64,000 bases of DNA from the NCBI RefSeq assembly GCF_001632775.1, contig NZ_CP015249.1, positions 2,150,686 to 2,214,685 on the forward strand, in the 5' to 3' direction. The DNA is from Dokdonella koreensis DS-123 (lineage in GTDB: Bacteria; Pseudomonadota; Gammaproteobacteria; Xanthomonadales; Rhodanobacteraceae). A program made the translations under genes and the position numbers. Under the pieces are notes generated by a model. The model worked only from the letters and a program-made list of their open reading frames with translations, was not told the origin of the DNA and made no database searches. Below, one piece after another: positions 1 through 64,000 of the stretch (its first letter is position 1; each line of letters starts with the position of its first letter).

Positions 1-2
1 GC

Positions 3-257
3 TATGGCGCCACCTACCAGGGCAAGATCTGGCTGACCCAGCACAGCGCCGCCAATCCGGACGGTCCGCTGGTGACGGCGCCGGACTACTGGGTGCACCG
101 CGCGATGGTGGCCTGGCGCGTCAACCGCAACTTCAATCTCCAGCTCAACGTCAACAACCTGACCGACAAGGAGTACTACACCCGGATCCGCAACAACGGC
201 TGGGCGACCCCGGGCGATGGACGCTCCTATGTACTGACGGCGACCTACGGGTTCTGA
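3..257 (+). CDS. TonB-dependent siderophore receptor, C-terminal end (partial)
   Basis: Only the last 84 residues are in the window; the gene starts upstream. The frame shows the closing strands of an outer-membrane beta-barrel: a segment with NVNNLTDKEYYTR, which is the usual penultimate-strand signature of TonB-dependent receptors of the FhuE/FoxA kind, and a C-terminal aromatic residue (ATYGF) as needed for BAM-assisted barrel insertion. Such receptors import ferric siderophores across the outer membrane using TonB energy. The next gene is piuC, a partner commonly found after siderophore receptors, which supports an iron-uptake role. A strong terminator follows the stop codon, so piuC probably has its own or a read-through transcript. 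The substrate cannot be told from this fragment. Confidence 0.85.
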   Translation, partial: YGATYQGKIWLTQHSAANPDGPLVTAPDYWVHRAMVAWRVNRNFNLQLNVNNLTDKEYYTRIRNNGWATPGDGRSYVLTATYGF

Positions 258-288
258 CCCGCCGGCTGCGGAACGGCGTAAAGTCCGA

Positions 289-316
289 CCCCGCCGCGTG
301 AGCGGCGGGGTTTTTT
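289..316 (+). terminator. Rho-independent terminator after the TonB receptor
   Basis: A perfect 9-bp GC stem (CCCCGCCGC / GCGGCGGGG) with a four-base loop GTGA is followed directly by six T. It lies 31 bases after the receptor stop and 21 bases before piuC, so it should separate most receptor transcripts from the genes downstream. Confidence 0.9.
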
Positions 317-337
317 CTTCGAGTCGGGGGCATCGCG

Positions 338-1024
338 ATGCTGCTGCACATTCCCGGCGTGCTCGACGCCGACCAGGTCGATCATTTCCGGCAACGGCTC
401 CAGGAGGCGAACTGGAGCGATGGGCGGATCACGGCCGGCTACCAGTCGGCCAAGGCCAAGCACAACCTGCAACTGGCCGAAACCGATCCGGCGGCGCGCG
501 AGCTCGGCGGCATCGTGCTCGACGCATTGGCGAAGAACCCGACGTTCTTCGCCGGCGCACTGCCGCTCAAGATCTACCCGCCGCTGTTCAACGCCTATGC
601 CGGCGGCCAGTCGTTCGGCTACCACGTGGACAACGCGGTCCGCTACGACCGGACCGTGCAGCCGCCGCGCCCGGTGCGGACCGACCTTTCGGCCACGCTG
701 TTCCTCTGCGATCCGGATGCCTACGACGGCGGCGACCTCGTGATCGAGGACACCTACGGCACGCACAGCGTCAAGTTGCCGGCCGGCGATCTCGTCCTGT
801 ACCCGGGCACCAGCCTGCATCAGGTGCAGCCGGTGACGCGCGGTACCCGCCTGGCCTCGTTCTTCTGGATCCAGAGCATGATCCGCGAGGATGCGCGGCG
901 CCGGCTGCTGTTCGAGCTGGACGTGTCGATCCAGCAACTGACCGCACGCATTCCGGATGCGCCGGAGCTGATCCAGCTGACCGGCATCTACCACAACCTG
1001 CTGCGGCAGTGGACCGATGTCTGA
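338..1024 (+). CDS. piuC: PKHD-type Fe(II)/2-oxoglutarate hydroxylase PiuC
   Basis: A 228-residue protein of the usual PiuC/YbiX length. The double-stranded beta-helix iron site is visible: His96 and Asp98 in GYHVDNAV, His161 in [13 protein letters not shown], and Arg171 as the likely 2-oxoglutarate ligand. The family uses Fe(II), O2 and 2-oxoglutarate to hydroxylate an unknown substrate and is typically expressed with siderophore receptors under iron limitation. Here it follows such a receptor. Its last eight bases overlap the start of the Sel1-repeat gene, which implies coupled translation. No clear Fur box is visible, so iron control is inferred from family and context only. Confidence 0.93.
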
Positions 1025-1718
1025 GGCGCCGGCCGATGCCGCCGCCGTCGCGCGGCGCTTGCGGGAGGCGGCACGCGACGGCGACGTCGCCGCGCAGTAC
1101 CTGCTCGGCCAGATGCACCTGGAGGGGCGTGGCGTGGCGCTCGATCCGCAGGAAGGCCTGCACTGGTATCAGCTGGCCGCCAGTGCCGGGCACGCGCTGG
1201 CGATGAACATGGTCGGGCGCTGCCACGAGCTGGGTCGCGGCACGCCGGTCAACCTGGAGCTGGCCGCCGCCTGGTATCGCCGCGCCGCCGAGTGCGGCCT
1301 GGACTGGGGCCAGTACAACTACGCGCAGCTGCTGGCGAAAGGACGCGGCGTGCCCGAGGATCGGGCGCGTGCCCTGGCGCTGTATCGCCTGGCGGCCGGA
1401 CAGGGGCATGCCAAGTCGATGAACCTGGTCGGCCGCCACTACGACGAGGGCTGGCTGGTCGAGCGCGATCCGGCGGCGGCGCGCGACTGGTACCGGCGCG
1501 CCGCCGAGGGCGGCGACTTCCGCGGCCAATGCAGCTATGCCTCGGTGCTGGCCCTGGCCGGCGAGATCGACGAGGCCGTGGCCTGGCTGCGCAAGGCGGC
1601 ACAAACCGCGACGCCGGCCTTCCTCGACCAGCTCAAGGCCAGCCTCGCCGGGTCGCCGATCGCGTCGCTGCGGGCGCTCGGCGCGACGCTGCCGGACGGC
1701 GCGGCGGCCGTCGGCTGA
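1017..1718 (+). CDS. Sel1-like repeat (tetratricopeptide) protein
   Basis: A 233-residue soluble protein with no signal peptide. At least four Sel1-type helical repeats can be read between about residues 20 and 190, each with the A..Y..G...LG.G or GHA.AMN..G pattern (for example [19 protein letters not shown] and [16 protein letters not shown]). Sel1 repeats form alpha-solenoids that bind other proteins. It overlaps piuC by eight bases. PiuC followed by a Sel1 protein is a recurring pair beside siderophore receptors in pseudomonads and xanthomonads, so it probably works with PiuC or the receptor, but the partner is not known. Confidence 0.9.
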
Positions 1719-1763
1719 TACCATCGTGCACTTTGCGCGGCCGCCATGCCGCAGGAGTGCGTG

Positions 1764-2078
1764 ATGGGGGATTGGGTCGAGGTCTGCACGACCTTCGAGT
1801 TGCTGCCGGGCGAGTTTCGCGTGGCCTGGGACGGCGACACGGCCATCGCCGTGTTCAACGTCGACGGCCAGTTCTACGCGATCGAGGACGTCTGCCCGCA
1901 TGATGGCGGCGAGCTGGCCGGCGGTGTCGTCGAGGGCTTCCAGGTGGAGTGCCCGCGCCACGGCGCGCGCTTCGACCTGCGCACCGGCGACGTGCTGTGC
2001 CCGCCGGCGTACGAGCCGGTGGCCAGCTTCCCCGTCAAGGTCGAGCACGGCATCGTCTGGACGCGCGACGACCGCTGA
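1764..2078 (+). CDS. Rieske [2Fe-2S] ferredoxin-like protein
   Basis: A 104-residue Rieske domain. The cluster ligands are plain: Cys44 and His46 in CPH, and Cys63 and His66 in CPRH, spaced as in the ferredoxin components of non-haem iron oxygenases and NirD-like proteins. There is no signal peptide, so it is cytoplasmic. The start at 1764 is chosen over an in-frame ATG at 1746 because AGGAG lies six bases before 1764 and the shorter form begins at the usual family N-terminus (GDWVEVC). It is likely an electron carrier. No oxygenase alpha subunit is adjacent, so the partner is unknown; being behind piuC, an iron-related role is possible. Confidence 0.9.
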   Translation: MGDWVEVCTTFELLPGEFRVAWDGDTAIAVFNVDGQFYAIEDVCPHDGGELAGGVVEGFQVECPRHGARFDLRTGDVLCPPAYEPVASFPVKVEHGIVWTRDDR

Positions 2079-2090
2079 GCGCCCGTACCG

Positions 2091-3302
2091 TCACCGATCC
2101 GGCAGGCCAGGGTCGAAGCCGTCGCCGAAGAGCCTGTCGCCGGGCAGCGTGACCACGGCGGCGCGCGGCATGGAGTCCGTATCGCGGCCGTTCAACAGCA
2201 CTTGGCGGCCGTCCGGACTGACCGCGCTGGCGACCAGTTCCCAGCCTTCGCCGCCGAAGGCGATGCCCTGGCTGGCCAGCAGGGTGCCGAGGTCGCGCAT
2301 GCCCGAGGCGGCGGTCCACAGGAACGGCCGCCGGGCCGGAAGGGCGCCGAACGGTTCCTCAGCCAGGATCGTGTAGGTGCCGACGATCGTCGTGCCGTCG
2401 TCGCTGAGGTCCCAGGCCGTGTACGGCGGCTGCGCCCCCGCCGGCAGTCCCGAAGGATCCAGGTAGGTGGCGCCGCCGGCCTCGGTCCAGAACCAGGCCA
2501 GCGCCCAGGCCGGATCGTCCGGGGTGACGTCGCCGCCGGGGCCGCCGCCGACGATCATCGAGCAGTCGGCATTGCAGGCCATGGCGCGGCCGAGCGGGCG
2601 CCCTTCGGCGTCGCGCAGCATGCTGGCGACGCCGTCGGACCAGCGTGCGCCGTAGTAGTAGCGGTTCGGAAACGCCGGATCGGGCCGGTAGTAGAAGTGA
2701 CCGATCGCGACGCGACCGTCGTCGCCGACCGCCCAGGCTTCGCCGCCTTCCAGCTCCGCCGGTACCGGCAGCGTGCGCTGTCCGGCGGCCGCATCCCAGA
2801 TCCAGGGACGGTTCGGTGCCGGCTGGCCCGGCACCGGCTGCATGCGGCCGGCGCCGACGATGCGCGTGCCGTCGGCGGAGACGCCGTAGGGGAACGCATC
2901 GTGCAGGCTCAGGCCGGGCAGGGGAGCCCAGCTGCCTTCGTCCTGCCGGAACCACGGCGCCAAGATGGGTGCCGGCGGCGTCTGCATGGTGCGACGGACC
3001 ACCGCGATGGTCCTCCCGTTCTTCGACAGCGCCGGAGTGACGTCGCTGGTGTAGCTGATCGGGCCGCCGCCCAGGGGTTCGGGCGAGGACGCCTCCGGCG
3101 GCCAGCGCAGCACGCCGTCATCGACGGAAGTGCCCACGACGGTGCCGTCGGCGGCCAGGCTGGCGGCGTGCTCGCCCGGCTGCAGCACCAGTTCCCGGAA
3201 CGCGAGCCCTTGTGCCAGCAGCGGAGTGCCGGCGAGCAGCAGGCATGAAAGCAGGGCGCGCGGCAGGCGCTGCGCGTTACGGCGGGACGTGCAAGAGGGC
3301 AT
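2091..3302 (-). CDS. Secreted HAF-repeat (beta-propeller-like) protein with LF-GDGFD C-terminus
   Basis: A 403-residue protein with a signal peptide (basic start, hydrophobic LLSCLLLAGTPLLAQG). The body repeats the HAF-type unit in which a strand ending S.DG..IVG recurs, such as GVSADGTRIVGAG, DLSDDGTTIVGTY and AVSPDGRQVLLNG, as in predicted extracellular HAF-family repeat proteins. Their function is unknown. The C-terminus carries DRLFGDGFD at residues 389-397, a motif shared by four other secreted proteins in this window. It is convergent with the Rieske gene, with only 12 bases between the stops, and stands alone as a transcript. No catalytic residues are recognisable. Confidence 0.8.
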   Translation of the reverse strand: MPSCTSRRNAQRLPRALLSCLLLAGTPLLAQGLAFRELVLQPGEHAASLAADGTVVGTSVDDGVLRWPPEASSPEPLGGGPISYTSDVTPALSKNGRTIAVVRRTMQTPPAPILAPWFRQDEGSWAPLPGLSLHDAFPYGVSADGTRIVGAGRMQPVPGQPAPNRPWIWDAAAGQRTLPVPAELEGGEAWAVGDDGRVAIGHFYYRPDPAFPNRYYYGARWSDGVASMLRDAEGRPLGRAMACNADCSMIVGGGPGGDVTPDDPAWALAWFWTEAGGATYLDPSGLPAGAQPPYTAWDLSDDGTTIVGTYTILAEEPFGALPARRPFLWTAASGMRDLGTLLASQGIAFGGEGWELVASAVSPDGRQVLLNGRDTDSMPRAAVVTLPGDRLFGDGFDPGLPDR

Positions 3303-3471
3303 CGGGGCCTCGGCAGGCGGTTCGGGAAGGACCGTAGCCTGCCGTTACGGCATCCGGCGCACATTCGCGCCGGATGCCAGGAGCGCTCCGGATGCTCCAA
3401 TTGCGCTCGATCCGGAGGACCGGAACGCTAGGCCGCGATGCCGCCGGTTGCCGGCGGCATCGGCAATCGGA

Positions 3472-5844
<2,373 letters not shown>

Positions 5845-6023
5845 GACAGTCTCCGGAAAGCGAAGGGAAGGCGTGCGCGGGCCGGACGGCCCGGATGGGC
5901 AATTTTCGGGGTTTGCGGCAACAGGGGCAAGGGAAAGCCCACGGGTGCCACGATCCGGCTCCGTCCGCAAGGTCTCGCCGCGGTGTCGGGTCGCTGCCGG
6001 CGCGCCGCGCACCGGGAGGGTGG

Positions 6024-8444
6024 ATGCATGGGTCCTGCTACGCTATGCCGATGGCAGCAAGGCATTACCGTTTCCGCACCTTCAGGCTCGACCCCGCCGC
6101 CCGTGAACTGTGGAAGGACGACGAACTGGTCGTCCTTCCCGGCAGCGCGCTCGATTGCCTGGTGTACCTGGTCGAGCACCGCGAACGTGCCGTCGGCCGC
6201 GACGAGCTGATCGCGGCGGTCTGGGGCCGGGCGGACGTGGCCGATACGCTGCTGGCGCAGACCGTACTGCGGGTCCGGCGCACGCTCGGCGACAGCGGTA
6301 GCGATGGCGCGATCCGCACGGTGGCCCGGTTCGGTTACCGCTGGGTCGAAGAAACGATGGTCGACGGCGACGGCAGCGAGCCGGTCGCCGCACCGCGGCC
6401 GGCGGTCGAGCCGGCCGGACCGGACGAGGCGGACGGCGAGGCCACGCAGGACGCAGGCGCTCCGGCGGCGGTCCGGGACCCGCCGCCGCGGCGGCGGACG
6501 TTCTGGCCCGGCGTGGCTCTCGTGCTGGGCATGGTCTGCATTGCGATCCTGGCGATGCTCTGGCCCGGCCGGCACGGTTCGGATCCCTCCGGTCCGGTGG
6601 CCGCGTCGGAAGCTCCGGCGGGGAAGACCTCGCCGTCGCCCGCCCTGGTGCTGCCCGCGAGCGTGCCGGACACGGCCGATTGGAGCTGGCTGCGCCTCGG
6701 GCTGATGGACCTGGTCGGCAATCGGCTGCGGCAGGGCGGCCTGCCGACCGCGCCGAGCGAGAACGTGCTGGCGCTGCTCGGCGGTCTCGGCGACGCCGAC
6801 CTGGCTGCCGCACCGGCCGCCGCCGGCGCCTGGCGCATCGTGCCGAAAGCCGAGTACCGCGATGGCGCGTGGAAGGTCCAGTTGCAGGCGCGGCGGGATG
6901 CGGGCCCGCCGCACGAGGTGGAAGCGACCTCCGACGACGTGCTCAAGGCGGCGCGCAGCGCCACCGACGTGTTGCTGATCCGGCTCGGTTACGCGCCGCC
7001 GCAGGGCGGCGAGGTGGTGCGTTCGCTGGCCCTGGAGGAACTGGTCCAGCGCACCAAGGCGGCGATCCTGGCCGACCAGTTCGACCTCGCCCGGCACCTG
7101 ATCGAGCAGGCCCCCGAGTCGCTGCGCGCCACACCCGAAGTGGAGCTGCGCCTGGCCCAGATCGACCAGGGACGCGGCCTCAACGCCGAAGCGGAGGTGC
7201 GCCTGCAGGCGCTGCTGGACCGCGTGCCGGCCAGCCTCGACCCGGCGCTGCGGGGCCGCATCCTGATCAGCCTGGGTTCGACCCAGTACCGGCGCCGGCA
7301 GCTGGCCGCCGCCAGCCAGACCTTCGACGAGGCGATCGAGGTCCTGGAAGGGGCCGGCGACCCCATCGCGCTGGCCGGCGCCTACGGCGGCCGGGCCGCC
7401 ATTGCCTCGCAGGACGAGAAACTCGACCAGGCTGCCGCCGACCTCGGCCGGGCCCGGGTGGAGATGGAGGCGGGCGGCGATGCCCTGGGCCTGGCGCAGG
7501 TGGACATGAACCTCGGCCTGGTCCAGATCAAGAACTACCGGCCGGCGCAGGCGCTGCCGATGCTGCGCGGCGCCGAGGCCCGGATCGCCGTGTTGGGCGC
7601 GCGTGAAGAACTGGCCTATGTCCGCTATGGGATGGTCGGTGCCCAGCTACAGCTGCTCGACTACGGTGGCGCCCAGGCCACGGTCGCACAGTTCTGGCCG
7701 CCGGAGGCGCATACCGGCAACGCGCGCCTGCGCTGGCGCCTGACGGTGACCAAGGTCTACGTGCTGCTCGCCACCGGCCGCCTCGACGAGGCCGACACCC
7801 TGCTCTCGCAGATCGAGCAGGGCGCGGGTGACGCCGACGACTACGCGGCGCATTCGGCCGGACGGGCGCTGACGGCGCTGGTCGTGGCGGCGCGCGGCCG
7901 CTTCGAGGAGGCCGCGCCCCTGGCCAAGGCGGCGCTCACCGGCGAACTGGAGTACGAACAGCCCGACCTGTACCTGACCACCTGGGCCGTGCGGCTGCGC
8001 TGCCTGCGCCGCAGCGGGCAGGTGGACGCGGCGGTGGCGGAAACCGTGGCACTGCGCAGCTGGGTCGAGGGACGGCCCAATCTCTGGCGCCGCACCTATG
8101 CCACGCTGGCCGAGGCCGAGCAGGCCTGGGCGCTCAGCCGGACCGAGGCGGCGCTGCAGCGTTTCGCCGACGCGTTCGAGCAGGCCGAGCGGTTGGGCAT
8201 CCCCGACGACCTGGTCGAGGTGGCCGAGCCGTATGCCCTGGCGCTGATCGAAATCGGGCAGGTCGATCGCGCCAGCACCGTGGTCGGCCGCGTCGCTGCC
8301 TGGGCCGAGCACGACCTGCGTGCGGCCTGGGCGCAGGCCCAGCTGTACCGTGCCCAGGCGCGGACCAGCGCCTGGCACCGGGCGACCGAACAGGTCCTGA
8401 AGCTGGCCGGCGAGCGGGCGTTGCCGGCCGTGACCATCGATTAG
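6024..8444 (+). CDS. Winged-helix (OmpR/CadC-type) transmembrane regulator with TPR domain
   Basis: An 806-residue one-component regulator. Residues about 15-110 form an OmpR-type winged helix ([11 protein letters not shown], then the recognition-helix region [15 protein letters not shown] and the wing GYRWVEE). A proline- and alanine-rich linker leads to one membrane segment at about residues 160-181 ([17 protein letters not shown]), placing the rest outside the membrane. The C-terminal 600 residues are helical with TPR-like units. This layout is that of CadC-like proteins that sense an envelope signal. Starts at 6045 or 6051 are also possible; 6024 has GGGAGGG just upstream. The large secreted protein downstream is a plausible target. 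No response-regulator receiver domain is present. Confidence 0.85.
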
Positions 8445-8664
8445 AAGTCTGAACGGACGGCCCGTACGCGGTCCGCCATAATCGATCGCGCATCGCGTAA
8501 CTGACTGATGCATCGGTATTCGGCGCGCTTCTAATCGTTCCCGAACCGTTCACGCATCGCGGCCGAATGCAACCGGCGCCGTCCCGCGGGAGACTCGGCC
8601 TGCAATAAGCGGCCGCGCCGCTCTGCCTGGCATCCCGCACACGAATCCGAGGTAGCTCGATCCC

Positions 8665-11262
8665 ATGAAGAAGGTTCTATCGGTACTGATTTGCATGGCC
8701 CTGGGCACCGCCCACGCGGCGGCGACCGCGCAGGCGCCTGCCGGAAGCGGCGAGCTGCCGCTGGCCGGCGTCTACGGCGGCGCGCTGAAGGACCCGGTCA
8801 TCGCCGGGGACTATGTGTATGTGCCCAGCGGGCGCATCGTCAGCGCCTGGAACTACGCCGATCCGGCCGCCCCGGTACTGGTGTCGAGCACCCGGCTGAC
8901 GCCGGCCAGCGGCACCCTGCGCGGGCTGACGCGCTGGGGCGACTACCTCTACGCCAGCTGGCAGGCCGGTGACGACAGCGCCGGCGTGGCGGTGTACTCG
9001 CTGCGCGATCCGGCGCGTCCGGAACTGGTCAACGAGTTCAGCGACTACGCGTCTCCGGCCTACAAGAACCTGTGGACCCTGGCGGCCGCGAACGGCTACC
9101 TGTACCTGTTCGATGCCGAGAACGGCATCTACTTCGGCGACCTGGCGGCCGACGCGCTGCACCCGACCTTCACGCGGCTGCTGCGCACGCCGGTACCGTA
9201 CGAGCGCAGCCAGGTCGACGGCGACCGCATCTACATCAGCGGCACGACGTTCTCGTCGGAGCCGGTCCATGTGTGCTCGACCCTCGACGTCGCCACGCCG
9301 TCCGCGCCGGTCTTCCTGGACACCCACTGCGGCCACGGCGACCAGATCGAGAACTTCCGCAGCCGCATCCAGGCGCCGTACGCGGCGACCTTCGGGCTGA
9401 AGTTCAGCCTGTACGATCCGGCCACGCCGGCCGGCGGCGGGCCGATCGGCAGCATCGACACGCTGCCGGCGACCGACGGCTTCCTGGCCGGCAACTACGC
9501 CTACAGCCTGGGCTTCGACGGGATCGACATCCACGACATCAGCAACCCGGCCGCCCCGACGACGGTGGGTTCCTCGCCGGTCAGGGCGCTCGGCGCCGAT
9601 GCGGTCACCCCGCTGGCCGACGGCGCGCTGGTGCTGACCAGTACCGACCGCTTCATCCGCCTGGACGTGGCCACCGATCCCCTCGACCCGATCGAGACCA
9701 GCGTGGTCACGCCGCCCGGCGGCGCGGCCGCGCGCGACATCGCGCTGGTGAACGGCAAGGCGCTGATCCTGCAGGAGAACTACGGAATCACCAAGGTCGA
9801 CCCGGTGAGCTTCGAAACGCTGTCGCGGTTCGATGCCGCGCTGCCCGAGGCGCTCAACCAGCGCGACTTCGAGCAGTTCGCGGTCGACGGCCAGCGCGCC
9901 TACCTCGTTGCCTGGGGCTATGGCCTCATCGTCGCGGACCTCTCGTTCGACCGGCCGTTCGAACTGGGACGGCTGGAGTTCCCGTACGCCTCGGCGGTGG
10001 CCGCCAGCGGCAACTACGCGTACCTGGGCACGTCCACCAACGGTGGCTTCCTGCAGGTCGTGGACGTGTCGGTGCCGGAGAAGCCGGTGCTGCGCGGCAG
10101 CCTGGCGGTGCCGACGATCAACCGCCTGCAGGTGCACGGCAACTACGTCTATGCCGCCGACGAGCTGTCCGGTATCCACGTCTTCGACGTCAGCGATCCG
10201 GACGCGCCGACCCAGGTGCAGCTGTGGAACGATGGCTGCGCCGATCTCGGTGGCTACACCGCCCGCGACATCGCACTCAACGAGACCGGCACGCTGGCCG
10301 CCGTCGGCTGCCCGACCGGCCTGCACCTGCTCGACCTCAGCCGTCCGGCCAGCCCGACGCGAGTCGGCGGCTATGCGGCCGAATGGGCCAACGCGCGCGT
10401 GGACATCCGTGGTGACCGTGCCTGGTACGCCGACGCCAACGGCCTCCGGGCGTTCGACATCACCACGCCGAGCGCCCCGGCGCTGGTCGGCGAGACCAGC
10501 CTGGTCGGCTTCGCGCCGCGCCGGCTGCGCGCCACCGGCGACGGCCGCGTGGTCGCGTTCGGCACCACCACCGGCATGCACGTGTTCGGCCAGATCGAGC
10601 CGACCGAGCCACCGGCCGACCGGCTGTTCGCCGACGGCTTCGATGTGGCGCCGCCGGCCGGTGCCGTCAGCACCTACGACGACCTGGTCGAAGGCACGCA
10701 GGGCACGAGCTTCCGCTACAACGGCGTGACCTATCGCGAAGTCAACGAAGTCCACGGCTACTGGCCCGGCCCGGAGCACGAGCCGTTCACGCCCGGCTCG
10801 TGGCTGGACGGCGGCCTCGGCAACGAGTTCCTGATCGAGGACTCGAGCTACCTGTTCAACGACTTCCCGGCGTTCGGCAGCTCGCCGAACATGATGACGT
10901 TCGGTGCGGGTGAGCTGGTCATCGCAGGCGGCAACCTCAACATCGGTCCGCTGGCCAGCGCGTGGCTCGATCTGGACGAGGTCGCCTCGTCGGCGAGCAT
11001 GCAGCTGGCCTACTACGAGAACGGCCCCTGGGGCGGCATCAGCATCCATCTCGACGCGTACAAGGACGGCGTCAAGGTCGGCGGCACGCAGCTGTCGATC
11101 ACCAGCACCGATCCGAACGGCCGCGACAACGTGACCACCAATTCGCTGTCGGTCACCGGCGTGGAGTTCGATTCGCTCCACCTGTACTCGCAGCTCGACG
11201 GCGAGTACACGGCACCGCGCGTGATGGTCGACGACCTGCGGCTGACCGCGCCCGTTCGCTGA
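8665..11262 (+). CDS. Large secreted LVIVD-repeat protein with C-terminal beta domain
   Basis: An 865-residue exported protein (signal peptide MKKVLSVLICMALGTAHAAA). Residues about 30-640 carry repeated units of the LVIVD type, where strands such as NYAYLGTS, LQVVDVS and YVYAADELSGIHVFDVSD recur, giving a likely cell-surface beta-propeller. At about 652-660 comes DRLFADGFD, the motif that ends other secreted proteins here. It is followed by a further 200-residue beta-rich domain of PEP-CTERM-like exoprotein style (SGNEFLIEDSS-type segments), so the motif sits internally. Function is unknown. It lies 220 bases after the membrane regulator gene, in the same direction, and may be controlled by it. 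Confidence 0.82.
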   Translation: MKKVLSVLICMALGTAHAAATAQAPAGSGELPLAGVYGGALKDPVIAGDYVYVPSGRIVSAWNYADPAAPVLVSSTRLTPASGTLRGLTRWGDYLYASWQAGDDSAGVAVYSLRDPARPELVNEFSDYASPAYKNLWTLAAANGYLYLFDAENGIYFGDLAADALHPTFTRLLRTPVPYERSQVDGDRIYISGTTFSSEPVHVCSTLDVATPSAPVFLDTHCGHGDQIENFRSRIQAPYAATFGLKFSLYDPATPAGGGPIGSIDTLPATDGFLAGNYAYSLGFDGIDIHDISNPAAPTTVGSSPVRALGADAVTPLADGALVLTSTDRFIRLDVATDPLDPIETSVVTPPGGAAARDIALVNGKALILQENYGITKVDPVSFETLSRFDAALPEALNQRDFEQFAVDGQRAYLVAWGYGLIVADLSFDRPFELGRLEFPYASAVAASGNYAYLGTSTNGGFLQVVDVSVPEKPVLRGSLAVPTINRLQVHGNYVYAADELSGIHVFDVSDPDAPTQVQLWNDGCADLGGYTARDIALNETGTLAAVGCPTGLHLLDLSRPASPTRVGGYAAEWANARVDIRGDRAWYADANGLRAFDITTPSAPALVGETSLVGFAPRRLRATGDGRVVAFGTTTGMHVFGQIEPTEPPADRLFADGFDVAPPAGAVSTYDDLVEGTQGTSFRYNGVTYREVNEVHGYWPGPEHEPFTPGSWLDGGLGNEFLIEDSSYLFNDFPAFGSSPNMMTFGAGELVIAGGNLNIGPLASAWLDLDEVASSASMQLAYYENGPWGGISIHLDAYKDGVKVGGTQLSITSTDPNGRDNVTTNSLSVTGVEFDSLHLYSQLDGEYTAPRVMVDDLRLTAPVR

Positions 11263-11381
11263 GCGCCGGGGCCGTCCCGCGCGTCGTCGCCCCGATGACG
11301 GCGCGCGTGGCCCCCGGCGGCGTCCGCGCGTGCATTCGCCGCGCGGGCGCCGCCGTCCCGCACCTCCCATCTGGAGATCTC

Positions 11382-12347
11382 ATGTCTGTTTCCTTCCCGT
11401 ATGGCCGCCGCGGCGGCGCGGCAGCGCTTCTCGTCGGCCTTGCGTCGGCTTCGACGGTGGCCTTCGCCCAAAGCGATCCGGTCGTCATGTTCGACGGTTT
11501 CGACGGCTGTGCACCGGTGCAGAGCACGATCGGACCCGAAGGCGGCGAATTGCGCCTGTGCGGCGCGCAGCTGACGGTACCGCCCGGTTCGGTCGGCGCA
11601 CCGACCACGTTCGGCATCGAACGACTCGAGTCCGCCCCGCCGGCGCCGTTCGACATGGAGCCGGCGGGCCCGGCGTTCCGTTTCACGCCCGACACCCTAG
11701 CGCTGAACCCGCCGGCGATCGTGCGCGTGCCGCGCGTGGACGGTCGTCGCGGCGGCCTGGCGGTGGACGTCCCGTCCGAAGGCGGCTTCCTGCTGATCGA
11801 GGCCTGCGGTCAGAGCCAGGGCGGCCTGCTGCAGTACTTCGGCGGGCTCGGCACGTTCGGCGCGTTCCGCTTCGTCGGGCCGCTGCCCGATTCCACGCAG
11901 GGTCTCGGCGACGGCACGATCACGGCGGTCGCGGACGGCATCGACACGGCCTACGACATCGACACGCCCGGCAACAACTATGCGATCTACCAGGACCGTC
12001 CCGACGGCGGCCGGCAGATCCTCGTCACCGCGATGAACGATCTGCCCAACGGCCAATTCGAGTACCTGCGTCTGGATCTGGCCGTCAACGCCGCGACCGG
12101 GCAGGGCAGCATCGTCCAGATCTCCCTGCTGGGCCCGGTCAACGGCAGCTACATCCTCGGCCTGCTCGGCCAGGCGTCGATCAGCTTCGGCGATCTGAGC
12201 GACGGACGCGTTCGCGCGGACATCGAGGCGAACCTGGTGTCGGGGCCGCAGAACATCGCGTTCCGGGCGCAGATCGACGTCGGCGTCGAACGCTACATCT
12301 TCCCGCCGTCGCTGAGCTGTCCGGAGTCGCCACCGGGCCTGCAGTAA
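11382..12347 (+). CDS. Secreted protein with ZU5-like N-terminal domain, function unknown
   Basis: A 321-residue protein with a signal peptide ending near AFAQ (residue 30). Directly after it is MFDGFDGC (residues 36-43), a variant of the LF-x-DGFD motif placed at the N-terminus. Then comes a segment resembling ZU5-like domains: IGPEGGELRLCGAQLTVPPG, in which a G-G-x-L strand leads to a V-P-P-G turn. The remaining 200 residues are beta-rich with no recognised family. The frame is open upstream, but ATG 11382 is chosen because it begins a clear signal peptide and TGGAGA lies seven bases before it. It follows the LVIVD protein by 119 bases and could be a second exported partner. Confidence 0.75.
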   Translation: MSVSFPYGRRGGAAALLVGLASASTVAFAQSDPVVMFDGFDGCAPVQSTIGPEGGELRLCGAQLTVPPGSVGAPTTFGIERLESAPPAPFDMEPAGPAFRFTPDTLALNPPAIVRVPRVDGRRGGLAVDVPSEGGFLLIEACGQSQGGLLQYFGGLGTFGAFRFVGPLPDSTQGLGDGTITAVADGIDTAYDIDTPGNNYAIYQDRPDGGRQILVTAMNDLPNGQFEYLRLDLAVNAATGQGSIVQISLLGPVNGSYILGLLGQASISFGDLSDGRVRADIEANLVSGPQNIAFRAQIDVGVERYIFPPSLSCPESPPGLQ

Positions 12348-12365
12348 TCCGCAGCCCGGGTCGGA

Positions 12366-12394
12366 GCGCCTCGCCGCCGCTACGGGCGAGGCGC
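12366..12394 (+). terminator. Hairpin after the ZU5-like gene
   Basis: A perfect 10-bp stem (GCGCCTCGCC / GGCGAGGCGC) with a nine-base loop lies 19 bases after the stop codon. No T-run follows, so it may be a Rho-assisted 3' end or an RNA-stabilising hairpin. Confidence 0.35.
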
Positions 12395-12477
12395 CCGGCT
12401 TCGGGGCGGGATCCGCCACGGGACGCACGGGCGCGCGCGATTGCATAGACTGTGCGCAGCCGCCCCCGGGAGATCCC

Positions 12478-13293
12478 ATGCGCCGCACCGTATTCTTCGT
12501 GTCCGATGGCACCGGCATCACCGCCGAAACCATCGGGCACAGCGTGCTGACCCAGTTCGAGAACGTCCAGTTCGATACCTACCGGCTGCCCTTCGTCGAC
12601 GATATCGACAAGGCCAGGCTGGCGACCGACCGCATCAATCGCGCCTATGCGACGAGCGGGTTGCGGCCGATCGTCGTCAATACCGTCATCGATCCGGACT
12701 TGAGCGCCCTGCTCGGCGAAAGCGGCGCACTGATGCTCGACGTGTTCGCGCCGTTCATCGGCCCGCTGGAAGCGGAGCTGGGTACGCCGCGCTCGCCGCG
12801 CGTCAACCGCGCGCACGGCCTGACCGACTTCGCCGAGTACGAGGCGCGCATCAACGCGACCAACTACGCGCTGACCCACGACGACGGCATCGACGTCAAG
12901 TACGACGATGCCGAAGTGATCCTGGTCGGCGTGTCGCGCGTCGGCAAGACCCCGACCTGCCTCTACATGGCGCTGCACTACGGCGTGAAGGCGGCGAACT
13001 ACCCGCTGACCGAGGACGACCTGGAGAAGATCGAGCTGCCGGCCCGGCTGCGGCCGTTCCGCGACCGCCTCTACGGCCTGACGATCGACGCCACGCGCCT
13101 GGCCCAGGTGCGCGAGGCGCGCCGGCCGGGCAGCCGCTACGCCAAGCTCGAGCAGTGCCGCTACGAGCTGGACCTGGCCGACAAGCTGTTCCGCCGTGAA
13201 GGCCTGCCGGTGCAGAACACCACGGCGACCTCGATCGAGGAGATGGCGAGCAAGATCCTGTCGCGGCTCGGCATCGAGAAGCACCTGTTCTGA
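12478..13293 (+). CDS. ppsR: PEP synthetase regulatory protein (kinase/pyrophosphorylase)
   Basis: A 271-residue DUF299-family enzyme that both inactivates PpsA by ADP-dependent phosphorylation of a threonine and reactivates it by phosphate-dependent dephosphorylation. The family N-terminus (VFFVSDGTGITAETIGHS) and the P-loop GVSRVGKT at residues 151-158 are intact, as is the C-terminal segment ending in LGIEKHLF. The target ppsA is present in the window at 3472-5844, but the two genes, usually adjacent and divergent in this lineage, are separated by a regulator and two secreted-protein genes. Confidence 0.96.
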   Translation: MRRTVFFVSDGTGITAETIGHSVLTQFENVQFDTYRLPFVDDIDKARLATDRINRAYATSGLRPIVVNTVIDPDLSALLGESGALMLDVFAPFIGPLEAELGTPRSPRVNRAHGLTDFAEYEARINATNYALTHDDGIDVKYDDAEVILVGVSRVGKTPTCLYMALHYGVKAANYPLTEDDLEKIELPARLRPFRDRLYGLTIDATRLAQVREARRPGSRYAKLEQCRYELDLADKLFRREGLPVQNTTATSIEEMASKILSRLGIEKHLF

Positions 13294-13393
13294 CGCGGGC
13301 GGCGCGCGAACGGCGTGCGAGCGCTCATTCTAGCCGGGAATCGGCCGGCGCAGCAGACTGCCCTCGGCCGGCCATGGCCACTATGATCGGCCG

Positions 13394-13864
13394 ATGTCCG
13401 CCGTCATCGAATCGATCCCGACCGTCCTGCCCAGCCGGTTCGCGTACCTGATGGGCCTGTACGCCGAGAACTACCATCGGCTCGTGCGCCTGTTCGCGCC
13501 GCTGCGGCTGGACGAGGGCATCTACGCGTCGAGCGTCGACGACGGCCTGGACCTGCGCCTGGACGTCCTGGAGCGACATCGCTACACGGTCGACCTGCGG
13601 CTGACCTACTGCTTCGTCGACGACCATACCGGCGGGCTGGCGCCGTCCGCGCACCTTCGCATGTACGCCGACGCCCACGTGGCCGAAGTCCTGCACTGCC
13701 ATACGGACCGGCGGCTGAACCGCATCATCGGCCCGCTGCCGCCGGCGCGCTCGGAGTTCCAGCAACGCCTGCGCATGAGTTCGTTCCTCAACCGCTGGCT
13801 GGAATACCTGGCCGAGCAGGGGCATTCGATCGGCACGCTCGAACCGGCGACGGCACCGGCCTGA
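13394..13864 (+). CDS. DUF1249 (YqiB-like) protein
   Basis: A 156-residue cytoplasmic protein of the DUF1249 family. Recognisable are the N-terminal FAYLMGLYAENYHRLVRLF, the central LTYCFVDDH and the late ADAHVAEVLHCH segment. In Enterobacteria the homologue YqiB sits in the nudF-cpdA region, but its function is unsettled. It has no signal peptide or membrane segment. Here it is convergent with the glycosyltransferase gene, with only seven bases between the two stop codons, and stands 100 bases after ppsR. Confidence 0.9.
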   Translation: MSAVIESIPTVLPSRFAYLMGLYAENYHRLVRLFAPLRLDEGIYASSVDDGLDLRLDVLERHRYTVDLRLTYCFVDDHTGGLAPSAHLRMYADAHVAEVLHCHTDRRLNRIIGPLPPARSEFQQRLRMSSFLNRWLEYLAEQGHSIGTLEPATAPA

Positions 13865-13871
13865 GACGGTT

Positions 13872-14942
13872 TCAGGCCGACGCGGCCCGCCGGTAGTCGA
13901 CGAAGGCTTCCAGGCGCTCGAGCGCATCGTCGACCGCGATCAGGTCCATGACACCGGTATGCTCCAGCTTGGTGCCCCACGGCAGCGCCTCGGCCGGCTT
14001 GCCGCGGAACTTGCGCGCCGCGGCATCGTAGCGGTCGACGCACCAGCGCCGGTCCGAGTACGGTCCCGAGCGGTTTGGATTGCTGGCGGCGTGCAAGCCG
14101 AGCACCGGCGTGCCGACGGCGTTGGCCATGTGCATGGGGCCGGAGTCCGGGGCCAGGACCAGCGTGGCACGCCGCAGCAGCGCCAGCAGCTGCTTGAGCG
14201 TGTCCTTGCCGATCAGGTCGATCGGCCGGGTCCGCATGGCCGAGAGAATCGCATCGCCGAAGCTGCGCTCGTAGGCGCTGGGACCGCCGCACAGCGCGAC
14301 GCGCCAGCCGAGCTGCGCGGCGGCATGGTCCATGACCGCGGCATAGCGCTCCGGGCGCCAGTTGCGCACGCGGTGGCTGGAGCAGGGGCTGACCAGCAGG
14401 ATCGGCTGGTCGCCGGGAAGATGCCGCTCGGCGAATGCGCTCGCTTCGGCGGGAACCGGCAGGTCCCAGCGGACCTCGGTCTGCCGCAGGCCGAGCGGTT
14501 CGAGGAAGCTGCCCATCGCGTCGAGCACGTGTTCGCCGGTGCGCGCGGCGATCCGGCGATTGATGGTAAGGCCGTGCAGGTCCTTGGCACGCGCGCGGTC
14601 GTAGCCGATGCGTACCGGCGCGGCGACCAGCAGGCTCAGCAGATTCGCACGCAGCGCCACCTGCAGATGCAGCAGTGCGTCGAAACGGCGTCCGGCCAGC
14701 GCGCGGCGGACGGCGCGGAAACCGGCCAGGCCGGCGCCCTTGTCGAACGTCACGAACTCGACGCCGGGCAGGTCGCCGACCACGCGTTGCTCCAGCTTGC
14801 CGACGAGCCAGGTCAGCTCCGTCGCCGGCCAGTGCTGCTGGACCGTGCGGACCAGCGGCACGACGTGCGTCACGTCGCCGATCGCCGACGTGCGCAGGAT
14901 GCAGAGACGGGCGGGCGGCGCCGCGGGTGACACCTGGGACAT
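13872..14942 (-). CDS. Glycosyltransferase family 9 (heptosyltransferase-like)
   Basis: A 356-residue GT-B enzyme of family 9, the family of the LPS heptosyltransferases WaaC and WaaF. It shows the N-terminal ILRTSAIGDVTHVVPLV and the C-terminal nucleotide-sugar site around LVLAPDSGPMHMANAVGTP with LGLHAASNPNRSGPY. It should transfer a sugar, probably heptose from an ADP-heptose donor, to the inner LPS core at the cytoplasmic face of the inner membrane. It is divergent from the Kdo kinase gene with about 60 bases between starts, and this pair is typical of xanthomonad inner-core genes. Which heptose position it serves cannot be told. No good ribosome site is visible before the ATG. Confidence 0.9.
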   Translation of the reverse strand: MSQVSPAAPPARLCILRTSAIGDVTHVVPLVRTVQQHWPATELTWLVGKLEQRVVGDLPGVEFVTFDKGAGLAGFRAVRRALAGRRFDALLHLQVALRANLLSLLVAAPVRIGYDRARAKDLHGLTINRRIAARTGEHVLDAMGSFLEPLGLRQTEVRWDLPVPAEASAFAERHLPGDQPILLVSPCSSHRVRNWRPERYAAVMDHAAAQLGWRVALCGGPSAYERSFGDAILSAMRTRPIDLIGKDTLKQLLALLRRATLVLAPDSGPMHMANAVGTPVLGLHAASNPNRSGPYSDRRWCVDRYDAAARKFRGKPAEALPWGTKLEHTGVMDLIAVDDALERLEAFVDYRRAASA

Positions 14943-15005
14943 GCGCTAGACTGGCGTTTGCGAGATGTTGATGTGCCGCGAAAGCGCCCGCACCTTGGCA
15001 GAGCC

Positions 15006-15752
15006 ATGATCGATGCGCAAGTCCACCCGATCCCCGGCGGGGCGATCCTCTACGACGCTGCCTTGGGCCTCCGCCCGGACGCGGCGTGGTTCGATCCTGC
15101 AGGGGCCGATGCTGCCGGAACCGCGGCGCCCGCCGGCGGCCGGGGGCGCGTGAGCGTCATCCAGACGCCGGCCGGCAGCGGCATCCTGCGTCACTACCGC
15201 CGCGGCGGGCTGGCGGCGCGCTTCAGCGCGGATCGCTATCTGTGGCTGGGTGCGGAGCGCACGCGTGCATTCCGCGAATTCCGGCTGCTGGCCCGGCTGG
15301 TCGCCGCGGGGTTGCCGGTACCGCCGCCGCTGGCCGCGCGCGTCGTCCGCGACGGCCTGCGCTACCGCGCCGACATCATCACCCGGCGCATCGCCGATGC
15401 ACGCACGCTGGCCGAGCGGGCTGCCGCCGGCGAGGTCGGCGAGCCGCAGGCCGTGCGCGTCGGGCGCGCGATCGCCCGCCTGCATCGCATCGGCTGCTGG
15501 CATGCGGACCTGAACGCCCACAACATCCTGTTCGATGCGGCCGACACGGTCTGGCTGATCGATTTCGACCGCAGCCGCCTGCGCCCGTCGGCGCTGGGTT
15601 GGCAGCAGCAGAACCTGGCCCGCCTGCGCCGCTCGTTCGAGAAACTCGGCGTACCGCGCCGCCTGAACGGCTTCGAGGCCGGCTTCTGGCATCCGCTGCT
15701 GGCGGCCTATCACGCCGAGCTCTCGGCGCAGCCGCCGGTGCAGGCCGCCTGA
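15006..15752 (+). CDS. kdkA: 3-deoxy-D-manno-octulosonic acid kinase
   Basis: A 248-residue LPS-core kinase of the KdkA/WaaP family, which phosphorylates Kdo at position 4 using ATP. This gives the charged inner core seen in species with a single Kdo. The kinase core is visible: CWHADLNAHNILFD with the catalytic Asp at about residue 168, followed by the metal-binding VWLIDFDRSRLR. The length matches the family (about 249). The ATG at 15006 fits the family N-terminus better than a TTG at 14958. It shares one base with the start of the metallo-hydrolase gene (TGATG), so the two are translationally coupled. Confidence 0.92.
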   Translation: MIDAQVHPIPGGAILYDAALGLRPDAAWFDPAGADAAGTAAPAGGRGRVSVIQTPAGSGILRHYRRGGLAARFSADRYLWLGAERTRAFREFRLLARLVAAGLPVPPPLAARVVRDGLRYRADIITRRIADARTLAERAAAGEVGEPQAVRVGRAIARLHRIGCWHADLNAHNILFDAADTVWLIDFDRSRLRPSALGWQQQNLARLRRSFEKLGVPRRLNGFEAGFWHPLLAAYHAELSAQPPVQAA

Positions 15753-16513
15753 TGGCGTTGTCGCTCCGTTTCCTAGGCGTCGGCAGTGCCCAGGCGGTGG
15801 AACTGGGTTCGGCGTCCGCCGTCGTCGAACGCGACGGCATGCCGGTGCTGCTGATCGATTGCGGGCCGGAAGCGCTGACCGCCTACCTCGAGCGCTACGG
15901 CAGCGTGCCGCCGGCGATCTACATCACGCATGCGCACATGGACCATGTCGGCGGCCTGGAGCGGGTGTTCTATCGCAGCTACTTCGACGACACCCTGCGC
16001 GGACGCGTGAAGATCTATGCGCAGGCGGCCCTGGTGCCGGTGCTCCAGTCGCGCGTGGCCGACTATCCGGAGGTGCTGGCCGAAGGCGGCGCCAACTTCT
16101 GGGACGGCTTCCACCTGGTTCCGGTCTCGCGCCGGTTCTGGCATGCCGGCTTGTGCTTCGAGGTCTTCCCGACCCGCCACCATGCGCCGGACACCTCGTT
16201 CGGCCTGGCCCTGCGCGGCAGCTTCGTCTGGACCGGCGATACGCGGCCGATCCCGGAGATGCTCGCCCACCACGCGGCGCACGGCGAGCGCGTCGCGCAT
16301 GACTGCGGCGTCGTCGGCAACCCGTCGCACACCGGCCTGGACGACCTGCGGCGCGAGTACACGGACGAGTTGCGCGCGCGGCTGGTGCTCTATCACTACG
16401 GATCGGTGGAGGACGCCGCCGTCCTGGCTGCCGAGGGCTATCATGTGGCACATCGCGGCGAGGTCCTGGCGCTGCGCGAGCCCGACCCCTCGGTGTGCGT
16501 GGGAGCGTCATGA
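15752..16513 (+). CDS. MBL-fold (RNase Z-like) metallo-hydrolase
   Basis: A 253-residue metallo-beta-lactamase-fold protein. The two-metal motif is THAHMDHVGG with His60, His62, Asp64 and His65. Further ligands are probably in the FPTRHHAPDTSFG, VWTGDTRP and HDCG segments, as in RNase Z-like and phosphodiesterase-like members. There is no signal peptide. The substrate is not clear; it could be a nucleic acid, a cyclic nucleotide or a phosphodiester of the envelope. It sits between kdkA and moaA with overlaps at both ends, inside one apparent operon. Confidence 0.88.
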   Translation: MALSLRFLGVGSAQAVELGSASAVVERDGMPVLLIDCGPEALTAYLERYGSVPPAIYITHAHMDHVGGLERVFYRSYFDDTLRGRVKIYAQAALVPVLQSRVADYPEVLAEGGANFWDGFHLVPVSRRFWHAGLCFEVFPTRHHAPDTSFGLALRGSFVWTGDTRPIPEMLAHHAAHGERVAHDCGVVGNPSHTGLDDLRREYTDELRARLVLYHYGSVEDAAVLAAEGYHVAHRGEVLALREPDPSVCVGAS

Positions 16514-17556
16514 TGTCCCGTCCGATACCCCTCAAGCTGCTCGATACGGGACCGCGCGACCGCCTGGATCGCCCCCTGCACGACCTGCGCATATCGGTGC
16601 TGGACCGCTGCAACTTCCGCTGCCCGTACTGCATGCCGGAAGAAGACTATCCGCGCGACCACCGCTTCCTCGGCAAGGCCGAGCGGTTGCGGTTCGAGGA
16701 AATCACGCGCCTGGCCGGGCTGTTCGCGGGCCTGGGCGTGCGCAAGCTGCGCCTGACCGGCGGCGAGCCGCTGCTGCGCCGCGACCTTCCGGCCCTGGTC
16801 GGCATGCTGGCCGCCCTGCCGGGCATCGAGGACATCGCGCTCACCACCAACGGCAGCCTGCTGGCATCGCGTGTCCAGGCGCTGCGCGACGCCGGACTCG
16901 GACGGATCACGCTCAGTCTGGACACGGTCGATCCGGAGACCTTCCGCCAGATGTCGGGCGGACAGGGGGATCTGGCGGTCGTGCTCGATGCGATCGCGGC
17001 GGCCGAACGCGCGGGCTACACGCAGATGAAGATCAACTGCGTCGTCATGCGCGGCGTCAACGACCACCAGGTTCCCGCGCTGGTCGAGCGCTTCCGCGGC
17101 AGCGGCCATGTCGTGCGCTTCATCGAATACATGGACGTGGGCACCTGCAACGGCTGGAAGCTGGACCGTGTGGTGCCCAGTGCCGAGCTGCGCGATCGCA
17201 TTGCCGCGCGCTGGCCCCTGGTCGCACTGCCGGCCAACTACAACGGCGAGGTCGCCTCGCGCTACCGGTTTGCCGACGGGGCCGGCGAGATCGGCTTCAT
17301 CAGCTCGGTCAGCGAACCGTTCTGCGGCGATTGCTCGCGGGCACGCCTGTCGGCCGACGGCCGCCTCTATACCTGCCTGTTCGGCCGCAGCGGCCACGAC
17401 CTGCGCGGCGCGCTGCGTGCCGGCGCCGACGATGCCGAGCTGTCTCGCCTGATCCGCGCCGTCTGGTGTGCGCGCGGCGATCGCTACAGCGAACTGCGCG
17501 GCCTCCGGACGCCGCAGCCGGGCGAACGCGTCGAGATGTACGAGATCGGAGGCTGA
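16510..17556 (+). CDS. moaA: GTP 3',8-cyclase MoaA
   Basis: A radical-SAM enzyme that, before MoaC acts, rearranges GTP to 3',8-cyclo-7,8-dihydro-GTP, the first step of molybdopterin synthesis. The N-terminal 4Fe-4S motif is CNFRCPYC (Cys34, 38, 41). The second cluster is in PFCGDCSRARLSADGRLYTC, and the conserved C-terminal Gly-Gly is present (MYEIGG). Length 348. The start is either ATG at 16510, overlapping the previous stop as ATGA, or the next codon at 16513; GGGAG lies four or seven bases before them. It is followed after three bases by moaC. Confidence 0.97.
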   Translation: MMSRPIPLKLLDTGPRDRLDRPLHDLRISVLDRCNFRCPYCMPEEDYPRDHRFLGKAERLRFEEITRLAGLFAGLGVRKLRLTGGEPLLRRDLPALVGMLAALPGIEDIALTTNGSLLASRVQALRDAGLGRITLSLDTVDPETFRQMSGGQGDLAVVLDAIAAAERAGYTQMKINCVVMRGVNDHQVPALVERFRGSGHVVRFIEYMDVGTCNGWKLDRVVPSAELRDRIAARWPLVALPANYNGEVASRYRFADGAGEIGFISSVSEPFCGDCSRARLSADGRLYTCLFGRSGHDLRGALRAGADDAELSRLIRAVWCARGDRYSELRGLRTPQPGERVEMYEIGG

Positions 17557-17559
17557 CGC

Positions 17560-18048
17560 GTGGGCGGATTCACGCACATCGACGCCGAAGGGCGTCCGGC
17601 CATGGTCGACGTCGGCGACAAGCCGTCGACGCGGCGCTCGGCGACCGCCGAGGCCTGCGTGCGCTTTCCGCCCGAGGTCGCCGACGAGCTGCACCGTAGC
17701 GGCCTGCGCTCGGCCAAGGGGCCGGTCATCGACACCGCGATCATCGCCGGCACCATGGCGGTCAAGCGCACGCATGAGCTGATCCCGTTCTGTCACCCGC
17801 TGCCGGTCGAGCGCTGCCGGATCACCGCGGACTTCATCGACCCGACCCGGCTGCTGATCCGCTGCGAGGTCGCCGTGGACCACAAGACCGGCGTCGAGAT
17901 GGAAGCACTCACCGGCGCCACCGTCGCGGCATTGACGGTCTACGACATGTGCAAGGCGCTCAGCCATGCGATCGTGATCGGCGAGGTGCGGCTGGTCGGC
18001 AAGACCGGCGGCAAGCGCGAGGTGGGACCAGGAAGCGACACGCCATGA
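17560..18048 (+). CDS. moaC: Cyclic pyranopterin monophosphate synthase MoaC
   Basis: A 162-residue enzyme that converts the MoaA product to cyclic pyranopterin monophosphate. Family motifs are intact: [19 protein letters not shown] near the N-terminus, [19 protein letters not shown] and LIPFCHPLP in the middle, and [20 protein letters not shown] with the catalytic lysine nearby. The start is GTG at 17560, supported by GGAGG seven bases upstream and by the family N-terminus [10 protein letters not shown]-like. It overlaps moaD by four bases (ATGA). Confidence 0.97.
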
Positions 18049-18284
18049 ACTACCGTCTGCTCTATTTCGCCAGCCTGGCCGATGCGGCCGGCTGCGCCGA
18101 GGAAAGCGTTGCCAGCGACACGCATGACCCTCGCGCGCTCTACGCCGAGCTGCGCGCGCGCCACGGCTTCGTGTTCGATGCCACGCGCCTGCGCGTCGCC
18201 ATCAACGGCGCATTCGGCGGCTGGAACGACACGCTGGCGGACGGCGACGAGATCGCCTTCATCCCGCCGGTGTCCGGCGGATGA
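18045..18284 (+). CDS. moaD: Molybdopterin synthase small subunit MoaD
   Basis: A 79-residue ubiquitin-fold sulfur carrier ending in Gly-Gly (IPPVSGG), the residue that is adenylated and turned into a thiocarboxylate before sulfur is passed to the pterin. The N-terminus [12 protein letters not shown] matches the family. The ATG at 18045 overlaps the moaC stop, and its own stop overlaps the moaE start, both as ATGA. The activating enzyme MoeB is not in the window. Confidence 0.95.
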
Positions 18285-18727
18285 AGGTCTTCACGCTCGA
18301 TACGGCGCGGATCGATCCGCAGGTGCAGCGCCGGCACCTGGACCACCCTTCGGCCGGTGCCTGCGTGAGCTTCGAAGGCTGGGTCCGCGACCACAACGAC
18401 GGCAAGGCGGTCCTGCGCCTGGACTACCAGGCCTATGGCGCACTGGCCGAGCACGAAGGGCAGGCGGTCCTCGCCGAGGCGATGCGGCGCTTCCCGATCC
18501 GCGCCGCGCGCTGCGTGCACCGGGTAGGGCCGCTGGAGATCGGCGACCTCGCGGTCTGGGTCGGCGTCAGCGCCGATCATCGGGGTGCCGCCTTCGAGGC
18601 GTGCCACTGGATCATCGACGAGGTCAAGCGCCGGGTGCCGATCTGGAAGAACGAGCACTACGCCGACGGCCAGTCGGGATGGCTGCACCCCGACGGATCG
18701 GCCGTGGCGACGGCCGGCGCCGGCTGA
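18281..18727 (+). CDS. moaE: Molybdopterin synthase catalytic subunit MoaE
   Basis: A 148-residue catalytic subunit that forms a heterotetramer with MoaD and inserts the dithiolene sulfurs into cyclic pyranopterin monophosphate. Recognisable are GACVSFEGWVRDHNDGKAVLRLDYQ in parts, the HRVGPLEIGDLAVWVGV strand, and CHWIIDEVKRRVPIWKNE near the C-terminus, which carries the conserved active-site lysines. It closes the moa operon. Genes for later steps (moeA, mog, mobA) are absent here. Confidence 0.96.
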   Translation: MKVFTLDTARIDPQVQRRHLDHPSAGACVSFEGWVRDHNDGKAVLRLDYQAYGALAEHEGQAVLAEAMRRFPIRAARCVHRVGPLEIGDLAVWVGVSADHRGAAFEACHWIIDEVKRRVPIWKNEHYADGQSGWLHPDGSAVATAGAG

Positions 18728-18757
18728 AGCCAGGGACGCGCGACCGTCAGGCCGTGC

Positions 18758-19315
18758 TCAGGACCCGGCAGACGGGATCACGCCGCAGGCGATGCGCGCG
18801 CCGGAGTTGCCGGAGGGCTGGGTGGCGTAGTCGTCCGCAGACGCGTGAACGATGATCGCCTTGCCGCGGATGTCGTTCGGACCGCCCAGCGAAACGCCGT
18901 CGACCGTCGTATCGACCTGGGCGACACCACGGGCATCCGATTTCAGGTTGTGGATGTCGCCCGCATGGTGCGCACCGATGGCCGGGTTGCCGTGGGGATC
19001 GCCGCCGGGATTGAAATGCTCGCCGGCGCTGCTGGCATCGGCCGTCCCGCAGTCGCCGTGCTCATGGATGTGGAAGCCGTGCTCGGTGCCGGGCTCGAGG
19101 CCATCGATCGTTCCGGTGATGCGGACTCCGTCCGCCGACGTGACCAGCGTCAATTCGCCCTTTGCGCGGTTTCCGGCGGTCGGCGCCAGGACGACGCGCG
19201 ATTCCCCGGAGGCGGTGCTGCCGGGCCCGCCAGGGGCCTGGCCCTGTGGCGAGCAGGCGGTCATTGCGAGGGCGGTTCCCAGGGCCAGGGAACCCAGGCT
19301 GATGGTCGTGCGCAT
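18758..19315 (-). CDS. sodC: Cu/Zn superoxide dismutase, periplasmic
   Basis: A 185-residue SodC that dismutates superoxide in the periplasm. Copper ligands are His82 and His84 in GFHIHEHGDC and His157 in IVHASADDY; zinc ligands include the bridging His100, His108, His117 and Asp120. The disulfide pair Cys89 and Cys177 is present. The N-terminus reads as a lipoprotein-like signal (ALAMTAC, Cys21), so it may be lipid-anchored. It is convergent with moaE, 30 bases apart, and stands alone as a transcript. Confidence 0.96.
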   Translation of the reverse strand: MRTTISLGSLALGTALAMTACSPQGQAPGGPGSTASGESRVVLAPTAGNRAKGELTLVTSADGVRITGTIDGLEPGTEHGFHIHEHGDCGTADASSAGEHFNPGGDPHGNPAIGAHHAGDIHNLKSDARGVAQVDTTVDGVSLGGPNDIRGKAIIVHASADDYATQPSGNSGARIACGVIPSAGS

Positions 19316-19778
19316 GGCGTCACCTCGATCGCTGCGGAAACGGTTTTTCAGTGTCCACGCAACGTCGATACCGGCGCTGAACTTGGCGGCGGGCAGGCAC
19401 GGGGCGGGTAGGGCGGCCGCCTGCTGCTTCGCATGGCTTCCGCGCGAAGGTCCACAGTCCAGCAGGCCTGCAGCGCGCCCTTGAATGGCACGGCACGCTC
19501 TTTCTCTTTGCGCGCCGACGGTTCTCGTTCAGGCGTCGGGCAAGTACAGCCGGCCGAAGCGTTTGACGGCCAGCTGCGGAGCCAGGCTCCGAAGTCGAGA
19601 AACCCCGCCCGGGCCGCGGCCGTGACACGCGAATGCACCACTAATCGCGCGCCGGCATTCACCTTGCTGGATGCCCGTGCAATGCCCATCGGTATGGAAG
19701 CGTCGCAGCATCCGGCATTCAGGGCCGGTGCCATGCCCGGGTGCTCAGCTGGGCACCCGCTTTCGAGAGGAACCTCCC
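19316..19778. other. 463-base gap without a convincing gene
   Basis: No frame on either strand gives a protein-like product; the short open frames are Arg-rich and without ribosome sites. The right end is the leader of the EF-hand gene and contains a small hairpin (7-bp stem, 19738-19759) just ahead of its ribosome site. The rest shows nothing I can name. Confidence 0.6.
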
Positions 19779-20093
19779 ATGAAGACTTCCATGCTCATCA
19801 CCTGTGCGCTGCTCGCCTGCTCATCGTTCGCCGCCGTGGCGGCGACACCGGTGGAGCGCTCGGCGGCAGCCGCGGCACAGCAGGAGAAGGAAAAAGCCAA
19901 GCAGGACCCCTATGCCGTGCAGGGTTCCGGCCCGCACAAGTTCGACCAGCTCAAGGGTCACGAAAAAGGCTACCTGACGCTGAAAGACGTGGAAGCCAAC
20001 AGCTGGCTCGCCGGCAGTTTCGCCAAGTGCGATCAGGACAAGGACGGCCGGCTGACCGAGAAGGAATACGACGCCTGCCAGCCCAGGCCTTGA
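19779..20093 (+). CDS. Small exported EF-hand protein
   Basis: A 104-residue protein with a signal peptide (MKTSMLITCALLACSSFAAVAAT). After a charged, Lys/Gln-rich linker, residues about 60-100 form one EF-hand-like region; the canonical calcium loop is DQDKDGRLTEKE at about 87-98 with acidic residues at positions 1, 3, 5 and 12. The preceding segment (LKGHEKGYLTLKDVEAN) looks like a degenerate first EF-hand. It is likely a periplasmic calcium-binding protein of the type common in xanthomonads, with unknown partners. ATG 19779 is chosen because it begins the signal peptide and GAGAGG precedes it. Confidence 0.85.
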   Translation: MKTSMLITCALLACSSFAAVAATPVERSAAAAAQQEKEKAKQDPYAVQGSGPHKFDQLKGHEKGYLTLKDVEANSWLAGSFAKCDQDKDGRLTEKEYDACQPRP

Positions 20094-20213
20094 ATCGGGC
20101 CGTCGGCGGCTGGCGCGCGGGTTACTTGATCGAAGTGGCACACGCAGCCGGCCAGCCGCAGGACGGTGCCTCGGCTCGCCGAGGAACCGACCAGGTGACA
20201 GGCGCTTTCGCGG

Positions 20214-20531
20214 CTAGGCTCGCCTGAGGTTTCTCGCCAGGGCGAGCCATTCGCTGCCCGACACGATCCGCATTTCGGTCCGCAGCATGTCGAGCGCCAG
20301 TCGTTCCAGGGCTCGCAGCACGATGTGGGCGTCGCGGACGGCGGTCGATTCGCCGTGCGAGCCGTCCACCGCCAGCTCGTACCAGACGTAGCCCTTCGGC
20401 GAGCGTTCGCAGGGCGCCAGCCGGAAGCGGGGCCCCTCCCGGGGAGCGAGTTCGGCCAGGTTGTCGTGCGCCTCGTCGACCTCGACGATGGCCATGAAAC
20501 GCCAGTGTGGCGTGGCATCGGAAGTTGTCAT
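20214..20531 (-). CDS. Hypothetical protein, 105 residues
   Basis: I do not recognise this protein. It is soluble, without a signal peptide, mixed alpha/beta, with a Trp-rich N-terminal strand (HWRFMAIVEVDEAHDNLAEL) and a basic C-terminal helix. It looks coding rather than shadow: composition is balanced, and GGAAG lies about six bases before the ATG at 20531, preferred over the longer frame from 20549. It stands alone between the EF-hand and methyltransferase genes. Confidence 0.6.
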   Translation of the reverse strand: MTTSDATPHWRFMAIVEVDEAHDNLAELAPREGPRFRLAPCERSPKGYVWYELAVDGSHGESTAVRDAHIVLRALERLALDMLRTEMRIVSGSEWLALARNLRRA

Positions 20532-20735
20532 GTCGGTCTTCCGCAGCACGGGTTGTCGAAGGAGTAGTGCAGCTGCCGACGACCGGAAAGAGCCAGTGCG
20601 TCAGTGCCGGCAGAATTACGCGATCACGTCCGAATAGCTTGCGCTGGCCCTGCGTAAATTTCCGTTACGCTTTTTGCGCCGCTCTTCTGATCTGCGGCGC
20701 CGTTCACGCAATTGCCTGCGGGGCCATGCGGCGGA

Positions 20736-21662
20736 CTACTCGATCGTGCCTTCGGGGTAGCTTCGATAAAGCCAGTGCGGATAACGCGGATTGGGTGCAT
20801 GGGTCTTGCGCCAGCGGGAGAACAGGTACTGGCCGAGGTCATGCTCCCGATGCTTCGTCAGATTCAGCGCCCACATGGCGTGCCGATGGGCGATCGTCTG
20901 CGGAATGTAATGCGGATGCACGTCCGAGGTGAAATCGGCATCGCACGTGAAACCGCAGTGCCGCATCAGCATGTGCAGCTCGTGGCGGGCGTACTCGCGG
21001 TTGTGACGCCCGTGTGGCCCGTAGCCGGAATACTGGTCGTAGACGTTGCGGCCTTCGAGCAGCGCAACGGCCGACTCGTAGCGAGCGACATTCGGTGTGG
21101 TCAGCACCATCGTCCCGCCCGGCTTGAGCTTGCGCCACAGCTCGGTCACCGCGTGGTACGGGTGCAGGATGAAGTGCTCGAGCACCTCACAGAAGAGGAT
21201 CACCGCATAGCGCTCGTCCTCCACCGGTAGCGGCGTTTCCTCGAGATTGACGTTCATGAAGTCGACGTCGATTCCATGGGTGCCGCCGTTGCTGCCGTTC
21301 CACCGGACGCGTTGGAGACCCCGTGCGCCGAGGGGGTGGAAATAGTTGACGTAGTCGAACTTCAGATTCGGTCGATGCTGGTTCAACAGCACCGACATGA
21401 AATAGGGATTCGCGCCGATTTCCAGTGCCGTACCGTGGATGTCCGCTGGCACCAGCGCCAGCGTATAGAGAAAACGATCGAGATCGGCGTTGAGATAGCC
21501 TTCGAGCTCTGTCGAAGGTGGAACGTCGTCGATCGAAATGGTCGCCAGTTCGGCGAGTATCGCGGCCCGTGTCTCGCCGGTCGGGATTTCGAGGCCACGA
21601 AACCTGAAATCGAGCGGGCGGCGCCTGGAAAGCTCCCAAAGCAATCCTCTGAGACGCACCAT
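20736..21662 (-). CDS. Class I SAM-dependent methyltransferase
   Basis: A 308-residue protein with a Rossmann methyltransferase core. Motif I is TALEIGANPYF at about residue 82, an acidic end of strand 2 follows, and motif IV/post-motif is LFCEVLEHF with the following KLKPGGTMVLTTPN typical of the family. The C-terminal YGPHGRHNREYARHELHMLM and Trp/His-rich tail suggest a sugar- or lipid-linked acceptor, as in polysaccharide gene sets, but no such genes are adjacent. Base use is a little less GC-rich than neighbours, hinting at separate ancestry. Confidence 0.85.
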   Translation of the reverse strand: MVRLRGLLWELSRRRPLDFRFRGLEIPTGETRAAILAELATISIDDVPPSTELEGYLNADLDRFLYTLALVPADIHGTALEIGANPYFMSVLLNQHRPNLKFDYVNYFHPLGARGLQRVRWNGSNGGTHGIDVDFMNVNLEETPLPVEDERYAVILFCEVLEHFILHPYHAVTELWRKLKPGGTMVLTTPNVARYESAVALLEGRNVYDQYSGYGPHGRHNREYARHELHMLMRHCGFTCDADFTSDVHPHYIPQTIAHRHAMWALNLTKHREHDLGQYLFSRWRKTHAPNPRYPHWLYRSYPEGTIE

Positions 21663-22048
21663 GGGGGCACCTTCAGCGAAGTCGGCTGGATACTAGCATC
21701 GATTCCGGTATCGGATAATTAAGGCGGTATTGCGCGGCGATGAACCGAGGATCGTGGATCTGCGGCTCGCCTCGTCTGCCGAGCCGGGTCCACGTTGAGC
21801 GGTGCCCTCCTGGGCCGCAGGTCACGCATGCGGTCCGGGGGCAGTCGCGTTCCGGCGCGCCGCAGGCCTCCGGCATGCGCGCTGATCCAGGCCGGACTCG
21901 GCCATGGGCTCGAACGTCTCGGTGATCGCCGTCTCCGGCGGACAGGCGACCCGATGGGGCGCCGGCATGCCGGGCAGCACTCGTGGCGCAGGCCCCGGTC
22001 CAGTCACGCAGCGGAAGCCCAAGTCGATGTCGATCGGATACCTGGCCG
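21663..22048. other. 386-base gap holding a gene remnant
   Basis: No intact gene is visible between the methyltransferase start and the histidine kinase stop. The part at 21822-22048 reads on the minus strand as the tail of a formylglycine-generating-enzyme-like domain (separate entry). The remainder near 21670-21740 is visibly AT-richer and should carry the methyltransferase promoter. Confidence 0.55.
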
Positions 22049-22058
22049 TCACCCGGCG
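21822..22058 (-). pseudogene. Possible remnant of a formylglycine-generating enzyme (SUMF1-type) domain
   Basis: On the minus strand, in a frame different from the histidine kinase, the sequence reads RVTARYPIDIDLGFRCVTGP and then runs out without a known continuation. The pair ARY...D...LGFRCV is the usual last strand of SUMF1/formylglycine-generating-enzyme domains. Nothing upstream in this frame resembles the rest of that domain, because the sequence there is the histidine kinase gene. I read this as a 3' fragment left by recombination, but the match is short and could be chance. Confidence 0.35.
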
Positions 22059-23416
22059 GGCGACGCCAAGGGAAGCCTGATCCGGACCGAGGTTCCGCCC
22101 GCGGGCGGGCATTCGATGCCGATCTCGCCGCCCGCTCCCATCACGATGTCGCGCACCACGGAAAGCCCCAGCCCGGTGCCTTCTCCGCTGGATTTCGTCG
22201 TAAAGAAAGGCGTGAATATGCGTGTCCTCACCGGCTCGGGAATCCCCGGGCCGTCGTCGCTGAGGGTCAGCATGAGCGAGCCGGTCGTGTCTTCCCGCGA
22301 AGCGGCGAGTCGGAACGTTCCGTTTTCAGGGAGCGCATCCCTGGAATTTCCGGCGATGTTGAGAATCGTCAGCTCGAAGTTGCCCCTGTCCATATGGACG
22401 GGGAGAGGAACCTCCGGCCGTTCCAGCTGCAAGTGGATCCCTGGGCCGAGCAGTTGGCGGAGCATCGGCCGCAGCTCTTGCAGGGCGGCGCCGGCATCGA
22501 ATGTCTCCGGATGGGAGATATCCAGGCGGCTGAAGTTCAGCAGCTTTCTGCTGACGGCCATGGCGCGGCGCGCTGCCAGTTCCACGCCTTCCAGAGCCGA
22601 TACGAGCGCCGGTTCGCCGCCGCTGGCGGCGAGCCGGTTTCGTTGCTGGGCGTATCCCAGGATGACCGCGAGAACGTTGTTGAAGTCGTGTGCGAGGCCG
22701 CTGGCCAGCCTTCCGGCCAGGTCCATTTTCTGCGAATGGATCAGTTGCTCACGCGTGCGCTCGCGCTCGGCGGTTTCCTTCTGCAGGTGCGCATAGGTTT
22801 GCTCCAGCGCCTGCCCCCGCTGCTCGGACTCCTCCAGGCTGTTGCGCAGCGCAGCCACGGTGCGATCCAGAACCAGCGCGATGATCAGCCAGACCCCGGC
22901 GATGGAGACGGCCTTGCCGATCGTGGCGGATGGCGCGGCGGGCCCGGTGCGGACCATGTCCAGTGCCACGCAGGCAAGCAGCATCATCGCCAGCGATCCC
23001 AGCATGATCCACAGGGTGCGCCGGCCCATCACCAGGCCGGCAAGCGACAGCAGCACCAACGGAATCGGATCCAGACCAATACGTGACAGTCCGACGCTGG
23101 CATAGGCGATGCCGACGCAAACGCACGCAACGGAGAGGAACAGCGCCACGCCCAGACGAAAGCGGTCTGTACGGATGAGCCACAGGGCGATCCACGCCGA
23201 GGCGACGAGCAGGGCATCGGTGGCGAGGTCCGCGGATAGCTGCAGGATTCCCGGGTGCGGGACCTGCCCCGAACGGATCGCGTAAAGGAAGATGGACTTG
23301 TTGATCGGAACGAAGATGCCGAAGAACAGCAGGAGCACCTGGAGGAACGGCGCGTTGCGCCGATCGACCGGGTTCGCTGCCGGAACGCTTCTCAGCCAGC
23401 GCGTCAAAGGATTCAC
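22049..23416 (-). CDS. Membrane sensor histidine kinase (orphan)
   Basis: A 455-residue kinase. Residues about 24-185 hold six hydrophobic segments (for example FLQVLLLFFGIF and AVSIAGVWLIIALVL) forming an unnamed membrane sensor. A coiled-coil at 186-230 leads to the dimerisation helix with the phospho-acceptor His243 in SGLAHDFNNVL, the NtrB-like HDFNN form. The ATP-binding domain follows with the N box (NIAGNSRDAL), G1 (DDGPGIP) and G2 (GEGTGLGLSVV). No response regulator gene is adjacent, so its partner is encoded elsewhere. Its stop lies on top of the possible SUMF1 remnant, so the very end may have been altered by recombination. Confidence 0.9.
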   Translation of the reverse strand: MNPLTRWLRSVPAANPVDRRNAPFLQVLLLFFGIFVPINKSIFLYAIRSGQVPHPGILQLSADLATDALLVASAWIALWLIRTDRFRLGVALFLSVACVCVGIAYASVGLSRIGLDPIPLVLLSLAGLVMGRRTLWIMLGSLAMMLLACVALDMVRTGPAAPSATIGKAVSIAGVWLIIALVLDRTVAALRNSLEESEQRGQALEQTYAHLQKETAERERTREQLIHSQKMDLAGRLASGLAHDFNNVLAVILGYAQQRNRLAASGGEPALVSALEGVELAARRAMAVSRKLLNFSRLDISHPETFDAGAALQELRPMLRQLLGPGIHLQLERPEVPLPVHMDRGNFELTILNIAGNSRDALPENGTFRLAASREDTTGSLMLTLSDDGPGIPEPVRTRIFTPFFTTKSSGEGTGLGLSVVRDIVMGAGGEIGIECPPAGGTSVRIRLPLASPAG

Positions 23417-23912
23417 GGCGAGTCGTCCGTTGCGCTTGCGGGGCCTTCGGCGGGCGCAACCCAGGTCATGCGTTCACTGATGGACGATGCTCGCGGCGAT
23501 TCCTGCATCTGTCTGCTCTTGTTTGAAGAGTGAGTGATTGTATGCGACGCGAACGGAGCCGATGCCTGCGATGACCGCTGCGATCGGCGCATCACCAGGG
23601 CGGCGTTTCGCCATCCTCCTTGTCGACTGCGTTGGACACCGTGCCGTCTTGTCGCTGGAATCCTCGTCTCGGAGATCCGATCACGCAGGTGCGTCCGAAC
23701 GGGTCTTGCGTGATCGAACGGCCGCTTCTGCGCCGGCACCGAGCCGGACGAGTACGCGCAGCCGCTGGCCCGCCGGCAGATGCGATAGTTGCCCGGTACG
23801 GATGCAGCGAAATCCACGCTGGAACCTGCAAGCTGCGGGCGCTCTTGCGCTGACCGGCGGACGCTGCGTGCGCAGCAGATGCGCCGCATTTTGCAGACAG
23901 GGAGCAAACACG
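23417..23912. other. About 500 bases without a gene
   Basis: Open frames here are Arg/Ser-rich with no family resemblance and no ribosome sites. The segment lies between the start of the histidine kinase gene and the tRNA-Pro terminator, both on the minus strand, so it must contain the kinase promoter. I see no repeats, tRNA fragment or integrase remnant in it. Confidence 0.55.
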
Positions 23913-23936
23913 AAAAAGCCGGCGCTAGGCCGGCTT
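23913..23936 (-). terminator. Rho-independent terminator of tRNA-Pro
   Basis: Read on the minus strand, AAGCCGGC, a five-base loop, and GCCGGCTT end in a run of five T. It starts 17 bases after the 3' end of tRNA-Pro. Confidence 0.85.
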
Positions 23937-23952
23937 CGTCGTTTTGCCTGTT

Positions 23953-24029
23953 TGGTCGGGGAGACAGGATTTGAACCTGCGACTTCTACGTCCCGAACGT
24001 AGCGCTCTACCAGGCTGAGCTACACCCCG
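23953..24029 (-). tRNA. tRNA-Pro (anticodon CGG)
   Basis: A 77-base tRNA including an encoded CCA. The acceptor stem is CGGGGTG at the 5' end paired with TCTCCCCG at the 3' side, beginning with the C expected of tRNA-Pro. The D arm GCTCAGCCTGGTAGAGC, the anticodon loop TTCGGGA with CGG at 34-36, and the T arm with GGTTCAAATCC are all in place. It reads the CCG proline codon, which is frequent in this GC-rich genome. It is followed by its own terminator. Confidence 0.97.
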
Positions 24030-24226
24030 AGGACACCTGCCCGTTGAGCAGGGGCGCGAATGTTAACGACTGTCGCAGGGGCGTGCAAGCCTTCCCGGCC
24101 GATCCGGATCGGGTGGAAGGGTGCCGCCGGGAGGTACCGAACGCCGGCGGCGGTGCATCTGGTAGTCTTTCCGGCTGCATACGGCGGTGCGGCCCGGCCT
24201 GCGTCCGCCAGACCCCGAGGAATCCG

Positions 24227-25600
24227 ATGGCCTTGACCCAAGCCCGCACGCCGCCCGGCGTGCTCGAACTGCTGCCGCTCGACCAGATCGCCTTCCAGGG
24301 CATGCTCGACACGATCCGGCGCAACTACGAACTGTTCGGCTTCCTGCCGGTGGAGACGCCGGTCATGGAGTATGCCGATGTGCTCCTGACCAAGTCGGGC
24401 GGCGAGACCGAGCGCCAGGTCTACTTCGTGCAGTCCACCGGCGCGCTGGAGAAGGCCGAGCGGCCGGACCTGGCCCTGCGCTTCGACCTGACCGTCCCGC
24501 TGGCGCGCTACGTGGCCGAGCACGAGCACGACCTGAACTTCCCGTTCCGCCGCTATCAGATGCAGCGTGTCTACCGCGGCGAGCGCGCGCAGCGCGGGCG
24601 TTTCCGCGAGTTCTACCAGTGCGACGTCGACGTCATCGGCAAGGACGCGCTGTCGGTGCGCTACGACGCGGAGATCCCGGCGGTGATCTACAGCGTCTTC
24701 CGCGATCTGGCGATCGGGCCGTTCACGATCCAGCTCAACAACCGGCGGCTGATGCGCGGCTGGTTCGAGGGCCTGGGCATCGCCGACGGCGAGCGCCAGA
24801 TGCTGGTGCTGCGCGAGGTCGACAAGCTCGACAAGCGCGGCCCGGACTACGTGCGCCAGACCCTGACCGGCGACGGGTTCGGCCTGTCCGCCGAGACGGC
24901 CGGGCGCATCCTGGATTTCGTCCAGGTGCGCTCGACTTCGCTCGCCGATGCCCATGCGCAGCTCGATGCGCTCGGCAGCGGCAGCGAGACCTTCGAGCAG
25001 GGCCGCCGCGAGCTGCGCGAGGTGCTGGACCTGATCGCGGCATTCGGCGTGCCGCAGACGCATTTCGCGCTGAACCTGTCGATTGCGCGGGGCCTGGACT
25101 ACTACACCGGCACGGTCTACGAGACCACGCTCAACGACCATCCCCAGATCGGCTCCATCTGCTCCGGCGGCCGCTACGAGAACCTGGCCGGCAACTACAC
25201 CAAGTCGCACCTGCCGGGCGTCGGCATCTCGATCGGCCTGACGCGCCTGTACTGGCAGCTGCGCGAGGCCGGCCTGGTCGGCACGGCGACCAGTTCGGTG
25301 CAGGCGCTGGTCACGCAGATGGACCCGGCCCGCCTGGCCGACTATCTCGCGCTGGCCGGCGAGCTGCGCGACGCCGGGGTCGCCACCGAGGTCGTGATGG
25401 ACCCGTCCAAGCTCGGCAAGCAGTTCAAGTACGCCGACCGCGCCGGCATCCGTTTCGTGCTCGTGCTCGGCGAGGACGAGATCGCCAAGGGTGTCGTGAC
25501 CGTGAAGGACCTGCGCCGCGAGGACCAGTTCGAGGTGGCACGTGCCGACCTGGCGGCGACGCTGCAGGTCGAGCTGGCGCAGGCTGCGGCGGTGCGCTGA
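24227..25600 (+). CDS. hisS: Histidyl-tRNA synthetase
   Basis: A 457-residue class II synthetase that charges tRNA-His. Class II motif 2 is seen in [32 protein letters not shown], the histidine-binding loops in [15 protein letters not shown] (HisA motif 1) and [13 protein letters not shown], and motif 3 in [13 protein letters not shown]. The C-terminal anticodon domain begins at about residue 365. The frame is open upstream to 24044, but ATG 24227 gives the family N-terminus and lies just after the spacer expected for a promoter. The gene is followed after 125 bases by an ammonia-lyase of the histidase family. Confidence 0.95.
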
Positions 25601-25632
25601 GCGTCGCTTGACCGCCTGATCGGGCATCCACA

Positions 25633-25653
25633 GCGACCGGCGGGGCCGGTCGC
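25633..25653 (+). terminator. Hairpin after hisS
   Basis: An 8-bp stem (GCGACCGG / CCGGTCGC) with a five-base loop lies 32 bases after hisS. There is no T-run, so termination here is uncertain. Confidence 0.35.
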
Positions 25654-25725
25654 GTCGGCGTGCGACGCCTGTCCGCAGGCGGCGCGATCGGCGAGAATGC
25701 CGGTTTCCTCCAGAGCCCCGATCCG

Positions 25726-27663
25726 ATGCCAGCTTCCCCGATTCGTCTCGATGGCACTTGCATGACGCGTGCGGACCTGGTCGCCATCGCGCGCGGCCGT
25801 TGTGTCGTCCTCGACGAGGTGCAGCTCACGCGGGTCCGGCGTGCGGCGGAGTTCCTGGCCGACAAGGTCCATTGCGGCGAGCCGGTCTACGGCGTCACCA
25901 CCGGCTTCGGCAGCAATGCCGACAAGCTGCTGGGCGCGCACCGGCTGCGCGACGAGCTGCCCGGCGGCAACCCGGAGCGGCAGAAAGGTACGCTGCTGGA
26001 AGAGCTCCAGCACAACCTCATCGTCACGCACGCGGTCTGCGTCGGCAAGCCGCTGGCCGTGGAGGTCGTCCGCGCCATGCTGGCGATCCGCGTCAATACG
26101 CTGATGCGCGGCCATTCGGGCATCCGCGTGGACACCTTGCAGGCGCTGGCGGAGCTGCTCAATCGCGGTGTGGTACCGGTGGTTCCGCAGAAGGGCTCCG
26201 TCGGCGCCAGTGGCGACCTGGCGCCGCTGTCGCACCTGGCAATCGTCCTGCTCGGCGGCGGCGAGGCCTTCGTCGACGGCGAGCGCATGCCGGGTGCACA
26301 GGCGCTGGCGCGCGTCGGGCTGGTACCGCAGCGCCTCTCGTTCAAGGAAGGGCTGGCGCTCAACAACGGCACCGCGCAGATGCTGGCCACGGCGGTGCTG
26401 GCGCTCGATCGCATCGAGACTTTGCTGGCGACCGCGGACCTGGCGGCGGCGATGACGCTGGACGCGTTCGCCGGCCGCAGCGGCGCGCTGCGGCCGGAAG
26501 TGCATGCGCTGCGTCCGCACCCGGGCCAGGTCGAAACGGCCCGCCGCCTGCGCACGCTGATCGAAGGCTCGACGCTGGTCGACATCCCCTATCACCTGGT
26601 CCCGCGCTTCCGCACCTGGGCCGCCGACGCCTGGCGCGAGCCCGAGGACCAGGCCCGGCGCTTCGACATCGCCTGGGACTGGGTGCCGAGCAGCCAGCGG
26701 CACGGACGCGAGGCGTTCTACACGCGCTTCATGCCCTTCCGCGGCGGCAAGAAGCACCAGCCACAGGACGCCTACTGCCTGCGCTGCATGCCGCAGGTGC
26801 ACGGCGCGGTGCGCGACGCCTGGATGCAGGCCAGCCGCATCATCGACATCGAACTCAATGCCGTCACCGACAATCCGCTGATCTTCCCGGATGCCGACGA
26901 CCCGGTGTTCGCCGAGGGCAAGGCGGCGGGGCGCCCGCAGCACATCGAGGACCAGGTGGTATCGGCCGGCCACTTCCACGGCATGCCGCTGGCGTTGGCG
27001 ATGAGCTACGTCAAGGCGGCGCTGCCGGTGCTCGCCTCGATTTCCGAGCGGCGCCTGGCCAAGCTGGTCGATCCGGCCACCAACGACGGCCTGCCGGCGT
27101 TCCTGATCGGCAACGAGGATGCGACCGACTCGGGTTTCATGATCGTCCAGTACACGGCCGCGGCCCTGGTCAACGACCTGGCGACCCGTGCGCATCCGGC
27201 CAGCGTCTATTCGGTGCCGACCAGCGCCAACGCCGAAGACCACGTGTCGATGGGCACCAACGAGGCGCGCCACGTGCTGGAGATGACCGAGGACCTGGGC
27301 CACGTGCTCGCGCTGGAGCTCTATACGGCGGCGCAGGCGCTGGAGTACCGGCAGGACATGCTCAATGCCGCACGCGGCCTGGCGCAACGCGGCGGCTGGG
27401 AGGCATTGGCCGCCAAGGTGGCCAACGCCCCCCGCGAGGGCGAGGCGGGGCGTGCCATGTTCGAGGCAGAAGTGAAGGCGCTCCGCGATGCGCTGGCCGC
27501 CAGCAGCGACTTCCATGCCGGAACGCAGGTTCGCGCCGCGCTCGCGAAGATCCGCGAGCGGATCGACTTCATGCAGCGCGACCGTGCGATGGACGGCGAC
27601 GTGAGCCGGATCTGCGAACTGGTGGCCGAAGGTGGCCTGGTCGACCGCGGCCGGCTCGTATGA
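25726..27663 (+). CDS. MIO-type aromatic amino-acid ammonia-lyase, histidase-like, extended
   Basis: A 645-residue member of the histidine/phenylalanine/tyrosine ammonia-lyase family. The self-forming MIO cofactor triad Ala161-Ser162-Gly163 is in GSVGASGDLAPLSHLA. The catalytic Tyr55 (YGVTTGFG), Tyr350 and Arg353 (DAYCLRC) are present. The selectivity position reads Thr101-His102, which resembles the Ser-His of histidases, so urocanate formation from histidine is the best guess, not certain. The usual length is about 510; the excess is mainly a segment of about 60 residues at 285-345, rich in Trp, Arg and His, just before DAYCLRC. No other hut genes are nearby. A second possible start is ATG 25762. 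Confidence 0.85.
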   Translation: MPASPIRLDGTCMTRADLVAIARGRCVVLDEVQLTRVRRAAEFLADKVHCGEPVYGVTTGFGSNADKLLGAHRLRDELPGGNPERQKGTLLEELQHNLIVTHAVCVGKPLAVEVVRAMLAIRVNTLMRGHSGIRVDTLQALAELLNRGVVPVVPQKGSVGASGDLAPLSHLAIVLLGGGEAFVDGERMPGAQALARVGLVPQRLSFKEGLALNNGTAQMLATAVLALDRIETLLATADLAAAMTLDAFAGRSGALRPEVHALRPHPGQVETARRLRTLIEGSTLVDIPYHLVPRFRTWAADAWREPEDQARRFDIAWDWVPSSQRHGREAFYTRFMPFRGGKKHQPQDAYCLRCMPQVHGAVRDAWMQASRIIDIELNAVTDNPLIFPDADDPVFAEGKAAGRPQHIEDQVVSAGHFHGMPLALAMSYVKAALPVLASISERRLAKLVDPATNDGLPAFLIGNEDATDSGFMIVQYTAAALVNDLATRAHPASVYSVPTSANAEDHVSMGTNEARHVLEMTEDLGHVLALELYTAAQALEYRQDMLNAARGLAQRGGWEALAAKVANAPREGEAGRAMFEAEVKALRDALAASSDFHAGTQVRAALAKIRERIDFMQRDRAMDGDVSRICELVAEGGLVDRGRLV

Positions 27664-27921
27664 ACGGCCGCGGCGTCCGGGCGTCACGGGACGGCGCGAC
27701 GCGGCATGCCCGCTGCAGGACCGTGCCGCCACGGTGAGTGCGCGATGAGCACCCGCCGATCGGCGCCGTCCGCACGTCCGGCCTCGGGTGGCAGCCGATG
27801 CTCGATCCGGCTTCGCCGTAGCCCCCGCGCTTGCCACGGGCAGGGCGGAAAAGAATGGCCGCGGTAGCGCCACCAGCGGAGGGCGAAGCGTCGAATCGCC
27901 GCCCTGCGATCACCGCTGGAG

Positions 27922-27943
27922 CAGGGCGGCGGCTGCCGCCCTG
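27922..27943. terminator. Hairpin between convergent lyase and carboxypeptidase genes
   Basis: A perfect 9-bp stem (CAGGGCGGC / GCCGCCCTG) with a four-base loop, four bases from the carboxypeptidase stop. It could end transcripts from both sides, though neither side has a T-run. Confidence 0.5.
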
Positions 27944-27947
27944 TGGG

Positions 27948-29660
27948 TCATTGCGTCTCGAAGTCGTCGGCGAACAGCGTGTCGTCGGCGAGGATCTCGA
28001 CGAAGACCGCATCGGGCGTGCCGATCGTGCCGCCGTTGCGCGCGTTCTTGCCCTGCACCCAGACCAGGTGCTTGCCTGGCGCGAGGCCCGCAGTCGGAAT
28101 CGTCACCTCGACGGCTTCGGTCATCGCATTGAAGCTGCCATCGCTGGCCGTCATCGGCAGGCCGGCCGCGTCGGGATGCCAGGGCGGCAGGTCGACATAG
28201 GCCAGCGCGCCGGTGATCGCATACGTGGTCTCGTTGCCGTTGTCGTGGTTGTAGCGCGTGTCGTCGATCGTGGCACGCAGCGTCACCGCGCTCCCGGCCG
28301 GGACGCGTGCCGTGTCGGCCGTGATGCCGCGGGCGTCGGGCCCCTGAGGCCACTGGTACGGCCGCCGGGCGGCACGCGCGGCATAGAGCAGGGCGGACAG
28401 GTTGTGCGGCAGCGTGGCGGTCTCGAACTCGCTGCAGTCCTCGAAGAAATCGACGCCGAGCTCGATCGTGTAGGCGGCGGCGCCGACGTAGCCGTAGATC
28501 GTGTCGACGGTCGAGCCACGGGTCGGATAGAGACCAATCGAGGGCATCGGCCAGTAGTCGTTGAACCAGGCCAGGCGGCGGCCGAGCCGGCGCAGCGACG
28601 GGCCGTTCGGCGCTTCGGTGGACACGTCGCCCCACGGCCACAGCACCAGTTGCGAATAGCTGTGGACATCGAAGAACAACCCCGAATAGTCCTCCGGGGC
28701 CGGTGACGAGAGACTCTCGGCACGGCGGTCGGGCAGGGCACCGCCGCTGCAGTTGCCGCTGCCGTCGCAGGTGCCGACCGTATAGGCCAGCAGGTTGCGG
28801 GTTTCCGGCTCGGAGCCGGCCGCCGGCCCGCGGAAGGTCTGCTCGCAGGCCTGCGTGCTGGAGCCGCCGCTGCCGCTCCAGTGGAACGGGAAGTTGCGGT
28901 TGAGGTCCACGCCCGGCTGGCTGAAGCTGGTCGGTGTTCCCGGGCAGAAGGCATCGTCGACGTTGGTGTTCTTGCGCCAGCCGATGCCGGTCTCGGCGCG
29001 CTTGCGCCCATCCGGGTTGGCGTGGACGATGAAGCGGAAATCGACATGGTCCACGAGCCAGGTGCTCAGCGGATCGACGCCGTAGCCGGCGACCAGGCCT
29101 TCGGCCATGCGATTGAGCAGTTCCGCCGGCGTGTACTCGCGTGCGTGGATCGAGCCGTACATGACCATGCGGGGCCGGTCCGGATCCTGCGCGACCGTCG
29201 CCAGATTGGTGATGCGCAGCGCGCGCATCTCGTAGCCGGCGGCCGGGTTCTTCTCCTTCTCCCAGGTCGGCCCGATGTCCTGGAGGCTGGCCAGGTCCGG
29301 ATGCGCGGCGACCAGCGCGTCGAGCGAATCGCGAGCCTCCTCGACTGTCCGGTAGCAGGCGAAGCCGGGAATGCTCTGCGGCACGTCGGCCGGCGCGTAG
29401 AACGCGCGCAGCTTCGCGGAGGAGACCATGTCGATCCGCACGTCCAGCCCGGCCTGCTCGAGCAGGCGGATGCCGTTCTCGTCGGTGTCGACGCGGACGA
29501 CGCCGCGCGCCTCGTCGATCTGCAGGTGCTGGAACGACGCGCCGAGGCGGTCGATCGCTGCACGGTCACTGAAGTACGCTTCGACGAACCAGTCTTCGGC
29601 GGCGGCAGGATTGCCGTGCAAACCCAGCAGCACGCAGGCCGCTGCCCAGTATCTGATCAT
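27948..29660 (-). CDS. Secreted M14-family zinc carboxypeptidase with LFADDFE C-terminus
   Basis: A 570-residue exported enzyme (signal peptide MIRYWAAACVLLGLHGNPAAA). The zinc site is His172 and Glu175 in SIHAREYTP with His333 in DVHSYSQ, and the general base is Glu400 in AYTIELGVDFFED; substrate-binding HANPDGRKRAE and NRNFP segments also fit. It should remove C-terminal amino acids from peptides outside the cytoplasm. After the catalytic domain (to about 440) comes a beta-sandwich-like C-terminal domain, ending in DTLFADDFETQ, a variant of the secreted-protein motif found elsewhere in this window. ATG 29660 is preferred over 29684 because it directly begins the signal peptide. Confidence 0.9.
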   Translation of the reverse strand: MIRYWAAACVLLGLHGNPAAAEDWFVEAYFSDRAAIDRLGASFQHLQIDEARGVVRVDTDENGIRLLEQAGLDVRIDMVSSAKLRAFYAPADVPQSIPGFACYRTVEEARDSLDALVAAHPDLASLQDIGPTWEKEKNPAAGYEMRALRITNLATVAQDPDRPRMVMYGSIHAREYTPAELLNRMAEGLVAGYGVDPLSTWLVDHVDFRFIVHANPDGRKRAETGIGWRKNTNVDDAFCPGTPTSFSQPGVDLNRNFPFHWSGSGGSSTQACEQTFRGPAAGSEPETRNLLAYTVGTCDGSGNCSGGALPDRRAESLSSPAPEDYSGLFFDVHSYSQLVLWPWGDVSTEAPNGPSLRRLGRRLAWFNDYWPMPSIGLYPTRGSTVDTIYGYVGAAAYTIELGVDFFEDCSEFETATLPHNLSALLYAARAARRPYQWPQGPDARGITADTARVPAGSAVTLRATIDDTRYNHDNGNETTYAITGALAYVDLPPWHPDAAGLPMTASDGSFNAMTEAVEVTIPTAGLAPGKHLVWVQGKNARNGGTIGTPDAVFVEILADDTLFADDFETQ

Positions 29661-29814
29661 CGTGGTACCCGGTGGCCGTTGCATTCCACAGCATCGTACG
29701 GCCTTGGGGCCCGGTCAACTGGACAGCCGGGGGGACCGCGTGCAGGGGCGCGCGGCGATCCGGCCCGGCAACCTGATAGGCTGCCGCCACCAGCACGGTG
29801 CGGGAGGGCGCGAC

Positions 29815-30246
29815 ATGCGGTTTCGTATGGGCTTGGTGGCGATCGTGATGTTGGGTATCGGCGGGCTTGCCGTGGCCGATGGCGAGCCGACGGTCGAGCA
29901 GCGGCTCAAGGCGCTCGAGCAACGGGTGATCGAGCTGGAGCGCCGGCTCGACGCGGCTCCGGCAGCTCCGGCAGCCCCGGTGGCGGCGCCGGCCCCCACG
30001 GCTCCGCCGGCGGCGGCCGCATCCCGGCCACCGGCCGCCGCGCCGGTCGCGCCACCGGCGCCGGCCGATTGGCAGGCCCTGCGCAAGGGCATGACCTGGA
30101 GCCAGGTGTCGGCGGTGCTCGGCAAGCCCGGCAAGAAGCGGATCGGCGTGATGTCCGAGATCTGGTTCTATCCGGATGCCGATGGCGGCAGCGTCGAATT
30201 CGATCGCGACGGCCGCGTCTCGGGCTGGAACGCGCCGGGACGCTAG
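29815..30246 (+). CDS. Small periplasmic protein: coiled coil plus BamE/SmpA-like domain
   Basis: A 143-residue protein with a signal peptide (MRFRMGLVAIVMLGIGGLAVA). Next comes a short coiled coil (VEQRLKALEQRVIELERRLD), then a 45-residue Ala/Pro-rich linker, and a C-terminal domain starting LRKGMTWSQVSAVLGKPGKK with a following strand pair. That last pattern resembles SmpA/BamE-type domains (G-M...V...LG.P). GGGAGGG lies about four bases before ATG 29815. Function is unknown; a periplasmic scaffold or envelope protein is likely. The stop codon is part of a large hairpin shared with the convergent peptidase gene. Confidence 0.8.
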   Translation: MRFRMGLVAIVMLGIGGLAVADGEPTVEQRLKALEQRVIELERRLDAAPAAPAAPVAAPAPTAPPAAAASRPPAAAPVAPPAPADWQALRKGMTWSQVSAVLGKPGKKRIGVMSEIWFYPDADGGSVEFDRDGRVSGWNAPGR

Positions 30247-30282
30247 GCGCTGCGGGCGGCAGGCCGCCGCCCGCAGCGCCTA
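30244..30282. terminator. 17-bp perfect hairpin bounded by two convergent stop codons
   Basis: A perfect 17-bp stem from 30244 to 30260 and 30266 to 30282, with a five-base loop AGGCC. The first three bases are the TAG stop of the upstream plus-strand gene, and the last three are the TAG stop of the minus-strand peptidase gene. It is a likely two-way transcript end, although no T-run follows on either side. Confidence 0.75.
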
Positions 30283-31704
30283 GTCGTGGTCGCGGACGGC
30301 GATCCTCGCCGGTCCGGCTGCGGTGCGCGAGGGATCGAAGCGGACGGGTGGCCCGGCGACCAGTTGGCTGCGCCAGCGCTCCAGATGGGCTTCGATGGAC
30401 GGCGAGCCTGCGATCTGGGGCTCCGATCCGGTTTCGATGCCTTCGTCCCGCTCGCGTGTCTCGACCGCACGGCGGGCCAGCTCGAACGCCTCGGTCAATG
30501 ACGTGGTCTGGTTGAGGGCCTCGTCGAGGAAGGCGCGGCCGAAGTAGGTGATGTCGGCATCCGCGCCGCAGCCGAACGAGGTGCGATCGGCCCGCGCGGA
30601 CGCCATGACCAGGGTCGAATCGCTGCGCAGCGCCTCGACGAAACCGCCCGAGTAGCAGGCCGACACGACCAGCACCTTCCATGGAATGGCCGGCTCGGTC
30701 GCCAGTGCGTCGGCCAGGTCGGCCGGCGTGATCGCGTCGAGCGGCAGCGGCGGCAGATCCACCTGCAGCTGATGGTCTGCGCTGCCGTGGCTGGTCAGGA
30801 ACACCAGCACGATGTCCTCGGCGGGGTCCATCCTGGCGGCGATTCCGTCCAGCGCCCAGATCAGGTTGCCCAGCGTCGCCAGCGGCCGCGTCTGGACCGT
30901 GTCCGGAGCGTTGGCCAGGACCAGGACGCGGCCCTCGGCGCCGAACCGCTCGGAGAACAGGCGCTCGGCATGCTCGACCTCGTTGCGGAAGACCCGTTCG
31001 GTTCCGTCGCCGGCGAACGCCACGACGTAGAGATCGATCGTGCCGGGGCGCTGCGGGGCGATCCGCCCCAGGGCTTCGTCGACCAGCCGCGCCTGATCGT
31101 AGAAGACGCGTTCGGCGCTGACCTGCAGCAGGCCGGTCCCGTCCTCGCCGTCCGGCTGGGCGTACCACAGCGGTGGGGCGGGCAGGTACCACCCGGCGGC
31201 CACCAGAAGAAAACAGCCGGCGACCGCCGCCGCCAGCGCATGCAGCCGCCGGTCGCCGCCCAGGTGCCTGGCCAGTGCATAGAGCGCAGCCGCCGTCCAC
31301 GCGATGAACAGCCACGCCGCCGCGGCGAAGACCCAGGTCCGGCCCGGCCCGGTCAGGCTGGCGGCCAGCCACGACAGCGGCCGGTATGCCAGTTCCAACG
31401 CCAGATCCGCGGCCAGGACGATCGCCGCGACGCCCCAGACGATCGCCGGGCGCCGTGCCTGCCACGCGAGCAGCCAGGCGGCCGCCAGCACCAGCACGAC
31501 GCCGGCGAGCAAGGGCGCAACCCCGTAGGAACTGAACATGCGCGGCGCCGGCGTCTCCAGCGCCGCGAGGCCCGCCAGGGCCAGCACGTACAGCAACGCC
31601 GCCGCCAGGAAGGTTCCGGCACCGGCCGCGGCCAGGTTGCCGCGCGGCCGGCGCAGCAAGGCAACGCGTATGCCCTGTACCAGGCTGGCGCCGAGCGCAT
31701 TCAC
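30280..31704 (-). CDS. C13-family (caspase/legumain-like) membrane cysteine peptidase
   Basis: A 474-residue protein. Residues about 25-175 hold five hydrophobic segments, so it is anchored in the inner membrane, with residues 180-474 forming a caspase-hemoglobinase-fold domain. The catalytic pair is His306 in FLTSHGSAD and Cys350 in [10 protein letters not shown], with strands [11 protein letters not shown] and [11 protein letters not shown] typical of the C13 group in proteobacteria. The start is GTG at 31704, whose last bases overlap the mtnC stop (GTGA), so the two genes are translationally coupled, an unexplained pairing. The substrate is unknown. Confidence 0.85.
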
Positions 31705-32390
31705 CCCAGGACGATCGCGTCGAAGTCGGTCACGCACGGATGCGGGGCTTCGGCCGGGCAGGCCATCGGCGGCCGTGCCAGCAGCGTGGTCTGGAAACCC
31801 GCAGCGCGTGCGGCATCCAGTTCCTCGACGACATCCGACAGGAACAGGATGTGCTGGGGCTGCTCACCGATCGCCTCGGCGATGCGCGCATAGGATGTCG
31901 ACAGCCGCTTCGGGCCCGTCTCGGTGTCGAACCAGCCGGCGAACAGCGGTGCCAGGTCGCCGGCCTCGCTATGGCCGAAGAACAGCTGCTGGGCGGGTAC
32001 CGAGCCGGACGAATAGACGTAGAGGCGGATGCCGTCCGCACGCCACTGGCGCAATCGCGCGGCCACCTCCGGATAGACGTGCGCGCGGAATTCGCCGGCC
32101 ACGTAGCCTTCCTGCCAGATCAGCCCTTGCAGCGCCTTCAGCGCCGTGGACTTGCGGTCCACGTCGATCCAGTGCTGCAGCAGGTCGATGAGCTCCTGCT
32201 GCGACGCCGAGACCAGCTCGGCTTCCTTGGCGGCTTCGTGCAGCCAGTGCTGGACGTCGGCATGGTCGGCGTGGGTACTGATGAAGGCGGGCAGCCGCGT
32301 GCGTGCATACGGAAACAGGACGTCCTTGACGAAGTCGATCGAGCTGGTGGTGCCTTCGATGTCGGTGAGAATGGCGCGGATTTCGGACAT
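31701..32390 (-). CDS. mtnC: Acireductone synthase (enolase-phosphatase E1)
   Basis: A 229-residue HAD-family enzyme of the methionine salvage pathway. It enolises 2,3-diketo-5-methylthiopentyl-1-phosphate and then removes the phosphate to give the acireductone. HAD motif I is [14 protein letters not shown] (Asp10), motif II is [10 protein letters not shown], and motif III/IV is around [16 protein letters not shown] 32390 gives the family N-terminus ([14 protein letters not shown]); the frame is open to 32501. It is downstream of mtnB and mtnD on the same strand but is separated from them by two small opposite-strand genes. Confidence 0.96.
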
Positions 32391-32545
32391 GGCCGGTCCT
32401 GAAGGGGGGAGTCTCCGAAGCGTAGCAGGCGCGGTGAACGGCTGTCCGCGCGAACGTGTCGTTCGTCCTCGGAGACGGAGCGGTGGTCTTGCCAGCGTCA
32501 CGCACGATGGCTAAGGTCGCGGCCCCCTGAAAAACCGGAGTCACC

Positions 32546-32833
32546 ATGAAGCTCAATCCCGTCGCCGCCGTCGCGGCATTCGCTCTCGTCGCGGTCCCGG
32601 TCGCGCAAGCCGGCCAGGCGGACATCTGCTACGGCCCGAGCCTGCCTTCGATTCCGATGCCGCCGCCGGCGGACAACACGACCGTCTTCAACTGCCCGCA
32701 GGCCGGCAGCCGCACCGTGCCGGAACTGGCCAATCTCGGCTGGCAGGTCGTGCAGATGACGCCGGTCACCACGCCGGGCGGCGATCCGACGTTCCCGAAC
32801 GTCACCGCGCAGCTGATCATCCAGAAGCCGTGA
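32546..32833 (+). CDS. Tiny secreted protein, first of a tandem pair
   Basis: A 95-residue protein with a signal peptide (MKLNPVAAVAAFALVAVPVAQA). The mature part is about 70 residues, with the pattern DICYGP, then TTVFNCPQAGSRTVPELANLGWQVVQMTPV. Two cysteines could form a disulfide. The downstream gene encodes a clear paralogue. I do not recognise a family. It lies on the opposite strand to, and between, mtnC and mtnD, so it interrupts the methionine-salvage cluster. GGAG-like AAACCGGAG is upstream of the ATG. Confidence 0.75.
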   Translation: MKLNPVAAVAAFALVAVPVAQAGQADICYGPSLPSIPMPPPADNTTVFNCPQAGSRTVPELANLGWQVVQMTPVTTPGGDPTFPNVTAQLIIQKP

Positions 32834-33147
32834 ACCGGGCCGCCTCGTTCATCGCGCGCCGTGCGGGCCTCGTGCTGGCCGGCCTGCTGGCGGCCGCCGG
32901 CGTGCAGGCAGCGGCGCGCACCGACATCTGCTACAGCGCGCAGACGCCGCCCGGCGCCGCGCCGCCGACCAATGCGACGGTGTTCGCCTGTCCGCAGGCC
33001 GGCAACCGGACGGTGCCCGAACTGGCCGCGGCCGGCTGGCGCGTCGTGCGCATGGCACCGGTCGTGGCCGACGGTGGCGCTGCCGTGCGCCAGCAGCTGC
33101 TGGTCCGCGACGACACGCTGTTCGTCAGCGGTTTCGAACCGACCTGA
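32830..33147 (+). CDS. Tiny secreted protein, second of a tandem pair, with LFVSGFE C-terminus
   Basis: A 105-residue paralogue of the preceding gene: after the signal peptide the shared frame is DICY, then P-x-x-T-x-V-F-x-CPQAG-x-RTVPELA and GW-x-VV-x-M-x-PV. It differs at the end, where it carries DTLFVSGFEPT, the secreted-protein motif of this genome, absent from the first copy. The start is GTG at 32830, overlapping the preceding stop (GTGA), so the pair is translationally coupled and presumably made in fixed ratio. The function is unknown. Confidence 0.75.
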   Translation: MNRAASFIARRAGLVLAGLLAAAGVQAAARTDICYSAQTPPGAAPPTNATVFACPQAGNRTVPELAAAGWRVVRMAPVVADGGAAVRQQLLVRDDTLFVSGFEPT

Positions 33148-33154
33148 AGTGAAT

Positions 33155-33180
33155 GACGGCCCGCCGGACGGCGGGCCGTC
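33155..33180. terminator. Hairpin between convergent genes
   Basis: A perfect 11-bp stem (GACGGCCCGCC / GGCGGGCCGTC) with a four-base loop, located between the stop of the second tiny secreted protein and the mtnD stop. It probably ends transcripts from both directions. Confidence 0.6.
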
Positions 33181-33198
33181 GGCGCCCGGCCGTCCGCT

Positions 33199-33762
33199 TC
33201 AGGCCGCTGCCGGCGGGCGCGGCGTCATGCGCGGGAAGCGCTGGGCGATGTCGTCGCCGGTGAAGTTGGCGATCCAGCCTTCCTTGTTGGTGAACAGGCG
33301 GATCGCGACGAAGTAGGGGGATTCGCTCATGTCGAACCAGTGCCGCGTCCCGTCCGGCACGCCGATCAGGTCGCCGGCCTCGCAGAGCACGTCGTAGACC
33401 TTGCCGTCCAGGTGCAGCGTGAACTGGCCGGCGCCGGCCACGAAGAACCGCACCTCGTCTTCGCTGTGGGTGTGCTCGTTGAGGAACTTCTGGCGCAGGG
33501 CGGCGCGATCGGGATGTTCGGGCGTCAGGCTGATGACGTCGACCGACTGGTAGCCGTTCTCGTTCTTCAGGCGCTCGATGTCGGCGCTGTAGGCGGCGAT
33601 GACCTCGTCCTGGCTGGCGCCCGGCGCGATCGGCCGCGAGGCTTCCCAGCGCTCGAAGCGCACGCCGACGGCACCCAGCTCGCGTGCGATCTGGGCATGG
33701 TCGCCGATCGTGGCGAGCGGCGCGCCGCCGTCGCCCTCGTCGAAGATGCGCAACTGGCTCAT
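33199..33762 (-). CDS. mtnD: Acireductone dioxygenase
   Basis: A 187-residue cupin that oxidises the acireductone to the 2-oxo precursor of methionine plus formate (iron form), or to methylthiopropionate, CO and formate (nickel form). The metal ligands are His97 and His99 in HTHSEDE, Glu103, and His141 in GTRHWFDM. Its ATG overlaps the mtnB stop (ATGA). The third known gene of the cluster, mtnC, lies further on, beyond the tandem secreted-protein genes. Confidence 0.96.
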
Positions 33763-34397
33763 CGGGACAATCTCCTCAGGTCAAGTTCGCAAGCGAGCAG
33801 GAACTCGAAGGCCTCCAGATGGCGGCGGGTCTCGGCCATGTCAACGCCCCAGGTATAGATGCCGTGGCCGTCGATCAGGTAGCCGTACAGCGGCGTGCCG
33901 GCGTCGAGCCAGGCGTCGACGCGACCGACCAGCTCGTCCATCGCCTGGGTGTTCGGAAACACCGGCAGGTCCAGTACGCTTTCGTGCGTCGTGTAGCCGG
34001 CGATCGCCTTCTGCAGCTCCCAGCCCTCGAACCGCACCCGTCCCTCGCCCGCATACAGCCGGGAGGCGACGCTCTGCACACGCGAGTGCGTGTGCAGGAC
34101 CGCGCCGGCGGTCGGGAAACGCCGGTAGATCTGCGTATGCAGGGCGGTTTCGGCCGAGGGGCGGTGTGCCGTGGCCACCGGCCGGCCGTCGAGATCGACG
34201 ACCATGACGTCGCCGGTGTCGAGCCGGCCCTTGTCGCGACCCGAGACGGTGACCGCCGCGTGGCGGTCGTCGAGGCGCATCGAGAAGTTGCTGCTGGTGG
34301 CGGGCGTCCAGCCGAGTGCGGCCAGGTCGCGGCCGGCGCTGGCGATCTGGCGGGCGCACCGCTCCAGGGCGGCGCTGTCGTAGGGAAGTGCGGTCAC
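33759..34397 (-). CDS. mtnB: Methylthioribulose-1-phosphate dehydratase
   Basis: A class II aldolase-fold enzyme that dehydrates methylthioribulose-1-phosphate in methionine salvage. Seen are the substrate loop [12 protein letters not shown], the zinc pair in [10 protein letters not shown], and the later zinc histidine in [12 protein letters not shown]. Two GTG starts are possible, 34430 and 34397. I choose 34397 (212 residues, near the family length) because a TATAGT box at about 34431-34436 would place the transcript start too close to 34430. Overlap with mtnD indicates coupled translation. mtnA is not in the window. Confidence 0.93.
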
Positions 34398-34597
34398 GGC
34401 AAACGGATGGCCAAATTCGGGTGGGTGCACTATACCGGACGGTCGTTGCCGTCGCGTTTCGGCCGGTGGACCGGCAAGGGCGCGTACGCGCGATCACGGC
34501 GGCCGGCGACATGAGCGGTGCTTGTTTGGATATGCCGTATCGCCGGATGAGACGCGATCCTGCGAAGATGACGCCCCGATGACGGTGCAGGGTGGCA

Positions 34598-36193
34598 ATG
34601 ACGATGGATAGCGCAGTGGCGGCGTACCTCGCGCTCGCGGCGATCGCGGGGCTGGCGCTCGGGAGCGGCCTGGTCTTCGCGCTGTCGCGCGGCTGGCTGC
34701 GCGACAGCCACGCCGAGGGTGCCCGCAGCCGCGAGACCGAGCTCGTCGCCCTGGCCGGCCAGCGCACGGCCCTGGAGGACCGCGTCCACGAGCTGGCCCA
34801 GCGCCTGGAGCAGACCCGGCGCGAGGCCGGCGAGGTCGAGCAGCGGCTGCACCTGTCCACCGCCCAGGGCGCCGCGCACCGCGCCCAGGCCGAGCAGCTC
34901 GCGCGCCAGTCGGCGGAGCTGCGCCGCGATCTGGAGCAGGTCGGTTCACGGCTGGCGCAGACCTCGGTGGAGCTCGCCGAGACGCGGACCGCCGCCGGCC
35001 AGCAGGCGCGCCAGGCCGATGAGAAGCTGGCCCTGCTCGACCAGGCCGAGCAGCGCCTGCGCGAGGCGTTCCAGAACCTGGCCCAGCAGATCCTCGACGC
35101 CAAGGCCGAGCGTTTCCGCGAGCAGAACGCCGAGCACTTGGGCGGGCTGCTCGATCCGCTCAAGCTGCAGCTGCGCGAATTCCGCGAGGCCGTGACCCAG
35201 ACCCATGCCAGCGAGCAGCGCGAGCGCGGCATGCTGACGCAGGAGATCCGTACGCTCAAGGATCTCAACCAGCGCATCAGTCAGGACGCGGTGAACCTCA
35301 CGCGCGCCTTGCGCGGCGACAACCGGGCCCAGGGCGCCTGGGGCGAGCTGGTGCTCGAGCGCCTGCTGGAAACCGCCGGCCTGCAGGCCGGGCGCGAGTA
35401 CGAGACCCAGGCCAGCTTCCAGTCCGAGCTGGGCGGGCGCCAGCGTCCGGACGTGATCGTGCGGCTGCCGGACGAAAAGGACATCGTGATCGATTCGAAG
35501 GTCTCGCTGCTGGCCTGGGAACGCTTCGTCGCCGCGCCGGACGATGCCGGGCGCCAGCAGGCGCTGCGCGAGCACGTGGCCTCGCTGCGCCGTCACGTGG
35601 ACGGCCTGTCGGCCAAGGACTACAGCGCGATCGCCGGCCTGCGCACGCTGGACTTCGTGCTGCTGTTCGTGCCGATCGAGGGGGCCTTCATCGAGGCCGT
35701 GCGTACCGACGACGCGCTCTACGGCTACGCGCTGGCGAAGAACATCTCGCTGGTCAGCCCGAGTACGCTGCTGGCGACGCTGCGCACGGTACGCCACCTG
35801 TGGCGGATCCAGCAGCGCAACGACAATGCTACCGAGATGGCACGCCGCGCGGCGTTGCTGCACGACAACCTCGCGACCCTGGTCACTGAGCTGGAGGACG
35901 CCTCCAACCAGCTCGACAAGGCCCGCAGGGCCCAGGCGTCGGCGCTGCGGCGGCTGACCGAGGGCGGCAAGGGCTCGGTGATCCTGCAGGTGCAGAGCCT
36001 GGCCGACATGGGCGCGCCGGTGAAGAAGGCGCTGTCGCAGGCGCTGCGCGATTCAGCCGGCGGCGGCGACCCGGCGGGCGATGCCGAGTCCGAGGCGCCC
36101 GAGCGGCCTGCCGCTTCCCAGGCGCCGGACGCGCAGCCGCCGGACGGTACGGCCGCCCCGGGCGGTCAGCGGGACCGGAGCGAGATCCGGTAG
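34598..36193 (+). CDS. rmuC: DNA recombination protein RmuC
   Basis: A 531-residue RmuC. The N-terminus is a single membrane segment (AYLALAAIAGLALGSGLVFAL), followed by a long coiled coil (residues about 40-190, rich in Glu/Arg/Gln heptads), and then the nuclease-like RmuC domain with GAWGELVLERLLETAGL, DVIVRLPDEKDIVIDSKVSL and LLFVPIEGAFIEA. RmuC limits inversion at short inverted repeats; its biochemical activity is not settled. Starts at GTG 34592 or ATG 34604 are also possible. The Ala/Pro-rich tail overlaps the convergent permease gene by 28 bases. Confidence 0.93.
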   Translation: MTMDSAVAAYLALAAIAGLALGSGLVFALSRGWLRDSHAEGARSRETELVALAGQRTALEDRVHELAQRLEQTRREAGEVEQRLHLSTAQGAAHRAQAEQLARQSAELRRDLEQVGSRLAQTSVELAETRTAAGQQARQADEKLALLDQAEQRLREAFQNLAQQILDAKAERFREQNAEHLGGLLDPLKLQLREFREAVTQTHASEQRERGMLTQEIRTLKDLNQRISQDAVNLTRALRGDNRAQGAWGELVLERLLETAGLQAGREYETQASFQSELGGRQRPDVIVRLPDEKDIVIDSKVSLLAWERFVAAPDDAGRQQALREHVASLRRHVDGLSAKDYSAIAGLRTLDFVLLFVPIEGAFIEAVRTDDALYGYALAKNISLVSPSTLLATLRTVRHLWRIQQRNDNATEMARRAALLHDNLATLVTELEDASNQLDKARRAQASALRRLTEGGKGSVILQVQSLADMGAPVKKALSQALRDSAGGGDPAGDAESEAPERPAASQAPDAQPPDGTAAPGGQRDRSEIR

Positions 36194-37452
36194 CCGATCC
36201 AGGCCAGGGCCACCAGTACCAGGGCCCCGACCAGCATGCGCCCGGGCGAGGACAGCAGCAGCAAGGCGCAGGCGAGCAGGGCGCCGGCGCCGAGCAGGCG
36301 GTCGCTGGGTGCCGGGCGTCGCTCCGGTGTCCCCAGCAGCAGGCTGAGGCCCGCTGCGACGTAGGCCATCGTCACCAGCAGCACGGCCATCTCGATGATC
36401 GTCTGGAACTGGCCGCCGACGGTCGGCGCCAGGGTCAGGAAGGCGATCGCCGTCATCGCCAGCGCGATCAGCGTCAGGCCCCAGGCGGCCGCCCCGTTGG
36501 GGCGCAGGCGGCCGAACACGGCCGGCAGGTAGCCGCGCTGGGCGGCACGCGCCCCCGATTCACCGGTGACCAGCATCCAGCCGCCGAGCGTGCCGGTCGC
36601 CTTCAGCGCCGCGGCCGCCGCGATGATCGGGATCGCCCACGGCCCGAAGATGCGGCCCGCCACGACGGCGAACGGTGCGCTCGATGCGGCCAGCTCGGCG
36701 CTCGGTACGATGCCCATCACCAGCACCGAGGACGCCAGGTAGACGACGCCGGCGACTAGGATGCCGGTGATCGTCGCCAGCGGCACGTTGCGCTGCGGAT
36801 CGCGCACCACGCCGGCGACCATCGCACCGGTTTCCAGTCCCACGAAGGCCCAGAAGATCGGTGCCAGCGAGCTGAACACGACCGCGGCGTCGGAACGGCC
36901 CGACACGTTCCAGCCGGTCTCGTAGAGGGCCGGATCGAACTGCGTCCAGCCGCCGAGCAGGATCACCGCGACCGGCGTCAGGCCGACGACGACGCACAGC
37001 GACTGGAAGCGCGCCACCTGCTTGGGACCGAGCAGGTTGATCGCGTACATCAGCCAGATCAGCGTGACCTGGCCGGCGACCTGGACCGCGGGCTCGTTGC
37101 CGGCCAGCGGCAGCAGGGTCACCAGGTAGCCGAAGGCGGCGACCGCGATGGCGTTGTTGCCGATCCACGAGGACAGCCAGTAGAGCGTCGTCGCCAGGAA
37201 GCCCATATCGCGCCCGAGCGCCGGGCGGACGTAGTCGGCCGGGCATTCGAGGTTGGGGTAGTCGCGCGCCAGCCGCGCGAAGGCGCTGCCGAGGATCACC
37301 GCCAGCACGGTGCCCAGCAGCCAGCTCAGCGCGGTCACGCCGCCGACCTGGGCCAGCGAGGCCGGAAGCAGGAAGAAACCCGAGCCGATCATGTTGTTGG
37401 CGACGACGAAGGTCGCCAGCACCGGGCCGATCTTGCGGCTGCTGGAAGTCAT
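36166..37452 (-). CDS. APC-family amino-acid/polyamine antiporter (AdiC-like)
   Basis: A 428-residue inner-membrane transporter with about twelve membrane segments. The APC N-terminal helix-break motif is VVANNMIGSGFFLLPASLA, matching the G-S-G unwound region of AdiC/YjeM-like antiporters, and segments such as IFWAFVGLETGAMVAGVV carry the substrate-binding helix 6. The substrate is likely an amino acid or its decarboxylation product; no decarboxylase is adjacent. It lies 76 bases downstream of a second APC permease on the same strand, with a strong hairpin in the gap. Its 3' end overlaps rmuC. Confidence 0.88.
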   Translation of the reverse strand: MTSSSRKIGPVLATFVVANNMIGSGFFLLPASLAQVGGVTALSWLLGTVLAVILGSAFARLARDYPNLECPADYVRPALGRDMGFLATTLYWLSSWIGNNAIAVAAFGYLVTLLPLAGNEPAVQVAGQVTLIWLMYAINLLGPKQVARFQSLCVVVGLTPVAVILLGGWTQFDPALYETGWNVSGRSDAAVVFSSLAPIFWAFVGLETGAMVAGVVRDPQRNVPLATITGILVAGVVYLASSVLVMGIVPSAELAASSAPFAVVAGRIFGPWAIPIIAAAAALKATGTLGGWMLVTGESGARAAQRGYLPAVFGRLRPNGAAAWGLTLIALAMTAIAFLTLAPTVGGQFQTIIEMAVLLVTMAYVAAGLSLLLGTPERRPAPSDRLLGAGALLACALLLLSSPGRMLVGALVLVALAWIGYRISLRSR

Positions 37453-37491
37453 CGTTGAACGTTCCCCTTGCGCCTGCTGGCGTTCCGGAAC

Positions 37492-37520
37492 GACGAAGCC
37501 GGCACGGTGCCGGCTTCGTC
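37492..37520 (-). terminator. Strong hairpin between two permease genes
   Basis: A perfect 13-bp stem (GACGAAGCCGGCA / TGCCGGCTTCGTC) with a three-base loop, in the 76-base gap after the upstream permease. It has no T-run. It would reduce, rather than abolish, read-through into the second permease or protect the upstream mRNA. Its arm shares AAGCCGGC with the tRNA-Pro terminator. Confidence 0.6.
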
Positions 37521-37528
37521 CTGTCGTG

Positions 37529-38998
37529 TCAGGCGCCGTTGCGCAGCTTGCTGTGCCGGTAGCCGTAGCCGAAGTAGATCACGAAGCCGACGATGGTCCA
37601 GCCGACCATCAGCGGCCAGTGCTCGCGGAACGGCTGCCAGAACAGGTACAGGCAGGCGACGACGCCGAGCGGGCAGACCGCGGTCGCCAGCGGCACGCGG
37701 AACGGGCGCGGCAGCGAGGGCTGGGTCCGCCGCAGCACCAGCACGCCGGCCGAGACCGTCGCGAAGGCGAGCAGGGTGCCCATCGAGACCAGCTCGCCGA
37801 GCAGGCCGATCGGCAGAAAGCCGGCCAGCAGGCAGGCGACCACGCCGACGATCACCGTGCCGACGTGTGGCGTCTGGTGCTTGGGGTGTACGCGCTTGAA
37901 GATCGCCGGCAGCAGGCCGTCCTGCGCCATCGCGTAGAAGATGCGCGGCTGGCCCATCAGCATGACCAGGATCACCGAGCTGAGGCCGGCGATCGCGCCG
38001 ATCTCGACGACGTGCTTGAGCCAGAGCAGGGACGGGTAGGCTTCCAGCGCCGTGGCGACCGGCTTGGGCGTGCCGAGCTGCGTGTACGGCAGCAGGCCGG
38101 TCAGTACGGCGGAGACGATGATGTAGATGATCGTGCAGATCAGCAGCGAGCCGAGAATGCCGATCGGCATGTCGCGCTGCGGGTTCTTCGCTTCGCCGGC
38201 CGCCGTGGAGACCGCGTCGAAGCCGATGTAGGCGAAGAACACCACCGCCGCACCGCGCACGATGCCGTCGAAGCCGTAGCGGCCGGGGCCCTGGTTCTCG
38301 GGAACGAACGGCACCCAGTTGTCCGGGTTGACGAACTGCAGGCTGAAGGCGACGAACAGCAGGATCACGACGACCTTGATCGCGACGATGATCGAGTTGA
38401 CGAAGGCCGACTGGGTGATGCCGACGTAGCACAGCCAGCTGATCGCCGCGACGATCGCGACCGCGGGCAGGTTGAACAGGCCGCCGGTGTAGACGATGCT
38501 GCCGTCGACGACGTTGAGCGGCGCCGTGGAGAGCGAGGCCGGCAGGCCGATGCCGAGGCTGGTCAGCAGGCTGTTGAAGTAGCCCGACCAGCCGACCGCG
38601 ACGGTCGAGGCGGCGAACAGGTACTCCAGCACCAGGTTCCAGCCGATGAACCAGGCGACGAACTCGCCGAGCGTGGCGTACGCATAGGAGTAGGCGCTGC
38701 CCGAGACCGGCAGCATCGAGGCGAACTCCGCGTAGCACAGGCCCGCCAGGCCGCAGGCGATGCCCGCCAGCACGAAGCTCAGCACGATCGCCGGACCGGC
38801 GTGTTCCGCGGCGGCGTGGCCCGTCAGCACGAAGATGCCGGCGCCGATCACGGCGCCGATGCCGAGCATCGTCAGCTGGCGGGCGGTCAGGGTTCGCTTG
38901 AGGGTGGCCTCTCCTTGCAGGCTGCCTTCGACCGGTTCCCCGGCGTCCACGTGCGGCGCAGCCTGCACCGGCTTGGTGATGAAAAGGCCTTTCGACAT
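37529..38998 (-). CDS. Cationic amino-acid-type APC permease
   Basis: A 489-residue transporter of the CAT subgroup of the APC superfamily, with about twelve membrane segments. The start of helix 1 has LGIGAVIGAGIFVLTGHAAA, helix 2-3 shows AGPAIVLSFVLAGIACGLAGLCYAEFASMLPVSGSAYSYAY in parts, and helix 6 has FFAYIGFDAVSTAAGEAKNP, all typical of CAT-type permeases. It should import or exchange amino acids. The reading frame is open to 39268, but ATG 38998 follows GAGGGGG and gives the family N-terminus, preceded only by a short cytoplasmic tail. Confidence 0.9.
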   Translation of the reverse strand: MSKGLFITKPVQAAPHVDAGEPVEGSLQGEATLKRTLTARQLTMLGIGAVIGAGIFVLTGHAAAEHAGPAIVLSFVLAGIACGLAGLCYAEFASMLPVSGSAYSYAYATLGEFVAWFIGWNLVLEYLFAASTVAVGWSGYFNSLLTSLGIGLPASLSTAPLNVVDGSIVYTGGLFNLPAVAIVAAISWLCYVGITQSAFVNSIIVAIKVVVILLFVAFSLQFVNPDNWVPFVPENQGPGRYGFDGIVRGAAVVFFAYIGFDAVSTAAGEAKNPQRDMPIGILGSLLICTIIYIIVSAVLTGLLPYTQLGTPKPVATALEAYPSLLWLKHVVEIGAIAGLSSVILVMLMGQPRIFYAMAQDGLLPAIFKRVHPKHQTPHVGTVIVGVVACLLAGFLPIGLLGELVSMGTLLAFATVSAGVLVLRRTQPSLPRPFRVPLATAVCPLGVVACLYLFWQPFREHWPLMVGWTIVGFVIYFGYGYRHSKLRNGA

Positions 38999-39234
38999 GT
39001 AGCTTTCCCCCTCGAGGACGCAGAATTGGGCCGGCAACAGGGCGAGCGATGGGCACCGGGGCCGGCGGCGGCGCTGCAACCTTGCCAAAGCACATTGCCG
39101 AGCACAAGGCTGACCGCAACGTACCGGCACGGTGACGCGCGTGGCCGGGGGAAGAAACCCGGCGCGAAGCCTGCGATGATGCGCGGCCGCCGGTCTACCC
39201 GGCCGCCATTCCCCGTTCTCCGACGAACCCTTGC

Positions 39235-39792
39235 ATGAACACCGAAGACGAGCCCCTGCTGCGGGCACTGGACGCCCATGTCCGGAACGGCGGCGACCGG
39301 ACCGCCGCCGAGGACTTTCGCCGGTTCCTGCTGGCGGGCGGGGCCTGCTTCGAGCGCTCGAACCCGGACGGCCATTTCACCGGCTCGGCCTGGCTGGTCA
39401 GCGGCGACGGCCACCGCGTACTGCTGACCCACCATCGCAAGCTCGGACGCTGGCTGCAGCTGGGCGGCCACGCCGACGGCGAGCGCGACCTGGCCAGCGT
39501 CGCGCTGCGCGAAGCGGAGGAGGAGTCGGGCCTGCCGGACCTTCGGGTGGAGCCGGCGATCTTCGACCTGGACCGCCATTGGATCCCCGCGCGCGGGGCC
39601 GAGCCGGGGCACTGGCACTACGACGTGCGCTTCGTCGTGCACGCGACCGGCACGGAGGCGTTCGCGGTCAGCCCCGAATCGCTGGCCCTGGCCTGGCGCG
39701 AGGTGGATGCGCTCGCCGGCGACCCCGGGACCGACGCCTCGCTGGCGCGGATGGCGCGCCGCTGGCTGGCGCAGCGGCGCGCCAGCGGGTGA
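39235..39792 (+). CDS. NUDIX hydrolase
   Basis: A 185-residue protein whose NUDIX box GGHADGERDLASVALREAEEESGL runs from about residue 77 with the E-x7-REAEEESG core intact. The N-terminal part (FLLAGGACFERSNPDGHFTGSAWLVS) and the DRHWIPARGAEPGHWHYDVRF segment are typical of the NUDIX group found across xanthomonads. It should cleave a nucleoside diphosphate linked to another moiety; the substrate is not clear. Its stop is 10 bases from the convergent efpL stop. Confidence 0.9.
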   Translation: MNTEDEPLLRALDAHVRNGGDRTAAEDFRRFLLAGGACFERSNPDGHFTGSAWLVSGDGHRVLLTHHRKLGRWLQLGGHADGERDLASVALREAEEESGLPDLRVEPAIFDLDRHWIPARGAEPGHWHYDVRFVVHATGTEAFAVSPESLALAWREVDALAGDPGTDASLARMARRWLAQRRASG

Positions 39793-39802
39793 GTGCGGCC
39801 CG

Positions 39803-40366
39803 TCAGGCGCGTCCGGAGAACTCGCCCGTCACGGTGTTGACGTAGACCTTCTCGCCGGTGGTGATGTACTCGGGCACCTGTACTTCCAGGCCGGTCGACA
39901 GCGTCGCCGGCTTCGCCCGCTTGGTCGCGCTGGCGCCCTTGAGCTCCGGTGCGGTGTCCACGACTTCCAGGACGACGGTCTGCGGCAGCTGCAGGGCGAC
40001 CGGCGCGTCGTCGATCAGTTGCACGAAGCAGCCCTCGATGCCGTCGACGATGTAGCCGGCCGCGTCCCCGACCGTTTCCGGGCCCAGCGTGTACTGCGTG
40101 TAGTCCTCGCTGTCCATGAACACGAAGGCATCCCCGTCCTTGTAGGAATAGCTGACCGCCCGGCGCGTCAGTTCGGTTTCCTTGAGGTCGTCGTCGGCGC
40201 GCAGCGAGATGTCGAGTTTCTGGGCGCCGGGAACGCTGTACATGACGAAGCGGTAGGTGACGTTGCCGCCGCGCCCTTGCGGTGCGCTGCGCTCGATGTC
40301 GCGGATCTGCCAGACCCTGCCGTCGTGCTCGACGACGTTGCCGCGCTTGATTTCGTAGGCTTTCAT
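39803..40366 (-). CDS. efpL: Elongation factor P-like protein EfpL (YeiP)
   Basis: A 187-residue translation factor of the YeiP/EfpL branch, which relieves ribosome stalling on proline-rich and some other sequences. It has the three EF-P beta-barrel domains. The tip loop reads [14 protein letters not shown] with Arg32 in place of the modifiable lysine of canonical EF-P, as expected for EfpL. The C-terminal domain ends [27 protein letters not shown] 40366 starts [12 protein letters not shown], the family N-terminus. EfpL should matter here since proteins in this window have many Pro runs. Confidence 0.93.
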
Positions 40367-40394
40367 GGAAGGCTCGGAACGGTTGGAAAAGAGG

Positions 40395-41165
40395 TCACTT
40401 CGGCGCCAGGCGGACGGCACCGTCCAGGCGGATCGTCTCGCCGTTGATGTAGCGGTTGCCGAGCAGGTAGGCGACCAGGTCGGCGTACTCGTCGGGCTTG
40501 CCGAGCCGCTGCGGGAACGGGATCGACGCACTCAGCGACTCCTGCACCTGGGGCGGCATGCCGTCGACCATCGGCGTCCAGAAGATGCCGGGCGCGATCG
40601 TCACGACGCGGATGCCGAAGCGCGCCAGCTCGCGCGCCATCGGCAGCGTCATGCCGACCACGCCGCCCTTCGATGCGGAATAGGCCGCCTGGCCGATCTG
40701 GCCGTCGAAGGCCGCGACGGACGCGGTGTTGACGATGACGCCGCGCTCGCCGTCCTCGCCGGCACCGTTGTGCTGCATCAGGTCCGCGCAGGCCTTGGCC
40801 ACGTTGAACGAGCCGACCAGGTTGACCATCACGGTGGACTGGAACTGCTTGAGCGGCATCGGCGCGTCCTTGCCGAGGACGCGGCCGGCGCCGAGGATGC
40901 CGGCGCAGTTGACGGCGACGTTGAGGCCGCCGAGAAAGGCGTGGGCGGCGGCGACGCTGGCGGTGACGGCGGCCTCGTCGGAAACGTCGGTCCGGAAGTA
41001 GTTGGCCTTGTCGCTGCCGAGCGCGGCGACGGCCTCGCCGCCCTTGTCGTCGTTGAGGTCGAACAGGGCGACCTTGCCGCCGCGGGCGACCAGGTGCTGT
41101 GCCGTGGCGAAACCCAGACCGGATACGCCGCCGGTGATGACGGCCCTGACCTGATCGAGCTGCAT
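40395..41165 (-). CDS. Short-chain dehydrogenase, 3-hydroxyacyl-CoA type
   Basis: A 256-residue SDR of the HSD17B10/3-hydroxyacyl-CoA dehydrogenase kind. The cofactor motif is [16 protein letters not shown], the NNAG-type motif is [16 protein letters not shown], and the active site is Ser...Tyr-x3-Lys ([15 protein letters not shown]). Asp42 after strand 2 ([10 protein letters not shown]) favours NAD over NADP. It probably oxidises 3-hydroxyacyl-CoA intermediates of branched-chain amino acids or fatty acids, matching the acyl-CoA genes at 42-46 kb. AGGAGG lies just upstream of ATG 41165. Confidence 0.9.
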
Positions 41166-41321
41166 GGAAACCTCCTAGAGCGTGCTATGGGCTACCGCGC
41201 GGCGGGCCGCGCAAAGGCGCGCATTGTAGCGGCGCGGCCCGTCACGTGCAGTGCGCGCATGCGGCCCGCCGGGCCGCGGAGCCGGCTTCACGAAAGCCCC
41301 GGCGCGTCGCCGCGCGGCCGG

Positions 41322-42134
41322 TCAGGTCACCGCGCGGCGGAAGTCCAGGTCGTAGCGCGTGCCCCCGGTCAGCGCGTGCAGGCGCATGTTGGTGATCCGG
41401 ATCGGGGCACCGTCGCTGACCGCGGCGGCGTTGGAGTCTTCCATCTCGGCGGGGTCGAGGATCGTGATGCCACCCACGCCGATCACGTCGAGCACGTTGT
41501 CGGGCCCGATCACGGCCGCCGTGCAGCCGTCGATCCCCAGGCCGAGCGCGAACGGATTGAGCGAAAGAGCCGTCAGCAGGCGGCCGAGGCGGTCGCTGGC
41601 CGAGCCGCCCGGATCGACGACCACGCGATTGGTCAGCCCCAGGCCGGGCGCCAGCGACACGCCGCCCTGGCGCGGCGTGGCGCCTTCGGCGCCGTGCATC
41701 AGCATGTGCTCGGAAAGGATCGCCGCGGAAGCACCGATCGCCCCGACGGCGACGCCGTCCGCGCTGCGCCGGCGCAGGCTGCGTGCGAGCTGGGTGCCGC
41801 CGATCAGCGTCGTCAGCCGCAGCGGCGCATGCGGGCCGATCACGATCAGGTCGGCATGGTCCATCGCGTCGAGCAGGCGCGGATTCATCGCGTCCGCCCG
41901 CGCCCGCAGCGAGTGGATGCGCACCTCGCCCGCGCCGGCCGCCAGCAGGGCCGGCTCCAGCCAGTGGTCGTCGTCGGACGCCGTGTCCGGCGCGGTCAGC
42001 AGGGCGATGCGCGGATGCACGCCGACGAACGAGAGCAGGCGCGTCAGCAGCCCGGCGGAGCGCTCGTCGCCGGCCAGTTCGCCGCAGGCGATGATCAGGC
42101 CGCGGGTGCGGTCGGGGGCGATATGCGCGGGCAT
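41322..42134 (-). CDS. Cyanophycinase-like (S51 peptidase fold) protein, probably lacking the catalytic histidine
   Basis: A 270-residue protein resembling cyanophycinases (peptidase family S51): the nucleophile region GAIGASAAILSEHM has Ser136, and LAPGLGLTNRVVVDPGGSASDRLGRLL with FALGLGIDGCTAAVIG aligns to the well-kept C-terminal half. In active cyanophycinases the segment after VVVD is Gln-His-Phe with the catalytic histidine; here it is Pro-Gly-Gly (residues 175-177), so the triad seems broken. No cyanophycin synthetase is in the window. It may be an inactive or repurposed relative. It has no signal peptide. Confidence 0.75.
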   Translation of the reverse strand: MPAHIAPDRTRGLIIACGELAGDERSAGLLTRLLSFVGVHPRIALLTAPDTASDDDHWLEPALLAAGAGEVRIHSLRARADAMNPRLLDAMDHADLIVIGPHAPLRLTTLIGGTQLARSLRRRSADGVAVGAIGASAAILSEHMLMHGAEGATPRQGGVSLAPGLGLTNRVVVDPGGSASDRLGRLLTALSLNPFALGLGIDGCTAAVIGPDNVLDVIGVGGITILDPAEMEDSNAAAVSDGAPIRITNMRLHALTGGTRYDLDFRRAVT

Positions 42135-42191
42135 CGAAGGGATCCGCAGGGCGTAGGGGGAGGCGAGTATAGGGCCTGGCGTCGCGCCGGC

Positions 42192-43094
42192 TCAGCCGTC
42201 GGGCCGGCTCGCGCGCGCCACCTTGCTCGAGGTCTCGCGCTGGAGCTGGCGCGACAGCCACAGGCCGGTATCGATCAGGAGGTCGAGGTCGATGCCGGTG
42301 GTGATGCCGAGGCCTTCGAGCATGTAGACGACGTCCTCGCTGGCGACATTGCCGGTCGCGCCGTTGGCGTACGGGCAGCCGCCGGTGCCGGACACCGCGC
42401 TGTCGACCACGGCGACGCCCTCTTCGAGGCAGGCCAGGATGTTGGCCAGCGCCTGGCCGCGCGTGTCGTGGAAATGCACGGCCAGCGCCTCGATCGGAAC
42501 CTCGGCCGCGACCGCGTGCAGCATCGCGCGGGCCTTGGCCGGCGTGCCGATGCCGATCGTGTCGCCCAGCGAGATCTCGTAGCAGCCCAGCTCGTACAGG
42601 CGGCGGGCCACGCGGACCACGTCGGCCACCGGCACCTCGCCCTGGTAGGGGCAGCCGAGTACGGTCGACACGTAGCCGCGGACCTGCACGCCGTCGGCGG
42701 CCGCGCGCTCGAGCACCGGCACGAAACGCTCGATCGACGCGTCGATCGAGGCATTGATGTTGCGCTGGTTGAAGGCTTCGGACGCCGCGGTGAACACCGC
42801 GACCTCGTCGGCACCGACCTCGCGGGCGCGGTCGTAGCCCTTCTCGTTCGGCACCAGCACCGGATAGCGGATGCCCGGCCGGCGGTCGATGCCGGCGAAC
42901 ACCTCGGCGGCGTCGGCCAGCTGCGGGATCCACTTGGGACTGACGAAGCTGGTCGCCTCGATCGAGCGCAGGCCGGTCCTGGAAAGGCGGTCGATCAGCG
43001 CGATCTTCGTCGCCGCGGGAATGATGGTCTTCTCGTTCTGCAGGCCGTCGCGTGGGCCGACCTCGACGATGCGGACGTGGCTGGGCAGGGTCAT
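42192..43094 (-). CDS. mvaB: Hydroxymethylglutaryl-CoA lyase
   Basis: A 300-residue TIM-barrel enzyme that splits HMG-CoA to acetoacetate and acetyl-CoA, the last step of leucine degradation. Visible are the N-terminal VEVGPRDGLQNEKTI, the metal-binding HFHDTRGQALANILA, and the active-site loop TGGCPYANGATGN with the catalytic Cys. It follows the methylcrotonyl-CoA carboxylase biotin subunit gene after ten bases on the same strand and is thus the last gene of the leucine cluster. Confidence 0.95.
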   Translation of the reverse strand: MTLPSHVRIVEVGPRDGLQNEKTIIPAATKIALIDRLSRTGLRSIEATSFVSPKWIPQLADAAEVFAGIDRRPGIRYPVLVPNEKGYDRAREVGADEVAVFTAASEAFNQRNINASIDASIERFVPVLERAAADGVQVRGYVSTVLGCPYQGEVPVADVVRVARRLYELGCYEISLGDTIGIGTPAKARAMLHAVAAEVPIEALAVHFHDTRGQALANILACLEEGVAVVDSAVSGTGGCPYANGATGNVASEDVVYMLEGLGITTGIDLDLLIDTGLWLSRQLQRETSSKVARASRPDG

Positions 43095-43104
43095 GGCGGG
43101 TTTC

Positions 43105-45102
<1,998 letters not shown>

Positions 45103-45116
45103 GGTCGGGGAATCCT

Positions 45117-45506
45117 TCATTCCGCTGCGTGGCAGACCGCTTCGACGTTGTGGCCGTCCGGGTCGAGCACGAAGGCACCGTAGTAGTGCGGGTGATAGTG
45201 CGGCCGCAGCCCGGGCGCGCCGTTGTCGACGCCGCCGGCGGCCAGCGCGGCGCGGTGGAACGCGTCGACAGCGGCGCGGTCGGTCGTCGCGAACGCGACG
45301 TGCACGGGGCCGCGTGTTGCGTCGGCACCGTCGCCGATCCAGAAATACGGCTTGCCGGCCTGACCGAAGCCGGCATGGTTGCCGGCGCCGGTCTGCGCCG
45401 CATCGACCTGCATGACCAGGCCGATGCCGAGCGGCGCCAGCGCGCGCTGGTAGAACGCGAGGCTGCGCGTGAAGTCCGAAACCGAGAAGCCGACGTGATC
45501 GAGCAT
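45117..45506 (-). CDS. VOC-family (glyoxalase/bleomycin-resistance fold) protein
   Basis: A 129-residue protein with the paired beta-alpha-beta-beta-beta modules of the VOC fold. Likely metal-site positions are His4 (LDHVGFSVSD), a central region VHVAFATTDRAAVDAFH, and the C-terminal ...DPDGHNVEAVCH, where the Glu near the end is conserved. It lacks a recognised substrate. It sits between the enoyl-CoA hydratase and biotin carboxylase genes, joined by overlapping starts and stops, so it is probably part of the same operon; a role in acyl-CoA metabolism is possible. ATG 45506 follows GGGAG by five bases. Confidence 0.85.
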   Translation of the reverse strand: MLDHVGFSVSDFTRSLAFYQRALAPLGIGLVMQVDAAQTGAGNHAGFGQAGKPYFWIGDGADATRGPVHVAFATTDRAAVDAFHRAALAAGGVDNGAPGLRPHYHPHYYGAFVLDPDGHNVEAVCHAAE

Positions 45507-45508
45507 CG

Positions 45509-46303
45509 TCACTCCCGGCCGGCCCAGGCCGGGGCACGCTTGTCGAGGAACGCGGTCAGGCCCTCCTGGCCCTCGGCCGAGACGCGCAGCCGGGCGATCA
45601 GCGCGGCGTTCTCGCGATCGGCCTGCTCGGCGCCGTCACGCGTGATGCCGGCCACCCGCAGCGCCAGCCGCTTGGCTTCGTCCTGGGCGATCGGGCCGCA
45701 CTTGCCGAGCATGTGCAACAGGCGCTCCACGGTGGCGTCGAGCGCCTCGGCGGCGACGCACTCGTGCAGCAGGCCGATCCGTGCGGCCTCGGCGGCGTCG
45801 AACACCTCGGCGCTGGCGAAATAGCGCCGCGCCTGGCGAACGCCGATGGCGGCCGATACGTACGGAGAAATGACCGCCGGAACCAGCCCGAGTTTGGCTT
45901 CGGACAGCGAGAACTTGGCCGATTCGACACCGACCGCGATGTCGCAGCAGGCGACCAGCCCGACGCCGCCGCCGTAGGCCGAGCCGTTGACGCGCGCGAT
46001 CGTCGGCTTGGACAGGAAGTTGAGCGTGCGCATCAGCTGCGCCAGGCGCAGCGAATCGGCACGGTTCTCGGCCTCGTCGGCGGCCGCCATGCTGCGCATC
46101 CAGTTGAGGTCGGCGCCGGCGGAAAAGGTAGCGCCGGCACCGGTCACCACCACCGCGCGTACGGCCGGGTCGGCATCGAGCGACTTGAGCGCGGCGGTCA
46201 GCTCGGCGATCAGCGCGGCATCGAACGCGTTGTGCACGCCGGGGCGGTCGAGGACGAGGTAGGCGGCCGAACCGCGTCGATCGATCTGTATCGCTGCCGG
46301 CAT
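45509..46303 (-). CDS. Enoyl-CoA hydratase, probably methylglutaconyl-CoA hydratase (LiuC type)
   Basis: A 264-residue crotonase-fold enzyme. The oxyanion-hole segment FSAGADLNWMRSM and the second one AYGGGVGLVACCDIAVGVESAKFSLSEAKLGLVP in parts are typical; Glu residues at the hydratase positions are in SEAKLGLVP. In the leucine pathway it would hydrate 3-methylglutaconyl-CoA to HMG-CoA, the substrate of the lyase encoded downstream. It appears to be the first gene of the operon. The expected liuA and liuB genes are absent. Confidence 0.9.
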   Translation of the reverse strand: MPAAIQIDRRGSAAYLVLDRPGVHNAFDAALIAELTAALKSLDADPAVRAVVVTGAGATFSAGADLNWMRSMAAADEAENRADSLRLAQLMRTLNFLSKPTIARVNGSAYGGGVGLVACCDIAVGVESAKFSLSEAKLGLVPAVISPYVSAAIGVRQARRYFASAEVFDAAEAARIGLLHECVAAEALDATVERLLHMLGKCGPIAQDEAKRLALRVAGITRDGAEQADRENAALIARLRVSAEGQEGLTAFLDKRAPAWAGRE

Positions 46304-46511
46304 GGCGGATCCGAACGGGGGAAAGGCATCATGATAGCCGCGCCGCGCGCGGGTTTGCGCCGCCGCCTCGGCGCCTGGCGGTGCCGGCTCGGGCCAGTGG
46401 CCACCGTGCCGTCCGCGAAGCGGTTTCGCCCTGCGAATGCCTATCGTTTACAATCGGCCGGCTTCGCGCGTGCCGTCGCCTCGCGCATGTCCCAACCGGC
46501 CGAGGATACCC

Positions 46512-47795
46512 ATGCGAATGCTGTTTCGCCTATCGCCGGCGCTGTGCCTGGCGGCCCTGACCGTCGCACTGCCGCCGCTCGCCGCGGAACCCGCCGCCGC
46601 GCCGGCCCCGTCGAGCGAGGCGGTAGTCGCCACGTATGCGGCGATCGCGCTGGCCGGCTACGAGGATGCGCTCAAGGACGCGCGCACGCTGTCCAAGGCG
46701 ATCGACACCCTGGCCAAAACACCCGATGCCAGGACCCTGGCCGCCGCGCGCAAGGCCTGGATCGACGCGCGCGTGCCGTACATGCAGACCGAGGTGCTGC
46801 GCTTCGGCAATCCGGTCGTCGATGCCTGGGAAGGACGCGTCAACGCCTGGCCGCTCGACGAGGGCCTGATCGACTATGTCGATGCCGCCTACGGCAGCGA
46901 GTCGGACGCCAATGCCTGGTACGCGGCCAACATCATCGCCAATCCGCGCCCGCGCATCGGCGGCCGCGAGATCGACGCCAGGAAAATCACACCGGCCCTG
47001 CTGGCCGACACCCTGCACGAGATCGGCGGCATCGAGGCCAACGTGGCCTCCGGCTACCACGCGATCGAGTTCCTGCTCTGGGGGCAGGACCTCAACGGTA
47101 CCGGTGCCGGCGCCGGCGATCGTCCCGCCACCGACTTCGACCCGAAGCGCTGCACCGGCGGCCATTGCCAGCGGCGCGTCGACTACCTCAAGGCCGCCAT
47201 GGCGCTGCTGCTTGAGGACCTCGCCGAGGCGGTCGCGGACTGGAAGACGGGCGGTGCCGCGCGAGCCCACGCGACCCAGGCCGGCCTGGCCTCGATGCTG
47301 ACCGGCATGGGCAGCCTCTCCTACGGCGAGCTGGCCGGCGAGCGGATGAAGCTCGGCCTGATCCTGCACGACCCGGAAGAGGAACACGACTGCTTCTCCG
47401 ACAACACCCACAACTCGCATTTCTACAACCAGGTCGGCATCCGCAACGTCTACCTCGGCCGCTACCGGCGGCCCGACGGCAAGACCGTGCAGGGGCCGTC
47501 GCTGTCGGACCTGGTCAAGGCCAAGGACCCGGCGCTCGACGCGGAAATGCGGGCACGGCTCGACGCCACCATCACGGCGATGACGGCCCTGGTCCGGCGT
47601 GCCGAAAGCCGCGAGCGCTACGACCAGATGCTCGGCGAGGGCAATGCCGAGGGCAACGCCGTGATCCAGACGGCGATCGACCGCCTGATCGACCAGACCC
47701 GCTCGATCGAGCGGGTCGTCACCGCGCTCGGCATCGGCCGCATCGACATCGAAGGCTCGGACAGCCTCGACCGGCCGGCGGCGGTCTTCGAATAG
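46512..47795 (+). CDS. Imelysin-family periplasmic protein, first copy
   Basis: A 427-residue exported protein (signal peptide MRMLFRLSPALCLAALTVALPPLAA). The imelysin signature GYHAIEFLLWGQDLNGT has the conserved G-x-H-x-x-E. The later segment LTGMGSLSYGELAGERMKLGL is also typical. Imelysins (IrpA/ICMP group) are linked to iron-limited growth, but their activity is not settled. It heads a four-gene operon with a di-haem DUF1111 protein, a second imelysin and a DUF1513 protein, a known arrangement in pseudomonads. A TACAAT hexamer at 46448-46453 is a possible -10. No convincing Fur box is seen. Confidence 0.93.
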   Translation: MRMLFRLSPALCLAALTVALPPLAAEPAAAPAPSSEAVVATYAAIALAGYEDALKDARTLSKAIDTLAKTPDARTLAAARKAWIDARVPYMQTEVLRFGNPVVDAWEGRVNAWPLDEGLIDYVDAAYGSESDANAWYAANIIANPRPRIGGREIDARKITPALLADTLHEIGGIEANVASGYHAIEFLLWGQDLNGTGAGAGDRPATDFDPKRCTGGHCQRRVDYLKAAMALLLEDLAEAVADWKTGGAARAHATQAGLASMLTGMGSLSYGELAGERMKLGLILHDPEEEHDCFSDNTHNSHFYNQVGIRNVYLGRYRRPDGKTVQGPSLSDLVKAKDPALDAEMRARLDATITAMTALVRRAESRERYDQMLGEGNAEGNAVIQTAIDRLIDQTRSIERVVTALGIGRIDIEGSDSLDRPAAVFE

Positions 47796-47797
47796 GC

Positions 47798-49342
47798 ATG
47801 GCACGGTCGCCCCTGGTCGCTGCCGGCAGGGCACGATGGCGGCGCCGGACGGCAGCCTGCCTGCTGCTGCCGGTGCTGGCCGCGGCCGGCGCCTCGGCGC
47901 CGCCCGCCCGCAGCGACCTGTCGCCGGCCGACCGCGAGCGCGTCCGGGCCATCGTCGCGCCCGCCACCGACTTCTCCGTGCCGGAAGCCTTCGAGTCGCT
48001 GCCCGCCGGTGCGGCGACGGTGCGCGACAAGCCGCTGACCCGCGACATCTTCTCGTTTCCGTCGGCCAATCTCGATTTCGCCGGACGCCAGCGGTTCGCG
48101 ATCGGCAATGGCCTGTTCCGCAAGGACTGGGTATCCGCGCCGTCCTCGACCCAGGCCTCGGACGGGCTCGGTCCGCTGTTCAATGCGCGCTCGTGCCAGG
48201 GCTGTCATCTGAAGGACGGCCGGGGTGTCGTGCCGGTGCCCGGCGAACCGGCTGTCTCGCTGTTCCTGCGGCTTTCGATACCGCCGCGGACCGTCGAGGA
48301 GAAGCGCCGCATCGCCGAGCGGCAGGCCGCGGTGATCGCCGAGCCGACCTACGGCACGCAACTGCAGAACTTCGCCGTGCCGGGTCTCGCCGCCGAGGGC
48401 CAGCTGCGGATCGACTGGAGCGAGCAGCCGGTCGCCCTGGCCGGCGGGGAAACGGTCGTCCTGCGACGGCCCAGCTACCGGATCGTGGACCTCGGCTACG
48501 GGCCGCTGCACGAGCAGGCGCTGCTGTCGCCACGCCTGGCGCCGCCGATGATCGGGCTCGGCCTGGTCGAGGCGATCCACGAGGACGACATCCTTGCCCA
48601 TGCCGCACGGCGCGGCGATCCCGACGGCGTCGTCGGCAAGGTGGGCCGCGTGCGCGATGCCGGTAGCGGCCGGCTCGTGCTGGGGCGGTTCGGCTGGAAG
48701 GGCGGCCAGCCCGACGTCCGGCAGCAGGCCGCGCATGCGTTCTCCGGCGACATGGGGCTTTCCACGCCGCTGCTGCCCGACCATTGGGGCGACTGCAGCG
48801 CCGGCCAGAGCGCCTGCCGGTCGCTGCCGCACGGTGCGCAACCGGCGTTCGGGCCGCACGAGATATCCGGCGAGCTGCTCGACTTCGTGGCGTTCTATTC
48901 CTCCCACCTGGCGGTGCCGGCGCGCCGCGCGCCGGACGATGCGCGCGTGCTGGCCGGCAAGCGGCTGTTCTACGAGGCACGCTGCACCGCCTGTCACGTA
49001 CCCAAGTTCGTGACCCGCCGTGACGCGCCCGCTGCGGAGCACCGCTTCCAGCTGATCTGGCCGTACAGCGACTTCCTGCTGCACGACATGGGCGAGGGCC
49101 TGGCCGACGGGCGCCCGGAAGGCGACGCCGGCGGCCGCGAGTGGCGCACGCCGCCGCTGTGGGGGATCGGCCTGGCGACCACGGTGGAGCCGCGGGCGAC
49201 CTTCCTGCACGATGGCCGCGCCCGCAGCGTGCTCGAGGCGATCCTCTGGCACGGGGGCGAGGCCCAGGCGGCGCGTGACCGTGTCGTCGGCCTGAGCCCG
49301 GCACAGCGTGCCGACCTGATCCGTTTCGTGGAGTCGCTATGA
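47798..49342 (+). CDS. Di-haem oxidoreductase, DUF1111 (thiol oxidoreductase-like)
   Basis: A 514-residue exported c-type cytochrome. Two haem-attachment motifs are visible: CQGCH at about residues 133-137 and CTACH at 396-400. The signal peptide is basic and longer than usual (RARWRRRTAACLLLPVLAAAG). The DUF1111 family resembles MauG-type di-haem peroxidases, but its substrate is unknown. The start is two bases after the stop of the first imelysin gene and its stop overlaps the second imelysin start by four bases, so the three are one operon. Confidence 0.93.
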   Translation: MARSPLVAAGRARWRRRTAACLLLPVLAAAGASAPPARSDLSPADRERVRAIVAPATDFSVPEAFESLPAGAATVRDKPLTRDIFSFPSANLDFAGRQRFAIGNGLFRKDWVSAPSSTQASDGLGPLFNARSCQGCHLKDGRGVVPVPGEPAVSLFLRLSIPPRTVEEKRRIAERQAAVIAEPTYGTQLQNFAVPGLAAEGQLRIDWSEQPVALAGGETVVLRRPSYRIVDLGYGPLHEQALLSPRLAPPMIGLGLVEAIHEDDILAHAARRGDPDGVVGKVGRVRDAGSGRLVLGRFGWKGGQPDVRQQAAHAFSGDMGLSTPLLPDHWGDCSAGQSACRSLPHGAQPAFGPHEISGELLDFVAFYSSHLAVPARRAPDDARVLAGKRLFYEARCTACHVPKFVTRRDAPAAEHRFQLIWPYSDFLLHDMGEGLADGRPEGDAGGREWRTPPLWGIGLATTVEPRATFLHDGRARSVLEAILWHGGEAQAARDRVVGLSPAQRADLIRFVESL

Positions 49343-50427
49343 AGAGCGCCTGGAGCCTCCTGCTCGTCGTACTCGCGGTGCTGCCGGCCGGCACCGTGCG
49401 CGCCGCATCGCCGCCGGCGGATCTGGGCCAGCGCTGGATCGACGGCTACGTGCGTCCGCAGGCCGCCGCCCTGGTGCAGGCGGCCGGTGCCGTCGACACG
49501 GCGCTGAGCGCCTACTGTGCCGCCCCGGGCGACGCCGCCGCGTACGAGGCCGTTCGCACGCGCGTGGGCGCGCTGGCGCAGGCCTGGGGGCGGATCGAGT
49601 TCCTGCGCTTCGGGCCCTTGGTCGAGGCCAACCGGTTCGAGCGGTTCGCGTTCTTTCCCGATCCGCGCGGCCTGGTCCAGAAGCAGGTCGGCGCACTGCT
49701 GGCCGCCGCCGACACTGCGGTGCTGGAGGAGGGCGCGCTCGCGGCGCGCAGCGTCGCGGTGCAGGGCCTGCCTGCCCTGGACCATGCCTTGTTCGCCACC
49801 GATGCCGCCGACGTCATCGGCCGCGACGACGCCGCCGGGCGCTATCGCTGCGCCTATGCCCGGGCGGTCGCACGGACGCTCGGTCGGACCGCCGGCGAGA
49901 TCGCACATGGCTGGAGCACGGAGGGAACGTTCGCGCGCGAGTTCGCACGGCCGGCGGCCGGCAACCGCCTGTATCGCACGCCGGCGGAGGTGGCTGCCGA
50001 AGGCGTCAAGGCGCTCTCCGGCGGCATCCAGTTCGTACGCGACATCAAGCTGGCACCGGCCCTGGGCACCGGTCCGGACAGCGCCCGTGGCCAGCGCCTG
50101 CCGCTGTGGCGCAGCGGGGCCACGGCGCGCCTGCTGAGCGGCACGGTGACCGGCATGCGCGATTTCCTCGATGCCGGAAGGCTCGGCGAAACGCTCGCAG
50201 CGGACGCGCGCTGGGTGTCGGCGGCCTTCCATGACGAGGCGACCCGCATCGCCCAGGGGCTGGACGCCGTGCCCCTGCCGCTGGATCGGGCGCTCACCGA
50301 GCCGGAGGCACGCGCCGCGATCGAGCTGGCGATGCTCCAGCTCAAGAACCTCCAGGACATCAATGACGCGTTCCTGGCGCCGGCACTCGGCGTCAACATC
50401 GGCTTCAACGCGTTCGATGGCGATTGA
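49339..50427 (+). CDS. Imelysin-family periplasmic protein, second copy
   Basis: A 362-residue exported protein (signal peptide ending near GTVRA). It is distant from the first imelysin: the key motif here is GLPALDHALF, with the conserved His, and the ending GFNAFDGD is usual for the second imelysin of these operons. It overlaps the DUF1111 gene before it and the DUF1513 gene after it. The two imelysins probably act together with the haem protein in periplasmic iron or haem handling; this is inferred from gene order. Confidence 0.92.
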   Translation: MKSAWSLLLVVLAVLPAGTVRAASPPADLGQRWIDGYVRPQAAALVQAAGAVDTALSAYCAAPGDAAAYEAVRTRVGALAQAWGRIEFLRFGPLVEANRFERFAFFPDPRGLVQKQVGALLAAADTAVLEEGALAARSVAVQGLPALDHALFATDAADVIGRDDAAGRYRCAYARAVARTLGRTAGEIAHGWSTEGTFAREFARPAAGNRLYRTPAEVAAEGVKALSGGIQFVRDIKLAPALGTGPDSARGQRLPLWRSGATARLLSGTVTGMRDFLDAGRLGETLAADARWVSAAFHDEATRIAQGLDAVPLPLDRALTEPEARAAIELAMLQLKNLQDINDAFLAPALGVNIGFNAFDGD

Positions 50428-51505
50428 CCGGCGCGGTTTCCTCGGGCTGGTCGCGGCCGCGCCGATGCTGGCGCTGGCCGCCGCGCCCGAGCCCCGCTTC
50501 CTGGCGGCACGCCGGCGCAACGACCGCTACGAAGCGGTCATCGTCGATGCACACGGGCAGGACCTGCGGACCGTGGCGCTGCCGGACCGCGGTCACAGCT
50601 TCGCGATCGACGCCGCACGCGGCCGTGCGGTCGCCTTCGGCCGCCAGCCCGGCTTCTTCGCGCTCGCTTTCGGCCTGGAGACCGGCGCCGCTGAACCGCT
50701 GCCGCTGCCGGAAGGCCGTCATTTCTTCGGGCATGGGACGTTTTCGGCCGATGGCGCCTTGCTCTACGCCACCGAGAACGCCTACGAGGAAGGGCGTGCC
50801 GTCGTCGGCGTGTACGACGCCAGCCGCGGCGGCCGCTGGCGCCGTATCGGCGAGTTCGACTGCGCCGGCATCGGTGCGCACGAGGTGGTGCTGATGCCCG
50901 ATCGCCGCACGCTGTGCGTAGCCAACGGCGGCATCCTGACGCATCCGGACTACGGCAAGCGCGAACTCAACCTCGACACGATGGCGCCGTCACTGGCCTA
51001 CGTCGACGTGCGCGACGGCCGCGTACTGGAAACGGCGGCATTGGAACCCGCGCTGTACCAGCTTTCGATCCGCCACCTCGCCCTCGATGCCGGCGGCGCG
51101 GTGTGGTTCGGCTGCCAGTACTCCGGGCCGGCGCAGGATCGTCCGCCCCTGGTCGGCTGCCACCGGCGCGGCAGCGCGCCGCGCCTGTACGCCGGTCCCG
51201 ACGACGTACTCGCCGGGCTGCGCAACTACGTCGGATCGGTCGCTGCCGACGCCGGCGGCCGCGTGATCGCGACGTCGAGTCCGGTCGGCGGCCTGGTCGC
51301 ATACTGGGATTCGGCGAGCGGCCGCTGCCTGGGGACGACCCCGATCGCCGACGGCTGTGGCGTCGCCGCCGCCGGGCCCGGCCGCTTCCTCGTCAGCGAC
51401 GGCCATGGTGCGATCAGCGAGACGATGACCACCGGCGTCCCGCGGCAGGTCCGTGGCGCATCGTCGACCCTGGCCTGGGACAACCACCTGCGTCGCACCG
51501 GTTGA
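50417..51505 (+). CDS. DUF1513 beta-propeller protein with Tat signal
   Basis: A 362-residue protein starting with a twin-arginine signal (DRRGFLGLVAAAPMLAL). The body has blades of a propeller: GHSFAIDAARGRAVAFGR, FFGHGTFSADGALLYATEN, EVVLMPDRRTLCVANGG and the later VAADAGGRVIATSSPVGG. This is the DUF1513 family, always tied to imelysin/DUF1111 genes. Tat export implies folding in the cytoplasm, perhaps with a cofactor. It overlaps the second imelysin by 11 bases. It is the last intact gene before the foreign segment. Confidence 0.92.
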   Translation: MAIDRRGFLGLVAAAPMLALAAAPEPRFLAARRRNDRYEAVIVDAHGQDLRTVALPDRGHSFAIDAARGRAVAFGRQPGFFALAFGLETGAAEPLPLPEGRHFFGHGTFSADGALLYATENAYEEGRAVVGVYDASRGGRWRRIGEFDCAGIGAHEVVLMPDRRTLCVANGGILTHPDYGKRELNLDTMAPSLAYVDVRDGRVLETAALEPALYQLSIRHLALDAGGAVWFGCQYSGPAQDRPPLVGCHRRGSAPRLYAGPDDVLAGLRNYVGSVAADAGGRVIATSSPVGGLVAYWDSASGRCLGTTPIADGCGVAAAGPGRFLVSDGHGAISETMTTGVPRQVRGASSTLAWDNHLRRTG

Positions 51506-51526
51506 GCGACTAGGAGGTGTCATCCG

Positions 51527-51925
51527 TCAATGCCCTCCTGCGGTCCCCTCAAGATCGTGTACCTGTCCAGGCGTAAGGTGAAAGCCCGTCGGATTGCCCA
51601 GGGCATCGACCGTGGCGTGGATCGTGGTGCTCGGCCCGCCGCGGCAGCGCCCGATGGCCAGCCCCCTTTTCGCACCGGCACTGCGCTGGTGGACTCGCAC
51701 GATGGTGGCGTCGATCATGGCGTATTCGTTGCCCGCATCCTGCGCCAGGGCCTTGAACACGCGCTTCCATGCACCGGTCTTGCTCCAGCGCGCGTGACGC
51801 CGATGCACCACGCGAAAGTCGCCAAGGTGCGCAGGCAGGCCGCGCCAGGAGATGCCAGCGCGGTAGCGGTAGGTCCGTTGTTGCAGGGGTCGGCTGGCAG
51901 AAATCGGGATGCCACCCATCCTCAT
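51527..51925 (-). pseudogene. IS5-family transposase remnant
   Basis: About 120 of the 250 or more residues of an IS5-family transposase. Readable are the HTH-side segment GISWRGLPAHLGDFRVVHRRHARW, then TGAWKRVFKALAQ, MIDATIVRVHQRSAGAKRG with the first catalytic Asp of the DDE triad, GRCRGGPSTTIHATVDALGNP, and LTPGQVHDLEG. The N-terminal region and everything after LTPGQVHDLEG, including the other two catalytic residues, are missing, so it cannot be active. I do not see clear terminal inverted repeats or a target duplication. Confidence 0.85.
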
Positions 51926-51929
51926 CGAG

Positions 51930-52934
51930 TTACGCTGGCTTCTTGGCGTGTTCGGAGCGAAGCGTCGCCAGATCGAACAAGAGCATCCATTCGTTGCCGT
52001 CGTGCAACGCAGCGCCGTAGTCGCCGGACAATAGCATCACGCCATCGTTGACGGAGAGGTTGCCGCTGGAGTTGCTGATCGCAATGGGCACGTCGGCTTT
52101 GACGATCTTGCCGGCGCGCAACTGCCACAGGCCGTAGTCGCTGGTCGCCCAAAGCGTATCGGCGAACCAGACCATGTCCATGAATGGCAGGCTCAGACTG
52201 TCTTCGTGGAAGAGTTCCCAGCGATCATCGCGGCCACGCCAGACGTTGCCGGATTGGGCACCGATGTAGACATAGCCATCGCTGCCACAGCACACGGATT
52301 CCAGGTACATGTTGGAGGGGAAGTCCACGCGGCGCCATGTTTTGCCGTTCCAGTGCCAGACGTTACCTCGGTCACCCGCGCAATAAATGTCATCGATCGA
52401 AAACGCGTCGAAGTCATTGAAGCCGCAAACTCGATTGTCGACTTCCTTTCTTGACGGTAGTGGCGGGTTTCCACCGACAGCCAACCAGCTTTCCGCTCCA
52501 TCACGATGGCATAGGCTGCGCAGGCCTCCGCAAGCATAAAGGCGGCCGAACAGAGTCTTTAGCCGCGTTATGGCGCCTCTGGACGCTTCCAGTTTTCCAT
52601 TTGGAACATCTTTCTCCAAGCGATTCTCACCCCCGCCAATGACGTAAACATGGCCGGCGAGGTCAACCCCGACGAATCGGGAATCCGGCTCAAGCGAGGC
52701 TCCGGCTTTCATGAGGGACATCCCCGTCATGCGTGTCCAGCCCCAGGCATCCTCCGGCTCGTCTAGAAAGCACGAGACGATGCTGGTGGCTCTTTCGTGG
52801 GTTGGTGGCGCAGGCTTTGAGTCGTCGTAAGTCGAAAGAAGTGTCCAGTAGAGAGTATTCCTATCCCGGACCACGCAATCGATGATGTGATAGCCGTGGA
52901 AATATTCCGCGTACTCGGTTTGCGACAAGATCAT
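51930..52934 (-). CDS. Hypothetical beta-propeller-like protein of foreign origin
   Basis: A 334-residue protein without a signal peptide. Repeated short blades with aromatic-rich strands suggest a beta-propeller: GVDLAGHVYVIGGG, DIYCAGDRGNVWHWNGKTWRRV, YVYIGAQSGNVWRGRDDRWELF, LWATSDYGLWQL, LLSGDYGAALHDGNEW. Composition is visibly less GC-rich than neighbouring genes, with many AT-rich codons, so it was probably acquired recently. It is flanked on one side by an IS5 transposase remnant and on the other by a DUF2958 remnant. The function is unknown; it could be a phage, plasmid or toxin-system accessory. Confidence 0.7.
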   Translation of the reverse strand: MILSQTEYAEYFHGYHIIDCVVRDRNTLYWTLLSTYDDSKPAPPTHERATSIVSCFLDEPEDAWGWTRMTGMSLMKAGASLEPDSRFVGVDLAGHVYVIGGGENRLEKDVPNGKLEASRGAITRLKTLFGRLYACGGLRSLCHRDGAESWLAVGGNPPLPSRKEVDNRVCGFNDFDAFSIDDIYCAGDRGNVWHWNGKTWRRVDFPSNMYLESVCCGSDGYVYIGAQSGNVWRGRDDRWELFHEDSLSLPFMDMVWFADTLWATSDYGLWQLRAGKIVKADVPIAISNSSGNLSVNDGVMLLSGDYGAALHDGNEWMLLFDLATLRSEHAKKPA

Positions 52935-52952
52935 CGGTTGGCCTATCGGCTC

Positions 52953-53138
52953 TTAACAAAGAAATTTTCTTGGTCCTTCGGAATCAATCTGGGTCGGCAA
53001 CCCAGTCGCGCCCGCACCCGGCGCGAACAGTTTGACGACCGGAGCGGGATCGAAGTCCGGGATTTCGATGGATTCCTGGCCGTTGGCGAGCAGCACACGC
53101 TGTGCGCTGTCCATGGTCGCCTGGTGCTGGCCCGGCAC
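52953..53138 (-). pseudogene. DUF2958 protein remnant
   Basis: A 61-residue frame resembling the start of DUF2958 proteins, which are typical of conjugative plasmids and integrative elements. The clear part is SAQRVLLANGQ followed by DPAPVVKLFAPGAGATG, matching the family LL.NG and PVVKLFTPDAGATW patterns. It then degrades (GLPTQIDSEGPRK) and stops early at Cys, so it lacks the second half. It lies 18 bases upstream of the propeller gene on the same strand, suggesting both came in together. Confidence 0.55.
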
Positions 53139-53387
53139 GGGTGTGCTGGCGTGGGATGCGGAGTTGCTGCGCCGAGTGACATCAACTCGTCATCCAGATC
53201 GCAAGCTTGTCGTCGATCGGGACTGGAGCGGCCTGGGTGAGGGCATGCTGCATGTCTTGAACGGGATCTTCAAAGCCGTGGCAGTCTCGATTCCGGTCAC
53301 GCAGGTGGGTGGAGGTATTGATTGATGACACACCCTGGTGTCGTCCATGCCGCGCAGGCCGTGCGCGACGTGGAAGGACCGGTTTCT
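53139..53387. other. Unassigned segment between the mobile scar and DUF3037
   Basis: No intact gene. A minus-strand open stretch ending at 53182 reads ...EDPVQDMQHALTQAAPVP and onward to a stop, with protein-like composition, but I cannot assign it to a family; a plus-strand frame over the same bases is equally unsupported. It is probably more debris of the mobile element. Confidence 0.4.
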
Positions 53388-53777
53388 TCAGCCGCAGCGG
53401 ACCATCGTCGCCAGCAGGCGCTCCAGGGCATCCCCGGGAGACCGGCAGTAGCCGGTATGGACCGGGGAGGTCTGGATCACCGCGCTGCGCGGCGCGACCA
53501 GCCAGTGGAACCGCTCGCGCTGGGTCAGCCGGCCGATCGGTCCGGCGGCCTCGCCGCCGAGGCAGATCAGCGGGATGCTGCGCAGATGATCGCGGATCGG
53601 GTCGATGTCGGTCCGCGGATCGAGCGCCCGCACGCGCGCCTCGTCCAGTTCGATGCGCGCCTGCAGGAACTTCGCCGCACCGCAGGACACGATCACGCCG
53701 GCGTTGACGAACTCCCCGCGCTCGGGCCGCGGCACGACCCGAACGAGGGCATAGTCATAGAGCTGCCGATCGTGCAC
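53388..53777 (-). CDS. DUF3037 protein
   Basis: A 129-residue DUF3037 protein: the N-terminus is YDYALVRVVPRPERGEFVNAGVIV, followed by the mid-segment RIELDEARVRALDP and the C-terminal segment around TQRERFHWLVAPRSAVIQTSPVHTG. The start is GTG at 53777, backed by GGAGGAAGC at a good distance. Its first 23 bases overlap the end of the HipA-like gene. The two-gene set of a HipA-like kinase and DUF3037 recurs in many bacteria, but its role is unknown. Confidence 0.88.
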   Translation of the reverse strand: MHDRQLYDYALVRVVPRPERGEFVNAGVIVSCGAAKFLQARIELDEARVRALDPRTDIDPIRDHLRSIPLICLGGEAAGPIGRLTQRERFHWLVAPRSAVIQTSPVHTGYCRSPGDALERLLATMVRCG

Positions 53778-54537
53778 GGATCGCTTCCTCCACGAAGGCA
53801 TGCGGCTGCTCGCGGCGGCGCAGCAGGTAGTCGGCATAGGCCCGGCGGTGCGCCTCGGGATCGGCGAACGGCGTGTCGCCGCAGAGCCAGGATTCGGGAA
53901 TCCAGGTGACCAGGTCCTCGATCAGCGCGGGCGTGATGCGACCCGTCATCTCGGCGTCGACCGCGGCGATGTCCGAGGCATACGGCAGCAGTACATGGTC
54001 GCGGATCGGCACGAACGGCTGCCGGCTGCGCCCCTGCGGATCGTCCCAGGCGTGGTGGAAGTACAGCGCCGCACCGTGGTCGATCAGCCACAGCCGGCGA
54101 TGCCAGACCAACAGGTTGGTGTTGCGCGGGGTGCGGTCCACGTTGGTCGTGAAGGCGTCGAACCAGACGATGCGCGAAGCGAGATCGGCCGACGGCTGCC
54201 ACGCCACCGGATCGAACGCCACGGCGCCCGGCAGGTAGTCGAGCGCGAGATTGAGGCCGGCGCTGGCGCGGATCAGATCCTGGATCTCGGGGTCCGGCTC
54301 GGTACGCGCCAGTTCCGGGTCCAGATCGACCAGGACGATCTCCGGTACCGGCAGGCCGCAGGCGCGGGCCATCTCGCCGGCCAGCAGTTCGGCAATCAGC
54401 GCCTTCGGGCCCTGGCCGGCGCCGCGGAACTTGAGAACGTAGAGCCCGAGGTCGTCCGCCTCGACCACGGCCGGCAGCGAGCCGCCTTCGCGCAGCGGCG
54501 TGACGTACCGGGTCACGGTGACGGTGCGCAGGCTCAT
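53755..54537 (-). CDS. HipA-like kinase-fold protein
   Basis: A 260-residue stand-alone HipA-like protein. Features are the lysine-bearing strand YVLKFRGAGQGPKALIAELLAGEMAR in parts, the catalytic loop with Asp and Asn in FDAFTTNVDRTPRNTNLL, and the metal-binding LWLIDHGAALYFHH. It lacks the N-terminal HipA domain and the HipB antitoxin partner, and its neighbour is DUF3037 instead. Its target is unknown; it may phosphorylate a protein or small molecule. The frame extends to 54708, but ATG 54537 starts the family N-terminus. The fusA terminator lies upstream of this start. Confidence 0.85.
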   Translation of the reverse strand: MSLRTVTVTRYVTPLREGGSLPAVVEADDLGLYVLKFRGAGQGPKALIAELLAGEMARACGLPVPEIVLVDLDPELARTEPDPEIQDLIRASAGLNLALDYLPGAVAFDPVAWQPSADLASRIVWFDAFTTNVDRTPRNTNLLVWHRRLWLIDHGAALYFHHAWDDPQGRSRQPFVPIRDHVLLPYASDIAAVDAEMTGRITPALIEDLVTWIPESWLCGDTPFADPEAHRRAYADYLLRRREQPHAFVEEAIRARSAAL

Positions 54538-54631
54538 GCGACGTACCCGTTGGCGGGCCGGCGACCGGCGGCCGGGTGGGGCAGGGCGACCGCCATTCTT
54601 CCCGGCACAGTCCTCATGGCGCCTCCGAATG

Positions 54632-54669
54632 AAAAAACGGCACCGATCGTACCGCCGATCGGTGCCGTT
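54632..54669 (-). terminator. Rho-independent terminator of the EF-G gene
   Basis: On the minus strand a 14-bp perfect stem (AACGGCACCGATCG / CGATCGGTGCCGTT, six-base loop) runs into six T. It starts 47 bases after the fusA stop. Confidence 0.9.
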
Positions 54670-54715
54670 CCGGTATCGGCGGTGCGCCACCTGCGTGGCG
54701 CACCGCAAGGGGCCG

Positions 54716-56857
<2,142 letters not shown>

Positions 56858-57238
56858 GCTGTGGTTCCTGAACCTTGGGAATGAGGTTTCGCCGTAACGG
56901 GCCCGGCGCGAAGCCGGGCCCGTTACGGTCATCGTTTTTTGAACGCGGTCCCGATCGGGGCGCAGTCATTCGCGCCGCCGCGGTTGGCTTTCGGGTGGAG
57001 ACGGAGCCGGTCCGTACCCGATCCTGCCGCCGGCGGGGCGGCCGCCGCGAAGGATCCGGGCTGCGGGAGCGGGCGCGCGATTCTACACGACCGGCGCGGC
57101 TGGCGGGCGCTTCCTGGCCGGCGGCGGCGATCGGCAGGGGACGGAAGCGGCCGTGCGGCGGCGAGTCGGCAGGCTCGGCGACGCATGGCATGCTGTCGGT
57201 CCCCGGCCCGCAACCGCGCTGTTCTCGGAGGTCCTTGC
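56858..57238. other. 381-base divergent gap between fusA and maf
   Basis: Holds the leader of fusA with a strong hairpin (separate entry) and the leader of maf. No gene is convincing; the frames present are Arg-rich. It should carry two divergent promoters, but I cannot pick clear -10/-35 boxes. Confidence 0.55.
56892..56928 (-). promoter_or_regulatory. 16-bp hairpin in the fusA leader
   Basis: A perfect 16-bp stem (CCGTAACGGGCCCGGC / GCCGGGCCCGTTACGG) with a five-base loop lies 34 bases upstream of the fusA ATG. On the plus strand it is followed, six bases on, by a run of six T, but no gene reads into it from that side. As part of the fusA mRNA it would form a very stable structure just ahead of the ribosome site (CAGGAA), a possible autoregulatory element or an mRNA-stabilising 5' hairpin. 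Confidence 0.6.
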
Positions 57239-57805
57239 ATGCTTTTCCTGGCTTCCCGATCGCCGCGGCGCAGCGCGTTGCTGGTGCAGCTCGGCCTGCG
57301 CTTCGAGGTGCTGGATCTGGCGATCGAAGAGATTCGCCGTGCCGGCGAGCCGGCGCCGGACTATGTCAGCCGGGTGGCCCGGGAAAAGGCCGGCGCCGGG
57401 CTGCTGCAGGTGGCCGGCGTGGCGAACGCCCGGGTGATCGGCGCCGATACCGAGGTCGTGCTCGACGGCGAGGTCTTCGGCAAGCCTGCCGATGCCGAGG
57501 CGGCCGCCCGGATGCTGCGCCGCCTGTCGGGGCGCACCCATCAGGTGCTGTCGGACGTGTGGTGTGTCGGCTCGGCCGGCGAGGCGCACGCTTCGTGCGT
57601 GTCGGAGGTGACGTTTTCGCCGCTTTCCGACCCGGAGATCGCCGCGTACGTCGCGACCGGGGAGCCGTTCGGGAAGGCCGGCGGGTACGCGATCCAGGGC
57701 CGCGCTGCCGCATTCGTCCGGCACCTGTCCGGCAGCTACTCGGGCGTCATGGGCCTTCCGCTGTTCGAGACCGCCGCGCTGCTGCGCCAGACCGGCGATC
57801 TGTAG
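57239..57805 (+). CDS. maf: Maf-like nucleotide pyrophosphatase
   Basis: A 188-residue Maf/YhdE-family nucleoside triphosphate pyrophosphatase, which removes non-canonical or selected (d)NTPs such as dTTP/UTP or m7GTP. Typical are the N-terminal FLASRSPRRSALL, ARVIGADTEVVLDGEVFGKP with the catalytic Asp/Glu, and YAIQGRAAAFVRHLSGSYSGVMGLPLFE near the C-terminus. ATG 57239 has GGAGG seven bases upstream; the frame continues to 56939. Substrate subclass cannot be decided without an alignment. Confidence 0.93.
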   Translation: MLFLASRSPRRSALLVQLGLRFEVLDLAIEEIRRAGEPAPDYVSRVAREKAGAGLLQVAGVANARVIGADTEVVLDGEVFGKPADAEAAARMLRRLSGRTHQVLSDVWCVGSAGEAHASCVSEVTFSPLSDPEIAAYVATGEPFGKAGGYAIQGRAAAFVRHLSGSYSGVMGLPLFETAALLRQTGDL

Positions 57806-58014
57806 CGGATCTCGCGTCGCGGCCTCGGCCGTGCCCGCGAAACGGGTTTGCTTCTTGGCCGGCGCGGCGCGCGGTTGATGATTGTGCGGGGTGAGCCGGG
57901 CGCGCGCCGGCGGAAACGTGCCGGCAGGCGCGCCAGCGGCGGCGCAGAACCGTCGCTCGACGCGGACGCCGCCGGCCGGTAACGTGGGAGGTCACTGGGG
58001 AAGAGGTGGCATCC

Positions 58015-58401
58015 ATGCGCATAACGGCTCTGTACGCGGCACTCGGCGCGTTGCTGATCGTCGTCCTGGCGGTCCGGGTCATGCTGCAACGACGCACGGC
58101 GAGGGTGGGCATCCACGACGGCGGCGACCACCAGCTCGCCAAGCGCATCCGCGCCCACGCCAATGCGGTCGAGTACCTGCCGATCGCCCTGCTGCTGATG
58201 CTGCTGCTCGAGGCGAACCAGACCCAGCCACCGGTGCTCCATGCGATCGGCATCGCGCTGATCGCCGGGCGCATACTGCACGCCTGGGGCCTGTCGCGCA
58301 CCTCCGCGGTCAGCTTCGGACGCGCAGCGGGCATCGCGCTGACCCTGCTGGCGATCGTCGCCTCGGCCGCCTTGCTGCTCTGGCAGTACCTGCTGTTCTG
58401 A
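58015..58401 (+). CDS. MAPEG-family membrane protein
   Basis: A 128-residue protein with four hydrophobic segments, of the MAPEG family (membrane-associated eicosanoid/glutathione metabolism). The signature region is LAKRIRAHANAVEYLPIALLL, followed by ANQTQPPVLHAIGIALIAGRILHAWG. Bacterial members usually have glutathione-transferase-like or unknown activity. GAGG lies eight bases before ATG 58015; a GTG at 58006 is less likely. It is convergent with a NUDIX gene, separated by a hairpin. Confidence 0.88.
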   Translation: MRITALYAALGALLIVVLAVRVMLQRRTARVGIHDGGDHQLAKRIRAHANAVEYLPIALLLMLLLEANQTQPPVLHAIGIALIAGRILHAWGLSRTSAVSFGRAAGIALTLLAIVASAALLLWQYLLF

Positions 58402-58409
58402 TCCGCGCC

Positions 58410-58429
58410 GCGCGGGCGGCAGCCCGCGC
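58410..58429. terminator. Hairpin between convergent MAPEG and NUDIX genes
   Basis: An 8-bp stem (GCGCGGGC / GCCCGCGC) with a four-base loop fills the gap between the two stop codons. There is no T-run on either side. Confidence 0.5.
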
Positions 58430-58972
58430 TCAGCCGGCCCCGAACAGCGCCTCGCCGTGATCGAGGAGGTACAGGCCGGCGAACATCTTCGGGTCGATCG
58501 AGTAGCCGGCGCGAATCTTCTCGACCAGCCAGCCGGCCGCCTGATCGCGCGGGACCTCGTGGACCTGGATGTCCTCGGTTTCGTCGCCGCCGCCACTGGC
58601 GGTGCGGACAAGGTCATAGGCCCGCACGAACGCGAGGATTTCGTTGCTCATGCCCGAGGACGTCGGGCCGGCCATCAGGAACTCGATGCGCCGGGCGACA
58701 TAGCCGGTTTCCTCGAACAGCTCGCGATCGGCGGCATCGACCGCGCTCTCGCCGACCTGGTCCGCCATGTCGCCGACCAGGCCGGCCGGCATTTCGATCG
58801 TCATCGACTGGAGCGCCGGCCGGTATTGCTCGACGAACAGCAGGCAGTCCTCCGGCGTGACGGCGATGATCATGACGCCGCCGCCCGGATTCGTGCGCTC
58901 GGCGTACTCCCAGCGCCCCCGCCGCATCAATCGGAGCCACTTGCCGTCGTAGAGGGTTTCGGTGTCGCTCAT
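58430..58972 (-). CDS. NUDIX hydrolase, ADP-ribose pyrophosphatase-like
   Basis: A 180-residue NUDIX enzyme. The box is GESAVDAADRELFEETGY with the E-x7-RE-x2-EE-TG core (residues about 76-93). The strand VEQYRPALQSMTIEMPAGLVGD upstream of it is that of ADP-ribose/NADH-type pyrophosphatases (NudF/NudE group), which cleave ADP-sugars to AMP plus a sugar phosphate. There is no signal peptide. A good promoter lies just upstream (59000-59027). Confidence 0.92.
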   Translation of the reverse strand: MSDTETLYDGKWLRLMRRGRWEYAERTNPGGGVMIIAVTPEDCLLFVEQYRPALQSMTIEMPAGLVGDMADQVGESAVDAADRELFEETGYVARRIEFLMAGPTSSGMSNEILAFVRAYDLVRTASGGGDETEDIQVHEVPRDQAAGWLVEKIRAGYSIDPKMFAGLYLLDHGEALFGAG

Positions 58973-58999
58973 GGGGGCGATGTAGAATGGGGATTGCCT

Positions 59000-59027
59000 A
59001 TTCTACGGGCCCGGCAGGCCGGGCCAA
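59000..59027 (-). promoter_or_regulatory. Sigma-70-like promoter of the NUDIX gene
   Basis: Read on the minus strand: TTGGCC, a 16-base spacer, TAGAAT (five of six to the -10 consensus), then 27 bases to the ATG at 58972. The same TAGAAT is mirrored on the plus strand at 58983-58988, where it might serve the divergent propeller gene. Confidence 0.5.
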
Positions 59028-59094
59028 GCGTCCACCCCGAAACTTTCCAGGCCCGGCACGGTCTCGTGCCGGCTCCGAAGGAACCTATCGCCTC

Positions 59095-60630
59095 ATGAAG
59101 ATCAGACCCCTGCTGTTGTGCTGCCTGGTCGTGGCGCTTTGCGCGCCCGCGGCCATGGCCCAGGTGGCGCTCCCCGCCAAACCGGCCAACCAGAAACAAA
59201 AGGAATTGGATCCGGCCACGCTGACCGAAGCGCAGATCAAGCAGGTCCAGTTGCCGGCCGTGCTCGGGCAGCTCGCCTCGATCTACCAGGAGAAGGAGGA
59301 CATGCGCCGCCTCACCTGGACGCTGGAACGGCTTGGCCAGCTTCGCCCCAGCTCCGGCGAGGTCAAGCTGGCGCTGGCGGCCGCCTACGCCAACCTCGAC
59401 GACAAGAGCCGCGCCTACGACGTGCTGCTGAAGATGCAGCAGCAGGGCTTCGGCTACAACCTGGCGGACGATCCGCGCTTCAAGAAGGTTTCCGACACGC
59501 AGGTGTGGACCTACGCGGTCGAGAACCTGCGCGCGAATCTCAAGCCGTTCGGCGAAGGCAAGGTCGCCTTCGACCTGCCCAAGGGCGACTACCTGTTCGA
59601 GTCGATCGGCTGGGATCCCAAGCGCAAGCAGTTCCTGGTCGGCAGCGTCCGCGAGGGCAAGGTCTACCTGGTCGACAAGGCCGGCAAGCTGACCGACTTC
59701 ATCGCGCCGAATGCGCAGAACGGCCTGTGGGGCGTGCACGCGCTGGCCGTCGACGCCGAACGGGACGCGCTCTACGTCGCGAGCACGGCGTCGATCTACT
59801 ACAAGGGTTTCTCGGCCGAGACGAACGGACAGGCCGGCCTCTTCAAGTTCAAGCTGTCGACCGGCGCGTTCGTCGAGAAGTACCTGCTGCCGGACGCCGG
59901 TGCACCGCATACGCTGTCCTCGGTGGTGGTCAGCCGCAAGGGCCAGGTGTTCGCCACCGACGGCGTCAAGAACCTGCTCTATCGACTGGAAGGCAAGAAC
60001 GTCAAGCCGTTGATGAACAACCCGCGGCTGACCAGCCTTCGCGGTGTCGCCGTGAGCGACGACGGCAAGCTGCTCTACTTCGCCGACTTCACGCACGGCA
60101 TCGCCGGGCTGGACCTGACCACGGGCAAGGGCTTCGATCTCCACTACAACGCGGCAGCCCTGGTGCTGAGCGGCATCGAAGGCCTCTACTGGTACGACAA
60201 CACGCTGATCGCGGTCGAACCGGGCATGTCGCCCAAGCGGGTGCTGCGCATGCACCTGACGCCGGACGGACGCGCCCTCACGAAGGTGATGCCGCTGGAC
60301 GCGGCCAAGCCGGAATTCGGCTTCCCGACGGTCGGCACGGTGGCCGACGGCGGGTTCTACTTCATCGCCGACAGCCGGCGTGCGCACTACGACAGCTACG
60401 GCGTGGCAAAGGACGACGGCGCACTTGCACCGGTGAGGATCTATCGCAGCGACGCCCGCTTCGCCTGGGACCAGAAAGGCATCGACGTCGCCGTCGGCAA
60501 GGAAATCCCTCCCGGTGGCAACGCATTGGATGGCGACGACCTACGGTTCACTCCGGCTCGCCCGTTTTCCGACAAGCCGCAGGAGCAGACGGAGCTGGAG
60601 AAGGCGCTCGACAAGAAGGGTGGCGGCTGA
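59095..60630 (+). CDS. Exported TPR/beta-propeller protein (NHL/SMP-30-like)
   Basis: A 511-residue protein with a signal peptide (MKIRPLLLCCLVVALCAPAAMAQ). Residues about 40-130 hold helical TPR-like units (LGQLASIYQEKEDMRRLTWTLERLGQL), then residues 165-490 form a propeller: FESIGWDPKRKQFLVGSVREGKVYLV, GVHALAVDAERDALYVAS, SSVVVSRKGQVFATDGV, LRGVAVSDDGKLLYFAD and ADGGFYFIADS. This resembles SMP-30/NHL lactonase-like folds, but metal ligands cannot be assigned, so catalysis is uncertain. It is divergent from the NUDIX gene. Confidence 0.85.
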   Translation: MKIRPLLLCCLVVALCAPAAMAQVALPAKPANQKQKELDPATLTEAQIKQVQLPAVLGQLASIYQEKEDMRRLTWTLERLGQLRPSSGEVKLALAAAYANLDDKSRAYDVLLKMQQQGFGYNLADDPRFKKVSDTQVWTYAVENLRANLKPFGEGKVAFDLPKGDYLFESIGWDPKRKQFLVGSVREGKVYLVDKAGKLTDFIAPNAQNGLWGVHALAVDAERDALYVASTASIYYKGFSAETNGQAGLFKFKLSTGAFVEKYLLPDAGAPHTLSSVVVSRKGQVFATDGVKNLLYRLEGKNVKPLMNNPRLTSLRGVAVSDDGKLLYFADFTHGIAGLDLTTGKGFDLHYNAAALVLSGIEGLYWYDNTLIAVEPGMSPKRVLRMHLTPDGRALTKVMPLDAAKPEFGFPTVGTVADGGFYFIADSRRAHYDSYGVAKDDGALAPVRIYRSDARFAWDQKGIDVAVGKEIPPGGNALDGDDLRFTPARPFSDKPQEQTELEKALDKKGGG

Positions 60631-60645
60631 CGCCCCCTTTCCCAG

Positions 60646-60667
60646 GCGGGCTGCAGGTGCAGCCCGC
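60646..60667. terminator. Hairpin between convergent propeller and exonuclease genes
   Basis: A perfect palindrome GCGGGCTGCA / TGCAGCCCGC around two bases (9-bp effective stem) occupies the gap between the two stop codons. It lacks a T-run. Confidence 0.55.
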
Positions 60668-60668
60668 T

Positions 60669-61580
60669 TCAGCTGCTGACGGCGGTGCTCGTGCCACCGA
60701 GCGCGCGGATGCGGGTCCGCGTCATCGGCCCCAGGCGCAACCGCTCGCACAAGGCTTCGACGTCGTCGAACGACGGCGGCCGATGCCGATAGTCTTCGCT
60801 CGCCTCGGGCACCGGCGCGTCCAGGACGATGCCGGTGAGCTGGCGCGAAAGCCGCGCCTGTCCGGCGTGCTCGCGCAGCCGGCGGGCGACCGTCGCCGCG
60901 CCGCGCAACCGCAGGAAGGCCACTTCTTCGGCCCGTGCCAGCAGCGCGTCGAGGGTGCCGAAGTGATGCAGCAGGCTCGCGGCGGTCTTCGCACCGATGC
61001 CCGGCACCCCGGGTATGTTGTCGATCGCATCGCCGGTCAACGCCAGGTAGTCGGCGACCTGGTCGGGACGCACGCCCAGGCGCGCGCGGATGCCGGACTC
61101 GTCCCAGCGCAAGTCCCGGGAAAAGTCCCACTGGCTGGCGCGCAGCGACACCAGCTGGCCGAAATCCTTGTCGGCCGAGACGATCACCACGTCCAGGTCG
61201 TGCGCATGCAGCCGGGTCGTGGCGCTCCCGATCAGGTCGTCGGCCTCGTAGCGATGATCCGACAGCACGGCCAGCCCCAGCGCGCGGGCCACGTCCTTGC
61301 AGTGACGGAACTGCCGCTCCAGCTCCTCCGGAGGCAGTGCGCGATTGGCCTTGTAGAGCGGGTAGAGCGTATTGCGGAACGAATGCGTGAGCGACTCGTC
61401 GAAGGCGGCCGCCACATGCGAGGGACGCACGCGCTCGAGCAGGTCCAGCAGGAACCGCGTGAAGCCGTGCACGGCATTGAGCGGGTGCCCGTCGGCGTCG
61501 AGGGTGTCCGGCGGCAGCGCATGCCAGGCGCGGAAGACGTACAGGCTCGCGTCGATCAGATGGGCAGCACGCGTCACCAC
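60669..61580 (-). CDS. 5'-3' exonuclease (FEN/ExoIX-like, stand-alone)
   Basis: A 303-residue protein resembling the 5'-nuclease domain of DNA polymerase I without the polymerase. It has the N-terminal acidic LIDASLYVFRAWHALPPD, the helical arch region, the metal-site strands HRYEADDLIGSATTRL and VVIVSADKDFGQLV, and the helix-3-turn-helix with GVPGIGAKTAASLL for DNA binding. It would process flaps or RNA primers; ExoIX/Xni is the nearest known group. The start is GTG at 61580 (or 61577), right after the stop of the nitroreductase gene (61585), so they form one unit. Confidence 0.9.
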   Translation of the reverse strand: MVTRAAHLIDASLYVFRAWHALPPDTLDADGHPLNAVHGFTRFLLDLLERVRPSHVAAAFDESLTHSFRNTLYPLYKANRALPPEELERQFRHCKDVARALGLAVLSDHRYEADDLIGSATTRLHAHDLDVVIVSADKDFGQLVSLRASQWDFSRDLRWDESGIRARLGVRPDQVADYLALTGDAIDNIPGVPGIGAKTAASLLHHFGTLDALLARAEEVAFLRLRGAATVARRLREHAGQARLSRQLTGIVLDAPVPEASEDYRHRPPSFDDVEALCERLRLGPMTRTRIRALGGTSTAVSS

Positions 61581-61584
61581 GGCA

Positions 61585-62151
61585 TCATCCGTTCCACTCG
61601 CCCAGCAGGTCGGCCAGGGCCGGACGCGGATGCTCCGAGGCCGGGATGCGGATATTGCCGATATGGACGAATCCGATGACCTCCTCGTCCCCGGCGAGGC
61701 CGAGCAGGGCGGCGACGTCGCGGTCATAGGCCGGCCAGCCGGTCAGCCATTGCGCGCCGTAGCCCAGTGCCTGGGCGCCGAGCAGCAGGTTGTAGGCCAC
61801 GCAGCCGGCCGTCAGGCGCTGCTCGATCTCGGGCACCTTGTGCCCCGCGAGCACGCGGGCGACGACGGTGACGACCACCGGCGCGAAAGCGAAGCGCTCC
61901 CTGTCCTTGGCCAGCACGCCGGCGGGCACGTCCGGCTCCTTGCGTGCATGAATCTCGGCCAGCCGCTCGCCGAGCCGGCGGCCCTGATCACCGCGGATCA
62001 GCAGCAGGCGGAACGGGTTGAGACGGCCGTGATCGGGGACGCGTATCGCCGCCTCAAGCAGGGTGCGAAGCTGCGCCTCGTCGGGGCCGGGGCCGGTGAG
62101 CTGGCGGGACGGGACGGAGAGTCGGGCGGTGATCGGTTGCAGGAGGGACAT
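61585..62151 (-). CDS. Nitroreductase family protein (YdjA-like)
   Basis: A 188-residue FMN-dependent nitroreductase-fold protein. The N-terminal FMN loop is ITARLSVPSRQLTGPGPDE with the RxS pattern, RVPDHGRLNPFRLLLIRG binds the cofactor phosphate, and LTAGCVAYNLLLGAQALGYGAQWLTGW is the dimer helix, all as in the short YdjA type. The physiological substrate is unknown. ATG 62151 is chosen because the upstream part of the frame is Cys/His-rich and AGGAGGGA... lies upstream in the plus sense only; the family N-terminus supports 62151. It heads a two-gene set with the exonuclease. Confidence 0.9.
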   Translation of the reverse strand: MSLLQPITARLSVPSRQLTGPGPDEAQLRTLLEAAIRVPDHGRLNPFRLLLIRGDQGRRLGERLAEIHARKEPDVPAGVLAKDRERFAFAPVVVTVVARVLAGHKVPEIEQRLTAGCVAYNLLLGAQALGYGAQWLTGWPAYDRDVAALLGLAGDEEVIGFVHIGNIRIPASEHPRPALADLLGEWNG

Positions 62152-62204
62152 GGACCCGTGGCGTCGTGCGTGGAAAGCGCAGCAGTGTAGCAATTCACCT
62201 GCTG

Positions 62205-62233
62205 CTTACATCGGCCGGCAGTTCGGCTAGGAT
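62205..62233 (+). promoter_or_regulatory. Candidate promoter of the pnt operon
   Basis: CTTACA, a 17-base spacer and TAGGAT, each four of six to the sigma-70 consensus, lie about 30 bases before the pntAA start. Moderate support only. Confidence 0.35.
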
Positions 62234-62264
62234 GCCGGTCTCTCGAACAGCGCGGGGAGAGAAC

Positions 62265-63398
62265 ATGCCGGTTGCCGTTGTCGTACTGCGCGAAACCGCG
62301 GCGGGCGAGCGTCGCGTCGCCCTGACGCCGGACGTGGTGAAGAAGCTGAAGGCCCGAGGCGCCGATGTCCTCGCCGAGGCCGGAGCCGGGGAATCGGCCT
62401 ACTTTTCCGACGCCGCGCTCGACGCGACGCAGGTGCTGGACCGCGCCGGAGCATTGGCGCGTGCGGACGTCCTGCTTCGGGTCCAGCCTCCCGACCCGGA
62501 CGAGATCGCAGGCCTCAAGGCGGGTGCGGTGGTCATCGCGCACCTGCAGCCGCATCGGGATCCGGAGCGGGTCAAGGCGCTGCGCGATCGCAAGATCACG
62601 GCCTTCGCGATGGAACTGCTGCCGCGCACGACGCGCGCCCAGGCGATGGACGTGCTGTCCTCGCAGGCGGCCGTCGCCGGCTACAAGGCGGTACTGATCG
62701 CCGCCGAGGCCGCACCGAAGTTCTTCCCGATGCTGACCACCGCCGCCGGCACGATCCGGCCGAGCAAGGTGCTGGTCGTCGGCGCCGGCGTCGCCGGCCT
62801 GCAGGCGATCGCGACCGCGCGCCGCCTCGGCGCGCAGGTGGAAGGATTCGACGTCCGCCCCGAGACCCGCGAGCAGATCGAGTCGCTCGGCGCGAAATTC
62901 CTCGATCTGGGCGTCAGCGCGGCCGGCAGCGGCGGCTATGCGCGCGAGCTGACCGCCGAAGAGCGCGAGCGACAGCAGCAGGCGCTGGCCGACCATCTCA
63001 AGGGCATCGATGTCGTGGTCACCACGGCGGCCGTGCCGGGACGGCAGGCGCCACGCATCGTCAGCGCGGCAATGGTGGCCGGCATGAAAGCGGGCGCCGT
63101 CATCGTCGACATCGCGGCCGAATCCGGCGGCAACTGCGAGTTGACCGAGGCCGGCCGCACCGTCGTGTCACCCAACGGCGTCAGCATCATCGGCACGGTC
63201 AACCTGCCGGCTTCCGCCCCGATCCACGCCAGCGAGATGTACGCACGCAACCTCTACAACTTCCTCGAGCTGTCCCTGAACGACGGAGCGCTGACGCTGA
63301 ACTGGGACGACGAGCTGATCGCCAAGACCTGCCTCACCCACGATGGCCGCATCCTGCACGAGCCGACGCGCCAGCTGATCGAAGGAGCCCAGTCATGA
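62265..63398 (+). CDS. pntAA: NAD(P) transhydrogenase subunit alpha part 1
   Basis: A 377-residue cytoplasmic NAD(H)-binding domain (dI) of proton-translocating transhydrogenase, which makes NADPH from NADH using the proton gradient. The N-terminus is VVLRETAAGERRVALTPDVVKKL, the Rossmann motif is VLVVGAGVAGLQAIATARRLGA, and EGFDVRPETREQIESLGAKFLDL follows. In this organism the enzyme is in three pieces (alpha 1, alpha 2, beta), as in Rhodospirillum and xanthomonads. GGGGAGAG lies just before the ATG. It overlaps pntAB by four bases. Confidence 0.96.
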   Translation: MPVAVVVLRETAAGERRVALTPDVVKKLKARGADVLAEAGAGESAYFSDAALDATQVLDRAGALARADVLLRVQPPDPDEIAGLKAGAVVIAHLQPHRDPERVKALRDRKITAFAMELLPRTTRAQAMDVLSSQAAVAGYKAVLIAAEAAPKFFPMLTTAAGTIRPSKVLVVGAGVAGLQAIATARRLGAQVEGFDVRPETREQIESLGAKFLDLGVSAAGSGGYARELTAEERERQQQALADHLKGIDVVVTTAAVPGRQAPRIVSAAMVAGMKAGAVIVDIAAESGGNCELTEAGRTVVSPNGVSIIGTVNLPASAPIHASEMYARNLYNFLELSLNDGALTLNWDDELIAKTCLTHDGRILHEPTRQLIEGAQS

Positions 63399-63688
63399 TC
63401 GACGGTTTTCTTGCGCTGTACATCTTCATGCTGGCCGCATTCACCGGCAAGGAGATCATCTCGCGGGTGCCGGTGATCCTGCACACGCCGCTGATGTCGG
63501 GCTCGAACTTCGTCCACGGCATCGTGCTGGTCGGCGCGATGATCGCGCTGGCGCATGCCGACACGCCGTTGGCCAAGTTCATCGGCTTTCTCGGCGTGGC
63601 GCTGGGCGCCGGCAACGCCGCCGGTGGCTATGTCGTCACCGAACGCATGCTCGAGATGTTCAAGTCGAGCAAGGACAAGCAGGACTAA
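63395..63688 (+). CDS. pntAB: NAD(P) transhydrogenase subunit alpha part 2
   Basis: A 97-residue membrane protein that forms part of the proton channel domain (dII). It has three hydrophobic segments (FLALYIFMLAAFTGK, IVLVGAMIALAHA, KFIGFLGVALGAGNAAGGYVV) and the conserved HTPLMSGSNFVHGIVLVGA region. The ATG overlaps the pntAA stop (ATGA). Confidence 0.96.
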   Translation: MIDGFLALYIFMLAAFTGKEIISRVPVILHTPLMSGSNFVHGIVLVGAMIALAHADTPLAKFIGFLGVALGAGNAAGGYVVTERMLEMFKSSKDKQD

Positions 63689-63751
63689 GCGATCCGGCGC
63701 CGCGACCGCGGTTCGCGCGGCGACGCGTTCCCACAGGCACGAGAGGGGTTC

Positions 63752-64000
63752 ATGGATACACAAACCGCATGGGTCTGGCTCGCCAAGGCCTCCTACTTCC
63801 TGGCCGCGGTGATGTTCATCCTCGGCATCAAGCGCATGTCCTCGCCGGTGACGGCGCGGCGCGGCATCGTGCAGGCGGGCATCGGCATGGTGATCGCGAC
63901 GCTGGCCACGTTCGCGATCACCGGCGGCCACAACCTCTGGCTGATCGTCGGCGGCATCGTCGTCGGCGTGGTGCCGACCTGGCTCTGGGGCCGCCGCGTG
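63752..64000 (+). CDS. pntB: NAD(P) transhydrogenase subunit beta (partial)
   Basis: The first 83 residues of PntB are in the window; the gene runs past the right edge. The N-terminal membrane segments (SYFLAAVMFILGIKRMSSP, then GMVIATLATFAITGGHNLWLIVGG) match the family, and GTVA-type helices should follow. It starts 63 bases after pntAB, with GAGAGG upstream. The NADP-binding domain (dIII) lies outside the window. Confidence 0.95.
   Translation, partial: MDTQTAWVWLAKASYFLAAVMFILGIKRMSSPVTARRGIVQAGIGMVIATLATFAITGGHNLWLIVGGIVVGVVPTWLWGRRV

What the first reader, a model, noticed from the sequence alone, without database searches (positions are those of the whole stretch)
2091..33147. A recurring LF-x-D/S-G-F-D/E motif on five exported proteins
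Five proteins with signal peptides carry a near-identical short motif: DRLFGDGFD at the end of the HAF-repeat protein (2091-3302), DRLFADGFD inside the LVIVD protein (about residues 652-660), VMFDGFDG after the signal peptide of the ZU5-like protein (11382-12347), DTLFADDFETQ ending the M14 peptidase (27948-29660), and DTLFVSGFEPT ending the second tiny secreted protein (32830-33147). The families are unrelated, so the motif behaves like a sorting, processing or anchoring tag. It can end a protein, sit between domains or follow the signal peptide, which suggests a portable module. I know of no named tag with this pattern.
Basis: partly seen in the sequence, partly recalled or inferred. Interest (0 to 1): 0.8.

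Follow-up and report, generated by a model that had tools for sequence, protein, structure and literature searches.

The report
C-terminal export tag on secreted proteins
About a hundred secreted proteins from many unrelated families in this bacterium end in the same nine-residue tag, and across its order the tag tends to come and go with a second type II secretion machine, so it may be the address label which that machine is not yet known to have.

Summary
The motif is real and far larger than reported. A DNA pattern for [LIVM]F-x-[DNSG]-[GD]-F-[DE] hits 104 places in the own genome, its reversed control none. Of 100 read, 84 lie within 15 residues of a stop; carriers are mostly exported and of many families. 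In an M14 peptidase, 26 of 44 relatives end in the tag or a close variant, after three domain layouts; 17 have another C-terminus and no tag. Counts are bimodal within the order (Lysobacterales) and at background in 226 class genomes outside it. Best partner found: a second type II secretion locus, GspC(PDZ)-GspD-GspE. Its secretin is in 50 of 54 tag-rich and 31 of 96 tag-poor genomes; in families f1 and f2, 5 of 5 against 0 of 43, with seven weaker f2 secretin hits set aside as another type. Exosortase tracks only weakly, rhombosortase not at all. Some tag-poor exceptions carry a variant tag; others remain. Inferred mechanism: a linear cargo signal of this T2SS, perhaps read by GspC. No experiment was run.

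The parts
2112..2132 (-). C-terminal tag LFGDGFD (context GDRLFGDGFDPGLPDR-stop) of the HAF-repeat protein encoded at 2091-3302
10624..10644 (+). internal tag LFADGFD (context PADRLFADGFDVAPP) of the LVIVD protein encoded at 8665-11262, between the repeat region and about 205 further residues; weak hit (below cut-off) to choice-of-anchor B
11484..11504 (+). near match VMFDGFD just after the signal peptide of the ZU5-like protein encoded at 11382-12347; one residue shorter than the tag, so membership is doubtful
27957..27977 (-). C-terminal tag LFADDFE (context ADDTLFADDFETQ-stop) of the M14 carboxypeptidase encoded at 27948-29684; predicted as a disordered tail (residues 571-578 pLDDT below 50) after the last strand 558-565
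33118..33138 (+). C-terminal tag LFVSGFE (context RDDTLFVSGFEPT-stop) of the tiny secreted protein encoded at 32830-33147
32546..32833 (+). untagged paralogue of the tiny secreted protein (50% identity over 72 columns), ending QLIIQKP-stop where the next gene continues into the tag: a natural with/without pair
5895..8444 (+). ToxR/CadC-like regulator (Trans_reg_C, one hydrophobic segment, TPR-like remainder) directly upstream of the tagged LVIVD gene; one of 46 paralogues in the genome

Best explanation
The motif is a short, non-membrane, mostly C-terminal targeting tag, consensus [DE]-x-[IL]-F-x-[DNS]-[GD]-F-[DE]-x(0-6)-COOH, on about a hundred exported proteins. Shown: the tag, its position, its independence of the domain before it, its restriction (in the genomes sampled) to part of the order Lysobacterales, and its statistical co-occurrence with an extra type II secretion locus (GspC with PDZ-like domain, GspD, GspE). 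Inferred: after Sec export and folding in the periplasm, the exposed disordered tail is bound by this T2SS, most plausibly by the second periplasmic (PDZ) domain of GspC or the GspD periplasmic domains, and the cargo is passed through the secretin to the outside or the cell surface. Lineages that lost this system lost the tag.
For:: 104 places, 84 of 100 read are C-terminal. M14 relatives, tag after three layouts, absent where the C-terminus is PKD/P-domain type; among 77 tagged proteins 8 match choice-of-anchor Q and 4 choice-of-anchor J (E up to 0.1). GspD-2 orthologue in 50 of 54 tag-rich and 31 of 96 tag-poor genomes; f1 4 of 4 rich and 0 of 20 poor, f2 1 of 1 and 0 of 23 (seven weaker hits set aside); by genus 27 of 28 rich and 6 of 36 poor; some D2-positive, tag-poor f10 genomes have a variant tag; with the larger of two pattern counts, 74 of 84 rich and 7 of 66 poor have GspD-2 (AUC 0.93); exosortase 29 of 54 rich and 33 of 96 poor, rhombosortase over cut-off 0 of 54 and 12 of 96; the 16 GspD-2 stretches read each carry a GspC; the modelled own GspC has EpsC PDZ and GspC HR structures among its top Foldseek hits; the tag is a disordered tail in the M14 model.
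Against: Correlation only: four gene families were profiled, so other genes may track as well or better. Seven f2 genomes with 0 or 1 tag had weaker hits to GspD-2 (40-47% identity, six of them over the secretin core only); counting them as present gives 38 of 96 poor genomes. Four tag-rich genomes (G048, G059, G118, G123; 77 to 96% complete, 150 to 530 contigs) show no GspD-2. In f9 three of four tag-poor genomes have it, one of them (G064) 99% complete. Three f8 genomes have GspD-2 with few tags, and f8 genomes without it reach 18 and 23 relaxed hits. Of 18 S8 proteases with a readable end from D2-positive, tag-poor genomes (17 f10, one f8), 4 carry a tag-like end and 14 do not. 16 of the 100 tags read are internal or near the N-terminus, which a C-terminus-reading PDZ groove does not explain. 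PDZ-type T2SSs outside the order are known to work without such a tag. F to M components of the second system were not located. Thresholds were set after seeing the counts.
Confidence: 0.55

Rival explanations
1. The tag is a surface-retention or anchoring signal that acts after or beside type II secretion, read by an unidentified enzyme or receptor co-inherited with the second T2SS, as GlyGly-CTERM does in Vibrio.
For: Tagged proteins match families named for other anchors (choice-of-anchor Q and J; M36 families named for myxosortase, rhombosortase and T9SS, E up to 0.1). Many carriers look like surface proteins (FG-GAP, beta-helix, beta-propeller).
Against: No membrane segment or basic cluster can follow the motif where 0 to 6 residues are left (79 of 100). 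Rhombosortase does not track it and exosortase only weakly. Some copies sit after the signal peptide or between domains. No recurrent sorting-enzyme gene stood out beside tagged genes in the stretches of four genomes.
Confidence: 0.22
2. The tag is a cleavage site: a periplasmic or extracellular protease removes it during maturation.
For: Exposed disordered tail in the M14 model; linker-like position in internal copies.
Against: Only two of the four profiled families were processing enzymes and neither tracks it well; copies next to the signal peptide would be trimmed to little purpose; most copies have nothing of size behind them to remove (79 of 100 read have 0 to 6 residues left).
Confidence: 0.1
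3. The tag is a ligand of membrane sensors: ToxR-like regulators and Ser/Thr kinases with TPR parts encoded next to tagged genes read accumulating cargo.
For: 22 of 46 ToxR-like regulators have a listed tag downstream on the same strand within 5.5 kb against a mean of 2.6 in 10,000 circular shifts, largest 21; 10 of 20 further stretches show a tag-like end (judged by eye).
Against: The regulator family (E up to 1e-40) is found in 16 of 54 tag-rich genomes and in none of 20 rich f9 genomes, so it cannot be the general reader; most tagged genes read lack one beside them.
Confidence: 0.05
4. The motif is a structural end-cap or a relic of a jelly-roll domain start ([IL]F-x-DD-x-E-x-G...W) spread by recombination, without a reader.
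For: A similar string opens the MAM-like domain of ten M14 relatives.
Against: It follows unrelated folds, is a disordered tail in the M14 model, is rare where one secretion system is absent, and those ten MAM-bearing proteins have both strings.
Confidence: 0.05

Closest known systems
GlyGly-CTERM / rhombosortase (also PEP-CTERM / exosortase, MYXO-CTERM / myxosortase)
   Same: Many unrelated exported proteins share one short C-terminal signal, patchy across genomes, many-to-one with a partner (description from search listings, and recall).
   Different: No transmembrane helix and no basic cluster; some copies internal or near the N-terminus; rhombosortase over cut-off in 0 of 54 tag-rich genomes, exosortase in 29 of 54.
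Type II secretion with a PDZ-containing GspC (EpsC of Vibrio, OutC of Dickeya, PulC of Klebsiella)
   Same: GspD and GspE over NCBIfam cut-offs, GspC over the Pfam T2SSC cut-off (own GspC is below the NCBIfam GspC cut-offs), and by fold. In published work the PDZ domain of EpsC is needed for VesB, through its Ig fold (PMC12369372, passages read).
   Different: Published T2SS cargo signals are structural; three papers whose passages I read state that no common linear or conserved signal is known (PMC7949064, PMC11981180, PMC12369372). Here a linear tag marks the putative cargo.
Xps type II secretion system of Xanthomonas
   Same: The own genome also has an operon with prepilin-like genes (judged by eye) and a large GspD (L185), which I take to be of this type from recall.
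   Different: Its GspD is 25% identical to GspD-2; XpsC has a single helix in place of the PDZ fold (PMC11981180, passages read). That tag-poor f1 relatives use this type is inferred from GspD scores, not from orthology.
Type IX secretion C-terminal domains (recalled)
   Same: C-terminal signal on many cargo proteins.
   Different: Those are folded domains of about 80 residues in another phylum; here about 9 residues.

Membership tests
LPXTG/PEP-CTERM/GlyGly-CTERM-like tripartite sorting signals | signature motif followed by a transmembrane helix and basic residues | tested here: not met
   0 to 6 residues follow the motif in 79 of 100 tags read
GlyGly-CTERM / rhombosortase | co-occurring rhombosortase | tested here: not met
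   TIGR03902 over cut-off in 0 of 54 tag-rich and 12 of 96 tag-poor genomes
PEP-CTERM / exosortase | co-occurring exosortase | tested here: not met
   PF09721 in 29 of 54 rich and 33 of 96 poor genomes (odds ratio 2.2, a weak link); 1 of 4 rich f1 genomes
known named C-terminal tag in NCBIfam or Pfam | a curated model that matches the tag | tested here: inconclusive
   77 tagged proteins scanned; none of the 25 families listed of 77 (NCBIfam) and 25 of 79 (Pfam) is named as a tag of this kind; the rest were not shown, and so short a motif may escape HMMs
C-terminal sorting tag (general kind) | one signal on many unrelated exported proteins, at the C-terminus, interchangeable with other C-termini | tested here: met
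type II secretion cargo signal | co-occurrence with one T2SS | tested here: met
   with the exceptions named
type II secretion cargo signal | export lost without the tag or without the T2SS | not testable with these tools
   needs mutants
type II secretion system (second locus) | GspC, GspD and GspE present | tested here: met
   own locus: TIGR02517 561.5 bits (cut-off 351.35), TIGR02533 656.2 bits (cut-off 630.25), T2SSC 93.8 bits (cut-off 27); own GspC below the NCBIfam GspC cut-offs
type II secretion system (second locus) | its own F to M components | not tested
   The genome search cap reached; in the gene lists printed for two of these loci (L184, L189) only C, D and E were recognised

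The most novel reading that the evidence does not exclude
This is the first linear, portable substrate signal of a type II secretion system: a nine-residue tail, read by the PDZ domain of a dedicated second GspC, that addresses about a hundred or more proteins of one genome to one of two parallel T2SSs, with the tag and its reader changing together (LF-x-DGFE with the f1/f4-type system, IF-x-D-x-FE with the f10-type system).
Probability: 0.3. Interest if true: 0.95.

Novelty: new variant of a known kind. Interest (0 to 1): 0.8.

Why it matters
How the type II secretion system picks its cargo is an old open question; three papers whose passages I read say no common linear or conserved signal is known. 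A tag of this kind, if confirmed, would let one predict secretomes of much of a bacterial order from sequence, and would make the question testable with a nine-residue fusion and one gene deletion.

Tried and rejected
Sortase-like partner beside tagged genes: clustering of neighbour genes in stretches of the own genome and of four genomes (one search used a poor gene caller and was redone) gave mainly regulators, kinases, sigma-factor-like genes and an untagged exported family. ToxR-like regulators as general readers: rejected, present in 16 of 54 tag-rich genomes. Exosortase and rhombosortase: rejected as partners. Domain-start relic: 10 of the 12 hits are the MAM-like domain of M14 relatives. 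Paper searches listed no paper on this tag; the library is open-licence PubMed Central only, listings were cut at 12 to 20 papers, and I read passages of three papers and search listings with abstract starts of the rest. Recalled, from no call: the general picture of T9SS domains, of PDZ domains binding C-termini, and the name Xps for the operon type of L185.

Full report
What was checked. The window lies in a 4.45 Mb single-contig genome (G000:C1:2150686-2214685). The nearest named relative of the M14 peptidase is in a Dokdonella MAG at 78% identity; Dokdonella is Lysobacterales, Rhodanobacteraceae. The own record may be left out of that search. Four of the five motifs are exact and in frame; the fifth is a near match one residue shorter.

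Size of the phenomenon. The pattern VTBTTYNNNRRYGRYTTYGA gave 104 places in the genome and 0 for the reversed control. I read the 100 listed (96 in 75 fetched stretches, 4 in the window). 84 end within 15 residues of the stop, 79 within 6; 16 are internal or near the N-terminus. In the 84, the position two before the motif is D in 57 and E in 16; the motif is mostly L or I, F, any, D (61), G (59) or D (25), F, E or D. A crude rule finds a signal peptide in 67 of 83 C-terminally tagged gene calls and in 148 of 370 untagged neighbours; several of the 16 misses look like wrong starts or cut ORFs. The pattern undercounts: it skips some codons, and one search showed further tags and variant tags that it missed.

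Many carriers. Without their last 25 residues, 83 tagged gene calls fall into 39 BLAST clusters, the largest of 17. 77 of them match 79 Pfam families: beta-helix 7, DUF4394 7, subtilase 6, DUF5122 5, FG-GAP, sorbosone dehydrogenase, M14, M12B, M28, endonuclease I and others (25 families shown). In NCBIfam, at E up to 0.1 and without regard to cut-offs, they match choice-of-anchor Q (8 of 77), J (4), HAF repeats (6) and M36 families named for myxosortase (4), rhombosortase (4) or T9SS (3): kinds of protein that carry other anchors elsewhere.

A natural swap experiment. Of 48 loci found with the M14 peptidase I compared 44. 26 end in the tag or a close variant (four variants: IFADGFG, IFTHGFE, IFEDGFG, IFDDGFQ), whether it follows the catalytic part directly, an unassigned region, or a CarboxypepD_reg/MAM region: three layouts. 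17, from Lysobacter, Luteimonas, Tahibacter and unnamed relatives, have PKD-type C-termini by eye, 16 of them with a P-domain-like end, and no tag; one (L115) is unclear. Pfam confirmed P_proprotein in the two such proteins tested (L082, L087). Tahibacter harae has both kinds (L109, L119). The window holds a smaller example: two tandem paralogous tiny secreted proteins, one tagged and one not. The predicted M14 structure puts the tag in a disordered tail after the last strand.

Distribution. Among 150 genomes drawn from the order counts are bimodal: 54 have 15 or more. In the own family f1, 4 genomes have 35 to 104 and 20 have 0 to 4. In 226 genomes of the class outside the order no count exceeds 6; genomes of low G+C may be undercounted by the codon choice of the pattern.

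A partner. In the GspD search the four tag-rich f1 genomes stood out by an extra, higher-scoring secretin. In the own genome it lies near 699 kb in a GspC-GspD-GspE locus (L184), 25% identical to the GspD of another operon at 898-915 kb. Orthologues of this GspD-2 across the same 150 genomes: 88 genomes had a hit; I counted 81 as orthologues and set aside seven f2 genomes with 0 or 1 tag (40-47% identity, six of them over the secretin core only) as another secretin type. Then 50 of 54 tag-rich and 31 of 96 tag-poor genomes have it (38 of 96 if the seven are counted); f1 4 of 4 and 0 of 20; f2 1 of 1 and 0 of 23; f9 18 of 20 rich and 3 of 4 poor, the fourth poor one (G019, 1 tag) having no GspD hit at all; genus level (10 or more hits) 27 of 28 and 6 of 36. 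A tree of 33 GspD-2 sequences largely follows families; shared loss rather than recent transfer is the simpler reading, but no species tree was made. Controls on the same genomes: exosortase 29 of 54 and 33 of 96 (odds ratio 2.2, p 0.03), rhombosortase over cut-off 0 of 54 and 12 of 96, the regulator family 16 of 54 and 12 of 96, against an odds ratio of 26 for GspD-2.

The exceptions. Most tag-poor genomes with GspD-2 belong to f10. Of 18 readable S8 proteases from such genomes (17 f10, one f8), four end in variants (IFHDAFEADQ, LFYDRFEQP, EFYLDGFESVVR, VFLSDGFEDAP) and 14 do not. A relaxed pattern, [LIVM]F-x-D-x-F-[DE], then raised f10 g23 genomes from 0-6 to 5-89 hits. Taking the larger of the two counts with a cut of 13, GspD-2 is in 74 of 84 rich and 7 of 66 poor genomes, AUC 0.93. 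These relaxed hits were counted, not read, and the cut was set afterwards. Remaining misfits at that cut: rich without GspD-2, G048, G059, G118, G123 (77 to 96% complete, 150 to 530 contigs) and six f8 genomes (G027, G063, G107, G122, G132, G147); poor with it, G006, G064, G082, G089, G117, G127, G143.

How it may work. Each of the 16 GspD-2 stretches read carries a GspC beside it. The own GspC has T2SSC above cut-off and a PDZ hit just under it (25.9 versus 27 bits); of two others tested both are above. Its model (mean pLDDT 72.6, pTM 0.33) has confident HR and PDZ-like parts; top Foldseek hits include DegQ, the EpsC PDZ and GspC HR structures. Published work, from passages read: the EpsC PDZ domain is required for VesB secretion through its Ig fold (PMC12369372); [quoted passage not shown] XpsC has a single helix in place of PDZ, and a conserved T2S signal has not been identified (PMC11981180).

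A regulatory layer. The own genome has 46 paralogues of a ToxR/CadC-like regulator (Trans_reg_C, one hydrophobic segment, TPR-like remainder). 22 have a listed tag downstream on the same strand within 5.5 kb, against a mean of 2.6 in 10,000 circular shifts, largest 21; 10 of 20 further stretches show a tag-like end (judged by eye). In the window the regulator 5895-8444 precedes the tagged LVIVD gene. This is confined to part of the tag-rich genomes.

Verdict.

Noticed in passing
window 5895-8444 and G000-wide (L002, L007, L012, L026, L036, L041, L057, L059, L071 and others): 46 ToxR/CadC-like regulators with TPR-like C-terminal parts, about half or more directly upstream of a tagged secreted-protein gene; in f1 found in 4 of 4 tag-rich but 1 of 20 tag-poor genomes.
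   Followed up: partly
L010:4841-7642, L023, L043, L052, L069, L070 and others: Ser/Thr kinase-like genes (one checked by Pfam, with TPR repeats) and, by eye, ECF-sigma-like genes recur beside tagged genes.
   Followed up: no
G000:C1:684080-684517: A short exosortase-like gene (PF09721, 34 bits) about 14 kb from the second T2SS locus; the family is only weakly linked to the tag.
   Followed up: partly
L124-L163 (G003, G041, G015): A family of 16 untagged exported-looking proteins (opening like TYRGTLNDGGLPANGRYDIRL) recurs next to tagged genes in f4 genomes.
   Followed up: no
L095, L096, L098, L099, L101-L103, L105, L110, L118: The MAM-like domain of ten M14 relatives opens with a string similar to the tag ([IL]F-x-DD-x-E-x-G...W, loosely), while the same proteins also end in the tag or a variant.
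   Followed up: partly
L020 and L022: Tags directly after the signal peptide (RPLFVDGFEPP) or shortly after it (DPIFSNGFEVPP): rare N-terminal form.
   Followed up: no
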